Position numbers and translations under genes: made by a program. Positions 1 through 64,000 of a stretch of 64,000 bases of DNA are shown piece after piece. How positions within the stretch are numbered: the first letter of the stretch is position 1; each line of letters begins with the position of its first letter. The stretch comes from Alphaproteobacteria bacterium. GTDB taxonomy: Bacteria > Pseudomonadota > Alphaproteobacteria > VGDZ01. The stretch is taken from positions 53,418 through 117,417 of the forward strand of contig VGDZ01000002.1 of NCBI GenBank assembly GCA_016869515.1. The letters run 5' to 3'. The notes under the pieces are model-generated. The model was not told where the DNA came from, searched no databases, and saw only the letters and a program-made list of their open reading frames with translations.

Positions 1-198
1 CTGATCGACGTCATGCCGCTCTTGACGCAGCACGCCGACCGCACCGATGCGCGCATCGTCCGGCTGCTGGCGCTGGAACAGAATTCGCCCTCGGAAATGG
101 CGGCCGACGGCGCCGCTCGCATCAAGGAATACGCGGCGCTGCTGCGGCGCCTGCTGGCGCGCGAACGCGGCCCCCGCGCCCGGCGCATCAAGTCCTAA
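1..198 (+). CDS. C-terminal fragment of an unidentified protein (starts upstream of window)
   Basis: Frame 1 open from the window edge to TAA at 196-198; no family recognised. Confidence 0.5.
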   Translation: MIDVMPLLTQHADRTDARIVRLLALEQNSPSEMAADGAARIKEYAALLRRLLARERGPRARRIKS

Positions 199-1202
199 AT
201 ATTCCAGAGCCGCTCGACCAGGCGCCGCGCCAGCACGCCGGCGACACGGCGGCGGTAGAAGCCCTGGGTGAAGGTGGTCTTCATCGCCATGATCTGGTCG
301 CGCACCAGATCGTCCAGCTTGGCGAAGCCGGCGGCGTCCGGCGCGCGACCCAGCAGCGCTTCGGTTCCTTCCAGCAGCACGGGCCGCGGATTGGTTCCGG
401 TGACGGCGATGCCGAGGCCGGCCAGCGCGTCGCCCTCGCGCTTCAGCGCCACCGCCACGCCCGCGACCGGGTATTCGATCGAGCGGCGGATGCGCATCTT
501 GTCGTAGCCCGACCGCCAGCCGCCGCGGTCCTCGACCCGAACGCGCAGCACGATTTCGCCCGGCAGAAGCCCGAGGAAATTCTTGCCGTCGCCCTTGCCC
601 TTGCCGTCATGGCGCGACTCGCCGATGTAAAGCGCCGCCAAATCCAGCCGGCGCTGTCCCGCCGGCCCCAGCAGTTCGACCTTGGCCCCCAGCGCCATCA
701 GCGCCGGCGCCAAATCGCCCGAATATGTCGCGAAGCAGACGCCGCGGCTTTTGGGCGCGACATGGCACATCGTGCCCGTGGTCTTGAGGCAGTGGTCGTT
801 GGCCGCGCGCCACCACTGGCTCTGGTTGTAATAGATGCAACGGGTGTCGAGGCAGAGATTGCCGCCCAGCGTGCCCATGATGCGCTGGGTCGGACCGGCG
901 ATCGACTGCGCCGCCTCCGCCACGCCCGGGAAATGGCGGCGCAGCTCGGCATGCTCGGCGATCTCGACCAGCGTCGCCGAGGCACCGATCTCGAAACCGG
1001 ATTCGGCGGCGGCGATGGTCCGCAACGCGGCCACGCCCTTGGTCTCGATCAGCACCTTGGGGGCGACGATGCCGCGCCGGATGTTGACCATCAGGTCGGT
1101 GCCGCCGCCGAGCAGCCCGGCGTCGGGATGCGCCGCGCGCGCCGCCGCCAATTCGGCGATGGTCCGCGGCCGCGCCAGGGCGAATTCGGGCAGCGCCTCC
1201 AT
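195..1202 (-). CDS. Xanthine dehydrogenase-family FAD-binding subunit, 4-hydroxybenzoyl-CoA reductase beta-like (HcrB-like)
   Basis: LLGGGTDLMVNIRRG FAD motif, TLGGNLCLDTRC...WWRAANDHCLKTTGTMCHV Cys-containing insertion typical of 4-HBCR beta; adjacent to Mo and 2Fe-2S subunits. Confidence 0.85.
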   Translation of the reverse strand: MEALPEFALARPRTIAELAAARAAHPDAGLLGGGTDLMVNIRRGIVAPKVLIETKGVAALRTIAAAESGFEIGASATLVEIAEHAELRRHFPGVAEAAQSIAGPTQRIMGTLGGNLCLDTRCIYYNQSQWWRAANDHCLKTTGTMCHVAPKSRGVCFATYSGDLAPALMALGAKVELLGPAGQRRLDLAALYIGESRHDGKGKGDGKNFLGLLPGEIVLRVRVEDRGGWRSGYDKMRIRRSIEYPVAGVAVALKREGDALAGLGIAVTGTNPRPVLLEGTEALLGRAPDAAGFAKLDDLVRDQIMAMKTTFTQGFYRRRVAGVLARRLVERLWNI

Positions 1203-3523
1203 CAGCGCGCCGCCTTGCCGCCGCGCTGGCGCCGGCGCTTGTCGAGCAGCGCGTAGACCCGGTCGGGAGTCGCCGGCAGATCGTCGATGCGCAGGCCGGT
1301 GGCGTCGGCCACCGCCGCGGTCAGCGCCGGCAGGAAGGCGGCCAGCGAGCCCTCGCCCGCCTCCTTGGCGCCGAACGGGCCGTGGGGATCGTTGCTCTCG
1401 ACGATGCCGACCTCGATCGGCGGCGAGTCCTGGATGGTCGGCACGCGGTAGTCGAGCATGTTGGTCATCACCATCAGCCCGTCGTGATAGGCCGCTTCCT
1501 CGCTCATCGCTTGGCCCATGCCCATCCACACCGAGCCCTGCACCTGGCCCTCGACCGAAAGCCGGTTCAGCGCCTTGCCGCAATCGTGCGCCACCCACAC
1601 CTTGTCGACGGTGATGCGGCCGGTGTCCTCGTCGACCGTGACCTCGACCACCTGGGCGGAATAGCTGTAGCCCATGGTGCCGCCGATGGCGGCGCCGCGA
1701 TATTTCTTGCCGCCGTGGGATTCGGGGATGGTCGAATAGGTGCCGGTGACGGTGATGGTGCCGGTGTCCTTCAGCGCCTCGGTCAGCACCGCGGCGAACG
1801 GCATGCCCTTGTCCTGATGGCCGGCGCGGAAGATCTCGCCCTCGATCTCGACGTCCTCGATCCGCGCCTCCAGCAGCCGCGCCGCCGCCTCGCACAGCAT
1901 GTGGCGCAGCTTGCGCGCGGCGTCGATGGTGGCGTTGCCGACCAGGAAGGTGACGCGCGAGGAGTAGGAGCCGTTGTCCTTGGGCACGACATCGCTGTCG
2001 CCGCTGACGACGCGGAAGCGCCCGAGGTCGAGCCCCAGCACCTCGGCCGCGGCCTGCAGCATCACGGTCGAGGAGCCCTGGCCGATGTCGGCGGCGCCGG
2101 TCAGGACCACGATCGAGCCGTCGAAATCGAGCTTGAGCTTGACCGTGGCGTGGGGCTCGCCGGTCCAATTGACCGGCTTGGAGGCGCCGCTGATGTAGTG
2201 CGAACAGGCCATGCCCAGGCCCTTGCCCTTGGGCAGCTTGCCCTTGCGCGCGCGCCAGCCGCTCTCGCGCTCGACCCAGTCCAGGCATTCCGGCAGGCCG
2301 TAGCTGTTGACCATCAGGTCGTTGTCGGTGAAGGTCGGCGCGGTCAGCAGATTGGCGCGGCGCAGCGCGAAGGGATCGAGCCCGAGCTCGCTTGCCATCC
2401 GGTCGAGCAGGCTTTCGAAGGCGAAGCGCACGTCGACCGTGCCGTGGCCGCGAAAGGCGCCGCAGGGCGGGGTGTTGGTCAGCACCCGCGTGCCGACATA
2501 GCGCACCGCGCGCAGGTCGTAGATGGCGTAGAGCATAGAGCCGGCGTAAAGGATGGTGACCACGCCATAGCCCGAATGCGCGCCGCCGCGCTGGGTGCAT
2601 TCGCATTCGACCGCGGTGATGCGGCCCTGCTTGGTCAGCCCGATCTTGAGCCGGATGTCGGTCTCGGGCCGGCCGCGATGGGTCAGGAAGGTCTCCTCGC
2701 GCGTCAGCACGATGCGCACCTTGCCGCCGGCCTTGCGCGCCAGCAGCGCCGCGATCAGCTCGACCGCCAGCGTCTCGGTGCGGGCGCCGAAACCGCCGCC
2801 GACGAAGGGCTTGACGACGCGGATGCGCGACATGTCGATATCCAGCACCCGCGCCAGCATCAGGTGCACGTAGTACGGCACCTGGGTCGAGGCGTGGACC
2901 GTCATGCGCCCGCGCAACGGGTCCCACTCGGCCAGCGCGGCGTGGGTCTCCATCTGGTTCTGGCAGACCTCGGCGCAGTTGTAGACCGCCTCGCGCACCA
3001 GATCGGCCTTGGCGAATCCTTCCGCGGTCGAGCCCAGTTCGAACAGCACGTCGCGCTCGACATTGCCCGGGCGATGCTCGTGCAGGGCGACGGCGTCGGG
3101 CGCCCGCGCCGCGGCGGCGGTGTAGTAGGCCGGCAGCTCCTCGACCTCGAGCCGGATCAGCTCGAGCGCGCGCGCCGCGGTGGCCTCGTCCACCGCCGCC
3201 ACCGCCGCCACCGGCTCGCCGCGATAGCGCACCCGCTCGCGCGCCAGCGGATGCTCGCTGCGCGCGATCGGCAGCACGCCGAAGGTCTTGTCGCAATCGG
3301 CGCCGGTGACCACCGCCTTGACCCCCGGCAGGGCGCGGGCGGCCGCGGTGTCGACCGCAAGGATGCGGGCATGGCCATGGGGGCTGCGCAGGATGCGGCC
3401 GACCAGCGTGCCGGGCGGCAGGAAATCGGCGGTGTACTTGGCCGCGCCCGAGACCTTGTCGGGGCCGTCGACCAGCGGCAGCGCGGCGCCGATCGGCCCC
3501 CGGCGCGGCGTCAGATCGTTCAT
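1202..3523 (-). CDS. Molybdopterin-binding large subunit, xanthine dehydrogenase family (4-hydroxybenzoyl-CoA reductase alpha-like)
   Basis: [50 protein letters not shown] motifs; flanked by FAD and 2Fe-2S subunits. Confidence 0.9.
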
Positions 3524-4002
3524 GGCGCGGCGGCCTCGGCGCGCAGGCGGGCGGCGTGCCGCACCGCCTCGATGATCTTCACATAGCCGGTGCAGCGGCA
3601 GATGTTGCTGGCCAGCGCCTCGCGGATCGCGGCCTCGTCGGGATCGGGATCGCGGCGCAACAGGCCCTCGGACGCCATCACCAGCCCGGGCGTGCAATAG
3701 CCGCATTGCGCGCCCAGCTTCTCGTGGAAGCCGCGCTGGACCGCGTTCAGCTTGCCGTCGGCCGACAGGGCCTCGACGGTGTCGATGCGGCGTCCCTCGC
3801 AGCTGGCCGCCAGCGTCAGGCAGGACAGCACCGGCCGGTCGTCGATCAGCACCGTGCAGGCGCCGCACTCGCCGCCGTCGCAGCCGGTCTTGGTCCCGGT
3901 CAGGCCGAGCTTCTCGCGCAGATAGTCGAGCAGCAGCAGGTTGTCGGCGACGGCGTCGCTGCGGGCGCGACCGTTGAGGGTCAGGGTCAGGAGGCGCGGC
4001 AT
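3520..4002 (-). CDS. 2Fe-2S subunit of xanthine dehydrogenase-family enzyme (HcrC-like)
   Basis: [22 protein letters not shown] and CGYCTPG...NICRCTGY cluster motifs. Confidence 0.92.
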
Positions 4003-4013
4003 GGCGCCCCCTA

Positions 4014-5246
4014 CTACAAGCGCGCCGCGCCTTCGTCCAGTCTCCGAATCCGGCGCAAATCCGGGAAAATCCACCCCCACAATACGGAAATGCCGGCGGC
4101 ACCGATGCCGCCCAGCACGATCGCCGGCACGATCCCCAGCCACGCCGCCATGGTTCCGGCGCGAAACTCGCCGAGTTCGTTGGAAGCGCCGATGAACACC
4201 GCGTTGACGGCGTTGACCCGGCCGCGCAGCCGATCCGGCGTCCACAGCTGGACCACGGTCTGGCGCACCACCACCGACACCATGTCGCCGGCGCCGACCA
4301 ACAACAGCGCCAACACCGACAGCCACAGCCAGCTCGACCAGCCGAACAGCGCATTGCCCAGCCCGAACGCGGCGACCCCGCCCAGCATCGCCCACCCCGC
4401 CCGGTCGCGGATCGGATGGCGCGCCAGATAGAGCGCCATCAGGATCGCGCCCACGCCCGAGGCCGCGCGCAGCAAGCCGAGCTCGGTCGGACCCGCATCC
4501 AGGATGTCGCGCGCCACCGCCGGCAACAGCGCCACCGCGCCGCCCATCAGCACCGCCAGCATGTCGAGCGAGATCGCTCCCAGCACCGCCTTGCGCGTCC
4601 AGACATAGCGGATGCCGCCCAGCAGCGCGTTCCAGCTGGTGCCGTCGGGATGGGCGATGCGCGGCGTCGCCGGCAGCGCCGCCGCGAACCCCGTCGCCAG
4701 CAGATTGAGCACGATGGCGGCGGCGAAGGCGCCGGCGGCGCTGAGATCGTAGAGCAGCCCGCCGGTCATCGGCCCCAATACGGTTGCGATCTGCCAGGCC
4801 GAGGACGACCAGGCGAAGGCCGCCGCCAGGATCGCGGTCGGCACCAGGCTGGGCAGCAGCGAAGTGGTGGCCGGGATGTTGAAGGCGCGCGCCATGCCGA
4901 TCACGCCCAAGGCCAGGAAGATCGGCCCGACCTCGCGATTGCCGGCCAGCGTCAGCAGCAGCAGGCCCAGGCTGCCGGCGAAATAGACCGCATTGCAGGT
5001 CAGGATGATGGCCTTGCGCGGATAGCGATCGGCCACCGCGCCGGTGACCAGCACCAGCAGCACCGCCGGCAGGAACTGGATCAGCCCGACCAGGCCGAGA
5101 TCGAACGGATCGCGGGTCAGGTCGTAGACCTGCCAGCCGACCGCGACCGAGGTCACCTGATTGGCGAAGGCGCCCGCCACCCGCATGCTCCAGAACAGCG
5201 CGAAGGGACGGTGACGCAGCGGCGAGGGAGCGGGCGAAGCGGTCAC
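4014..5246 (-). CDS. MFS transporter
   Basis: Multi-TM protein, [30 protein letters not shown] start, [10 protein letters not shown] loop; GTG start overlaps upstream stop. Confidence 0.8.
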
Positions 5247-7795
5247 TGGCGGCGTCGCTGGCTCCACGCCACCAGGCCGAGCAGGCCGAGAGCCGGGACG
5301 AACAGCCAATAGTCGGACGGGCGCTGGCTGCGCTCCTGCACCGCCACCACCCGCCAGCCGGTCTCGAAGCCGGCACGGCGGGCGGGGCTGCCCAGCTTGG
5401 CTTCGACGATTTGCGGCGCGCCGGCGAGATCGCGCAAGCGCAGCCCCTGCTCGGCCAGCCGACGTTCGACCGGCCCCGGCTCCTTGAGCGACAGGCTGAC
5501 GGTCTTGCGCTTGGTCTCGCCGTCCAGCCCCTCGCCCTCGATCGCCATCACCACATGGCCGCCGGCCGGCGCCGCCTCGATCAGGCGCACGAGCTGGCCG
5601 GGCGGACGTTCCTCCCACGCCGGCACGACCCGATCCAGCCACCAACCCGGCCGCACCAAGGTGAACATCACCACCGCCAGCGCCAGCGCTTCCCACCAGC
5701 GATTGCGTGCCCAGGCGTGCCCCATGGTGATCGAAGCGAACAGGATCAACGCCAGAGAGGCGCCGCCGCAGACCAGCACCAGCTCCCAGACACTGTCGAC
5801 GTCGATCAACAGCAGCCGCGGCTCGAAGATGAACAGGAAGGGCAGCAGCGCGGTGCGCAATCCGTAGATCGAGCCTTGCAGGCCGGTGGCGATCGGATCG
5901 GCGCCCGAGATCGCGGCCGCCGCGTAAGAGGCCAATCCGACCGGCGGCGTGATGTCGGCCATGATGCCGAAGTAGAACACGAACAGATGCACCGCGATCA
6001 GCGGAATCACCAACCCGGCCTGCGCGCCCAATTCGACCACCACCGGCGCCATCAGGGTGGCGACGATGATGTAGCTGGCGGTGGTCGGCACGCCCATGCC
6101 CAGCACCAGGCAGACCAGGGCGATAAACAGCAGCATGACGATGACGTTGCCGGCCGAGACCCATTCGACGAACTCGGTCATCATCAGCCCCATGCCGGTC
6201 AGCGTCACCGTGCCGACGACGATGCCGGCGGTGGCGGTGGCGGCGGCGACGCCGATCATGTTGCGGGCGCCGAGTTCGAGGCCTTCGACCAGATCGCGCC
6301 AGCCGCGCGCCCATTCCGGCGCCGGCGCCTGGCCGCGGAACCAGGCCTTGATCGGTCGCTGGGTGACCAGAATGCCGATCATCGCCAGCGTCGCCCAGAA
6401 GGCCGACAACCCAGCCGAAAGATCCTCGACCATCAGGCACCAGATCAGGATCACGATCGGGATCAGGAAATGCAGCCCGGTTCGCGCCACCTCCCACAGC
6501 TCGGGCACGGCGATCAGCGGCGCCGCCGGATCGTCCGGCTCGGGCTCGGGATGGCGCGCCGCCAGCCAAAGACAGCCGAGATAGACCGCGACCGCCGCCA
6601 GCGCCAGCGCCCAGCCGGAGGCTCCGCCCAGCCAGCGCCGCGCCAGATCGACCCCCAAGCTGAGCACCACGATCGCCAGCGCGCTGCCCGATATGCCCAG
6701 CCCGTTGCGCAGCCAGCGTTCGCGCCACGGCCGCGTCACCGCCCTTTGCAGCGGCCGGTTGCCCAGCTTCAGCGCCTCGATATGGACGATGGCGAACAGC
6801 CCGACATAGGAGATCACCGCCGGCAAGGCGGCGTGCTTGATTACCTCGGCATAGGAAATGCCGACGAACTCGGTCATCAGGAAGGCGGCCGCCCCCATCA
6901 CCGGCGGCATGATCTGGCCGTTGACCGAGGAGGCGGTCTCGATCGCGCCGGCCTTGACCGCGCTCAGGCCGGTGCGGCGCATCATCGGAATGGTGAAGAT
7001 CCCGCCCGAGACCACGTTCGAGACCGACGATCCCGAGATCACCCCGTTCAGCGCCGAGGACACCACCGCCACCTTGGCCGGTCCGCCGCGCAGATGGCCA
7101 AGCAGCGCGAACGAAGTCCGGGTCATGTAGTCCCCTGCCCCGCCCTTGTCCAAGAGCGAGCCGAACAGCACGAACAGAAAGACGAAACCGGTCGAAACCC
7201 CAAGGGCGACCCCGAACACCCCTTCGGTGGTCAGCCATTGATGGTTCATCAACTTCACCAGCGAGGCGCCCTTATGGGCGATGACCTCGGGCATCCAGGG
7301 GCCGACCAGCGAGTAGACCAAGAACACCAGCGCCACCGCCGTCAGCGGCGGGCCCATCGCCCGCCACACCGCCGCCAGCAACAGCACCATCCCCGTCACC
7401 GCAACGATCAGATCCAGCGTCGTCGGCAAGCCCGGCCGGAAGGCAAGCGCCCGGTACTCCAGCACGATATAGGCCCCGCAATAGGCCGCGATCAGGCCCA
7501 GCGCCGCATCCAGCGCCGGCAGCCGGTCGCGCGGCGCACCCCGCCAGGCCGGATAGCAGGCGAAGGCCAAGAACAACGCGAAGGCAAGATGGATTGAACG
7601 CGCCTGGGTGTCGTTGAGCACGAACACGCCGAGAGCAAAGGGAAGCGGCGACGCGTACCAGAGCTGGAACAAGGACCAGGCGATGGCGATCGCCGCCACC
7701 AGCCTTCCGACCGGCCCGCCCAGTTTGCGGCCGCCGAGATCGGCGTCGGCCACAAGCTGCTGGGCTTGGGCGACGCCGGCCCCGGATGCCGTCAT
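5243..7795 (-). CDS. TRAP transporter fused permease (4TM/12TM), TAXI type
   Basis: 850-aa multi-TM protein with DctM-like GLIPPVMGAAAFLMTEF-type motifs (NGQIMPPVMGAAAFLMTEFVGISY); adjacent TAXI receptor. Confidence 0.88.
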   Translation of the reverse strand: MTASGAGVAQAQQLVADADLGGRKLGGPVGRLVAAIAIAWSLFQLWYASPLPFALGVFVLNDTQARSIHLAFALFLAFACYPAWRGAPRDRLPALDAALGLIAAYCGAYIVLEYRALAFRPGLPTTLDLIVAVTGMVLLLAAVWRAMGPPLTAVALVFLVYSLVGPWMPEVIAHKGASLVKLMNHQWLTTEGVFGVALGVSTGFVFLFVLFGSLLDKGGAGDYMTRTSFALLGHLRGGPAKVAVVSSALNGVISGSSVSNVVSGGIFTIPMMRRTGLSAVKAGAIETASSVNGQIMPPVMGAAAFLMTEFVGISYAEVIKHAALPAVISYVGLFAIVHIEALKLGNRPLQRAVTRPWRERWLRNGLGISGSALAIVVLSLGVDLARRWLGGASGWALALAAVAVYLGCLWLAARHPEPEPDDPAAPLIAVPELWEVARTGLHFLIPIVILIWCLMVEDLSAGLSAFWATLAMIGILVTQRPIKAWFRGQAPAPEWARGWRDLVEGLELGARNMIGVAAATATAGIVVGTVTLTGMGLMMTEFVEWVSAGNVIVMLLFIALVCLVLGMGVPTTASYIIVATLMAPVVVELGAQAGLVIPLIAVHLFVFYFGIMADITPPVGLASYAAAAISGADPIATGLQGSIYGLRTALLPFLFIFEPRLLLIDVDSVWELVLVCGGASLALILFASITMGHAWARNRWWEALALAVVMFTLVRPGWWLDRVVPAWEERPPGQLVRLIEAAPAGGHVVMAIEGEGLDGETKRKTVSLSLKEPGPVERRLAEQGLRLRDLAGAPQIVEAKLGSPARRAGFETGWRVVAVQERSQRPSDYWLFVPALGLLGLVAWSQRRRQ

Positions 7796-7822
7796 GCGCG
7801 AAACGAAAACCCCGTCGGCAGG

Positions 7823-8791
7823 CTACTTGACCCAGCCCTTTTCGCGGTAGTAGCGCATGGCACCGTCATGCAGCGGCGCTGACAACCCGTCCTTGACCAT
7901 GTTCTTGGGATCGAGCGCGGCGAAAGCCGGATGCAGGCGCTTGAAGTCGTCGAACTTGTCGAAGGTAGCCTTGACCACCTGATAGACCGTCTCGGTCGGC
8001 ACCTTGGCCGAGGAAATCAGCGTCGCCATCACGCCGTAGGTGTCGACCGGACTGGGATTGCCGCGATAGAGGCCGCCCGGAATCTGGCCCTTGGCGTAAT
8101 AAGGGTGCTGCGCCACCAGCTTGTCGACCGCCGGGCCGATCAGCGGCACCAGCACCGAATCGCAGCCCGAGGTGGCATCCTGGATGTTGCCCGAGGGATG
8201 GCCGACGCCGTAGAAGAAGCCGTCGATCTTGTTGTCGCACATCGCCTGCGAATGCTCGTCGGCCTTGAGTTCGGCGGCGAGGCCGAGATCCGACACTTTC
8301 CAGCCCATGGCGGCGAACAACTCGTCGATCGAGGCCCGCGTGCCCGAACCCGGATTGCCTACGTTCAGCCGCTTGCCCTTGAAGTCGCCGAACTGCTTGA
8401 TGCCGGAATCGCGCCGCGCCACCACCGTGAACGGCTCGGGGTGCACCGCGAACACCGCGCGCAGATCGGTATAGGCGCCGGCGTCCTTGAAGCCGGCCAT
8501 GCCCTTGAGCGCGTTGAAATGGGTGTCGGACTGGGCCATGCCGAATTCGAGATCGCCGGCCTTGACGGTGTTGATGTTGAACACCGAGCCGCCGGTCGAT
8601 TCCACCGAGCAGCGCAAGCCATGATCCTTGCGGTTCTGGTTGACCAGGCGGCAGATCGAGCCGCCGACCGCGTAATAGACGCCGGTCACGCCGCCGGTGC
8701 CGATGGTGATGAACTTCTGCTGCTGGGCCGGAGCCGAAGTCGGTGCCGCCAAAAGCAGCGCCGGCAGCGCCGCCAGGATAAGCTTCTTCAT
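7823..8791 (-). CDS. TAXI family TRAP transporter solute-binding protein
   Basis: Signal peptide, [25 protein letters not shown]...[25 protein letters not shown]. Confidence 0.92.
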
Positions 8792-8822
8792 GGTCTTCTC
8801 CCCGTGAGGCCTGGATAAGGAA

Positions 8823-10166
8823 CTATGGCGCCCGCGCCGGCAGGCTGGCAAGCGCGCCGTCGACCGCGCGGCCCAGCTTGTCGACGATCTCGCCGATCTG
8901 GTCGTCCGACAGGATGAAGGGCGGCGCCAGCATGATGTGGTCGCCCGCGCGGCCGTCGATGGTGCCGCCCATCGGATAGCACATCAGGCCCTCGGCCAAC
9001 GCCTGCGCCTTGACGCGGGCGTTGAGCTTGAGCGCGGGATCGAACGGCGCCTTGGTGGCACGGTCGGCGACGAACTCGACGGCCAGAAACAGGCCGCGGC
9101 CGCGGATGTCGCCGACATGGCGGTGATTGCCGAAGCGTTCGGTCAGCGCGTCCATCAGCCGAGTACCCTGTCGCTTGACGTTGTCCAGCAGCCGATCCTC
9201 GCGGATCACCTGCTGGACCGCCAGCGCGCCGGCACAGGCCGCGGCGTGGCCGAGATAGGTGTGGCCGTGCATGAAAAAGCCCGAACCGTCGCGCACCGCG
9301 TCGTGGATGCGCTTCTGCGCCAGCACCGCACCGATCGGCTGATAGCCCGCCCCCAGCCCCTTGGCCACGGTCATCAGATCGGGGACGATCTCCTCCTGCT
9401 CGCAGGCGTGCAAGGTGCCGGTACGGCCCATGCCGCACATTACCTCGTCCAGGATCAGCAGCACGCCGTACTTGTCGCAGATCTCGCGCACGCGCTTGAA
9501 ATAGCCCGGCACCGCCGGCACCGCGCCCAGGGTCGCGCCGACCACGGTCTCGGCGACGAAGGCGCAGACCGTCTCGGGACCGGCGCGCAGGATCGCGGCC
9601 TCCAACTCGTCGGCCACGCGCCGGCCATAGGCGGCCTCGCTTTCGTCGTCGCGGCGGTGGCGATAGGCGAAGCAGGGCGCGATGTGATCGACCTCGATCA
9701 GCATTGGCTTGAACATTTCGCGCCGCCAGGCATTGCCGCCCACCGCCAGCGCGCCCAGCGTGTTGCCGTGATAGCTGCCGCGGCGGGCGATGAACTTGGC
9801 GCGCCGGGGTTGGCCGATCTCGACGAAGAACTGGCGCGCCAGCTTGAGCGCGGCCTCGATCGCCTCGGAGCCGCCGGAGACGAAATAGACCCGGTCGATG
9901 CCGGCGGGCGCGTCCTCGACCAGGCGGTCGGCCAGGCGTTCCATCGGCTGGTTGGAAAAGAACGAGCTGTGGGCGAAGGGCAGTTCGCGCAATTGCGCGG
10001 CGATGGCGTCGGTGACCCGGCGCTCGGAATGGCCGAGGCAGGACACCGCCGCGCCGCCCGAGGCGTCGAGATAGCGCTTGCCCGAGGAATCGAACAGATA
10101 GGCCCCCTCGCCGCGCACGGCGACGGGGTAATCGGTTCGGGAATGGCGGTGGAAGACGTGGCTCAT
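8823..10166 (-). CDS. Class III PLP-dependent aminotransferase
   Basis: [65 protein letters not shown]. Confidence 0.9.
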
Positions 10167-10207
10167 GGGCAGAGCCTAGGCCTTGGGCCGGCCGCTGCCA
10201 AGAAGGG

Positions 10208-12850
<2,643 letters not shown>

Positions 12851-13051
12851 CTGCCGGCCTCGATAATCCCGGCGGACGCCGGGCGGCAGGCTTTTAGCAC
12901 GCCTGAAGACAGCGGCAACTAGGGCAAGATCGACCGGCCTTGCATCGCCGGGTTCAAGACTGATGGCCGATCATGGCCTCGTAAATTGCGCTGGAGTCAG
13001 ATATCGGCCGGAACGGATCGGTCGTCGGAATCCGATCCGGTCGGTCGCGGT

Positions 13052-13678
13052 CTAGTCGTCGGCGCGGCCGGCGATCTTGGAAATCTCGCGCTCGACCATG
13101 CGCTCGACCAGGTTGGACAGGTTCTTGTCGAGCCAGGTCTTGAGCATCGGCCGAAGCAATTCCTTGGTCAGCTCTTCCAGCGTCTTGTGCGCCGCCCCCA
13201 TCGGCAGACCCTTGGTCATGCCGTAGGTGTCGGTCAGCTGCTGGAAGGCGGCGGTGGCGGTCTCGACCGTCGGCTCGGAGACCAGGGTGAAGGCCTCGCG
13301 CTCGGGCTCGACGATGTCGGTCAGCTCCAGCACGTCCTCGGCTGGAGCGGCCGCATGCATCATCGGAGGCGGCGGTGGCGGAGGTGGCGGTGGCGGCGGT
13401 GGCGCCATCGCCATCATTGGCGGTGGCGGCGGAGGAGGCGGTGGTGGTGGCGGTGGTGGCGCCTCGACCTGCGGGGGCGGGGGCGGAGGTGGCGGCGGGG
13501 GTGGCGGAGGCGGTGGCGGAGGCGGCGGCGGCGGTGGAGCCGCAGCAGGCGCAGGCGCAGCCTCGGCCGCAGGAGCCGCCGGCTTCTCTTCGTCTTCGGA
13601 GATGATGCGACGGATGGAGGCTAGGATTTCCTCCATCGTCGGTTCTTGATTTTGCTCTGGCCCAGCCATCCCCATCAA
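13052..13678 (-). CDS. popZ: PopZ-like polar organising protein (DUF2497) with very long polyproline linker
   Basis: N-terminal MEEILASIRRIISEDEE, C-terminal LLRPMLKTWLDKNLSNLVERMVEREISKIAG, polyproline centre. Confidence 0.85.
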   Translation of the reverse strand: MMGMAGPEQNQEPTMEEILASIRRIISEDEEKPAAPAAEAAPAPAAAPPPPPPPPPPPPPPPPPPPPPPQVEAPPPPPPPPPPPPPPMMAMAPPPPPPPPPPPPPMMHAAAPAEDVLELTDIVEPEREAFTLVSEPTVETATAAFQQLTDTYGMTKGLPMGAAHKTLEELTKELLRPMLKTWLDKNLSNLVERMVEREISKIAGRADD

Positions 13679-13761
13679 TCCCGCGAATCGGGTCGATTTC
13701 TCAAACTATTGCACCGGGGCGAAAAAAGCCAGCCAATCGAGCCCGCGCCGGCCGCGGCAGG

Positions 13762-15132
13762 TCACTTCGATGCGTCGATGTCCAGGCCGATCCAGCGATC
13801 GCGCACGCCGCGATAGTTCATGGTCGGATCGTAGCTGGCGACCGGCAATTGCATGTGCGAGGCGGTCAAGCGGCCGATCGCGCCCTTGAGCGTGAACGAC
13901 GCCACCGCCGCATCGCGCTGCGCGGTGACCAGCGAGACGCGCGCATTCAACAGTTCCTGTTCGGCGTCGAGCACGTCGAGCGTGGTGCGGGCGCCGACAT
14001 TGGCCTCCTCGCGCACGCCTTCCAATGCCAGTTCGGCGGCGCGCACCTGGGCGCCGGTCGACTGGATGCGCGCGCGCGCGGTGTTGAGCGCTTCCCAGGC
14101 GCGGGTCACGCCCTCGACCACGGTGCGCCTGGCCTCCTCGACCTGGAGCCGCCGCTGGGCCGCGGTCTGCTTGCTCTGGCGCACGGTCGAGTACTCGGAG
14201 CCCGACTGATAAAGCGGCACGGTCAGCGTCAGCAGCGCCGAAGTGGTCTTGCTGTAGCTCTCGCGCGCGCTGGTCGAGCGCTGGCTGGCCTCGTTGGAAT
14301 GGCTCCAGTCGCCGGTCAGGCCGAGGGTCGGCAACAACGCGCCCTCGGCGACGTCGACGCTGTGCTTGGCGGAGTCCTCGTTGCGCACCGCCGTCACCAA
14401 GGTGGGATGTTCGGCCACCGCCAGCGCGACCGCCTCGTCCTCGCTGCGCGGCAGGCCGGAAGCCTCGCCGATGCGCTCGAGCGGGCCCGGCAGCTCGCCC
14501 ATCACGCGGCGATAGGTGGCGCGGGTCGAGATCAGGTTGCCCTCGGCCTGGACGCGATTCGAGGTCGCCAATTGCAGCCGCGCTTCGGCTTGCGCCACGT
14601 CGGTGCGGGTGATCTCGCCCACCCGGAAGCGGTCCTGGGTCGCCTCCAGCTGGCGGGTCAGCACTTGGACGTTGCCGCGGTTGAGGTCGAGGATCGCGAT
14701 GTCGCGGAGGACATCGAGATAGGCGGTGGCGGCCTGCAGCAGCACGGTCTGCTCGGTGCCGTGCAGCGTGGCGCGGCCGGCCTGGACGTCGGCCTCGGCC
14801 TTGGCGATGCCCGAGACCGTGCGGCCGCCACTGTAGAGGTTCTGGCTGACCGAGGCGGCGCGGCTGTCGGGATTGAGGCGGGATTCCCGCGTCGCCGCGG
14901 TATCGGCCTTGGTGTCGCCCGCGGTCCCGGTCAGGCGCACGGTCGGCCGCCAGCCGGCCACGGCCTGGGACACGGTCTCGTCGACCGCGCGCAAGGAGGC
15001 GCGCTGGGCGGCAAGCGTCGGATTGTTGAGATAGGCCGCGACCAGCGCATCGTTCAGCGACTCGGCTCGTGCCGCGCCGGCGGCGAGCGCGATCAGGCCG
15101 GCTCCGATCGAGAGGAATTGACGATGCGACAT
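13762..15132 (-). CDS. TolC family outer membrane efflux protein
   Basis: Signal peptide, ESLNDALVAAYLNNPTLAAQRASLRAVDE; repeated coiled-coil OEP architecture. Confidence 0.92.
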   Translation of the reverse strand: MSHRQFLSIGAGLIALAAGAARAESLNDALVAAYLNNPTLAAQRASLRAVDETVSQAVAGWRPTVRLTGTAGDTKADTAATRESRLNPDSRAASVSQNLYSGGRTVSGIAKAEADVQAGRATLHGTEQTVLLQAATAYLDVLRDIAILDLNRGNVQVLTRQLEATQDRFRVGEITRTDVAQAEARLQLATSNRVQAEGNLISTRATYRRVMGELPGPLERIGEASGLPRSEDEAVALAVAEHPTLVTAVRNEDSAKHSVDVAEGALLPTLGLTGDWSHSNEASQRSTSARESYSKTTSALLTLTVPLYQSGSEYSTVRQSKQTAAQRRLQVEEARRTVVEGVTRAWEALNTARARIQSTGAQVRAAELALEGVREEANVGARTTLDVLDAEQELLNARVSLVTAQRDAAVASFTLKGAIGRLTASHMQLPVASYDPTMNYRGVRDRWIGLDIDASK

Positions 15133-15175
15133 GACACCCGATCCAATGCAGGCCGGCCGTCCGGCCCAATTCGAA

Positions 15176-15838
15176 TTAGAACACGAAACCGGGCGCGCGC
15201 GCGAATCCCGGCAGCACCGGAGTCGCGGCGTCGAACAAGGGCCGCTTGCCGATCGCGCCGCCCTGGCGGGTGAACAAGGTCGCCTGCCGGCCGCCTTCCC
15301 GGTCGTTGACCACCGCCACCAGCCGCCCGCCCTCGGCCAATTGGGCCAGCAGCGCCGGCGGCACGCGCTCGACCGCGCCGGCGACGAAGATCACGTCATA
15401 GGGCGCCTGGCGGGCATAGCCCGCCTCCAGCGGGCCGGTCACCACCGCCGCCACCTCGCAACCGCATTGCGACAGCGCGCGCTGGGCCCGCGCCGCCAGA
15501 TCGCCGTCGCTTTCCACCGCCACCACCGTCTGCGCCAGGCGGCCCAACACGGCGGCGACGTAACCCGAGGCGTCGCCCAGCGCCAGCACCACGTCGCCCG
15601 GCCGGATCTCGGCCGCCTGCGCCATGCGCGCGAACACCACCGGCTCGATCATCACCCGCCCGGGGGCGAGGGCGATGTCCTCGTCGAGATAGGCCACGCC
15701 GCGCAGCGGCCCCGGCACGAACAGCTCGCGCCGCACCTCGGCCATGGCGGCGATGATGCGTTCGTCGGTCACGCGGTTGGGACGCAACTGGCAGTCGACC
15801 ATGTTGCGGCGGGCTTGCGTCAGGAGGTCGGCTTGCAT
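15176..15838 (-). CDS. Protein-L-isoaspartate O-methyltransferase family protein
   Basis: MVDCQLRPNRVTDERI, VLALGDASGYVAAVLGRLA, YDVIFVAGAVERVP. Confidence 0.88.
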   Translation of the reverse strand: MQADLLTQARRNMVDCQLRPNRVTDERIIAAMAEVRRELFVPGPLRGVAYLDEDIALAPGRVMIEPVVFARMAQAAEIRPGDVVLALGDASGYVAAVLGRLAQTVVAVESDGDLAARAQRALSQCGCEVAAVVTGPLEAGYARQAPYDVIFVAGAVERVPPALLAQLAEGGRLVAVVNDREGGRQATLFTRQGGAIGKRPLFDAATPVLPGFARAPGFVF

Positions 15839-15940
15839 GATTCGATGATAGTCGCCCGAACCGCAAGCCGCAACGGCCCTGCGCCGCGACCGCTTGACCC
15901 AGCCGCGTCCCCGCCCCTATACAGCCATGCCCTTGCGTCC

Positions 15941-16015
15941 GGCCGGGTAGCCAAGTGGTAAGGCGAGAGTCTGCAAAACTCTTATTCGCGGGTTCGATTC
16001 CCGCCCCGGCCTCCA
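15941..16015 (+). tRNA. tRNA-Cys(GCA)
   Basis: Acceptor ggccggg/cccggcc, anticodon loop CTGCAAA, T-arm cgggttcgattcccg, encoded CCA. Confidence 0.95.
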
Positions 16016-16027
16016 CGCCCCGCAGGT

Positions 16028-16291
16028 CTAGGATCGACCCGGCCCGACGCCCGCCCGGCGGCGGCGCACATACCACACCACGAAGCGCCGGCGATGCCGC
16101 CTGAGCCAGGGAATGTCGGCCGACAGGATCACCAACCCGACCGGAATCATCCAGAAGCCGAGGATCGGCAGCCAGCCGAAAATGCCGCCGATGACGAAGG
16201 CGATGCCGATCGGGATGCGCGTCGCCGGCCGGCCGCCGTTCACCAGCCGTCTTTGCAGCGCTTCGATCCGCGCCTGGAAATCCCCCAACAC
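16028..16291 (-). CDS. Small hydrophobic membrane protein (hypothetical)
   Basis: 87 aa with TM segment GIAFVIGGIFGWLPILGFWMIPVGLVIL. Confidence 0.65.
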   Translation of the reverse strand: MLGDFQARIEALQRRLVNGGRPATRIPIGIAFVIGGIFGWLPILGFWMIPVGLVILSADIPWLRRHRRRFVVWYVRRRRAGVGPGRS

Positions 16292-16398
16292 CCCCGCCGA
16301 CTAGCAGAGGCCGCGCGCGGCGACAAGCGTGACCGGTGCCGGGAGTGCGTGATAGGAAGGCGGCCGTGAGCACCCCTCCAACGGCCGCAAGTTCGGCC

Positions 16399-17292
16399 AT
16401 GACTCCCGGTCTGATCGGTCTGATGGCGCTGGTGACCCTGATCTGGGGCGCCAATTGGCCGATCATGAAGATCACCGTGGCCGAGGTTCCGCCCTTCACC
16501 TTCCGCGTCATCTGCGCGCTGGGCGGCGGCACCGGGCTGATGGTGATCGCCTGGTTGTCGGGGCAAAAGTTGGGCGTGCCGCGCGCGGCATGGCGCTATG
16601 TCACGCTTTCGGCCCTGTTCAATCAAACGCTGTGGAACCTGCTGACGCCGTTCGGCGTCAGTCTGATGGCGTCCGGCCGGGCCTCGATCCTGGCCTTCAC
16701 CATGCCGGTGTGGGCGTCCTTGTTCGCGATCCCGATCCTGGGCGAGAAATTGAGCGGCAAGCGCGCGCTGGGCGTGGCGCTGGGCGTGGCCGGGATGGCG
16801 ATCCTGATCGGCGGCGATGCGGCGGCGATGGGCGCGGCGCCGCTGGGTGCCTTGTTCATGATCGGCGCCGCCATGTCCTGGGGATTGGGCACGGTGCTCA
16901 ACCGGAGGGGCCGGCCCGAAGGGGTCGGCACGGTGGTGCTGGCGGCGTGGCAAAACTATCTCGGCGGCATTCCGATCGTCGTCCTGGCGGCGATCTACGA
17001 TCCCTGGCCGCCGAACCTCGACTTAAGCTTCGGCGCGATGTTCGGGGTAGCCTACAACGCCTTGATCTGTTTCATATTTTGCGTCTGGGCCTGGTTCAAG
17101 GTTTCGGTCAGCGCGCCGACCGCCGTGGCCGGGGTCTCGACCCAAATGATCCCGGTGGTCGGCGTCACTTCGGCCGCCATCATCCTGGGCGAGCCGATCG
17201 GGCTGCAAGAGCTGGCGGCGCTGGTGGTGGTGCTGGCGGCGCTGACCGCGGTGTTGTGGCCCGAACGGACGCCGGCGCGCGCCGCGTCTTGA
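16399..17292 (+). CDS. EamA/DMT family transporter
   Basis: MTPGLIGLMALVTLIWGANWPIMK; about 10 TM; two EamA-like repeats. Confidence 0.9.
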   Translation: MTPGLIGLMALVTLIWGANWPIMKITVAEVPPFTFRVICALGGGTGLMVIAWLSGQKLGVPRAAWRYVTLSALFNQTLWNLLTPFGVSLMASGRASILAFTMPVWASLFAIPILGEKLSGKRALGVALGVAGMAILIGGDAAAMGAAPLGALFMIGAAMSWGLGTVLNRRGRPEGVGTVVLAAWQNYLGGIPIVVLAAIYDPWPPNLDLSFGAMFGVAYNALICFIFCVWAWFKVSVSAPTAVAGVSTQMIPVVGVTSAAIILGEPIGLQELAALVVVLAALTAVLWPERTPARAAS

Positions 17293-17338
17293 GGGCCGGC
17301 TTGAAGGCCGCCGCCGCGGGTGCTAAAGAGCCGGCGCT

Positions 17339-17414
17339 TCCGCGGTAGCTCAGCTGGTAGAGCAATCGGCTGTTAACCGATCGGTCGTTGGTTCGAGTCC
17401 AACCCGCGGAGCCA
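17339..17414 (+). tRNA. tRNA-Asn(GTT)
   Basis: tccgcgg/ccgcgga acceptor, anticodon loop CTGTTAA, T-arm ttggttcgagtccaa, encoded CCA. Confidence 0.95.
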
Positions 17415-18917
17415 GTTTTCAAAAGCGCGCTCGGAAATGGTTCCGGGCGCGCTTTCTTTTCTGGTCTCGGCGATTGTTTCTGCAAGCATATCAAATGGTT
17501 GCCGGAACCTGGCCACTACCTCGCCATCTTCCCAAGTGCAGTTCGATAGCAGGAAATTGAGCAGACGGCGCTTTTCGCGCGGTTCCTGCTTTGCGAACAG
17601 CCTTTGAGCGTCGCGGGCGACATCGAGAAGCGCAAAGCCTTCGGAAAGATAGGATTTGTCGGCATTCTTGTGCCGTTCTATCTCGCGCTGGCAGCTCGCC
17701 TGTTCCTCGCGCCATTGGCTCGACATTTTCTCGAAGAAGGCCGTATCCACCAACCCGTCGAGCTTATCGACATACATCGCGTGAATGCGGTCGTTCAGGC
17801 GCTTCGCCTCAATCTCCAGCCGCCTGATCGCTTCCTCATGCTCGCGCCGCTCGTCGGCGTGGCTGGCGTGAAGCGCATCGCGAACCCACTCCAGCACCGC
17901 GTCATCGAATCGAAGTTGCCCGAGCATTCCGGTAAACTGCGTTTCGAGCACTTCCTCGCGGACATATCTGCGACGGCAGTCGGCGGGCTTGCCCTGGCAC
18001 TTATCGGCATAGCCGGTGCAATGATAATAGACGTAGCGTTCCTTCTTGATCTCGCCGACCACGGCGCAACCGCAGGCATGGCAGGCGATCAGGCCCGAGA
18101 ACGCGAAATCCCGCCTGCCTTTCTTCGCGCCGCGCGCGTTGCGAGCGTCTATCACGCCCTGCACCCGTTCCCAAAGCTCGGTTGGCACGATCGCCTCGTA
18201 GCGGCCCTGGTATGTCTTGCCGTCCCAATCGAAGCGCCCAGTGTAGATGCGGTTGCGCAGGATCGCGGCGACGGTACTCTTCGGGATGCGCTCGCCGCTC
18301 TTGCGGAACACGAGGCCTGCCGCCCGCGCCTTCTTGGTTACCTCCTGCGTGGACATATCGCCCCACGCATACCATTCGAACATCTTGCGGATGATCGGTG
18401 CGGTCGTCTCATCCGGCACGATGGTCTTGCCCTGCGCCGCCTTCTCGGTCATGCCCTTGCGCGTCTCCTCGGACAGGTTGTCGATGTAGTTCTTCGCCAT
18501 CAGCACCTTGATGCCGTGCATGAACTTTTCCGAGGAGCGCGACTCGCGTGACAGCGCCACGCCTTCCTTGGGGAAATGGATTTCTACATCAAGCTCGTCC
18601 ACCGTCACCCAGTCCTTGAGGTTGCGGTAGAGCCGGTCAGTCTTCTCGACCAGCATGACACGGACCGCCGGATGGGCCCTGAGATAGGCAACCATCTGGC
18701 CGAAGGCAGCCCGGCCCGTCTGCTTGGCGGTCTCCACGTCCACGTATTCCTGCGCCACCGCGAAGCCCTGCGCTGAGGCATATTCCTTCAGCAGCTTCAA
18801 CTGCGCCGGGATCGAGAAGCCTTCCTTCTCCTGCTCCTTTGATGAGACGCGGGCATAGATCACCGCCTGCTTGCGGGCGGGATCGGCAGCGGGTGCGGTA
18901 TTCGATGTCTTGGTCAT
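17373..18917 (-). CDS. Large serine recombinase (resolvase N-terminus + recombinase domain + zinc ribbon)
   Basis: VIYARVSSKEQEKEGFSIPAQL, KTDRLYRNLKDW, zinc ribbon CHACGC...CTGYADKC; terminates inside tRNA-Asn on opposite strand. Confidence 0.93.
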   Translation of the reverse strand: MTKTSNTAPAADPARKQAVIYARVSSKEQEKEGFSIPAQLKLLKEYASAQGFAVAQEYVDVETAKQTGRAAFGQMVAYLRAHPAVRVMLVEKTDRLYRNLKDWVTVDELDVEIHFPKEGVALSRESRSSEKFMHGIKVLMAKNYIDNLSEETRKGMTEKAAQGKTIVPDETTAPIIRKMFEWYAWGDMSTQEVTKKARAAGLVFRKSGERIPKSTVAAILRNRIYTGRFDWDGKTYQGRYEAIVPTELWERVQGVIDARNARGAKKGRRDFAFSGLIACHACGCAVVGEIKKERYVYYHCTGYADKCQGKPADCRRRYVREEVLETQFTGMLGQLRFDDAVLEWVRDALHASHADERREHEEAIRRLEIEAKRLNDRIHAMYVDKLDGLVDTAFFEKMSSQWREEQASCQREIERHKNADKSYLSEGFALLDVARDAQRLFAKQEPREKRRLLNFLLSNCTWEDGEVVARFRQPFDMLAETIAETRKESAPGTISERAFENWLRGLDSNQRPIG

Positions 18918-19059
18918 ATTGTTTAGTGTAAACGGGACAAGGGTGATTTGCAAGCCTCTCGGCATATCATGAAGGTCCTGGGACAAGTCCCACGAACCGC
19001 ACATGCATGCCATGCCCGTGAACCGCCCCAGGATTGCCGGGGCGGTTCAGCTGGCACGC

Positions 19060-19155
19060 ATGCGCAACCCTTACTCGATGGACTTGCGGGAGCGGGTGAA
19101 TAGAGCGGTAGAGATCGAAGGTCTGTCGCGGCATGGAGCATCGCGACGGTTTCCC
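19060..19155 (+). pseudogene. IS630-family transposase N-terminal remnant
   Basis: MRNPYSMDLRERVNRAVEIEGLSRHGASRRF matches the IS630 N-terminal pattern, then the reading frame loses similarity. Confidence 0.7.
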
Positions 19156-19191
19156 GATGATCTGATCCGGGTTATATCCTCGTCTCGCCAT
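19150..19191 (-). pseudogene. IS3-family transposase OrfA N-terminal remnant
   Basis: MARRGYNPDQIIGK is a typical IS3 OrfA start, truncated at the IS630 remnant. Confidence 0.55.
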
Positions 19192-19417
19192 CTCTTGCTC
19201 CTTCTGTCCAGGCAAAATCTCTCAAATCGCCTGGTACAAAAAATGCCGGGCAGGTCAGATATGTCGGTCAAGGGCTTACAGTTGAACGTCTGGTCCTGAC
19301 CCAAAGGCAGACATCGCCCGGAGCTCGTCATATTGCTTTGACGGAGTGCAAGGGATTGAGATAACAAACGAATGAAATTCAAATAGGCCGGGAACGGCTC
19401 ACTGATTCGGAGGGGTT

Positions 19418-19894
19418 TTGCGGCACGTCAGCCTCATTGTTGCGCTCGCGGCGTTCTGGGTCCTGTTGTCTGGCGTCTTCACGCCGTTTTTGCTGGCGGC
19501 GGGTCTGGGCAGCGTGTTCGCGGTCGTCTGGTTCGCCGACCGGCGCATGAAGGTCCTCGATGTCGAGGGCCATCCGTCGCACCTCAGCGTCCGGGCCCTG
19601 ACCTACTGGCCGTGGCTGCTGTGGGAAATCGTCAAATCCGGCTGGGATGTCACCAAGCGCATCCTCCATCCCCGCCTGCCGATTAGCCCGTGTTTGGTCC
19701 GCGTGCCGACTAGCCAGCAGACCAATGTCGGTCGCGTCATCTACGCCAACTCGATCACCCTTACCCCCGGCACGATTTCACTCGAGCTCACGGAAGGCGA
19801 GATTCTCGTCCATGCCCTGACCCGCGAGGGCGCTGAAGGACTTGCCACCGGCGATATGGACCGGCGCGCCACGGCGTTCGAGGCCGCGCTGTGA
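19418..19894 (+). CDS. mrpE: Na+/H+ antiporter subunit E (MrpE/MnhE)
   Basis: LLSGVFTPFLLAAGLGSV...WPWLLWEIVKSGWDVTKRILHP; TTG start inferred; first of a coupled mrp operon. Confidence 0.85.
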   Translation: MRHVSLIVALAAFWVLLSGVFTPFLLAAGLGSVFAVVWFADRRMKVLDVEGHPSHLSVRALTYWPWLLWEIVKSGWDVTKRILHPRLPISPCLVRVPTSQQTNVGRVIYANSITLTPGTISLELTEGEILVHALTREGAEGLATGDMDRRATAFEAAL

Positions 19895-20193
19895 TGTTCG
19901 CTGCAGCGGCGATCGCGCTGGTTGTGGCGCTGGCTCTGACCGTGGCTCGCGCCTTGCTTGGCCCGACGGTGTTCGATCGCGTTCTCGGCGCCAACACGAT
20001 CGGCACGCTGGCCGTCTGCCTGATGGCGGTCTACGGGTTCCTGACTGAGCGTCCCGAATTTCTCGATGTCGCGATCGTCTACGCGTTTCTCAATGTGCTC
20101 AGTACACTCGCCATCCTCAAATTCTTCCGCTTCGGCAGTCTCGGCGATCCGGAGGATGACGAGCCCGCGCCGCGACTTGAGACAAGGCCATGA
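19891..20193 (+). CDS. mrpF: Na+/H+ antiporter subunit F (MrpF)
   Basis: LLGPTVFDRVLGANTIGTLAV...YAFLNVLSTLAILKF. Confidence 0.92.
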   Translation: MMFAAAAIALVVALALTVARALLGPTVFDRVLGANTIGTLAVCLMAVYGFLTERPEFLDVAIVYAFLNVLSTLAILKFFRFGSLGDPEDDEPAPRLETRP

Positions 20194-20519
20194 GTCTGGC
20201 AGCTGATATTCTCGGCTGGGCGTTCATCTTGGCCGGCAGCTTCTTTACGGTAGTCGGCGCATTCGGCCTCATACGCATGCCCGATCTCTATACGCGCCTG
20301 CACGCCTCGGGCGTGCTCGATCCTTTCGGCGTGTCCCTGATCCTGATCGGCCTGATGTTCCAGGCCGGGTTCACGCTGGTGACCGTGAAACTCGCTTTTC
20401 TCGTGCTGCTGCTGCTGTTTACTAGCCCGGTCGCGTGTCATGCGCTGGCACGCGCCGCGCTGCATCGCGAGGTAAAGCCGCTGCTCGACGACGAGAGGAG
20501 CTCATCATCGAAACGCTGA
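20190..20519 (+). CDS. mrpG: Na+/H+ antiporter subunit G (MrpG)
   Basis: AGSFFTVVGAFGLIRMPDLYTRLHASG. Confidence 0.93.
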   Translation: MSLAADILGWAFILAGSFFTVVGAFGLIRMPDLYTRLHASGVLDPFGVSLILIGLMFQAGFTLVTVKLAFLVLLLLFTSPVACHALARAALHREVKPLLDDERSSSSKR

Positions 20520-21058
20520 TTTACAGCACCTTGCTCGTGCTCCTGGTCGTCACAGCGGTGGCGATCGCGCGCGTGCGCAATCTTTTCGCTGTCGTGGTGC
20601 TCGGAGGCATTTACAGCTTTCTCATGGCGCTGGCGCTGCTCGTCCTCGACGCTGTCGACGTCTCGATGACCGAAGCATCGGTGGGGGCCGGCATATCGAC
20701 CGTGCTATTGCTCGGCGCCCTCTACCTGACGCGGATCGACGAGGCAACGCCTCAGCGGAGCTCCACGGCGCCGATGGTTGTAGCAGTGGTGGTCGGCGCG
20801 GCGCTGCTCTATGGCACATGGGACATGCCACCTTTTGGCGATTCTGGCGGGCCCATCCATCAACATATCGCGCCTCGCTACCTTAGTAGCGTGATGGCCG
20901 AGACCGGCGTGCCCAACGTCGTCACCGCCGTACTGGCGAGCTATCGCGGGTACGACACGCTCGGCGAGACTACGGTGATCTTCACCGCCGGCATCGGAGT
21001 TCTGCTGCTGCTCAAGGGACGCCGACGCAAGCGCGACGTCGGGAGCGCTAAGTCATGA
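20501..21058 (+). CDS. MbhD/MbhE-like (DUF4040) antiporter subunit, equivalent to the C-terminal part of MrpA; start uncertain
   Basis: AVAIARVRNLFAVVVLGGIYSFLMALALLVLDAVDVSMTEASVGAGIST; TETTVIFTAGIGVLLLL-type tail. Confidence 0.8.
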   Translation, partial: LIIETLIYSTLLVLLVVTAVAIARVRNLFAVVVLGGIYSFLMALALLVLDAVDVSMTEASVGAGISTVLLLGALYLTRIDEATPQRSSTAPMVVAVVVGAALLYGTWDMPPFGDSGGPIHQHIAPRYLSSVMAETGVPNVVTAVLASYRGYDTLGETTVIFTAGIGVLLLLKGRRRKRDVGSAKS

Positions 21059-21474
21059 TGCATCGCGAGACGATCCCGCGGGTCGTCACCAAGCTCCTGT
21101 TCCCGTACATCCTGCTGTTTGCCTTGTACGTCCAGTTTCACGGCGAGCTCGGACCGGGCGGCGGCTTCCAGGCGGGCGTCATCGTGGCCGCCGCGATCAT
21201 CCTCTACGGGATCATCTTCGGCCTTCAGGCCGCGCACCGGATCGCACCGCCGCGCCTCGTTGAGATCATGATCTCGCTGGGGGTCCTCATCTACGGCGTC
21301 GTCGGGGTCTTCGGGCTTCTCTTCGGCGGCAACTACCTCGACTATTTCGTTCTCGATCCAGACCCCGTGAACGGCCAGGAGCGCGGCATATTCTGGGTGG
21401 AGGCGGGCGTTCTGGTCACGGTATCGTCCACCATGGTCGCGATCTACTACGCGTTTGCCGGGCGGGGGCGCTGA
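21055..21474 (+). CDS. mrpB: Na+/H+ antiporter subunit B (MrpB)
   Basis: LFPYILLFALYVQFHGELGPGGGFQAGVIVAAA. Confidence 0.93.
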   Translation: MMHRETIPRVVTKLLFPYILLFALYVQFHGELGPGGGFQAGVIVAAAIILYGIIFGLQAAHRIAPPRLVEIMISLGVLIYGVVGVFGLLFGGNYLDYFVLDPDPVNGQERGIFWVEAGVLVTVSSTMVAIYYAFAGRGR

Positions 21475-21481
21475 CGCCGGT

Positions 21482-21838
21482 ATGGTCGACGCCATCGCGC
21501 ATTTTAGCAACTGGGCAACCGTCATCCTGATGGTGATTGGCCTCTATGTCGTGCTCGCGCGCGGCAACCTGATTAAAAAGCTGGTCGGCCTCAGCATCTT
21601 CCAGACCTCGGTCTACCTGCACTATATAGGGCCGGGAAAGATCGTTGGCGGCACGGCGCCGATCATCGCCGAGGGCTTCACCGTCTATTCGAACCCGCTG
21701 CCTCATGTCCTTATCCTGACGGCGATCGTCGTCGGTGTGGCGACGCTGGCGCTTGGTCTTGCGCTAGTCGTGCTCATCCACGAAGCCTACGGCACGATCG
21801 AGGAAGACGAGGTCCTGGGTCGTGAGGATGATTCGTGA
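21482..21838 (+). CDS. mrpC: Na+/H+ antiporter subunit C (MrpC, NuoK-like)
   Basis: VGLSIFQTSVYLHYI...DPLPHVLILTAIVVGVA-type motif (NPLPHVLILTAIVVGVATLAL). Confidence 0.93.
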   Translation: MVDAIAHFSNWATVILMVIGLYVVLARGNLIKKLVGLSIFQTSVYLHYIGPGKIVGGTAPIIAEGFTVYSNPLPHVLILTAIVVGVATLALGLALVVLIHEAYGTIEEDEVLGREDDS

Positions 21839-23313
21839 TCGCTGCTCATCTGCCGGCCTTGCAAGTTGTCATTCCGCTGCTCGCTGCGCCGATCTGCGCG
21901 ATGCTGCGTCGTGGATCGCACGCCTGGGCTTGGACGATGGTCGTGAGCTGGGCGATGCCCGTCATCGCGTTCGCGATCCTGCTCCAGGTGCTCGAAGGGG
22001 GCACGATCTCCTACTGGCTCGGCAGCTGGGAGCCGCCCTGGGGCATCGAGTACCGGATCGACACCGTCAACGCCTTTGTGCTCGTGCTGGTCTCGGTGAT
22101 TGGCGCGGTGGTGATGCCTTACGCCCGCGCCAGCCTCGAGCGCGAGATGCCCGCCGACCGGCAGGTCTGGTACTACACAATGTACCTGCTGTGCCTGGCC
22201 GGCCTGCTCGGCATGGCAGCGACCGGCGACGCCTTCAACGTCTTCGTATTTATGGAGATCGCGTCGCTATCGAGCTACGTGCTGATAGCGCTTGGCCGCG
22301 ACCGGCGCGCGCTCGTCGCGGCGTATCAGTACCTCATCGTCGGCACGATCGGAGCCACTTTCTATGTCATCGGCGTTGGCTTCCTCTATGTCATGACTGG
22401 AACGCTGAACATCGCCGATCTCGCCGAGCGCCTGCCGCTGGTTGAGAACCAGCGCCCGGTATTGATCGCTCTTACCTTCCTGATCGTCGGGCTGTCGCTG
22501 AAGCTGGCGCTGTTTCCGCTGCATTTTTGGCTGCCTGGCGCCTATGCCTATGCGCCGTCGGTGGCCACGGCATTTCTCGCGGCATCGGCAACCAAGGTCG
22601 CGATCTATCTGATCCTGCGCTTCTTCTTCACCGTGTTCGGTGGATCCTATCCGTTGGCCGGTCTCGGCGTTCCTTTGGTCTGGATTGCGCTCTCGCTTGC
22701 GGCGATTGTGCTACCGTCGATCACGGCGATCTACGAGAAGGACGTCAAGCGCATGCTAGCGCTCTCGAGCGTCGCCCAGATCGGCTACATCACACTCGGT
22801 ATCGGTCTCCTCTCGGAGGCCGGGCTCACCGGCTCGATCGTCCATCTGCTCAATCACGGCCTGATGAAGGGCGCACTGTTCCTGCTGGTCGGTGGTATCG
22901 CCTATTCAAAAGGCGCGGTGACAGTGGACCGGATCGCCGGCATGGCGCGGCGCATGCCCCTGACCTTCGCAGGGTTTGTGGTCGCGGGGCTCAGCATGGT
23001 CGGCGTTCCGGGCACTGTGGGTTTCGTCAGCAAATGGTATCTCGTGCTGGCCGCCATCGAGCGCGGTTGGTGGTGGCTCGCCATACTAGTCGTCGCCAGT
23101 TCCGTGCTCTCCCTCGTCTACATGGGCCGCTTGGTGGAGGCCTCATATTTCCGGCCCTCTGCTCCAGATAGCACCGACGACCAGGAGATGCCGCGGTCGA
23201 TGCTTGCGTCCGCTTGGGTGCTGGTCGCGGCGTGCGTCTATTTCGGCCTCGACACCGATCTCACAGTACGAGTGGCGGCACAGGCCGCGCGTACCCTGCT
23301 GGGGACGCCATGA
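21835..23313 (+). CDS. mrpD: Na+/H+ antiporter subunit D (MrpD, NuoM/N-like)
   Basis: FVFMEIASLSSYVLIALGRDRRAL, LFPLHFWLPGAYAYAPS, KDVKRMLALSSVAQIGYI. Confidence 0.93.
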   Translation: MIAAHLPALQVVIPLLAAPICAMLRRGSHAWAWTMVVSWAMPVIAFAILLQVLEGGTISYWLGSWEPPWGIEYRIDTVNAFVLVLVSVIGAVVMPYARASLEREMPADRQVWYYTMYLLCLAGLLGMAATGDAFNVFVFMEIASLSSYVLIALGRDRRALVAAYQYLIVGTIGATFYVIGVGFLYVMTGTLNIADLAERLPLVENQRPVLIALTFLIVGLSLKLALFPLHFWLPGAYAYAPSVATAFLAASATKVAIYLILRFFFTVFGGSYPLAGLGVPLVWIALSLAAIVLPSITAIYEKDVKRMLALSSVAQIGYITLGIGLLSEAGLTGSIVHLLNHGLMKGALFLLVGGIAYSKGAVTVDRIAGMARRMPLTFAGFVVAGLSMVGVPGTVGFVSKWYLVLAAIERGWWWLAILVVASSVLSLVYMGRLVEASYFRPSAPDSTDDQEMPRSMLASAWVLVAACVYFGLDTDLTVRVAAQAARTLLGTP

Positions 23314-24776
23314 GCGGCGTCACAACGTTGCTTCTGGCGATGGCGGTGCCGCTGGCCGGTGCGTTGCTGATCGCCCTGTCGCATGGCCGGCCGAACCAGC
23401 GTGAGGCGGTGACCCTCGTCACCGCTGGGGTCATGTTTGGCCTTGTCGCTTCGCTGGTGCCCGAAGTGCTGGCTGGCGGCCGGCCGGCCACCCAGCCATG
23501 GTCCATCCTGCCCGGGCTGGAGCTGCGGTTTACGCTCGAGCCGCTTGGCATGCTATTCGCGCTCGTCGCCTCATCCCTGTGGATCGTCAATTCGATGTAT
23601 TCCATCGGCTACATGCGCAGTAATGACGAGCCGCGACAGACCTCTTTCTACGTGTTCTTTGCCGTCGCCCTGGCGGCGACGCTCGGCATTGCCTTCGCCG
23701 GCAATTTGTTCACGCTGTTCCTGTTCTACGAGCTGCTGACGCTCTCGACCTATCCGCTGGTCGTCCACAAACAGAATGCCGAGGCCCTGCGCGCCGGCCG
23801 CACCTATCTGCTGCTGCTCATCGGCAGCTCTATCGTCTTCTTCCTTCCGGCCATAGTCTGGGTGTCCTGGACGGCCGGCACCACGACGTTTACGCTAGGC
23901 GGGGTCGTCTCCGACGTGATGACGCCCGACGAAACCGGCTGGCTTCTTGCGTTATTTGCCATTGGCATCGGCAAGGCCGCGATCATGCCGATGCATCGCT
24001 GGCTGCCGGTGGCCATGGTGGCCCCCACCCCGGTCAGCGCCCTTCTGCACGCGGTCGCGGTCGTGAAGGCCGGCGTGTTCAGCATCGTCAAGATCACGGT
24101 CTACGTCATCGGCGTTGAGAATCTAGCGCGCGTCGGCAGCGGGGATTGGTTGCTCTATGTCGCGGGCACGACGGTTATCGTTGCGTCGCTGATCGCGCTC
24201 ACCCAGGACAATCTCAAGCGCCGTCTCGCCTACTCGACCGTCAGCCAGCTCTCTTACGTCGTCCTGGCCGCGGCAATTCTCACGCCGACTTCGGTCATTG
24301 CAGCTGCGCTTCATATCGCCGCGCATGCCTTCGGCAAAATCACGTTGTTCTTTGCCGCCGGGTCAATCTACACCGCAGCGCATAAGACTGAGGTAAGCGA
24401 GCTGGACGGCATCGGACGGCGCATGCCGTGGACCATGGGTGCCTTCGCCGTCGGTGCCTTGAGCATGGTTGGCGTGCCTCCGGCAGCCGGCTTCACCAGC
24501 AAATGGTACCTGGCCAGCGCAGCGCTCGCCGCCGGTCAGCACTTTGCGCTGGCGGTCATCGTCCTGAGCACGTTGCTCAACGCCGCCTATTTCGTGCCAA
24601 TCGTCTATGCCGCATTCCTTAAGCCCGAGCCGGCGAGCGGCCACGGCCATGCTCATGGCGAGGCGCCATGGCCGATGGTTCTCGCTCTGGTAACCACCGC
24701 CGCCGGAACTATGCTGCTCTTTCTGGTGCCCAACCTGCCGCTCGCCCTGGCGCGGCAACTGGCGGGACTGTCATGA
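23310..24776 (+). CDS. Proton-conducting antiporter subunit (NuoL/MrpA-N/MrpD-like), second copy
   Basis: FLFYELLTLSTYPLVVHKQ, MPMHRWLPVAMVAPTPVSALLHAVAVVKAGVFS, DNLKRRLAYSTVSQLSYV. Confidence 0.9.
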   Translation: MSGVTTLLLAMAVPLAGALLIALSHGRPNQREAVTLVTAGVMFGLVASLVPEVLAGGRPATQPWSILPGLELRFTLEPLGMLFALVASSLWIVNSMYSIGYMRSNDEPRQTSFYVFFAVALAATLGIAFAGNLFTLFLFYELLTLSTYPLVVHKQNAEALRAGRTYLLLLIGSSIVFFLPAIVWVSWTAGTTTFTLGGVVSDVMTPDETGWLLALFAIGIGKAAIMPMHRWLPVAMVAPTPVSALLHAVAVVKAGVFSIVKITVYVIGVENLARVGSGDWLLYVAGTTVIVASLIALTQDNLKRRLAYSTVSQLSYVVLAAAILTPTSVIAAALHIAAHAFGKITLFFAAGSIYTAAHKTEVSELDGIGRRMPWTMGAFAVGALSMVGVPPAAGFTSKWYLASAALAAGQHFALAVIVLSTLLNAAYFVPIVYAAFLKPEPASGHGHAHGEAPWPMVLALVTTAAGTMLLFLVPNLPLALARQLAGLS

Positions 24777-25012
24777 GCTCCTTGCACCCCTTCACCGTGC
24801 GCACCGCCCTTATCCTGTGCGTCGTCTGTTTCGTCATCCTGGCGCTCACGGTAATTGCCGAGTTTTTCATTTACCGCCACGGTCAGTTCGGCATCGACGA
24901 GAGTTTCTGCTTCAACGCCTGGTACGGCTTTGTTGCCTGCGTCGCTCTGGTGGCCGTGTCGCGGCTGATCGGCTTGGTCCTGAAGCGGCCGGATACCTAC
25001 TATGACCGCTAG
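24773..25012 (+). CDS. Small two-TM membrane protein embedded in the mrp operon
   Basis: 79 aa, ATGA overlap with upstream gene and overlap with downstream gene; two hydrophobic segments. Confidence 0.8.
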   Translation: MSSLHPFTVRTALILCVVCFVILALTVIAEFFIYRHGQFGIDESFCFNAWYGFVACVALVAVSRLIGLVLKRPDTYYDR

Positions 25013-26687
25013 CATTCTCCTCCCGCCGGCACTTCCGTTGTTTCTCGGCGCGGCACTCCTGACCATCGCGCGCGGACGCCTGCGGGCGGCGGTGATGCTT
25101 CTTGCGCCCCTCGTAGCGCTGGCGATGGTCTGGCTGGTTCCCGATACGAACGCTGGAATTACGGGTTTCCTTGGCTACGATCTCATCATCGTGCGCGGCG
25201 ACCGGCTTAGCCGCTGGTTCGGTACCGTCTTTGCCATTATGGCCTTCGCCGGCGGACTGTTCGCGCTCAACCAGGAGAGCCGACTCGAAGCGGTTGCCGC
25301 GCAGGTCTACGCCGGCGGCGCGCTGGGCGTCGTTTTTGCCGGCGATCTGCTGACCACTTTCGTGTTCTGGGAGATCATGGCGCTCGCCTCGACCGTCGTC
25401 GTGTGGAGTGCCGGCGGAGCGTCGCGGGCCGCGGGTTTTCGGTATCTCCTGATTCACCTGCTTGGTGGCGTGCTACTGATGATCGGTTCGGCTGGCGAAG
25501 CTCAGGCGACCGGCAGCCTGGCCTTCAACGTCATGGCGCCCGACACAGCGGCGCGCTGGCTGATCCTTGCCGGCTTCCTGATCAATGCCGGTGCGCCACC
25601 TCTTTCGGCCTGGATACCCGACGCCTATCCGCAATCGTCGTACAGCGGCATGGTCGTTCTCTCCGCCTTCACTACCAAGACCGCAGTCTACGTCCTGCTG
25701 CGCGGCTTCCCTGGCGCCGAAGTCCTGATCTGGGTTGGGCTCTACATGGTGTTTTACGGGATCGTCTACGCGATTCTCGAGAATGACATGCGTCGCATCC
25801 TCGCTTACAGCATCGTCAATCAGGTCGGCTTCATGGTTGCCGGCATCGGAATTGGCACCGAGCTCGCGCTGAATGGCGCCGCGTCGCACGCCTTTGCACA
25901 CATCGTTTATAAGGCGCTGCTGCTGATGTCTGCCGGGTCTGTCCTCTATATGACCGGTAAGTCAAAATGCACCGAGCTCGGTGGCCTGTTCCGCAGCATG
26001 CCGCTGACCGCGATCTCCGGAATCGTCGGAGCGCTGGCGATCTCTGCTTTCCCGCTCACCTCGGGCTTCGTCACCAAGTCGATGATCAGTGACGCGGCCG
26101 GGCAGGAGAGGCTGATGCTCGTGTGGTTCCTGCTGGCGGCTGGCTCGGCCGGAGTCTTCCTGCACGCCGGTATCAAGTTCCCCTGGTTCGTCTTTTTCCA
26201 GCGCGATTCCGGACTGCGCCCGTCTGACCCACCGGTGAACATGCGCGCGGCGATGCTCCTCTTCTCGTTTCTCTGCATCCTCCTGGGTGTTGCGCCGGGC
26301 GTGCTTTACCGCTGGCTGCCGTTCGGTGCGTCGTACGAGCCGTACACCGCGGATCATGTGGTGACCCAGCTGCAGCTCCTGCTGTTCTCCGGCCTCGCTT
26401 TTTTCATGCTGCTCGGGCTCCTGAGGCGGACCCCGACGGTCACGCTCGATTTCGACTGGCTCTATCGGCGCGCCGGCGTCGCACTGGCTAGTGGTGTGAC
26501 CCGCGCAGCGCATGTCGCCTGGCGCAACTTCGCGGCCGGTATGCGTGGCATGGTCGACGAAATCCTGTCTGGTATTTCTATCCTGGCCCGCCGAGGAATC
26601 CTGGCGCGCGCACAGGACAGCGGTACGATGGCCATGGTCGCGGTCGCTATGCTCGCGGTCTACCTGGTGGTGGAATTCGTGCGGTGA
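25002..26687 (+). CDS. Na+/H+ antiporter subunit D-like (NuoM/N-like), third copy
   Basis: FVFWEIMALASTVVVW, PPLSAWIPDAYPQSSYSGMVVLSAFTTKTAVY, NDMRRILAYSIVNQVGFM. Confidence 0.9.
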   Translation: MTASILLPPALPLFLGAALLTIARGRLRAAVMLLAPLVALAMVWLVPDTNAGITGFLGYDLIIVRGDRLSRWFGTVFAIMAFAGGLFALNQESRLEAVAAQVYAGGALGVVFAGDLLTTFVFWEIMALASTVVVWSAGGASRAAGFRYLLIHLLGGVLLMIGSAGEAQATGSLAFNVMAPDTAARWLILAGFLINAGAPPLSAWIPDAYPQSSYSGMVVLSAFTTKTAVYVLLRGFPGAEVLIWVGLYMVFYGIVYAILENDMRRILAYSIVNQVGFMVAGIGIGTELALNGAASHAFAHIVYKALLLMSAGSVLYMTGKSKCTELGGLFRSMPLTAISGIVGALAISAFPLTSGFVTKSMISDAAGQERLMLVWFLLAAGSAGVFLHAGIKFPWFVFFQRDSGLRPSDPPVNMRAAMLLFSFLCILLGVAPGVLYRWLPFGASYEPYTADHVVTQLQLLLFSGLAFFMLLGLLRRTPTVTLDFDWLYRRAGVALASGVTRAAHVAWRNFAAGMRGMVDEILSGISILARRGILARAQDSGTMAMVAVAMLAVYLVVEFVR

Positions 26688-26702
26688 TGCGCGACAGCGC
26701 GG

Positions 26703-26954
26703 CTATTGAAGGAGCCGCCCGAGCCAATAAACAGGCCATATAAACGAGAGAAACAGAGCCTCGAATACTAAATCGGTCAGACTAGACCCATCGCCGACCG
26801 CCCTCGCTTGCCCTTTGACGAGGTAGGCGTAGGTCATCGCATTACCCAGGGCATAGGCAACGAGCAATTGGTATCTATAGCGGTTCCACAGCCGCTTCAC
26901 ATGGTCGCGCTCGACATTCCGGTCGTCAGAATCTTGAGGTTGGAGATTGCTCAC
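26703..26954 (-). CDS. Hypothetical small membrane protein
   Basis: 83 aa, two hydrophobic stretches, convergent with the mrp operon. Confidence 0.5.
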   Translation of the reverse strand: MSNLQPQDSDDRNVERDHVKRLWNRYRYQLLVAYALGNAMTYAYLVKGQARAVGDGSSLTDLVFEALFLSFIWPVYWLGRLLQ

Positions 26955-27034
26955 GGCGGTGAATTTATAGCCTCTTCAAGCGGCGTCGGATATATTTTTT
27001 GCCTTACTCGCGCTGCTCTATTCAAGGAGGTAAA

Positions 27035-27286
27035 ATGATTGTGGATGCACCACTTTCGGATGTTACCAGCGCGTTGCTGAGGAATGGTGATCCATCGGTT
27101 TTCGCGCTCATCGACACTAAGCCAACCGTTGTCCGTGACACGGCCTTCTTTCCAGAAGCGTTTAGCCTTCTCCTTGATCACGGCTGGGCCGGAGTAGCCG
27201 TTGTGATTGCCGACGGGGTTCTGCGCTGGTCGCCCATGGGGGCGCGCCCGCTGACGGCGGCTCTCTCGCCGCGCTTGTGGCGGTGA
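27035..27286 (+). CDS. Hypothetical protein with strong Shine-Dalgarno, possibly truncated
   Basis: AAGGAGGTAAAATG start context; 83 aa. Confidence 0.45.
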   Translation: MIVDAPLSDVTSALLRNGDPSVFALIDTKPTVVRDTAFFPEAFSLLLDHGWAGVAVVIADGVLRWSPMGARPLTAALSPRLWR

Positions 27287-27395
27287 TCGAGATACAAGCG
27301 AAGTTGGGCGGAAACGAGGTTCCGGCGCAGTTCGCTCCAGGGACACGACCCATACGCCCTGAGAAACCCATTGCGATCGGCTTTTGCCAAACGGA

Positions 27396-28205
27396 TCAGC
27401 CGGGAACGGCGCCGGCCCGCAGGTCCTTGAGGCGCAGCAGCATGGTCAGCATGCGTTCGAGCTTACGGTCGAGATGCACCTCATAGCGGCCCAGCCGCTG
27501 CAGCTTGTCGGGGTCGAGCGACTCGCCGAACGCCTGCTCGCGGATCAGCGGGCGGTTGGCGAGTTCCTTCTTGCGCCCATCAAACCACGGCATCACCGTC
27601 CCTTCGAGGAAGCGGCGCAGGCCGGCCTCATCGGGCGTGGCCGGCTCCTCGCCCTCGTCCAGGTCTTCGGGATCGCGGGCCAGCATGTCCGCCCACCAGT
27701 CCCGCGTATCCCCGCGTAGAGCGGCCAGCGCGGAATCGTAGCGGTCGTTTCGGCACGAGCCGAGCAGGTCGAGCGCCCGGCGCGTCATGGCTTCGCCCTC
27801 GTCCATTTCGCGGATGTCGTCCTTGATGTCCCCAGCCGTGGTGTGGATCGCATCGACCACGCGCTCGGACTGGTCGGTGGCATCCAGATGCACCAGCGCT
27901 GATTTGACCGTCTCGCGGTAAGGCTCCAGCGCATCCTTCAGCCCGCGCCGATGCGCGGCGGCTTCGGCCAGGCGTAGCCGGCGTTTGCGCCACAGGATGC
28001 CTGCCAGTTCCTCGACCAGATGCTCCTCGGTCGGTCCCTGCGGCGCGTGCTCGGCCGCGAGTGCTGCGACCAGCGCGCGATATTCGTCGGCGTCTTCCCA
28101 GGGCAGGACGGTGTAGCGCGACAGCACGCCGTGGCGCAGCGCGTTGAAGCGGGTGATCTCGGTGCCGCCGGTCTCGGCCGGTAGATCGGGCTTGGTCTCG
28201 GTCAT
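27396..28205 (-). CDS. Hypothetical island-type protein
   Basis: 269 aa, RFNALRHGVLSRYTVLPWEDADEYRALVAALAAEHAP...EEHLVEELAGILWRKRRLRLAEAAA; GATG-coupled to upstream gene. Confidence 0.7.
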   Translation of the reverse strand: MTETKPDLPAETGGTEITRFNALRHGVLSRYTVLPWEDADEYRALVAALAAEHAPQGPTEEHLVEELAGILWRKRRLRLAEAAAHRRGLKDALEPYRETVKSALVHLDATDQSERVVDAIHTTAGDIKDDIREMDEGEAMTRRALDLLGSCRNDRYDSALAALRGDTRDWWADMLARDPEDLDEGEEPATPDEAGLRRFLEGTVMPWFDGRKKELANRPLIREQAFGESLDPDKLQRLGRYEVHLDRKLERMLTMLLRLKDLRAGAVPG

Positions 28206-28861
28206 CGCCAGAATCTCCTTCTTCGTTTCGGGTTGTCGATCCGCGCCAGCAGGCGTTCAGCCTGAAGCGCAAAGGCCTCGTCGGCGCGCATCTCGTCTTC
28301 GAAGGCGCGTTCGCGCAGGCGGTCGTAGGTCCGCCGCCACATGCCCTTGGGCTTGGGCGGAAAGGGCGAGGCCATGCCGGGATCGCCGCCCAGGCGTTGC
28401 TTGATCTTGTCGGCCCGACGCAGCATGCGATCCCATGTGCCTTCGCCTTGGCTGGCGTGTGCGAGGCGATAGCAATGCCGGCACAGGAAATAGCGCCCCG
28501 GCCCGTGCAGCTTGGCCACGCGCCGCCCGCAGGCGATGCCGTTCACCACGCCCGGACAGATGAAATACGGCCGCGCCCCGCCCAAGCGGCAGGCGACGCG
28601 GACGATGCGGACGGTCTCGGCCACGTCCTCCCACTCCGCGCCGCCGACGCGCACGCGGTAGGTGAGATGCAGCCGGTCTTCCTCCGCGCGCAGGTTGATC
28701 GAGGCAACCTTCTCGCCGTCGCGCGTCCATTGCCAGCTGCCCACCCAGCCGGCGCGCAGGCAGCCCGTCTTGTGCACCCGGTTCACGTCGATCGAGCGGC
28801 AGGCCTCTACCGTGCCGCGTCCCGATCCGCTTGGCCGTCCCGATCCGAAGCCGCCCATCAT
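28202..28861 (-). CDS. Hypothetical zinc-ribbon-like protein
   Basis: 219 aa; GFGSGR start, ARPYFICPG...CGRRVAKLHGPGRYFLCRHCYRLAHAS Cys pairs. Confidence 0.7.
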   Translation of the reverse strand: MMGGFGSGRPSGSGRGTVEACRSIDVNRVHKTGCLRAGWVGSWQWTRDGEKVASINLRAEEDRLHLTYRVRVGGAEWEDVAETVRIVRVACRLGGARPYFICPGVVNGIACGRRVAKLHGPGRYFLCRHCYRLAHASQGEGTWDRMLRRADKIKQRLGGDPGMASPFPPKPKGMWRRTYDRLRERAFEDEMRADEAFALQAERLLARIDNPKRRRRFWR

Positions 28862-29406
28862 GCGCCCCCGTTTTTTCCGAAATCGTCAGGCAACTTGGCC
28901 GGCCCTTTGATGCCCATGGCCTTGAGAGCTTCGACCGCTTCGGCCTTCCGGCCCGCGTGCCAGGCGGGCCAGCAGCGCGAATGCAGCCAGACATGGCCGG
29001 TCGGCTCGGTGCCGTGCGGCAGCAGCACGTCGTGGGCATGATCGCCGCCACCGCAGGCGCGGCAGCGCCCGGGCGGCGAGCGCTCGAAGCTGAGGTTCAT
29101 CCATTCTACGACGCAGCATTCAAACGCCCGGGCCTCGGCATCCGGGCGCGGCAGACCGCCGTCGAACTCGGCGACGCCGGCGCGCTCGTCGAAATGCGCC
29201 TGCCAGTCCTCGGCAGACCAGCCGTCCCGGCCTGGCCGCAGCAGGTCGATGATCTCCTGTTTGTTGCTGGCAAGAGCGTCGAGGATTTCCGGTGGCGGTG
29301 GCGCGTGGGCTTGCAGGACAAGGCCATCGCCATCGACCCTTAGATCGAGGCCGGCGGCCCGTGCCGTCCGCAGGATTGCTGTGGCGCTCACAGCCGCGCA
29401 CTCCAC
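28858..29406 (-). CDS. Hypothetical protein with TubC_N docking-like N-terminus and Cys/His-rich C-terminus
   Basis: ILRTARAAGLDLRVDGDGLVLQAHAPPPPEILDALASNKQEIIDLLRP; CRACGGGDHAHD...HSRCWPAW. Confidence 0.65.
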   Translation of the reverse strand: MECAAVSATAILRTARAAGLDLRVDGDGLVLQAHAPPPPEILDALASNKQEIIDLLRPGRDGWSAEDWQAHFDERAGVAEFDGGLPRPDAEARAFECCVVEWMNLSFERSPPGRCRACGGGDHAHDVLLPHGTEPTGHVWLHSRCWPAWHAGRKAEAVEALKAMGIKGPAKLPDDFGKNGGA

Positions 29407-31343
29407 CCGGTTTTTGCGGGCGCGGATTGGGGCTGGTCCTTTGTGTCCGCACCGTCCGCAGCGGTCCCATCCTTGGATTTCAACGGTTTTGCGCGGACGG
29501 TCTGGACCGCCGCGTTCGGCCGACCGTCTGCGTCGTTGGCGACCGTCCGCAGGTTGGGTGCCGCGGAGCCGTTGACCGGCTTGGATTTCGACCTTAGCGC
29601 GGACGATGCGGACGGCACGGACGGTTGCGCCCCGTCCCGTTCCGGCGCCGGATCGGCGGATGCTGCGGTGATGCGGATGACCCGGGTTCGCGCCCGGCCC
29701 TCGCGCTCGAAGGCGATTTCGATGCCGATCTTGCGCAGGAAGGTCGCCGCCCGGCGCAAGCGCCCTGCCAAGGCGCGCGGGCTGTCGGGCCAGGTCTTGG
29801 CCTTAGCCACGCGCTCGCCCGCCATCTCCCCAAGGGCGCCCAGAAGTTCCGAGGCGGTTCCCGTCCACTCGGTCCTCTCCGCCATCACGGCGCGCACGGT
29901 GGCGGCGATCGGGTCAGCCTCGATGACGCCCTCGACGGCCTCGTCGCGGGTGCCGCAATAGGCAGCCCCGAACGTGCCGGCTGGCCAGAGCGCGGTCTCG
30001 CAGGCGGTCACCCACAGTGCGAAGTCGGCCATGCGCGGGAGCCTCGGCAGGTGGGTGTCGGGCAGACGCTTCAGGCCCTCGACCACGGCGTCGAGCAGCA
30101 CGCCCAAGATGCGCGGACGCTCGGCCTCGAACGCTGCCCAGAGTTCCGCCTCGGGCCGGCGGCGCTCCTCTGGGATCGGCTCCAGCGTCAGGAACACGGC
30201 GCGGTCGGCGAGGTCGGGCCGCGTGACGATGTCTTCGATGCCGTTCAGGATCACCGGGCGGGCGGCGTCGAACAGCACCTCGTCCTGGTCGGTGTAGAGC
30301 TGGCGCACGGCGAACCCGCCGCCGGTGGCCAGCCGGCAGAGCGTATCGGAAATCCACGCCGGCAGGCCCGACACGTTGTCGAAGGCCAGCACATGGCCGT
30401 TGCTGGCGCCGACGAACAGGTCGCGGTCCTCGCGCGGCAGGGCACGCAGCGGCGCGGTGTTGGGATCGAGCAGCGCGCGCAGGATCGCCGAGAAGGTGGA
30501 CTTGGCCGATCCCTGCTCGCCCGACAGCACGAGCACCGGATAGGGTCCGCGATTGCGCAGGCATGCTAGCGCCCAGGCGACCACCAGCACGAAGTCGGCA
30601 TTGGACTGGACGTTGAGGAATGAGCGCATCGCAGCAATCGAGCCGCCCGGCGCCGGGATCGCCAGAGGCTTCATGCCGGATGCGCGGCGGAAGCGCACCG
30701 GCGGATTGTCGATTACCCGCCAGCCGGTGGCGTCGATCTCGACCGCCCGCCACGCCTTGTCGCCGACATCGACGTAGAGCTTGCCGTCCAGCCCGCCAAC
30801 GCGGATATGCACGATCCGCTCCGGTGCGTCGAAATGCGCCTTGGCCTCGATCACACTCAGGGCGGATTGCAGCGCTTCCGAACTCGGCGCGCCTTGCGTC
30901 GCCTCGAAGAAGCGGCGCGCCAGCCAACGGCGGAAGCCCTTGGCGCGAATCGGCCAGGTCTCGCGGTGGCCGTTAATGTCGAGATCGGCGAAGCCGGTCC
31001 CGTCGGGCGCGTGAAATAGTTCGGCGGTCTGCGCGAGGTCGATGAGGATGTCGGCCTGCGTCGGCCCGCGCCCAGCATCGCCGTTTTCCTCGGCGATGGC
31101 CTCGTCGAGCGCAGTCACCCGGCAGCCGGCCCTCTTCAACTGCGAGCGCAGCAACTCGAAGGCGGCGCGATTTTCCGTCTTCAGCGCGGCGAGGCGCTCC
31201 AGCACCTCCGGCGTAAACGCGGCGCCTGGATCGGTCGCGGTTTTCTCGACCAGCCCATCGAGCGGATCGGCGATGTCCTCGGCCGCGTCGATGGCGTCGG
31301 CGATCGGGTTCGCGCCGATCTCGATTTCGGGTTCCCCGTTCAT
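29388..31343 (-). CDS. ATP-dependent DNA helicase/primase-associated protein (P-loop, mobile-element replication type)
   Basis: VLVLSGEQGSAKSTFSAILRALLDPN Walker A, LAFDNVSGLPAWISDTLCRLATGGGFAVRQLYTD; 651 aa. Confidence 0.75.
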   Translation of the reverse strand: MNGEPEIEIGANPIADAIDAAEDIADPLDGLVEKTATDPGAAFTPEVLERLAALKTENRAAFELLRSQLKRAGCRVTALDEAIAEENGDAGRGPTQADILIDLAQTAELFHAPDGTGFADLDINGHRETWPIRAKGFRRWLARRFFEATQGAPSSEALQSALSVIEAKAHFDAPERIVHIRVGGLDGKLYVDVGDKAWRAVEIDATGWRVIDNPPVRFRRASGMKPLAIPAPGGSIAAMRSFLNVQSNADFVLVVAWALACLRNRGPYPVLVLSGEQGSAKSTFSAILRALLDPNTAPLRALPREDRDLFVGASNGHVLAFDNVSGLPAWISDTLCRLATGGGFAVRQLYTDQDEVLFDAARPVILNGIEDIVTRPDLADRAVFLTLEPIPEERRRPEAELWAAFEAERPRILGVLLDAVVEGLKRLPDTHLPRLPRMADFALWVTACETALWPAGTFGAAYCGTRDEAVEGVIEADPIAATVRAVMAERTEWTGTASELLGALGEMAGERVAKAKTWPDSPRALAGRLRRAATFLRKIGIEIAFEREGRARTRVIRITAASADPAPERDGAQPSVPSASSALRSKSKPVNGSAAPNLRTVANDADGRPNAAVQTVRAKPLKSKDGTAADGADTKDQPQSAPAKTGWSARL

Positions 31344-32233
31344 TACGCGCCCTCCTCGATGTGGGGCGCTCGGCCCGGCAGTATGTCGTTGAAGTCCATG
31401 CCTTGCGGCGGGCGGGCGATGCGCACGCGCCGGCCCTGGCGCTTCCAGCGAATGGCGCAAACCCGTGCCGCCTCCTCGCCGGCCTCGTCGCCATCAGCCA
31501 GCACGATCACGTCGCGCACGCTCGTCGGCAGGTCGAGGCTGCGCAGCCCAGAAGTCGAAAGCGCCGCCCAGGCGGGTTTGCCACTCGCCTGCATGGCGGC
31601 AAGGCACGTTTCGATGCCTTCACCGACCATTAGAACCTCGCCTGGATCGGCGAGACGTACCGCCCCGCCCCGGCACGGGCCAAGCATCATTTTCTCCGGA
31701 TCGACGGGCGCTTTCCCGCCGCCGTCGAGCGCGAGGAAGGTGCGATGGACAGCGACGGGCGTTCCGTCGACGCCGTTCGTTACCAGCGCCACCATTGCCG
31801 GCCAGAAGCCGCCCGACGGATGCTTAAGAGCGGGATGGAAGCGCAGCGCGTCGGAAGGCGGCAGGTGCAGTTGGCGCGATACAAAATAGGTCGCGACCGG
31901 CGTCTCCGGCGAAGGCCTCGACGAGTGCCAGATGGCCAGAGCCCTCTCCGTGCGCCTGGCGTCATCGCCATCCGGTTCGTGCTCGACCGGCTTGCGACGC
32001 TGGGTCCACGCCGAAGAGCGTGCGCGGCTTTCGCTCCAAAGCCCGCGCCCGCGCAGCGCAGCGATAACGCGCTCCTGTTCGCAGCCGGCGTGGCAGCGCA
32101 CGAGCACCTTGCCATCTCGCGTATCGGTCAACGAAAGGCTGGGCATGCGGTCATCATGGGCCGGGCATCGCGCCGTCCAGCCGCCGCCGGCCTTGCGCCC
32201 ACCCAGGGCATTGGCGATGGCTTCAGCGGTCAT
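31343..32233 (-). CDS. Toprim domain-containing primase-like protein
   Basis: CPAHDDRMPSLSLTDT...CHAGCEQERVIAAL zinc ribbon; EVLMVGEGIETCLAA and VIVLADGDEAGEEAA toprim motifs. Confidence 0.88.
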   Translation of the reverse strand: MTAEAIANALGGRKAGGGWTARCPAHDDRMPSLSLTDTRDGKVLVRCHAGCEQERVIAALRGRGLWSESRARSSAWTQRRKPVEHEPDGDDARRTERALAIWHSSRPSPETPVATYFVSRQLHLPPSDALRFHPALKHPSGGFWPAMVALVTNGVDGTPVAVHRTFLALDGGGKAPVDPEKMMLGPCRGGAVRLADPGEVLMVGEGIETCLAAMQASGKPAWAALSTSGLRSLDLPTSVRDVIVLADGDEAGEEAARVCAIRWKRQGRRVRIARPPQGMDFNDILPGRAPHIEEGA

Positions 32234-32528
32234 GGCGTGCCTCCCCGTTCCCGGAGGCGTCGTGTGTGCCGATGTCGTTCGCCTGCGACGGCAATTCGGC
32301 CCGCGACCATTCGGCCAGCACGGAGAAGAAGCCGGTCATGTTCTCCGCGATCTGCCTTGCGTCCTCGCGGCTGAGATCGCGGCCGAGGCGCGGCTGCCAG
32401 ACCTCCCGGGCGCGCCGGATCAGGTCATCCTTCAGATTGTCGTTCGTTGCGTGCGACGGTTTCACCGAAGACCTCACGGGCGGTTCCTCGCCGCTCCGTG
32501 CTCCTGGCCTCCGGCCTCGGAATCCCAC
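32223..32528 (-). CDS. Hypothetical island protein
   Basis: DDLIRRAREVWQPRLGRDLSREDARQIAENMTGFFSVLAEW; overlaps next gene. Confidence 0.55.
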   Translation of the reverse strand: MGFRGRRPGARSGEEPPVRSSVKPSHATNDNLKDDLIRRAREVWQPRLGRDLSREDARQIAENMTGFFSVLAEWSRAELPSQANDIGTHDASGNGEARHDR

Positions 32529-32600
32529 CGATGACGCTGGACCTACGTGATTTGAATCTCGGGTGTCCCCATCGCAGGGATCGCCGTTATTGGCGCCGCG

Positions 32601-32819
32601 TCAGCGCGGCAGTTCGTCCTCGGGGATGTGGAACTTGTGCGACTTGCCTGCGCGGATCACGAGTTGGCGCTTGCCTCCATTCGTAATCTCGCAGACGATG
32701 GAACAATCGAAGAAGCCGTGGCTCAGTCCGTCCGTCAGGACCTTCTCGATGTGGCGCAACGCCTCGCCGAACTGGCCGCGACGCCCGGCAACGGGCGCGG
32801 ATGCGGGAACGTCACGCAT
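32601..32819 (-). CDS. Hypothetical small protein
   Basis: 72 aa, collinear and overlapping with upstream DUF5659-like gene. Confidence 0.5.
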   Translation of the reverse strand: MRDVPASAPVAGRRGQFGEALRHIEKVLTDGLSHGFFDCSIVCEITNGGKRQLVIRAGKSHKFHIPEDELPR

Positions 32820-33078
32820 TGTGTAGCAGCGCCTTCATGTCTTTGATGGTTGCGGAGAACGCCAGCGGCGGGACCATCGCACCCTGGCCGTAGAATGCCA
32901 GCACGTCCTCGCGGCGGGTGGGACGGTCGCGGAAGACGAAGACCTTTCGCCGGCCTTCGGCGCGCAGATCGAGGAGGTCGTAGCCCGTGCGGCGCAGGAA
33001 GCAGGCCAGATAAAAGTCGCGCGTCTCGAACGCGGTATCACCGCTCGACTTCCGGATATCGGCTCGTTCAGTTGACAC
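32812..33078 (-). CDS. DUF5659-like small protein
   Basis: FETRDFYLACFLRRTGYDLLDLRAEGRRKVFVFRD; GTG start preceded by GAGGAGG. Confidence 0.65.
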   Translation of the reverse strand: MSTERADIRKSSGDTAFETRDFYLACFLRRTGYDLLDLRAEGRRKVFVFRDRPTRREDVLAFYGQGAMVPPLAFSATIKDMKALLHNA

Positions 33079-33103
33079 TTAACATCCTCCTCAAAAAAAA
33101 GAG

Positions 33104-33877
33104 TCAGCGTGCGGACTGAAACCATAGCTGGCGCGGGACATCCCGGTGCAACAGACCAATCCGCTCCAGCCGAATGCGCATCGAGACCATCGAAACCTGA
33201 AACTTCTCGGCAAACGGCCGCACAAACTCGTTGAGCGCCTCATTGTAGCGCTGTTGATCGTAGGACCGGAGGGCGGACGCAATCTCGTCTCCTACGTTTC
33301 CCGGCAAGGTCAGGCGGCTATTACGTTTTAAGATACGGGCGTTGTTGTCGCCAAAACGCTCCCGCCAAGCCTCGATCAGGAGGTCTTTGGGCATCAGCAG
33401 GCACGACGCGTAGGCGTCGGCCTGCCACTCCACTCGGTCCTTGGCCTGGCTGGAACGGCAGATGACGGCGGGAGGCGTCGGCCCAACGAACAAGGCGATC
33501 TGCGCCGGGTCTTTGACGAACAGGTGGCGATGCAAGCGCCAATGCCCACCGCCCTCGTGAGCCAGCGTGAACCGATATCGCCCCTCTTTGAATGAGTTCT
33601 CTTCAGGGTCGAGACTTTGGTCGATCACGATCCGGCGATCATCGAAGAATATCGCGCCGAGAATGTCGGCATCTCCTTCCGGATCGCGCGGCACACCGAA
33701 CAGTCGGTGGGTATCGTCGAACTCGATGCCGAGTCTCAGGTGCTTTTCGACGATATCCTCAATGGGGACCGGCGGTTGGATGCCAGCGCCACGTTTCTGC
33801 GCAAACTCGCCCAGCAGCGACGCCGCATCTCGCTCGATCTGTTCCTCGGAAAGGAAGGGTACCAACTTCGCCATCAC
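33104..33877 (-). CDS. ImmA/IrrE family metallo-endopeptidase
   Basis: RYRFTLAHEGGGHWRLHRH zinc motif, EWQADAYASCLLMPKDLL. Confidence 0.9.
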   Translation of the reverse strand: MMAKLVPFLSEEQIERDAASLLGEFAQKRGAGIQPPVPIEDIVEKHLRLGIEFDDTHRLFGVPRDPEGDADILGAIFFDDRRIVIDQSLDPEENSFKEGRYRFTLAHEGGGHWRLHRHLFVKDPAQIALFVGPTPPAVICRSSQAKDRVEWQADAYASCLLMPKDLLIEAWRERFGDNNARILKRNSRLTLPGNVGDEIASALRSYDQQRYNEALNEFVRPFAEKFQVSMVSMRIRLERIGLLHRDVPRQLWFQSAR

Positions 33878-33922
33878 GCCGTCATCCTTATCTGCATCGT
33901 TGAAGTCTTGGTTTTCCGGCTG

Positions 33923-34276
33923 TCAGTCGTCCTTCGCCTTTTGCGCCTGCCGGGCCAACTGGGCGATATCGTCGGCGGTGAGGCCCTTGGTCGTGCGCAG
34001 GAGCGCCGCCAGCTCGACCGGATGGCGCTTGATGATGTCGGTGATATCGGTCGATACGCGCCCGGCCCGCGCCAGCAGGTCGTCGGTATCGCACCCGATG
34101 ATCTTGGCGATCGCCCGGACCTTGTCCTCGGCCGGCGGAGGGAACTCGTCCCGCTCGACCTTCGACAGGTAGGTGGGGCTGACCCCGATCATCTTCGCCA
34201 TCTCGCGCAATCCGATCTCCTTGCCTTCGCGTTCGCGGCGGATGAATGCCCCGAACTTCTCCCTCGCACCGGTCAT
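33923..34276 (-). CDS. XRE-family transcriptional regulator (ImmR-like)
   Basis: GLREMAKMIGVSPTYLSKVERDEFPPPAEDKVRAIAKIIGCD HTH. Confidence 0.92.
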   Translation of the reverse strand: MTGAREKFGAFIRREREGKEIGLREMAKMIGVSPTYLSKVERDEFPPPAEDKVRAIAKIIGCDTDDLLARAGRVSTDITDIIKRHPVELAALLRTTKGLTADDIAQLARQAQKAKDD

Positions 34277-34304
34277 CGCTCCTCACTCTCGACTCTCGTC
34301 TTCT

Positions 34305-34358
34305 GTTTAGGTGTCAATTTACAGTCGATTCGCGCCGACTGTCAACTTTCCGCTAAAC
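34305..34358. promoter_or_regulatory. 54-bp imperfect dyad upstream of XRE regulator (candidate operator)
   Basis: gtttag...acagtcg attcgcgc cgactgt...ctaaac; both arm pairs share the same centre (34331.5). Confidence 0.55.
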
Positions 34359-34481
34359 ACTTGCCGCCGGGACGGTCAGGCCGCCAGCCGCAACTCGCGG
34401 ATTTCCTCAAGGACCCGCCGAAATTCAAGTTTCGGCGCAAGGCACATGGTTCGATATCGGGCTATAAAGGGGAGCCACTCC

Positions 34482-35528
34482 CTACCCCAATTCCCGCCGG
34501 ACGATCGCCGCGCCCTCGGCCATGGCCTTGAGCTTGCCGAAGGCGGTGGCGCGCGGCAGGTACTTCATGCCGCAATCGGGCGCCGCCACCAGCTTGTCGG
34601 CGGGTAGGTATTCGAGGGCGTGGCGCAGGCGCGCGGCCACGGTTTCGGCGCTTTCCACCGCCGGATCGTTGAGATCGATCACGCCCAGATTGACGGTCTT
34701 GCCCTTGAGTTCGGCCAGCACGCCGAGATCGAGCCTGGGCTGGGCGGCCTCGATCGAGATTTGATCGGCGGTGCAGCCGGCGAGGTCGCCGAGGAAGGAA
34801 TAGCCGGTCGGCTTGCTGACGCCGGGGACGATGGCGGCATAGCCGAAGCAGAGATGGACCACGGTGGTGACATCGATCCCTTCCAGCGCGCGGTTGATGG
34901 CGGCAACGGCATAGCGCTTGGCCGCGGCCGGATTGTTGCGCAGCCAGGGCTCGTCCAGCTGGATGACGTCGGCGCCGGCGCGTTCGAGTTCGCGCGCTTC
35001 GGCGTTGACCGCGGCGGCGTAGTCCATCGCCAGTTCGGCATCGTCGCGATAATGCTCGTTTTTGACCTGCTGGCCCAAGGTAAAGGGACCCGGCAGGGTG
35101 ATCTTGGCGAAGCGCGCCGTGTTGCGGCGCAGGAACTCCATGTCGCGGGTCTCGACCCCGCGCACGCGCCGGATCGGCCCGACCACGCGCGGCACCTGGA
35201 TCAGCGTGCCGACGGTCGAGCGCATTTCCGCTGGCCGCTCGCTGTCGACGCCTTCCAGCGCGGTGGCGAAACGGTTGGAATAGCTTTCGCGCCGGATCTC
35301 GCCGTCGGTGACAATGTCGATTCCGGCCCGTTCCATTTCCTGGATGGCCAGGATGGTGGCGTCGTCCTGGGCGGCTTCCAGCCAGGGCTCGGCCACGCGC
35401 CAGATGTCGCGGGCGCGGGTGCGCGGCACCTGCTTCGAGAGCAGCGCCCGGTCGACAAGCCAATCCGGCTGGGGATAGCTGCCGACCACGGCGGTCGGCA
35501 GCAGCGGCAGTTTCCTAGTCGCGGACAT
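34482..35528 (-). CDS. MetE-like cobalamin-independent methionine synthase C-terminal family protein
   Basis: LLPTAVVGSYPQPDWLVDRALL, DIVTDGEIRRESY, GADVIQLDEPWL, CGMKYLPRATAFGKLKAM. Confidence 0.9.
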   Translation of the reverse strand: MSATRKLPLLPTAVVGSYPQPDWLVDRALLSKQVPRTRARDIWRVAEPWLEAAQDDATILAIQEMERAGIDIVTDGEIRRESYSNRFATALEGVDSERPAEMRSTVGTLIQVPRVVGPIRRVRGVETRDMEFLRRNTARFAKITLPGPFTLGQQVKNEHYRDDAELAMDYAAAVNAEARELERAGADVIQLDEPWLRNNPAAAKRYAVAAINRALEGIDVTTVVHLCFGYAAIVPGVSKPTGYSFLGDLAGCTADQISIEAAQPRLDLGVLAELKGKTVNLGVIDLNDPAVESAETVAARLRHALEYLPADKLVAAPDCGMKYLPRATAFGKLKAMAEGAAIVRRELG

Positions 35529-36153
35529 AGTCGATATCGGACCCCGAACGGCGGGAAAAGAAGCGGCATTTGAGCCAAGCGCCGTCGGCTTCCGCATACC
35601 ACACCTCGCAGCGGATATCGCCGTCGACCCGGTAATGTCGCGCCATCGCCTGCCCCGCGCCGCGCGCCACCGCCTCGTTGCCCATGCGCCGCACTTCGAC
35701 CTCGGCAAGCCGCCCCGACTGCGCGTTGAGCCAAGGCCGGCGGCCGAGCGCCGCCTCGTCCCACCAGGTGGAGGCCGTGACTGTCGGCGGCAACAGCGCC
35801 TCGCCTTCATGCGTGCGCAGCCGGAAGCCGGCGGGTTCGGCCGCGCCGTTCAGCCAGGTGACGCGCCCGTCGTCGTCGGTCCGCGCCTCGAAAGCGACCA
35901 GGCGTGGACCCTCGCGCCGCTCTTGCGCGTGATGGCGATAGCGATAGATCGGCAGGCCCAAAAGCCGCACCGTCAGTTCGACGTCGATCGCGGCCGCGAC
36001 GGACTCGCCCTGGCGCATAAGGCTGATACGGTGACGGCCGATGCGTTCGCCCTTGCGCCAAACGGCGAAAGACAACTCCGTTCCCGCAGCCGCGGCCGGC
36101 CACGGCCACGTCGCCGCGGCGGCCAACAGCGTTCGGCGATCGATCCCCTGCAC
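35515..36153 (-). CDS. DUF6134-like exported protein
   Basis: Tat-like RRTLLAAAATWPW leader, LSFAVWRKGERIGRHRISL. Confidence 0.65.
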   Translation of the reverse strand: MQGIDRRTLLAAAATWPWPAAAAGTELSFAVWRKGERIGRHRISLMRQGESVAAAIDVELTVRLLGLPIYRYRHHAQERREGPRLVAFEARTDDDGRVTWLNGAAEPAGFRLRTHEGEALLPPTVTASTWWDEAALGRRPWLNAQSGRLAEVEVRRMGNEAVARGAGQAMARHYRVDGDIRCEVWYAEADGAWLKCRFFSRRSGSDIDYVRD

Positions 36154-36208
36154 GGGATCATCTTACGCGGCAACGGCTTCGGGTCTACACTCGGTCGACG
36201 GAGAAACC

Positions 36209-36814
36209 ATGAATCGAGATCGAGTCGAATTGCTGGACCACGCGGTGATGGCCAAGGGGTTCTATCGCTACGAGAAGTTCGGCCTCAGCCACGACCTGTT
36301 CGGCGGCGGGCATACCGCGCGGATCGAGCGCGAGGTGCTGATCCGGCCGCACGCCGTCGGCGTTTTGCCCTACGATCCGGTGCGCGATCGGGTGGTGCTG
36401 ATCGAGCTGTTCCGCATCGGCGCCTATGCCGCGCGCGACGCCAACCCGTGGACTATCGAGATCGCCGCCGGCATGGTCGAGGAAGGCGAGAGCCTTGAGG
36501 ACGTGGCCCGGCGCGAGACGCAGGAAGAATGCGGCGTGGCGCTGAACGGGTCGCTCGAATACATCACCGAATTCTACACCTCGCCCGGCGGCTGCACCGA
36601 GCGCTGCGCGCTCTATTGCGGGCAAGTCGACGCCGGACGAGTCGACGGAATCCATGGCCTCAAGGAGGAACACGAGGACATCCGCGTCTTCGCGCCGCGC
36701 TTCGAGGAAGCGATGGCGATGATCGCCGACGGCCGGATTCGCGTCAGCCACATCCTCATCAGCCTCTACTGGCTGGCGCTCAACCGGCCGCGTCTGCGCG
36801 AGACTTGGCGATGA
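36209..36814 (+). CDS. NUDIX hydrolase, ADP-ribose pyrophosphatase type
   Basis: IEIAAGMVEEGESLEDVARRETQEECGV nudix box, FYTSPGGCTERCALY. Confidence 0.92.
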   Translation: MNRDRVELLDHAVMAKGFYRYEKFGLSHDLFGGGHTARIEREVLIRPHAVGVLPYDPVRDRVVLIELFRIGAYAARDANPWTIEIAAGMVEEGESLEDVARRETQEECGVALNGSLEYITEFYTSPGGCTERCALYCGQVDAGRVDGIHGLKEEHEDIRVFAPRFEEAMAMIADGRIRVSHILISLYWLALNRPRLRETWR

Positions 36815-37518
36815 TCCGGCGCTGGTTGCTGGCGATCCTGTTGGCGGCGCCGCTGGCGGCTTCGCAGGCGGCCGAGCCGATCGATCTCGAATTGGCCTTG
36901 ATGGTCGACGTTTCGCTGTCGATCGACGAGGAGGAATACCGCCTGCAGCGCAACGGCTATGTCCGCGCCTTCCGCAATCCCGCCGTCCAGCACGCCATCG
37001 GCCAAGGCCGCCGGCGCGCGGTGGCGGTGATGTACGCCGAATGGGCCGACTACGCGGTGCAAGACGTGGTGGTCGAGTGGACGCTGTTGCGCTCGCCGAC
37101 CGATGCCAATGCCTTCGCCGACCGGCTGGAAAGGGCGCGGCCGCGGCACAGCGCCGGCTCGACCTCGCTTTCGGGCGCGATCGACTTCGCCGCCCGTCAA
37201 TTCGGCCGCGCCGGCTATGTCGGCCAGCGCCGCGTGATCGACATCTCGGGCGACGGCATGAACAATTCCGGCCGCGATCCGCGTTTCGCCCGCGACGATG
37301 CCGTGCGCCAGGGCATCGTCATCAACGGCGTCGCCATCCTGACCGAGGTGGCGACGCTGGACGACTACTACCAGCGCTATGTCGCCGGCGGCGACGGCGC
37401 GTTCGTGGTCGGGGCGCGCGATTTCGGCGACTTCGCCCGCGCCATTCTCGGCAAGCTGGCGCGCGAGATTTCGGGCCGCCCGCTCGACGGCGACACCATG
37501 CTGGCCGAAGCGCCGTGA
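36811..37518 (+). CDS. DUF1194 (VWA-like) exported protein
   Basis: DLELALMVDVSLSIDEEEYRLQRNGYVRAFR, HSAGSTSLSGAIDFA, RRVIDISGDGMNN. Confidence 0.88.
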   Translation: MIRRWLLAILLAAPLAASQAAEPIDLELALMVDVSLSIDEEEYRLQRNGYVRAFRNPAVQHAIGQGRRRAVAVMYAEWADYAVQDVVVEWTLLRSPTDANAFADRLERARPRHSAGSTSLSGAIDFAARQFGRAGYVGQRRVIDISGDGMNNSGRDPRFARDDAVRQGIVINGVAILTEVATLDDYYQRYVAGGDGAFVVGARDFGDFARAILGKLAREISGRPLDGDTMLAEAP

Positions 37519-38750
37519 GCGCGGATCCGGCCGCGGCCGCGCGCGGCTTCGATCTGCGCGCCATCGGCCGCGATTTCCTCGACGACCCCTACCCGACCTA
37601 TCGCCTGCTGCGGACCCACGACCCGGTGCATCGCAATCCGGACGGCAGCTATTTCTTGACCCGCTGGCGCGATCTCGACCGGGTCTATCGCGACAATGCC
37701 CGCTTCAGTTCGGACAAGAAGGCCGAGTTTCGGCCCAAATTCGGCGACAGCCCGCTCTATCTGCACCACACCACCAGCCTGGTGTTCAACGATCCGCCGC
37801 TGCATACCCGCGTCCGCAGGCTGCTGGCGCCGGCCTTCACGCCGCGGGCGCTTGGGCTGCTCGAAACCAAGTTCGTCGCCCTGGTCGATGGGCTGCTCGA
37901 CCGCGCCGAGACCCGCGGCGGCATGGACACGATCGCGGATTATGCCGCGGCGCTGCCGGTCGAGATCGTCGGCGACATGCTGGGCGTGCCGCGCGAAGAA
38001 CGCGGCCCCTTGCGCGAATGGTCGCTGTCGATCCTGGGCGCGCTGGAGCCGGTTCCCAGCCCGGCGGCGCTCGATTGGGGCAACCGCTCGGTGCGCGATT
38101 TCACCGACTACCTGACTCGGCACATCGCCCGCTTCCGCGCCGATCCCGGCCTGGTCGACCGGCTGGGCATGGGCGAGGTCATGGCCATGCTGCTGGCCGA
38201 AAGCAAGGACGGAGACCGCCTGACCGACGTCGAGCTGATCCAGAACTGCATCTTCATCCTCAACGCCGGGCACGAGACCACCGCCAACCTGATCGGCAAC
38301 GGCATCGCGCTGTTGATCGACCACCCGGAGCAGATGGCGCGGCTGCGCGCCGATCCCGGGCTGATCCGGTCGGCGGTCGAGGAAATGCTGCGCTACGAGA
38401 GTTCCAACCAGCTCGGCAACCGCCGCGCCACCGAAGATGTCGAGATCGGCGGCGTCGCCATGCCGGCCGGGACTTTCATCACCCTCGGCATTGGCGCCGC
38501 CAATCGCGATCCCGAGGAATTCGCCGATCCCGAGCGCTTCGACATCGGCCGCGCGCCCAATCGCCACCTCGCCTTCGGCGGCGGCATCCATGCCTGCGCC
38601 GGCATGAGCCTGGCGCGGCTGGAGGGCCGCATCGCCATCGAGCGCCTGCTGGCGCGGTTCGGTCGCATCGAGCGCACCGGCGCGCCCAAGCGCGGCGGGC
38701 GGGCACGCTTCCGCGGCTATCTCAGCTACCCGTTGAGCCTCGGCCGCTGA
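37515..38750 (+). CDS. Cytochrome P450
   Basis: NAGHETTANLIGNG I-helix, EEMLRYES ExxR, FGGGIHACAGMSLARLEGRIA heme motif. Confidence 0.95.
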   Translation: MSADPAAAARGFDLRAIGRDFLDDPYPTYRLLRTHDPVHRNPDGSYFLTRWRDLDRVYRDNARFSSDKKAEFRPKFGDSPLYLHHTTSLVFNDPPLHTRVRRLLAPAFTPRALGLLETKFVALVDGLLDRAETRGGMDTIADYAAALPVEIVGDMLGVPREERGPLREWSLSILGALEPVPSPAALDWGNRSVRDFTDYLTRHIARFRADPGLVDRLGMGEVMAMLLAESKDGDRLTDVELIQNCIFILNAGHETTANLIGNGIALLIDHPEQMARLRADPGLIRSAVEEMLRYESSNQLGNRRATEDVEIGGVAMPAGTFITLGIGAANRDPEEFADPERFDIGRAPNRHLAFGGGIHACAGMSLARLEGRIAIERLLARFGRIERTGAPKRGGRARFRGYLSYPLSLGR

Positions 38751-39514
38751 TCAGGCCTCGGCATCGAGCGTCATGCCGTCCCAGCCGGGCTCGACTCCGG
38801 GCGGCAGGCGCTTGGCCAGATCGGCATAATCCAACAAGCCCGACATGTGGGTGAGGATGGCGCGCTCGGGCTTGACCCGCGCGATCCATTCCAGCACCGG
38901 CTCGACCAGGGCATGGGTCGGGTGATAGGGCGCGAAGCGCAGCGCCGCCACGATCCAGGTGCGCACGCCTTTCAACGCCTCGAAGGCCGGCTCGGGCAGG
39001 CGGATCAGATCGGTCGAATAGGCCAAATCGCCGAAACGATAGCCCAGCGAGACCACGTTGCCGTGATCCTGCTCGAACGGAATCACCTTCAGATCGCCGA
39101 TCTGAAACGGGCCGGCGACGTCATGTGCCACCAGCAGCGGCTTGTAGTGTTCGATCTCCTCGAAGACGTAGCCGAAGCGCGCCTTGAAGCGCCGCCACAT
39201 GTCGGGCCGGGCATAACCGTCGCAGGGCCGGCCGCGCCGGTGCACCGGCCAGCGCAGGTCGTCGACGCCATGGATGTGGTCGGCATGGTCGTGGGTGTAG
39301 AGCACGGCGTCGATCGACTTGATGCCGGCGTCCAGGCACTGCACGCGCATGTCGGGCGAGGTGTCGACCAGGATCGAGGTGGTCGGGGTCTGGACGTGGA
39401 TCGAGGCACGGCGGCGGCGATTGCGCGGATTGGCGGGATCGCTTTGGCCCCAGTCCTCGCCGATATGCGGATTGCCGCCCGAACCGCCGCAACCCAACAC
39501 CGTGACCTGGAGCT

Positions 39515-39518
<4 letters not shown>
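38751..39518 (-). CDS. MBL fold metallo-hydrolase (PhnP-like)
   Basis: VTVLGCGGSGGNP, YTHDHADHIHGVDDLRW, ILTHMSG. Confidence 0.92.
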
Positions 39519-40274
<756 letters not shown>

Positions 40275-40288
<14 letters not shown>

Positions 40289-41834
40289 CGGCGGCGGCGC
40301 CTTCCTCGACGAAGCGCGGAAACAGGGCGGTGGGCGCCGGCAGCGCCGTGCCCGGTGCCAACCGCCGGGCCAGCGCCGCGAAATCGCGCGCCCCCTCGCC
40401 CTGGCCCAGCGCCGCCAGCAGCTTGGCGCCCGAACCCGGCATGACCGGCTGCACCAGGATGCCGAGATGGCGCAACACCTCGGCGGCGACGTAAAGCACC
40501 GTCGCCATGCGCGCCGGATCGGCGGTCTTCAGCTTCCACGGCGCCTGGGCGTTGATGTAGCGATCGGCCTCGCCGATCACGGCCCACAGCCGCTCGAGCA
40601 TGGCATGCGGCGCCGGTACCGCCATGTCGGCGCGGCAGCCCGCCAGCAGCGCGCTTGCCTTGTCCAGCAGCGCGCTGTCCTCGGCCGAAAACGCGCCGGG
40701 TGCCGGCGCCTTGGCCTCGCAATTGCGCTGAATCTGGGTCAGCACGCGCTGCGCCAGATTGCCCAAGCCGTTGGCGAGGTCGCCGTTGATGCGTCCGACC
40801 ATGGCGCGGTGCGAGAAGTCCCCATCCTGGCCGAAGGGCAGTTCGCGCAAGAGGAAATAGCGCACCGGATCGAGGCCGTATTTGCGCGCCGTCGCCACCG
40901 GTTCGATGACGTTGCCCAGCGACTTGGACATCTTCTGGCCTTCGATCGTCCACCAGCCATGGGCGAAGACGCGCTTGGGCGGCTCGACCCCGGCCGCCAT
41001 CAGGAAGGCCGGCCAATAGACGGTGTGGAAGCGGACGATGTCCTTGCCGACCATGTGCATGTCGGCCGGCCAATAGCGGCGATAGGACGGCGTCGCTTCG
41101 TCGGGATAACCCACCGCGGTGATGTAATTGGTCAGCGCGTCCAGCCAGACATACATGATGTGCTTGGGATCGTTCGGCACCTTGACGCCCCAAGAGAACG
41201 AGGTGCGGCTGACCGAAAGGTCCTTGAGTCCGGATTTGACGAAACTGATGACCTCGTTGCGGCGGCTGTCGGGGGCGATGAAATCGGGCCGCTCGGCATA
41301 GAGCTTGAGCAGCCGGTCCTGCCAGGCCGAGAGGCGGAAGAAATAGGACGGCTCCTTGACCCATTCGACCTCGGCGCCCGAGGGCGCGCGGCGCTTGCCG
41401 TCGGGACCCAGGGTCAGCTCGTCCTCGCCGTAGAACGCCTCGTCGCGCACCGCGTACCAGCCTTCGTAGGCGCCGAGGTAGATCTCGCCGCGCTCGACCA
41501 GCTTCTGCCACAGCGCCTGGCAGGCGCGCAGATGCCGCGGCTCGGTGGTGCGGATGAAGTCGTCGTTGGAGATGTCGAGCTGGGTCATCAGCGCGCGGAA
41601 CGAATCCGACAGCCGGTCGCAGAACGCTTGGGGTGCCTCGCCCGCCGCCGCCGCCGCCTTCTCAACCTTCTGGCCGTGCTCGTCGGTGCCGGTGAGGAAA
41701 TGCACCGTCCGCCCGTCCAGGCGATGGAAGCGGGCGATGGCGTCGCACACCACGGTGGTATAGGCGTGGCCGATATGGGGCACGTCGTTGACGTAGTAGA
41801 TCGGCGTGGTGATGTAGAAGCGCTCGGCGCTCAT
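40275..41834 (-). CDS. metG: Methionyl-tRNA synthetase
   Basis: FYITTPIYYVNDVPHIGHAYTTV, TGTDEHGQKV, KMSKSLGNVI. Confidence 0.96.
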
Positions 41835-42976
41835 GCTGGGGCTCCGCCGCGCGCGGCCCGCTCCAGCGCGCCGAAGGCGGCCAGCAGCGTCTGCTTGCGG
41901 TCGAGGTTGACCGCATCGGCGCGGTCGAACAGGCGGGCGAGCTTTTCCCACAGCTCGACCCAGCGATCAAGGCTCTGCGCGCCGACCAGCCGCGCCATCG
42001 CCGCATCCTCGCCGGGCAGAACCTCGGCGCCGGCGCCGAGCGCGCCGAACCGCGCCAGTCGCGCCAGCCAACCCAGCAGCAGATCGACCAGGGTGGCGTA
42101 GCCGCCATCCTGGTCGCGACGCGCCAGCCGGTCGCCCAGCGCGTGCAGCGCCCCGGCATCGAGCCGCGGCAAGGACTCGATCAAGCCGATCAGTTCGCGG
42201 TAAAGCGCGACCCCGCCGGCGCCGTGCAGCGCCGCGGCGCGCCCCGGCCGGCCCTCGGCCAGCCCGATCAGGGCCTGGCGCTGGTCGGGATCGAGGTCCG
42301 GCAAGAGCCGCGACAGCACCTGGTCCATCGCCGCCGGCCGCAAGGGCCTCAGCGACAACACCGCGCAGCGCGAACGGATGGTGGCAAGCTGGCGGCCGGG
42401 CGCGTGACAAACCAAAAGCAGGAGCGCGCGCTTGGGCGGCTCTTCGAGGGTCTTGAGCAGGGCATTGGCGGCGTTTCGGTTCATCTGGTCGAGGGCGTCG
42501 ATCACCGCCACCCGCCAAGCACCCTCGCCCGCGGTCTTGGTAAAAAACTCCTTCATCCGGCGCGCTTCGTGGATCCGGATTTCGGTGAAAAACCGGCCGG
42601 ACTTTTCGTTCCAGCCGCGCTCGACCGCGCACAGATCGGCATGCCCCAGTGCCGCCACCCGCCGGAACACCGGATCCTCCGGCGCCACCTGCAGCGAGGT
42701 CGCTGGCGGCGGCGCGCCGAACAGGCCCTCGCCCGCACCGCCTTGCTCGCCCTGCTTGAGCACGAAGCGGGCGAAGCGATAGGCCAGCGTCGCCTTGCCG
42801 ATGCCCGACGGCCCCGCCAGCATCAGCGCATGCGGCATGCGGCCGCTGTTCCACAGCGCCAGCAGCCGCGCCTCGGCCTCCTCGTGACCCCACAGCGCCG
42901 CGGCATGGCGCGGGCCGTAGCCGTCGAAGTCCTCGGCCGGGACTTCGTTCGGATCGACCGCGCGGGCGCGACTCAT
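41831..42976 (-). CDS. holB: DNA polymerase III subunit delta'
   Basis: HALMLAGPSGIGKATLAYRFARF, ALLKTLEEPPKRALLLLVCHAPGRQLATIRSRC; upstream of metG/tatD, downstream of tmk. Confidence 0.92.
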   Translation of the reverse strand: MSRARAVDPNEVPAEDFDGYGPRHAAALWGHEEAEARLLALWNSGRMPHALMLAGPSGIGKATLAYRFARFVLKQGEQGGAGEGLFGAPPPATSLQVAPEDPVFRRVAALGHADLCAVERGWNEKSGRFFTEIRIHEARRMKEFFTKTAGEGAWRVAVIDALDQMNRNAANALLKTLEEPPKRALLLLVCHAPGRQLATIRSRCAVLSLRPLRPAAMDQVLSRLLPDLDPDQRQALIGLAEGRPGRAAALHGAGGVALYRELIGLIESLPRLDAGALHALGDRLARRDQDGGYATLVDLLLGWLARLARFGALGAGAEVLPGEDAAMARLVGAQSLDRWVELWEKLARLFDRADAVNLDRKQTLLAAFGALERAARGGAPA

Positions 42977-43605
42977 CGGCCGAGCCGTTCGCGCACCTGC
43001 GCCCGCAGTGCGGCAAAGACCGCATCGGGTTCGGCGCTGGCGTCGATCACCGCGCAGCGTTCGCGCTCGGTCGCGGCGATGGCCAGAAATCCCTGCCGCA
43101 GGCGCTCGTGAAAGGCGCGGTCCATGCGCTCGTAGCGGTCCTCGCCGCCGCCGCGCGCCGATGCGCGCCTGAGGCCAAGCTCGACCGGCAGATCGAGGAT
43201 CAGGGTCAGGTCGGGCTTGAACTCGCCCAGCACCAGGCGATGCAGACGTGCGATCGATTCGCGGCCGAGTTGGTGGCCGAAGCCCTGATAGGCCGCGGTC
43301 GAATCGGCGAAACGATCGCAGATCACCCAGCGACCCGCGGCCAGTGCCGGCTCGATCCGGCTACGGACATGATCGAGCCTGGCCGCGTAGTGCAGCAGGG
43401 CCTCGCTCCACGGTTGCCAGCGCTCGACCGCGCCGCCGACCAAGAGGCCGCGAATGGCCTCGGCGCCGGGCGTGCCGCCGGGTTCGCGGGTCAAGTCGAC
43501 TTCGAGGCCGGAGGCGGCCAGCTCGACCGCCAGCCGCTTGGCCTGGGTCGATTTGCCGCCGCCCTCGCCGCCCTCGAAAGTGATGAACTTGCCGCGCGTT
43601 GTCAT
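42973..43605 (-). CDS. tmk: Thymidylate kinase
   Basis: GKFITFEGGEGGGKSTQAKRLA, LTREPGGTPGAEAIR, DRFADSTAAYQGFG. Confidence 0.96.
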   Translation of the reverse strand: MTTRGKFITFEGGEGGGKSTQAKRLAVELAASGLEVDLTREPGGTPGAEAIRGLLVGGAVERWQPWSEALLHYAARLDHVRSRIEPALAAGRWVICDRFADSTAAYQGFGHQLGRESIARLHRLVLGEFKPDLTLILDLPVELGLRRASARGGGEDRYERMDRAFHERLRQGFLAIAATERERCAVIDASAEPDAVFAALRAQVRERLGR

Positions 43606-43640
43606 GCCGGGCGCAGACTACGCGAACCGGGCCAAAGGCT

Positions 43641-44591
43641 CTATCCCTGCAACGCCTTCCACATCTCCACGTCGCGCGCCTTGGTCCAAATGCGCGGATG
43701 GTCGATGCCGCTGGCCTCGTCATAGGCGCGGCTGACGTCGAAGGGCAGGCAATGCTCGAAAATGCCCCAATGGCCGTAATCCGGTTCCAGCACCTTGCGG
43801 CAGCTATCGAACAATTGCTTGAGGTTCTGGCCGGCCGAAACTCCGCGCCGGGCCGTATCGAGCAGGGTCTGGACGAAACCTTGGGTCGAGGCGATCGCCG
43901 CCAGACAGGCCTTGGGCGAAGTCAGCGCCGGTCCGCGGCCGGGCACCAGCACCCGCGGCTCGAGCGCCTTGAGCCGGTCGAGCGTCTGCACCCACTGGCC
44001 GAGATGGGCGTCGCCGGCATAGGGCGTGGCGCCGTTCTCGACCAGATCGCCCGCGAACAGCACGCGTTCCTTGGGCAGCCAGGCGACAGTGTCGCCCTTG
44101 GTGTGGCCGGCGCCGAGATGCATCAACTGCACCTCGGTCTTGCCCAGCCACAGGGTCAGCCTGCCCTCGAACACCAGATTGGGCCAGGTCAGGCCGGGCA
44201 CGCTTTCGACCGCCTGGAACAGCCGCGGAAAGCGCCAGACTTCGGAGGCGAAATCCTGGCGGCCGCGTTCCTTGATCAGGTCGTAGGTGCCTTGGCTGGC
44301 GACGACATAGGGCGCCTTGTAGGCCGAGGCGCCCATCACCCGCACGGCATGATAGTGCGTCAGCACGACATACTTGAGCGGCGCCTTGGTCCGCTTGCGC
44401 ACCCGCGCGATCAGGTCCCGTGCCGCCACCGGCGTGGCGCGGGTGTCCAGCACCATCACCGCGTCCTCGCCGACGATCACCCCCGAGGTCGGATCGCTTT
44501 CGGCCTCGTAGGCCCAGCAATGCGGCGAGATGCGAGTGAAGGCGATCTTCTTCTCGGTCATGTCGCCGCGCGAGGCGAAGGCTTTGGTCAT
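43641..44591 (-). CDS. MBL fold protein with altered metal motif (HYHAVR in place of HxHxDH)
   Basis: GVIVGEDAVMVLDTRATP, VVLTHYHAVRVMGA, LMHLGAGHTKGDTVAWLP, VLFAGDLVENG. Confidence 0.85.
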   Translation of the reverse strand: MTKAFASRGDMTEKKIAFTRISPHCWAYEAESDPTSGVIVGEDAVMVLDTRATPVAARDLIARVRKRTKAPLKYVVLTHYHAVRVMGASAYKAPYVVASQGTYDLIKERGRQDFASEVWRFPRLFQAVESVPGLTWPNLVFEGRLTLWLGKTEVQLMHLGAGHTKGDTVAWLPKERVLFAGDLVENGATPYAGDAHLGQWVQTLDRLKALEPRVLVPGRGPALTSPKACLAAIASTQGFVQTLLDTARRGVSAGQNLKQLFDSCRKVLEPDYGHWGIFEHCLPFDVSRAYDEASGIDHPRIWTKARDVEMWKALQG

Positions 44592-44739
44592 GGTTCGGCT
44601 CCTTGCCGGATAGCTAGCCTTTTGCCTAGCGCGCGCCAAGACCAATCCTTCGGTCACGCATGAACGCTGCCGGCCCGCCTGGCAATACCCCGGCGAGTGC
44701 GATAGACAACCGCCTATCCACTTCAGGGACGACGGGCCT

Positions 44740-46167
44740 ATGACCTCGGGAAATAGCGCGCTTCAGCCGTTCATGAATCGCGGCTTGGCTTGGGCAATAG
44801 CGGCATTCCTCGGGCTGTCCGTATTGATCCTAGCGCTGATGCCGCGCGATTGCTGGTCGCCGGTCTACACCCGGGACGCGAATGCCGCAGCGCCCACGAA
44901 TTATTGCGGCATGCCCTGTCAGGCGGGCTGCGACATGGCCCGATCGCTCTATTTCAAGGGCAAATTCGTCGAGAGCGACGATGAAACGCGCATATATACC
45001 GACTACCCTCCGATCTATGGTGTGTTGGTCTATGCTTCTTTGCTAGGCACCGCGGGCAGCTCCATTCTGCCCGTCCTGGTCTTGCAGGTCGGTCTGCTCC
45101 TGATCTGGGGTTTGATGGCGCATTGGATTGTCGAACGCCATGCGCCCGGCTGGGGAACCTTGGCGTTCGCGCTGGTCGCTTTCAATCCCAACGCCATCGG
45201 AATTGCGTTCTTGCCCAAGACCGATCTGGTTGCAGCCGTCTCCGTGTCGGCGGTCCTGCTGTGCCTCCTTGCCTATTTGCGGGATCACGAGGCGAAATGG
45301 ATGGTGTTGGCCGGAATCATGTTCGGCATCGCCAACAACACGCGGACGGCCGGGCAATTGCTCGTGCTGACCTTGCCGGTTGCGATGCCGCTGCTGGTAT
45401 GGATCGATGGCCATCGCGACCGCGTCGCGCGTACCGCCGGTCTAGGTCTTGCTGCAACGCTGATCGCACTGGCCATTCAGTTGCCATGGCTGATGCACAT
45501 CTATCGCGTCGAGGGAAGCCTCGGCATGCAAAGCCTGCGCAACACGCACCAGTATCAGCTCACCATTTACAACGTGCTGTCCTCGCAGCGCGACGGTCTG
45601 CCGCTCCACCAGCATTTAGGCGATGACATCGACCCGTTTCCCGATTCGGTTCATCGCGCCGCTGACCCGTCATGGGATTCGCTCGACTATTCCGAGAGAT
45701 ATCGCCGTCGGAACGCCAAATTGAAGCAAGCCAACGCGGAATTTTCTTGGCGGCTTTATCCTTATCCATTGGCCTATTCGACGCTTCGTTTTTTCTTCAC
45801 CGGCGGCGAGGGCTATTTGTACGACATGTTGGACATACCGCATGAGCGGGACGCGGATCGGCCGAAAGGCGGACCCGAAAGGGTACGCTTCATGGCCATC
45901 AAATGGTGGGCCCGAGGATTTGCTCTGGCGACTCAGGCATTGGCGTTGTTGGGGATTTGGTACCTATGGCGAAGCGGCCGTTTCGCGCTGTTGCTGCTCT
46001 GCGTCGGCGGCATCTTTTATTACTACGCCATCACCGCCATGTTCGGCTGGTCGCGTTTTCGCTTGCAGACCGAATTGCCCCTGAAACTATTGGCGGTGTT
46101 CGGCTGCGTCTGGTTGGCGCAATTCCTCCATCGTGGTGCCGCGGCACGGTCCTCACCTGGGTCTTGA
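44740..46167 (+). CDS. Polytopic membrane protein, GT39/ArnT-like glycosyltransferase
   Basis: 475 aa multi-TM; YTDYPPIYGVLVYAS, LVAFNPNAIGIAFLPKTDLVAAV. Confidence 0.65.
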   Translation: MTSGNSALQPFMNRGLAWAIAAFLGLSVLILALMPRDCWSPVYTRDANAAAPTNYCGMPCQAGCDMARSLYFKGKFVESDDETRIYTDYPPIYGVLVYASLLGTAGSSILPVLVLQVGLLLIWGLMAHWIVERHAPGWGTLAFALVAFNPNAIGIAFLPKTDLVAAVSVSAVLLCLLAYLRDHEAKWMVLAGIMFGIANNTRTAGQLLVLTLPVAMPLLVWIDGHRDRVARTAGLGLAATLIALAIQLPWLMHIYRVEGSLGMQSLRNTHQYQLTIYNVLSSQRDGLPLHQHLGDDIDPFPDSVHRAADPSWDSLDYSERYRRRNAKLKQANAEFSWRLYPYPLAYSTLRFFFTGGEGYLYDMLDIPHERDADRPKGGPERVRFMAIKWWARGFALATQALALLGIWYLWRSGRFALLLLCVGGIFYYYAITAMFGWSRFRLQTELPLKLLAVFGCVWLAQFLHRGAAARSSPGS

Positions 46168-46198
46168 CCCCGTCCGGCCGAATCAGCACAACCACGGC

Positions 46199-47407
46199 AT
46201 GACCCTGCGAATCTGCGTTGTCGGCGCCGGGCCGGCAGGGATTTATGCCGCCGAGGGGCTGAGCAAAGGCCCGGGCGCGCATATCGACGTGATCGACCGC
46301 CTGCCGACGCCCTTTGGGCTGGTGCGCTATGGCGTCGCCCCTGATCATCAATCGACCAAGGCGGTGACGCGGGTGCTCGAGCGCATCCTGACCCGGCCCG
46401 GCATCCGTTTTCTGGGCGGAATCGCGCTCGGCCGGGAGGTTCGACTGGCCGATCTTCGCCAAGCCTATGATGCCGTGGTGCTGGCGACCGGCTGTCCGCA
46501 AGATCGGCGTCTTGGCATTCCGGGCGAGGATCTGCCGGGCGTGATCGGCTCGGGGCGGTTCGTGGCTTGGTACAATGGCCATCCCGATTTCGCCGATTTG
46601 GCGTTGCCCGAAGGCGTAAGATCGGTCGCCGTGATCGGCAACGGCAATGTCGCCTTGGACATCGCCCGGGTCCTGGCCAAAACCCCGGCCGAAATGGCCA
46701 AGTCCGACCTGGCACCCCGCGCTGCCGCCTGGATTGCCCGCCAACCCTTGCGGGAAATTCATGTCGTCGGCCGTCGTGGGCCAATTGAGGCCAGCTTTAC
46801 CACCGCCGAATTGGCCGAAATGGGACGGCTGGAGCGCGCCGCGGCCTTGCGCGACGAGACCCCCTTGCCCGAGGCTCCGGTTGGCGACAAGGTCAAAGAG
46901 GGAAACATCGCCGCCTTGCGTGCCTTGGTTCCAAGATCCGCCGATCTTAATGTGATTTTTAGATTCAATACGACAACCGAACTATTTGTAGGGAAACCGG
47001 AAATCGAGAAATTGCGAGTTAAGCATTTAGGTCGAAATCACGACTTGCCATGCGACTTGGTGGTAACCGCCATTGGCTATGCGTCACCGTCGACCGAGGG
47101 CTTGGAACTGACACGGAATGGGGTTCTGACCAACCAAGACGGCAGGATCGCGGATGGCCTCTACGTGGTCGGCTGGGCTAAGCGGGGGCCGTCGGGGGTA
47201 ATCCCGACCAATCGCCCCGAATCCCATGCTGTGGCCGAACGGATTTTGGCCGAAGTCCAGCCCAGCGGACGCGCGGGATTGGACTTTACCAAGGCCTCGG
47301 ATTGGGCGCGCTGGAAGCGGATCGAGGCGGCGGAGATTGCCGCCGCAGCCCCTGGAGCGCCGCGACGCAAATTGGACGATTGGGCGGCCCTGGCCGCAAT
47401 CCCGTGA
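46199..47407 (+). CDS. FAD/NADPH ferredoxin reductase (FprA / adrenodoxin reductase-like)
   Basis: RICVVGAGPAGIYAAEGL, LVRYGVAPDHQSTK, VIGNGNVALDIARVLA, GWAKRGPSGVIPTNR. Confidence 0.92.
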   Translation: MTLRICVVGAGPAGIYAAEGLSKGPGAHIDVIDRLPTPFGLVRYGVAPDHQSTKAVTRVLERILTRPGIRFLGGIALGREVRLADLRQAYDAVVLATGCPQDRRLGIPGEDLPGVIGSGRFVAWYNGHPDFADLALPEGVRSVAVIGNGNVALDIARVLAKTPAEMAKSDLAPRAAAWIARQPLREIHVVGRRGPIEASFTTAELAEMGRLERAAALRDETPLPEAPVGDKVKEGNIAALRALVPRSADLNVIFRFNTTTELFVGKPEIEKLRVKHLGRNHDLPCDLVVTAIGYASPSTEGLELTRNGVLTNQDGRIADGLYVVGWAKRGPSGVIPTNRPESHAVAERILAEVQPSGRAGLDFTKASDWARWKRIEAAEIAAAAPGAPRRKLDDWAALAAIP

Positions 47408-48234
47408 GTCTTTTGGACCGAGTCGCCGAGGCGCAGCATTTCGAGCCCTCGGCCTACCGCCGCTGGTATGCCGGACCGACCCCGATCGGCTGGATTCCCC
47501 ATCGGCTGGCAGAGCCGCTTGCGGCCTGCCCTGGATTCGTGGTCGGACCGACCGAGATCCGTAGCCCGGCGGAAGGCGGCATCGTCGATGCCGCCCTATT
47601 AAACCTGAAAAATCAAGGCCTTGTGCCGGGATGGCGCAACGAGCGTTATGCCATCGGCACGGCATTCGAGACCCCGCCACTGTTCGAGATGGAGCGTGCC
47701 GGGGCGCTGCTTTTCGGGGTCAGAACCTACGGCGTGCACGTCAATGGCTATGTCCGGCGCGGCGACAGCCTGCACCTCTGGGTCGCCACCCGCGCCGCCC
47801 ATAAATCGACCGATCCCGGCAAGCTCGATCAGATCGTCGCCGGCGGTCAGCCGGTCGGCATCGGCGTGATGGAGAACCTGGTCAAGGAATGCGCCGAGGA
47901 GGCCGGAATTCCGGCCGCTCTGGCGCGCACCGCAAGGCCGGTCGGCCGGATCTCGCATCTGACCCACGCCCCCGATCGCGGCTATGCCTGGAATGGCGAG
48001 CTTTTCTGCTTCGATCTGGAACTGCCCGAGAGCTTCGTCCCCCGCAACGCCGACGGCGAAGTCGCCGCATTCGAGCTGTGGCCGGCGGCGCGGGTGCTGG
48101 CGCGCCTGACCGACAGCCGCGATTTCGCGCGCGACGTCGCGCTGGTCGCCATCGATTTCCTGATCCGTCATGGCATTTACCGCGCCGATGCGCCGGATGT
48201 CGCCAGGGTTAAGGCAGGCTTGCGCAGTCCCTGA
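47404..48234 (+). CDS. DUF4743/NUDIX domain protein
   Basis: GVHVNGYVRRGDSLHLWVATRAAHKSTDPGKLDQIVAGGQPVGIGVMENLVKECAEEAGIP. Confidence 0.9.
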   Translation: MSLLDRVAEAQHFEPSAYRRWYAGPTPIGWIPHRLAEPLAACPGFVVGPTEIRSPAEGGIVDAALLNLKNQGLVPGWRNERYAIGTAFETPPLFEMERAGALLFGVRTYGVHVNGYVRRGDSLHLWVATRAAHKSTDPGKLDQIVAGGQPVGIGVMENLVKECAEEAGIPAALARTARPVGRISHLTHAPDRGYAWNGELFCFDLELPESFVPRNADGEVAAFELWPAARVLARLTDSRDFARDVALVAIDFLIRHGIYRADAPDVARVKAGLRSP

Positions 48235-48310
48235 GAGAAACTAACCAAAGCCGTCCTTGCGGCGGGCTAGCTTGCCGCGTATAGCTTCGATCCTTGCGTT
48301 AGGATCGCTA

Positions 48311-49219
48311 ATGGTCGAGATGCGCCTTCCTCCTTTGAATGCGCTGCGGGCCTTCGCCGCTGCCGGGCGGCATTTGTCCTTTGCCCGCGCCGCCGAGGAA
48401 TTGCACGTCACCCCCGCCGCCATCAGCCAGCAGATCAAGCAGCTTGAGGATCAGTTGGGCCTGGCGCTGTTCCGGCGCAGTCGCCGCGGCGTGGTCCTGA
48501 CCGAGGCCGGCCAGGCCTGCCTGCCCGGGCTCAACGAGGGTTTTCGCATCCTGGCCGAGGCCGTGGCCCGGACCCGCACCGCCGGCGGCTCGGGCACGCT
48601 GACGGTCTCGGTCGCGCCCAGCTTTGCCGCCAAATGGCTGGTGCCGCGGCTGGATGCCTTCCGCCAGGCCGAACCCGAGATCGACGTCCGGGTCTCGGCC
48701 TCGATGCAATTGACCGATTTCGCCCGCGACGACGTCGATCTGGCGATCCGCTACGGCTCGGGCCGCTATCCCGGGCTGTTCGTCGAACGGCTGATGACCG
48801 AGGCGGTGGTGCCGGTGTGCAGCAAGGCGCTGATGAAGGGCCGCAACGCCCTGACCTCGCCCGACCGGCTGCGCTTTCACACGCTGCTGCACGACGACAG
48901 CCCGGATCTCGATCCTTCCTGCCCGGATTGGCGGATGTGGCTCAAGGCGGCCAAGATCGAGGACATCGATTGGCGGCGCGGCATCCGCTTCAACCAATCG
49001 AGCCTGGTGCTGGAGACCGCGGTCTTGGGCCGCGGCGTCGGCCTGGCCAAGGCGGCGCTGGCGGCCGACGACCTGCGCGCGGGCCGGCTGGTGCGGCCCT
49101 TCGGCAAGGCCCAGCCGGTCGATTTCGCCTATTACCTGGTCTGCCCCGAAGCCCGCGCCGACATCCCCAAAGTGGCGCGTTTCCGACGCTGGCTAGCGGA
49201 GGAGGCCAAAGCGGCCTGA
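48311..49219 (+). CDS. LysR-family regulator, GcvA-like
   Basis: LPPLNALRAFAAAGRHLSFARAAEELHVTPAAISQQIKQLEDQLG. Confidence 0.93.
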   Translation: MVEMRLPPLNALRAFAAAGRHLSFARAAEELHVTPAAISQQIKQLEDQLGLALFRRSRRGVVLTEAGQACLPGLNEGFRILAEAVARTRTAGGSGTLTVSVAPSFAAKWLVPRLDAFRQAEPEIDVRVSASMQLTDFARDDVDLAIRYGSGRYPGLFVERLMTEAVVPVCSKALMKGRNALTSPDRLRFHTLLHDDSPDLDPSCPDWRMWLKAAKIEDIDWRRGIRFNQSSLVLETAVLGRGVGLAKAALAADDLRAGRLVRPFGKAQPVDFAYYLVCPEARADIPKVARFRRWLAEEAKAA

Positions 49220-49227
49220 CGCCTCCC

Positions 49228-49527
49228 CTACCCCAGCACCTTGCCCAGTTTCATGGCGATGCCCATCGAGCCGTCGATCTTGAGCTTGCCCATCATGAAG
49301 GCCATGGTCGGGTCGAGCTCGCCGGCGGCCATTTCCTTGAAATCGTCCAGGCTGATGCGCAGCGTGCAATCGGCGTCCTTGTTTTCGTTGGAGACCTCGT
49401 TCGGCACCTTGGAGGCGTCGAGATAGATCACGCCCTCGCCGCCGAAATCGAACTTGACCGTGGCGCCCAGCCCGCAATCGTTGCCGACCTTGTCGCGCAT
49501 TCCGTTGGTGACGGCTTCGAGGCTCAT
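49228..49527 (-). CDS. SCP2 sterol-binding domain protein
   Basis: DCTLRISLDDFKEMAAGELDPTMAFMMGKLKIDGSMGIAMKL. Confidence 0.9.
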   Translation of the reverse strand: MSLEAVTNGMRDKVGNDCGLGATVKFDFGGEGVIYLDASKVPNEVSNENKDADCTLRISLDDFKEMAAGELDPTMAFMMGKLKIDGSMGIAMKLGKVLG

Positions 49528-49549
49528 GCGTATCTCCCTTGGGCGCCGG

Positions 49550-49571
49550 TTGACGTTAACGTAAACGTCAA
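49550..49571. promoter_or_regulatory. TTGACGTT-AACGTA-AACGTCAA palindrome, LiuR-like operator candidate
   Basis: Perfect 8-bp arms between divergent SCP2 gene and acyl-CoA carboxylase operon. Confidence 0.6.
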
Positions 49572-49636
49572 TTACACAATTCCGGCCGCGCTTTCCAGCC
49601 GGCATTCGCTCCGGTCTTGGGATTAGCATAGCCGCG

Positions 49637-51247
49637 ATGCCGCCGATCGTCAGCCGGATTTCGCCCGACAGCGAGAGCTACCGGGCCAATCGCGCCGCCA
49701 TGCTGGAGGCCTTGGGCGAGGTGCGCGCGCTGGAGGCCAAGGTGCGGGCGCATTCCGAACGCGCCCGACCCAAATTCGAGAAGCGCGGCCAGCTGCTGCC
49801 GCGCGAGCGGGTCGCCCGCGCGCTCGACCCCGGCGCGCCGTTCCTGGAACTCTCGACCTTGGCCGGGCTCGGCCTGCACGACGACGACGGCAAGGACAAT
49901 CCGACCGGCGGCGGCGGCATCTCGGGTATCGGCTTCGTCGCCGGCAAGCGGGTGCTGGTGGTGGCCTCGGATTCCGCCATCAAGGGCGGCTCGACCACGC
50001 CGATGGGGTTGGAAAAGGGGCTGCGGGCGCAGGAGATCGCGCGGATCTGCAAGCTGCCGATGCTGGAACTGGTGGAAAGCGCCGGCGCCAACCTGCCCTT
50101 GCAGTCGATGATCTTCCTCAAGGGCGGCCGCACCTTCGCCAACCAGGCGCGGCTGTCGGCCGCCGGCATTCCCCAGGTCTGCGTGGTGCACGGTTCCTCG
50201 ACCGCGGGCGGGGCCTATCGCCCGGGCATGTCGGACTATGTCGTGGTGGTGCGCGGCCGGGCCAAGATCTTCCTTGCCGGTCCGCCCTTGCTGCTGGCCG
50301 CGACCGGCGAGGTCGCCACCGACGAGGAACTGGGCGGAGCCGATCTGCACGCGAGGATCTCGGGCCTGGCCGAATACATGGCCGAGAACGACGCCGAGGC
50401 GCTGGACCTGGCGCGCGAACTGATCGGCAAGCTGAATTGGGACTTGCCGCCGCCGCCTCGGCCCCACAAGCCGCCGCGCTATTCCGAGGATCAGTTGGCC
50501 GGCGTCGTGCCGATGGATTACCGCAAGCCCTACGATTGCCGCGAAGTCATCGCCCGGCTGGTCGACGATTCCGACTTCCTCGAATTCAAGCCGCTTTACG
50601 GGCCGCAGACGGTGTGCGGCAATGCCCTGATCGAAGGCCACCCGGTCGGGCTGATCGGCAACAACGGCCCGATCTTCCCCGAGGGCTCGGTCAAGGCGGC
50701 GCAGTTCATCCAGCTCTGCTGCCAGTCGGGCACGCCGATCGTCTATCTCCAGAACACCACCGGCTACATGGTCGGCAAGGAGGTCGAGGCGGCGGGCGCG
50801 ATCAAGCACGGCTCGAAGATGATCCAGGCGGTGGCCACCGCCAGCGTGCCGCAGATCGCGCTGATGATCGGCGGCAGCTTCGGCGCCGGCAATTACGGCA
50901 TGTGCGGCCGCGGCTTCGACCCGCGTTTCGTCTTCGCTTGGCCGAATGCGCGCGTCGCCGTCATGGGCGGCGAGCAGCTGGCCAAGGTGATGTCGATCAT
51001 CACCGAGGCCGGCGCCAAGCGCGAAGGCCGCCCGGTCGACCGCGCCAAGCTGGAGGCGATGGAAAAGCGCATCGTCGCCCAGATCGAGGCGGAATCGACC
51101 GCGCTGTTCGCCACCGCGCGGCTGTGGGACGACGGCATCGTCGATCCGCGCGATTCCCGCCGCGTGCTGGCCTTCGCCCTGGCCACCTGCCGCGAGGCCG
51201 AGGCGCGGCAGCTCAAGCCCAACAGCTTCGGCGTCGCCCGCGGCTGA
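49637..51247 (+). CDS. Acyl-CoA carboxylase beta subunit (geranyl-CoA carboxylase / AtuC-like)
   Basis: Carboxyltransferase: KRGQLLPRERVARALDPGAPFLELSTLAG, GSSTAGGAYRPGMSDYVVVVRG; operon order matches atuCDEF. Confidence 0.85.
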   Translation: MPPIVSRISPDSESYRANRAAMLEALGEVRALEAKVRAHSERARPKFEKRGQLLPRERVARALDPGAPFLELSTLAGLGLHDDDGKDNPTGGGGISGIGFVAGKRVLVVASDSAIKGGSTTPMGLEKGLRAQEIARICKLPMLELVESAGANLPLQSMIFLKGGRTFANQARLSAAGIPQVCVVHGSSTAGGAYRPGMSDYVVVVRGRAKIFLAGPPLLLAATGEVATDEELGGADLHARISGLAEYMAENDAEALDLARELIGKLNWDLPPPPRPHKPPRYSEDQLAGVVPMDYRKPYDCREVIARLVDDSDFLEFKPLYGPQTVCGNALIEGHPVGLIGNNGPIFPEGSVKAAQFIQLCCQSGTPIVYLQNTTGYMVGKEVEAAGAIKHGSKMIQAVATASVPQIALMIGGSFGAGNYGMCGRGFDPRFVFAWPNARVAVMGGEQLAKVMSIITEAGAKREGRPVDRAKLEAMEKRIVAQIEAESTALFATARLWDDGIVDPRDSRRVLAFALATCREAEARQLKPNSFGVARG

Positions 51248-51259
51248 GAGGAGTCCGAG

Positions 51260-52419
<1,160 letters not shown>

Positions 52420-52423
<4 letters not shown>

Positions 52424-53235
52424 GCGCGCTGCCGGCCACCGCCGCCATCCGCTCGCAGTTGGCGGGCGGGGTGCTGAGCCTGACCATGGATCGGCCCGAG
52501 GCGCGCAACGCGCTGACCGCCGAGGTGGTCAAGGAGTTCTCGGCGGTGTTCCAGGCCATCCGCCAGGATCGCACCGTGCGCGCGGTGGTGATCCGCGGCG
52601 CCGGCGCCGATTTCTGCGCCGGCGGCGACATCAAGGGCTTCCAGGCCAATTTTCAGGCGGCGCAATCGGGCGACACCACCGCCATCGCCGCCCAGAACCG
52701 CCGCTACGGCCGCATGCTGCAAATCCTGGCCGAGGCGCCGCAGGTGACGATCGCGGCGGTGCAGGGCAACGCCATGGGCGGCGGCATGGGGCTGGTGGCC
52801 TGCGCCGACGTCGCCATCGCCGCCGCCGACGCCAAATTCGGCCTGCCCGAGATCACGCTTGGCCTGCCGCCGGCCCAGGTCGCGGCCTTCGTCGCCCGGC
52901 GCATCGGCCTCGGCCAGATGCGGCGCTTCGCCTTGACCAACACCAGGCTGGATGCCGCCGAGGCGCTGCGCATCGGCCTGGTCCATGTCGTCGTGCCGGA
53001 TGCCGCCGCGCTGGATGGCGCGGTGGCGGCCCTGCTCAAGCAGGTCAAGGGCGTGGCGCCGGGCGCGGTGGCGACCACCAAGGCGCTGCTGAATCAGCTT
53101 GGCGCGACGCCGCTGGATAGCCTGCTGGACGAAGTCGCCTACGGCTTCGCCGCCGCGATGCAGGGCGCCGAGGCGCGCGAGGGCGTCGCCGCCTTCATCG
53201 CCAAGCGCAAGCCCGCCTGGGCGCAAGACCCGTGA
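52420..53235 (+). CDS. Enoyl-CoA hydratase/isomerase family protein (AtuE-like position)
   Basis: LTMDRPEARNALTAEVV, GADFCAGGDIKGF, GNAMGGGMGLVACADVAIA. Confidence 0.9.
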
Positions 53236-55178
53236 GCCGCCGCTTCTCGACTGTCTTGGTCGCCAACCGCGGCGAGATCGCGCTGCGCGTCATGCGCACG
53301 GCGCGGGCGATGGGCTATCGCACCGTCGCCGCCCATTCTGCCGCCGATGCCGAGGCGCCCTTCGCCCGCTATGCCGACATCGCGGTCGAGATCGGGCCGG
53401 CCGCGGTCAAGGACAGCTATCTGTCGATCGAGCGCATTGTCGCTGCCGCGCGCAAGACCGGCGCCGATGCGGTCCATCCCGGCTACGGTTTTCTTTCCGA
53501 GAACCCGGCTTTCGCCCAGGCCTGCGCCGATGCCGGGCTGGTGTTCATCGGCCCCGATGCGGCGGCGGTGCGCGCCATGGGCTCGAAGCGCAACGCCAAG
53601 GACATCGCCCAGCGCGCCGGCGCGCCCCTGATCCCGGGCTATAACGGCCCCGACCAATCCGACGAGCGGCTCCTGCTCGAGGCCGAGCGCATCGGCTTTC
53701 CGCTGATGGTCAAGGCCTCGGCCGGCGGCGGTGGGCGCGGCCTCAGGCTGGTGCCTGGCCCCGACAAGCTCGGCGCCGCGATCAAGACCGCGCGCTCGGA
53801 AGCGATGGTCGCCTTCGGCGACGACGAGTTGATCCTGGAGAAGGCCCTGGTCGAGCCGCGCCATGTCGAAATCCAGGTCTTCGGCGATCGCCACGGCAAG
53901 GTGATCCATCTCGGCGAGCGCGATTGCTCGGTCCAGCGTCGCCACCAGAAGGTGATCGAGGAGGCGCCCTCGCCCTTTGTCACGCCCGAATTGCGGACGC
54001 GCATGGGCAAGGCCGCGGTCGCGATCGCCTCCGAGATCGGCTATGTCGGCGCCGGCACGATGGAATTCCTGGTCGACGCCGACCGCAATTTCTACTTCCT
54101 CGAAATGAACACCCGACTGCAGGTCGAACATCCGGTGACCGAGCTGATCACCGGCCTCGACCTGGTCGAATGGCAGTTGCGGATCGCCGCCGGCGAGCCC
54201 CTGCCGCTGGGCCAAGACCAGATCCGCTTCGCCGGCCACGCCATCGAAGTGCGGCTTTATGCCGAGGACGGCTATGCCGGCTTTTTGCCTCGCACCGGGA
54301 AAATCCTCGCCTGGCGGCCGGCGGAAGGCCCGGGCCTGCGCGCCGATGCCGGCATCGCCCAGGGCCTCGACGTCACGCCCTATTACGACCCGATGCTGGC
54401 CAAGGTGATGGCCCATGGCAGCGACCGCGAACAGGCGCGACGGCGCCTGCTGCGGGCGCTGGAGGAGACCGCGCTGTTGGGCGTGGTAACCAACAAGGAT
54501 TTCCTGATCCAGGCGCTGTCGCACGAGGTCTTCGCGTCGGGCGGCGCCACCACCGCCTTCATCGACACCAAGCTGTTCCCGACCCGACCCAAGCGGCCCG
54601 CGCCGCCGCCGCAAATGGCGGCCTTGGCGGCGCTGCTGTTCGCCACTCGGGCGGGCGATGGCTGGCGTTCGACCGGCGCCCAGGCGCGCGCGGTCGATAT
54701 GGATTGGCGCGGTCAACGGATGGCATTTCGGGTCAAGCCGCGCGATGCCGGCTACAAGGTCATCCACGGCGAGCGGCGCGCCAAACTGGCGATCCGCCAG
54801 CGCGAAGCCGATCGCCTGCGCTATGTCTGCGATGGCGTGACTCGATCCGCCAGCTACGTCTTCGATGCCGAGGGCGGGCTGTGGCTGGACGGCGATGGCC
54901 GCTGCGAACGCTTCGTCGTGGCGGCGCCGGCCGGTCTCGCCCGCGGCGAAGCGGCGAGCGACGCGCTGCTGGCGCCGATCACCGGGCGGGTCGCCTCGGT
55001 CCGCACGACCCCGGGCGAAAGCGTGCGCAAGGGCCAGGTGCTGGCGACGCTGGAAGCCATGAAGATGGAACACGAGATCGCCGCCGAGCGCGACGGCAAG
55101 GTCAAGAGCGTCGCCGTCAAGCTGGGCGATCAGATCCAGGCGCGTGCCCTGTTGATCGCGTTGGAGCCGTTGGGCTGA
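53232..55178 (+). CDS. Acyl-CoA carboxylase alpha subunit: biotin carboxylase + biotin carboxyl carrier (AtuF-like)
   Basis: VLVANRGEIALRVMRTARAMGYRTVAAHS, HPGYGFLSENPAFA, biotin motif EAMKMEH. Confidence 0.95.
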   Translation: MSRRFSTVLVANRGEIALRVMRTARAMGYRTVAAHSAADAEAPFARYADIAVEIGPAAVKDSYLSIERIVAAARKTGADAVHPGYGFLSENPAFAQACADAGLVFIGPDAAAVRAMGSKRNAKDIAQRAGAPLIPGYNGPDQSDERLLLEAERIGFPLMVKASAGGGGRGLRLVPGPDKLGAAIKTARSEAMVAFGDDELILEKALVEPRHVEIQVFGDRHGKVIHLGERDCSVQRRHQKVIEEAPSPFVTPELRTRMGKAAVAIASEIGYVGAGTMEFLVDADRNFYFLEMNTRLQVEHPVTELITGLDLVEWQLRIAAGEPLPLGQDQIRFAGHAIEVRLYAEDGYAGFLPRTGKILAWRPAEGPGLRADAGIAQGLDVTPYYDPMLAKVMAHGSDREQARRRLLRALEETALLGVVTNKDFLIQALSHEVFASGGATTAFIDTKLFPTRPKRPAPPPQMAALAALLFATRAGDGWRSTGAQARAVDMDWRGQRMAFRVKPRDAGYKVIHGERRAKLAIRQREADRLRYVCDGVTRSASYVFDAEGGLWLDGDGRCERFVVAAPAGLARGEAASDALLAPITGRVASVRTTPGESVRKGQVLATLEAMKMEHEIAAERDGKVKSVAVKLGDQIQARALLIALEPLG

Positions 55179-56323
55179 TGGCGGTCCCCTCGCCCTATTA
55201 CACCGAGGAACACCACGCTTTTCGTGCTTCGGTCAGGCGTTTCGTCGAGCGCGAGATCGAGCCTCATGTCGAGACCTGGGAAGCGGCCGGCGAATTGCCG
55301 CGCGAACTGCATCGCAAGGCGGCGGCGGCCGGGCTGCTGGGCATCGGCTATCCCGAGGAGTTCGGCGGCACCGCGCCCGACGATCCCTTCCTGCGGCTGA
55401 TCCTGGCCGAGGAGGTGGCGCGCGCCGGTTCAGGCGGCGTGCATGCCAGCCTGTTCACGCACGGCATCGCCATCCCGCCGATCGTCGCCGTCGGCTCGGA
55501 CGAACTCAAGCGCCGCGTGCTGCCGCCGGTGCTGGCCGGAGAGAAGATCGCGGCTTTGGCCATCACCGAGCCCGGCGGCGGCTCGGACGTGGCCAATCTG
55601 CGCACTCGCGGCCGACGCGAGGGCGAAGAGCTGGTGATCGACGGCGAAAAGACTTTAATCACCTCGGGCATGCGGGCCGATTTCTATTCGGTCGCGGTGC
55701 GCACCGGCGGCCCGGGCGCCGGCGGCGTGTCCTTGGTGCTGATCGAGCGCGAACGCGCCGGCTTCACCCGCAGCAAGCTCGAAAAGATGGGCTGGTGGTG
55801 TTCGGACACCGCGACTTTGCGCTTCGAGGGCGTGCGCGTGCCGATGGCCAACGTTATCGGCGGCGAGAATCAGGGCTTCCGCGCCATCATGCTCAACTTC
55901 AACGCCGAGCGGTTCGGGCTGGCGGCGCTGGCGCTGGGTTTCGCCCAGCTCTGCCGCGACGAGGCCCTGGCCTGGGCGCGCCAGCGCCAGACTTTCGGCA
56001 AGCCTTTGATCGGTCACCAGGCCATCCGGCACCTGCTGGCCGACATGACCATGAAGGTCAACGCCACCCGCGCTTTCATCGAGAACCTGGGTTGGCGGTT
56101 GAAGCACGGCGAACAGCCGGTTTCGGACATCTGCCTGGCCAAGAACCTGGCGACCGAGGTCAACGAGTTTTGCGCCGACGCCGCGGTGCAGATCTTCGGC
56201 GGCATGGGCTTCATGCGCGGCACCAAGGTCGAGCGGGTCTATCGCGAGACCAAGGTGCTGACCATCGGCGGCGGCAGCCGCGAGATCATGAAGGATCTCG
56301 CCATGCGCCAGCTTCCGACGTGA
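55178..56323 (+). CDS. Acyl-CoA dehydrogenase
   Basis: AITEPGGGSDVANLRT, RQTFGKPLIGHQAIRHLLADM, QIFGGMGFMRGTKVERVYRE. Confidence 0.92.
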   Translation: MAVPSPYYTEEHHAFRASVRRFVEREIEPHVETWEAAGELPRELHRKAAAAGLLGIGYPEEFGGTAPDDPFLRLILAEEVARAGSGGVHASLFTHGIAIPPIVAVGSDELKRRVLPPVLAGEKIAALAITEPGGGSDVANLRTRGRREGEELVIDGEKTLITSGMRADFYSVAVRTGGPGAGGVSLVLIERERAGFTRSKLEKMGWWCSDTATLRFEGVRVPMANVIGGENQGFRAIMLNFNAERFGLAALALGFAQLCRDEALAWARQRQTFGKPLIGHQAIRHLLADMTMKVNATRAFIENLGWRLKHGEQPVSDICLAKNLATEVNEFCADAAVQIFGGMGFMRGTKVERVYRETKVLTIGGGSREIMKDLAMRQLPT

Positions 56324-56937
56324 GCGCGACCGCTCCGGCCAAGCGGCGCGGTCGCAAGCGCCTGGCCAGCACCGAGGCCATCCTCGACGCCGCGCGCGCG
56401 GTGTTCCTGGCCGAGGGCTATCGGGCCGCCGGCATGCGCGCCATCGCCGCCAAGGCGGGGCTGGCCGTGGGCTCGCTCTACACCTACTTCCCCGACAAGG
56501 CGGCGCTGGTGGGAGAGCTGGTCGAGCGCATTTTGGGCGAAATGGCGCAGGCAGTGCGCGGCGGCATCGGCCGCGCCCAAGGCGCGACGGCGCGATTGCG
56601 CGCGGGGCCGTTGGCCATGCTCGATTTCTTCGGTGCCCGGCCGCTCGATTTCGCCCTGTTTCAGGCCTTGCGCAAGGGCGAGCTGCCCGAAGCGGTCGAG
56701 CGCCGGCTGAACGGCAGGCTGATCGCCGCCCTGACCCCCATGGCCAATGCCATCGCCGCCGCCAGCGGCCTGCCCCCCAAGGCTTGCGAAGCCGAAGCGG
56801 TGGCGCGCCTCGCGGCGGTGGTGGGGGCCTTGTTGCTGGATTCGACCGGACGCCTGGCCGCGCTCGGCCAGACCCCGGCCGCGCTGGTCGCCCATGACGT
56901 CGACAGCTTCGCCAAACGTTTCGAGGATCGCCGATGA
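56320..56937 (+). CDS. TetR/AcrR family regulator
   Basis: TEAILDAARAVFLAEGYRAAGMRAIAAKAGLAVGSLYTYFPDKAALV. Confidence 0.93.
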   Translation: MSATAPAKRRGRKRLASTEAILDAARAVFLAEGYRAAGMRAIAAKAGLAVGSLYTYFPDKAALVGELVERILGEMAQAVRGGIGRAQGATARLRAGPLAMLDFFGARPLDFALFQALRKGELPEAVERRLNGRLIAALTPMANAIAAASGLPPKACEAEAVARLAAVVGALLLDSTGRLAALGQTPAALVAHDVDSFAKRFEDRR

Positions 56938-57842
56938 CACCGGCCTATGGCACCACCGGATTCGAGACCTATCGCGGCTGCGTCAATGCCTGGGAATGCG
57001 ACCAGATGGGGCATATGAACGTGCAGTTCTATCTCTCGCGACTGCACCAGGCCTGGGCCCATATCCGCCATGGCCTCGGTCGAGGTGCGGCCGACTGGCG
57101 CAAGGACGGCCACGAACTCCTGCCCGCGACCCATCGCGTCGTCTTCGCCCGCGAACAGCATGCCGGCGCGCCCTTGGCGGCGCGCTCGACCGTGCTGGCG
57201 GTCGAGGACGGCGATGTTCGGGTGCTGACGGAGTTGTTCAATGCCGAGACCGGCGAGTTGGCGGCCAGCCTGGACAATCGCGCCCGCTGGGTCGATCTCA
57301 AGACCGGCCGATCCGGCGCGCTGCCTGCGGATTTGCGGGACCGCGCGCGCGGTTTGGTAGTGCAGCGCCCCGAGCCGCGACCGGCCAATCCGCCCTCCGA
57401 CTTTGCGCTGGCCGGCGCCGAGGACAAGTTCTTCGAGACCTATCGCGGCGCGGTCAATGCCTGGGAAATCGATCCTTGGGGGCTGATGAACCTGCAATTC
57501 TACATCGCCCGTTTTTCGGATGCCGCCGGCCACTTCTTCGGCGCCATCGGCATGGGCGGGGCGCCGCGGCGGGCGCGTGGCATCGGCTCGGCGGCGCTGG
57601 ACTATCAGTTCGACATCCGCCGCCCGGCGCGGATGGGCGATCTCTTGGTGCTGCGCTCGGGCCTGCTGTCGATCGGCGCCAAGACCTTCCGTTTCCTGCA
57701 TCGGCTGAGCGAGGCCTCGAGCGGCGAGCTGATCGCCACGGTCGACATCGTCGCCGTGCTGTTCGACCTTTCCAGCCGCAAGTCGATCCCGGTGCCCGAG
57801 GAGCTGCGCGCCGCCATCGCGGCGCGGCTCATCGCGGCGTGA
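56934..57842 (+). CDS. Double hot-dog acyl-CoA thioesterase-like protein
   Basis: Two repeats: FETYRGCVNAWECDQMGHMNVQFYLSR and FETYRGAVNAWEIDPWGLMNLQFYIAR. Confidence 0.85.
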   Translation: MTPAYGTTGFETYRGCVNAWECDQMGHMNVQFYLSRLHQAWAHIRHGLGRGAADWRKDGHELLPATHRVVFAREQHAGAPLAARSTVLAVEDGDVRVLTELFNAETGELAASLDNRARWVDLKTGRSGALPADLRDRARGLVVQRPEPRPANPPSDFALAGAEDKFFETYRGAVNAWEIDPWGLMNLQFYIARFSDAAGHFFGAIGMGGAPRRARGIGSAALDYQFDIRRPARMGDLLVLRSGLLSIGAKTFRFLHRLSEASSGELIATVDIVAVLFDLSSRKSIPVPEELRAAIAARLIAA

Positions 57843-58221
57843 GAGAGGATTCCGGCGGCGGTCGATCCTGTTCCTCGCGGATGCGGCGCCCGATTTCGGT
57901 TTCGATCTCGGCCAAGTGACGATCGATGGTGCTGCGGCCGGCGGCCATCTGCCGGATCAGATTCGACCAGGCGCGCGCGTAGTCGTCGTCGCGGGGTTCG
58001 GCCAACGTCATAGCCGCAAAGCTATAGTCCCGTGGCGGCCTTGCCCATTCGAAAAGGCGGTCTAGTCCGTTCGGATGGGTGCCGGCGGTTGTGCCGCCTA
58101 CGACTAGACCGCGATCGGTTTGCATGGAATCGCAGACGCTATTCCATGCCAACCGCGAATCGCTGTCCAGAGCGGGATGCGAGGGCATGATCCGCGATCG
58201 GTCTTGAACCACATGGTTCAA
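57829..58221 (-). CDS. Hypothetical protein; annotated N-terminus probably spurious (reads through hairpin region)
   Basis: ORF only; C-terminal charged helix; long inverted repeats underlie the first half. Confidence 0.3.
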   Translation of the reverse strand: MNHVVQDRSRIMPSHPALDSDSRLAWNSVCDSMQTDRGLVVGGTTAGTHPNGLDRLFEWARPPRDYSFAAMTLAEPRDDDYARAWSNLIRQMAAGRSTIDRHLAEIETEIGRRIREEQDRPPPESSLTPR

Positions 58222-58239
58222 GACAGATCGATCATGCCC
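58057..58239. repeat. Cluster of three long inverted repeats/hairpins
   Basis: gcggtctagtc/gactagaccgc; ggtttgcatggaat/attccatgccaacc; gggcatgatc..gtcttgaacc acat ggttcaagac..gatcatgccc. Confidence 0.75.
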
Positions 58240-58883
58240 TAAAGCTTGCCGGCCATGATCACGGCCTCGGTGCGGTTGCGGGCGCCCAAGGTGCGGTAGA
58301 TCGCAGCCAAATGAATCTTGACCGTGCCTTCGGCCAGGTTGAGCGAACGAGCGATTTCCTTGGTGGCTTTTCCCTGGGTCAGGAATTCGAGCACTTAGCG
58401 CTGGCGCGGCGTGAACTGGCCGGGCGCGGCCGAGGGCGCCTGGGACGAAGGAATGCGCGCGAGGAACGAGGGCGCATACATCTGCCCGCCCAGCACGATC
58501 TTGACGGCTTGAATCAATTCGTCGGGCGGTTGGGTCTTGGAGACATAGCCATGCGCCCCGGCCGACAGGCAGGACAGCACGGTCTCGCGCTCGTCGTCGC
58601 CCGACACCACCAGAACCTTGACCCGCGGAAAGGATTCGCGCAGCGCCTCGATCGTGGCCGAGCCGTCCATGCCCGGCATGTGCAGGTCGACCAGCGCCAT
58701 GTCGACCCCGGGCCCGGATTCAAGCGCCGAGACGATGCCGTCGAACTCGGCCGCCTCGATGAAATCGGCGCCCTTGAGGCCTTCGTCCAAGAGTCCGCGC
58801 ACGCCCCGCCGATAGAGCGCGTGATCGTCCGCCAACAATAGGGTCGGTTTGGCGCCGTTGGCGTAGGGACCGGACTCGGCCAT
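58239..58883 (-). pseudogene. NarL/LuxR-type response regulator interrupted by an in-frame TAA (58395-58397) between receiver and HTH
   Basis: Receiver LLLADDHALYRRGVRGLL...FTPRQR, TAA, then in-frame VLEFLTQGKATKEIARSLNLAEGTVKIHLAAIYRTLGARNRTEAVIMAGKL to TAG at 58239. Confidence 0.85.
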
Positions 58884-58950
58884 GCTTCGAAACTATGGCG
58901 AGAGTCCCGCGGCTTGGCAACTGCCGGCCGCGGGATCGGATCGCCCCGGA

Positions 58951-61904
<2,954 letters not shown>

Positions 61905-61912
61905 GACCGATC

Positions 61913-64000
61913 ATGTCTTCGGCCGAGACCACAAAAAGCGAAGGCGGTATCGCCTTCAAGCTGGTGTCCGACTACCGCCCGGCAGGCGACCAGCCCCAGG
62001 CCATCGCCGAACTGGTCGCGAGTCTCGAGCGCAACCAGCGCGACCAGGTGCTGCTGGGCGTCACCGGCTCGGGCAAGACCTTCACCATGGCGCATGTCAT
62101 CGCCGGCATGCAGCGCCCGGCGCTGATCTTGGCGCCCAACAAGACCCTCGCCGCCCAGCTCTACGGCGAAATGAAGGCCTTCTTTCCCGGCAACGCGGTC
62201 GAGTATTTCGTCTCCTACTACGACTACTACCAGCCCGAAGCCTATGTCCCGCGCACCGACACCTACATCGAGAAGGACGCCACCATCAACGAGCAGATCG
62301 ACCGCATGCGCCATTCGGCGACGCGGGCGCTGTTCGAGCGCGACGACGTGGTGATCGTGGCTTCGGTCAGCTGCATCTACGGCCTGGGCGCTCCCGAAAG
62401 CTACGGCCGCATGACCATTCCCTTGCGTCCCGGGGTGCATCTCGACCGCGGGCATTTCCTGCGCCAACTGGTCGAGATGCAGTACCGCCGCAACGACGCC
62501 GCTTTCGGCCGCGGCACCTTCCGCGTGCGCGGCGATTCGATCGAGATCTTCCCGGCCCACCTCGAGGACCGCGCCTGGCGGCTGTCGCTGTTCGGCGACG
62601 AGATCGAGAGCATCGTCGAGTTCGACCCCTTGACCGGCGAGCGGCTGACGGCCAAGGAGTTCGTCCGGGTCTATCCCAACAGCCACTACGTCACGCCGCG
62701 GCCGACGGTGCTGGAGGCAATCAAGCGCATCAAGGTCGACCTGGCCGGCCGGCTGGAGGAATTCCGCGCCGCCAACAAGCTGCTCGAGGCCCAGCGGCTG
62801 GAACAGCGCACCAATTTCGATCTCGAGATGATGCAGGCCACCGGCTCCTGCGCCGGGATCGAGAACTATTCGCGCTATCTCACCGGCCGCGCGCCGGGCG
62901 AGCCGCCGCCGACGCTGTTCGAATACCTGCCGCGCACGGCGCTGTTGTTCGTCGACGAAAGCCACGTCACCGTGCCGCAGCTGGGCGGCATGTACCGCGG
63001 CGACTACAAGCGCAAGTCGACCCTGTCCGAGTTCGGGTTCCGCCTGCCGTCCTGCGTCGACAATCGGCCGCTCAAGTTCGAGGAATGGGAGGCGATGCGA
63101 CCGCATTCGGTGTTCGTCTCGGCCACCCCGGGACCCTGGGAGATGCAGCGCACCGCCGGCGTGTTCGTCGAGCAGGTGATTCGTCCGACCGGGCTGATCG
63201 ACCCGGTCTGCATCGTCCGCCCGGTCGAGAAGCAGGTCGACGACCTGATCGGCGAATGCCGCGCGGTCACGCGCAAGGGCCAGCGCGTGCTGGTCACCAC
63301 CCTGACCAAGCGCATGGCCGAGGCGCTGACCGAGTACCTGACCGAGGCCGGCCTCAAGGTGCGCTACATGCATTCCGACATCGAAACCCTGGAGCGGATC
63401 GAGATCGTGCGCGATCTGCGCCTGGGGGCGTTCGACGTGCTGGTCGGGATCAACCTGCTGCGCGAAGGCCTCGACATTCCGGAATGCGCGCTGGTGGCGA
63501 TCCTCGATGCCGACAAGGAGGGGTATCTGCGCTCGGCCACCTCGTTGACCCAGACCATCGGCCGCGCCGCGCGCAACGTCGACGGCCGGGTGATCCTCTA
63601 TGCCGACCGCGTTACCGACAGCATGAAGAAGGCGATCGAGGAAACCAACCGCCGGCGCGAGAAGCAGCAGGCCTACAACGCCGCCAACGGTATCACCCCG
63701 GAAAGCGTCAAGACCAAGATCGCCGACATCATGCGGTCGGTCTACGAAAGCGATCACGTCACCGTGCCGACCGGCGATGCCCAGCACCCGACCCTGGTCG
63801 GGCACAATCTGCAGTCCTACCTGGCCGATCTGGAGAAGCGCATGCGCGATTCCGCCGCCGAACTGGAATTCGAGGAGGCGGCGCGGCTGCGCGACGAGAT
63901 CAAGCGCCTGCAGGCCCTCGACCTCGGCCTCAAGACCGAGACCGGCGCAGCCGCCGCGCCCAGGCCGCGCTCGACCGCCGGCCGCCGCATCCGGGAGAGC
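61913..64000 (+). CDS. uvrB: Excinuclease ABC subunit UvrB (truncated by window end)
   Basis: [67 protein letters not shown]. Confidence 0.97.

Follow-up and report, generated by a model that had tools for sequence, protein, structure and literature searches.

In mycobacteriophage BPs and its relatives, attP is located inside the repressor gene; when the phage integrates at a tRNA gene, the repressor loses an ssrA-like (-LAA) tag from its C-terminus, and the 3' remnant of the gene remains at the other att site (PMC9262239, PMC9934374). In the Myxococcus phages Mx8 and Mx9, attP lies within the coding sequence of the integrase gene int, and integration yields a new integrase C-terminus (PMC6070905). 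Re-tailing of a protein by integration thus has precedents in the repressor of phage BPs and the integrase of phage Mx8. The Mx8/Mx9 enzyme is a tyrosine integrase. Serine integrases, which are widely used DNA-engineering tools, normally have their direction set by separate directionality factors. SCC elements occupy a single chromosomal target, rlmH, and carry variable cargo, including restriction-modification systems.

The window, a 64,000-nucleotide stretch of an alphaproteobacterial contig, contains an element of exactly 17,070 bp (17408-34477) with the 7-bp core GGAGCCA at both ends, one copy being the 3' end of a tRNA-Asn gene and the second being located upstream of an XRE gene (Table 1). 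The integrative element at tRNA-Asn that the earlier note had placed at 17373-34477 is real, and its end at 34477 coincides with the final base of the second copy of the core. This short core was identified by comparison of relatives: att sites could not be distinguished among the many chance repeats returned by a generic repeat search, and the longer tRNA 3' end used as a query matched only tRNA-Asn itself, which was detected as a single full copy in its own assembly. The element ends are not due to chance, because many relatives have the same ends at the same places and five natural empty sites exist for one of them.

Table 1. Features of the element and its target (positions in the window).
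Feature	Position	Strand	Basis
tRNA-Asn(gtt), target gene, intact after insertion	17339-17414	+	ARAGORN, own-genome search
attL core GGAGCCA (TGGCTCC on integrase strand)	17408-17414	+	
Large serine integrase, integrated form	17373-18917	-	
Altered integrase operator copy	18921-18933	none	comparison with relatives
Cargo: Mrp-type multisubunit cation/proton antiporter operon	19418-26687	+	NCBIfam
Small ORF, no family	26703-26954	-	
269-aa core-type protein, no family; in a subset of relatives	27396-28205	-	
GSGR-rich protein with paired Cys motifs, no family; in a subset of relatives	28202-28861	-	
TubC_N-like docking-domain protein, conserved core	28858-29406	-	weak Pfam match
Replicative helicase, D5/SF3-like fold (SaPI5 primase-helicase, SCCmec Cch)	29388-31340	-	fold search
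Toprim primase (DUF7146 + Toprim_3)	31343-32233	-	
Small conserved core ORF	32223-32528	-	
Small conserved core ORF, candidate directionality factor (speculative)	32601-32819	-	
DUF5659 protein, conserved core	32812-33078	-	
ImmA/IrrE-type metalloprotease (PF06114)	33104-33877	-	
XRE-family repressor	33923-34276	-	
xre promoter region; inverted half-sites GTTTAG (34305) and CTAAAC (34353)	34305-34358	none	
Detached integrase 3' end, WLPFIARYRTMCLAPKLEFRRVLEEIRELRLAA and stop; in frame with integrase in circular form	34376-34477	-	
attR core GGAGCCA	34471-34477	+	

The serine recombinase abutting tRNA-Asn (PF00239, PF07508, PF13408; PHROG integrase family, 5.5e-68) ends within the tRNA on its antisense strand, which contributes the terminal 11 residues, RGLDSNQRPIG. 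Integrated integrases at tRNA sites carry 2-18 such residues beyond a shared WL, and their "GLDSNQRP"-like ends are explained by translation of the antisense strand of the tRNA. When the element ends were joined in silico, the integrase frame ran through the core and on into a conserved tail of 33 residues, as it does in all 13 analysed elements. Tail pN/pS in these 13 elements is 0.32 in the integrase frame (0.34 for codons 40-99 bp from the core), compared with 1.08 and 2.36 in the two alternative frames, and 886 changes fall on third codon positions versus 380 and 210 on the others. A natural tandem junction encodes the predicted full-length C-terminus, in which KTEI is followed by WLPFLNAYRTMCLVPDPDFRLVLEEMRDARLAA and a stop. 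As read from these sequences, attP is located inside the integrase gene, and integration therefore swaps the C-terminus of the enzyme. The stretch beside attR does contain a conserved ATG, from which an independent 23-aa gene product (MCLAPEPDFRR...LAA) could be read, the match with the integrase frame being incidental; this is very improbable, since codons 2-10, which lie between the core and the ATG, show the same constraint when read in the integrase frame (pN/pS 0.33), the frame is kept in all 13 elements, and the tandem junction reads through. No serine integrase with attP inside its own gene, or with a tag removed by integration, was found in the literature searched, which covered few subscription papers.

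By comparison of the elements, the integrase of the circle carries the conserved 33-residue tail, mostly ending in -LAA or -IAA; on insertion, the tail stays at attR, and the enzyme then ends in a few residues from the tRNA antisense strand. Tails of the free form end in AA in 14 of 20 cases versus 9 of 454 ORFs (2%) of the same loci, counts that are not independent as the tails share descent; the remaining six end otherwise (LTA, FAV, FEA, RGN and others). The tag encoded by the host tmRNA, which ARAGORN missed and Rfam located, reads ...LALAA. At sequence level, the 3' remnant encodes an ssrA-like C-terminal tag; given how closely its usual ending resembles that of the host SsrA tag, what the integrase loses on integration is probably a ClpXP-type degron. 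The free-form integrase would then be short-lived and the integrated form stable, the switch being set by the DNA rearrangement itself. The tail could instead be a directionality or partner-binding domain, the full-length integrase performing attP x attB recombination and the re-tailed form favouring excision or having an altered site preference, as reported for the Mx8 integrase. Consistent with such a domain, the tail is conserved over its whole length of 33 residues, not just in the last three, and exchange of the C-terminus alters the specificity of the Mx8 integrase (PMC6070905). Against it, the final -LAA/-IAA is enriched over background and matches the host SsrA tag, although a second role would be compatible with a degron; we regard the domain alone as an unlikely explanation. 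On balance, we lean slightly towards a model in which insertion re-tails the serine integrase and leaves an SsrA-like degron at attR, so that the enzyme's stability, and perhaps also its direction, would depend on whether the DNA is free or integrated.

The XRE and ImmA/IrrE module previously noticed at the far end was confirmed; the xre gene is intact, and it is the serine integrase gene, not that of the repressor, which is split. In relatives, GTTTAG-N6-CTAAAC lies immediately upstream of the integrase start codon, this 18-bp dyad preceding the gene in 15 of 16 elements; across 532,680 bp of family loci it has 10 matches in all, each at an integrase gene. The XRE repressor and the ImmA protease would control the element: XRE would bind this operator at the integrase promoter and the corresponding half-sites of the xre promoter, and ImmA would relieve the repression.

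The copy in the window is probably immobile, for two reasons: a 57-bp in-frame deletion near 18428/18429 has deprived its integrase of 19 conserved residues, including the WPSxAPLGYR region, and the sequence at 18921-18933 departs from the operator of the relatives. These two defects would also be expected if the element were vertically inherited as a fixed genomic island, or as the remnant of a defective prophage, and belonged to no mobile family. This is possible for the window copy alone and is contradicted for the family, for which we consider it extremely improbable in view of the patchy distribution (11 of 385 class genomes), the empty sites in relatives, the tandem copies and the variable cargo.

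The element belongs to a widespread and apparently undescribed family of elements of roughly 14-18 kb: at least 15 alphaproteobacterial loci share a co-linear core (XRE-ImmA-DUF5659-small ORFs-primase-helicase-TubC-like) and a serine integrase, and the helicase is present in about 3% of the sampled class genomes. Carriers include the cultured Nitrobacter sp. Nb-311A and Nitrobacter vulgaris, as well as Mesorhizobium wenxiniae, in which the integrase is rearranged. Integration sites are mostly tRNA-Asn or tRNA-Gln genes, where the integrase genes end at a TGGCT core that is repeated at the xre end; the integrases of two loci end where no tRNA was detected. A natural empty site was found in five Mesorhizobium genomes for the locus of one family member; the genomes nearest to that of the window copy share only its class. 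With this empty site, the direct att repeat and the integrase at one end, the family has the features of a tRNA-gene genomic island. The recombinase and the replication genes, which the earlier note had proposed to look for together elsewhere, co-occur with other cargo in many genomes, and the comparison of synteny that it had suggested as a check on vertical inheritance favours mobility as far as it was run, through the family member's empty site.

The slot between the core and the integrase, which would hold cargo of benefit to the host, usually contains a type I restriction-modification system. Judged against these loci, Mrp is an unusual cargo for the family. The operon, correctly described before as complete and on the opposite strand, has the order E, F, G, DUF4040/B, B, C, D, D, small ORF, D, with three D-type subunits (NCBIfam), and a role in salt or pH fitness is plausible; no counterpart of the Mrp-flanking regions was found in relatives. 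An IS630-like remnant initially suspected at 19003-19299 was dropped, as Pfam gave no support. While the borders, modules and Mrp cargo given in the earlier note hold, it had overlooked the re-tailing of the integrase, the usual restriction-modification cargo and the probable immobility of this copy.

The primase and P-loop helicase-like genes proved to encode a toprim primase and a protein with a D5/SF3-like primase-helicase fold matching SaPI5 and SCCmec Cch, together an autonomous-looking replication module; a profile of the helicase returned nothing significant among the sequences of solved structures. The excised circle can probably replicate like a plasmid through these two proteins. Homologues of the helicase occur on circular plasmids of 12 and 20 kb and on an 18-kb plasmid record; no free plasmid form was found in a plasmid search with the integrase at 1e-60, which gave no match. 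The scan of the element ORFs revealed no gene for a relaxase, a coupling protein, a terminase, a portal or a capsid, in agreement with the lack of conjugation and virion genes reported earlier, nor any other structural or packaging gene typical of a prophage. The element might nevertheless be a phage satellite, packaged by a helper phage and not maintained as a plasmid. The predicted helicase fold matches SaPI5, the primase-helicase-TubC module was also found in a prophage, and viral contigs carry related integrases (57-59% identity) at tRNA-Gln; three such contigs end near the tRNA, and no matching attR tail was found in them. We consider a satellite rather unlikely, since genes for a terminase small subunit, capsid size or packaging interference were not recognised in the element and small plasmids carry helicase homologues.

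As a whole, the family likely consists of mobile integrative elements with a re-tailed integrase, a plasmid-like circle, XRE/ImmA control and a cargo slot. Insertion by the serine integrase would take place in the 3' end of tRNA genes for Asn or Gln, leaving the tRNA intact. If this is true, the C-terminus of an integrase, and probably its lifetime too, is rewritten by its own reaction, which would constitute a new natural control. In Alphaproteobacteria, the family also seems to act as a vehicle for defence systems, restriction-modification among them, with cargo that can be swapped at tRNA genes.

Compared with known systems, the ICEBs1-type parallel drawn in the earlier note stands for the pair of XRE regulator and ImmA-type protease (ImmR/ImmA); unlike ICEBs1, the element has no conjugation genes, a serine instead of a tyrosine integrase, and other replication genes. 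It resembles SaPI-type satellites in its D5/SF3-like replicative helicase, small size and exchangeable cargo, and differs from them by its serine integrase and by the lack of recognised packaging or interference genes. With SCC/SCCmec it shares a large serine recombinase, a Cch-type helicase fold, the use of a single chromosomal target and variable cargo including restriction-modification, but it resides at tRNA-Asn or tRNA-Gln, not rlmH, contains a toprim primase and XRE/ImmA, and its integrase did not score as a Ccr (68 bits with the CcrB model versus a cut-off of 900). Like Mx8/Mx9, it holds attP in the integrase gene and gains a new integrase C-terminus upon integration; these are phages, however, and the accessible part of their description mentions no ssrA-like tag (PMC6070905). 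BPs-type immunity is similar in having attP in a regulatory gene, a tRNA target, loss of a tag (here predicted) and a remnant left behind, but BPs splits its repressor and its tyrosine integrase keeps its own tag, whereas the present element, which is no phage, splits its serine integrase. The closest resemblances are thus to SCC, with its serine recombinase and Cch-like helicase, and to integration-dependent phage switches, rather than to ICEBs1.

The element in the window is real, and its length of 17,070 bp follows from the positions of two copies of the core GGAGCCA, the second of which ends exactly at the right border that the earlier note had placed at 34477. All gene items named there (tRNA-Asn, recombinase, XRE, ImmA, DUF5659, primase and Mrp operon) are present in the sequence, with the identities of XRE, ImmA, DUF5659 and primase supported by Pfam. 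Based on G+C content the element is a mosaic, with values of 0.61-0.64 in the integrase and Mrp part, 0.67-0.70 in the replication genes and 0.59 at the XRE/ImmA end, between flanks mostly of 0.66-0.72. Elsewhere in the window, a lower-G+C stretch (44740-46167; 0.59 at 45-46 kb) encodes a 475-aa protein, probably a multi-pass membrane protein.

Features of the integrative element, in window positions
Feature	Position	Remark
tRNA-Asn	17339-17414	
Integrase ORF	3' end at 17373	End lies within tRNA-Asn, on the strand opposite to the tRNA
Core GGAGCCA, first copy	17408-17414	3' end of the tRNA
Mrp operon	19418-26687	E, F, G, DUF4040/B, B, C and three D-type subunits
Core GGAGCCA, second copy	34471-34477	

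The element belongs to a family that apparently has no published description in the literature searched. When GTDB contigs were searched for the helicase, 57 loci were recovered, and the gene order xre, immA, DUF5659, two small ORFs, primase, helicase and TubC-like gene is common to at least 15 of them (names beginning with L denote loci throughout). The TubC-like gene is followed by a variable segment and a serine integrase, mostly with 65-90% identity to that of Nitrobacter sp. Nb-311A, which answers the check proposed in the earlier note, that the recombinase and replication genes be sought with other cargo in other genomes. Two sub-types are distinguished downstream of the TubC-like gene, one having GSGR and a 269-aa protein (the window, L027, L032, L040, L048, L054) and one an alternative 225-aa protein (L026, L029, L033 and others). 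The helicase is present in 11 of the 385 genomes sampled in the class, and detached integrase tails, some decayed, likewise in 11 of 385. A second, decayed tail copy in the host genome outside the window (G000:C19:13438-13521, L177) suggests an earlier element of the same family. The core of Enterovirga rhinocerotis (L039) is rearranged, its xre-immA end having the reverse orientation to primase-helicase, and in Mesorhizobium wenxiniae (L055/L099/L130) internal inversions of short segments break the integrase gene.

Of about 18 elements that could be resolved, 12 hold a type I restriction-modification (RM) system in the slot between the core genes and the integrase. Its HsdR and HsdM are 78-94% identical, HsdS only 36-55%. 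Among the cargo regions of L026, L027, L028, L030, L033, L035 and L037 the corresponding values are about 80-94% and 38-55%; the restriction system moves with the element and diversifies mainly in specificity. Other cargo comprises a type III RM system (L029), Hma (L042, L054), a sensor kinase with HD-type response regulators (L048) and a P-type ATPase with a type III remnant (L059); an ISP enzyme lies alongside in L044, a more distant relative. Mrp cargo, a minor novelty, was found in the window only among the elements examined, and its operon is the sole one found in the assembly, other matches being about 30% identical and possibly complex I. A salt or pH benefit is plausible.

The integrase 3' end adjoins, at TGGCT, the antisense strand of tRNA-Asn in the window, L029 and L126, and of tRNA-Gln in most other elements; no tRNA was found where the integrases of L035 and L049 end. 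TGGCT recurs at the opposite end, upstream of xre, and in most elements the following bases fit the target class (TGGCTCC for Asn, TGGCTG for Gln). For the M. wenxiniae copy, the joined flanks give an unbroken alignment with each of five further Mesorhizobium genomes (81-96% identity), which show a natural empty site. The genomes compared with the window host are related to it at class level at closest. Integrases on three IMG/VR viral contigs (L187, L188, L189), 57-59% identical to the family, also terminate in the antisense strand of a tRNA, here tRNA-Gln.

The point most worth following up is the integrase tail. At the level of sequence, integration is demonstrated to replace the conserved tail by one that comes from the host, because the frame reads into the tail in the joined form and into the tRNA when integrated. 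Read across the core into xre-side sequence, the frame continues for 31 residues after WL (ending in the window in ENWLPFIARYRTMCLAPKLEFRRVLEEIRELRLAA and a stop), and an in-frame tail of equal length exists in 13 elements. Read in the integrase frame it has a pN/pS of 0.32, vs 1.08 and 2.36 in the other two; the stretch at 40-99 bp from the core has 0.34 and should lie outside the reach of constraint expected from integrase DNA contacts. The predicted full-length C-terminus is encoded at the junction of two tandem elements in L122 (Beijerinckiaceae). At integrated tRNA sites the frame stops after 2-18 more residues (for example RGLDSNQRPIG, GD, GDLDSNQD).

GTTTAG-N6-CTAAAC immediately precedes the start codon of the integrase in 15 of 16 elements and occurs at no other place in 532,680 bp of family loci, and inverted half-sites of this motif flank the xre promoter. 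By analogy with XRE/ImmA pairs elsewhere, XRE would bind such sites and ImmA would relieve repression. The window integrase (88% identical to that of Nb-311A) has an in-frame 57-bp loss that removes FWPSNAPLGYRNVTREDGR, the equivalent of which is kept in all relatives read there except one frameshifted, and its operator has lost the left half-site spacing. Provided that the deletion is genuine and not an error of assembly, the window copy has probably lost its mobility.

The structure model of the helicase (mean pLDDT 78) matches D5/SF3-type primase-helicases with modest TM-scores, including SaPI5 (7ola), SCCmec Cch (5dgk), NrS-1 and others. Plasmid-like replication is probable and is supported by helicase homologues on small plasmids: an 18-kb Methylobacterium plasmid record and circular plasmids of Methylobacterium (20 kb) and Methanothrix (12 kb). 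No relaxase was found among the ORFs scanned in the element, consistent with the earlier non-conjugative reading. Satellite-type transfer is possible, as the primase-helicase-TubC set is also part of the prophage L131 (IMG/VR, 44 kb), which has a terminase small subunit. This prophage also carries a QueC-like gene and two ParB-methyltransferase fusions.

C-terminal LAA is the end of SsrA tags recognised by ClpX, and the tmRNA tag of the window host reads ...ANDNDLALAA. The last two residues are AA in 14 of the 20 tails that are not decayed, and in 12 tails a hydrophobic residue precedes them; the corresponding shares among ORFs of at least 150 aa in the same loci are 2.0% and 0.9%. The free-form integrase is thus probably short-lived, so that the circle could persist and replicate before reinsertion, and the integrated copy would encode a stable integrase, held off by repression until induction. 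The main rival, that the tail acts directly on integrase directionality, could coexist with the proposed degron role. In phage BPs and relatives, attP lies within the repressor gene and integration removes an ssrA-like tag (PMC9262239; PMC9934374); the family resembles them in having attP inside a gene and losing an ssrA-like end at integration, the split gene in BPs being the repressor. In Mx8 the integrase C-terminus is likewise altered upon integration, and specificity changes too (PMC6070905); the replacement of the integrase C-terminus is the likeness to the present family.
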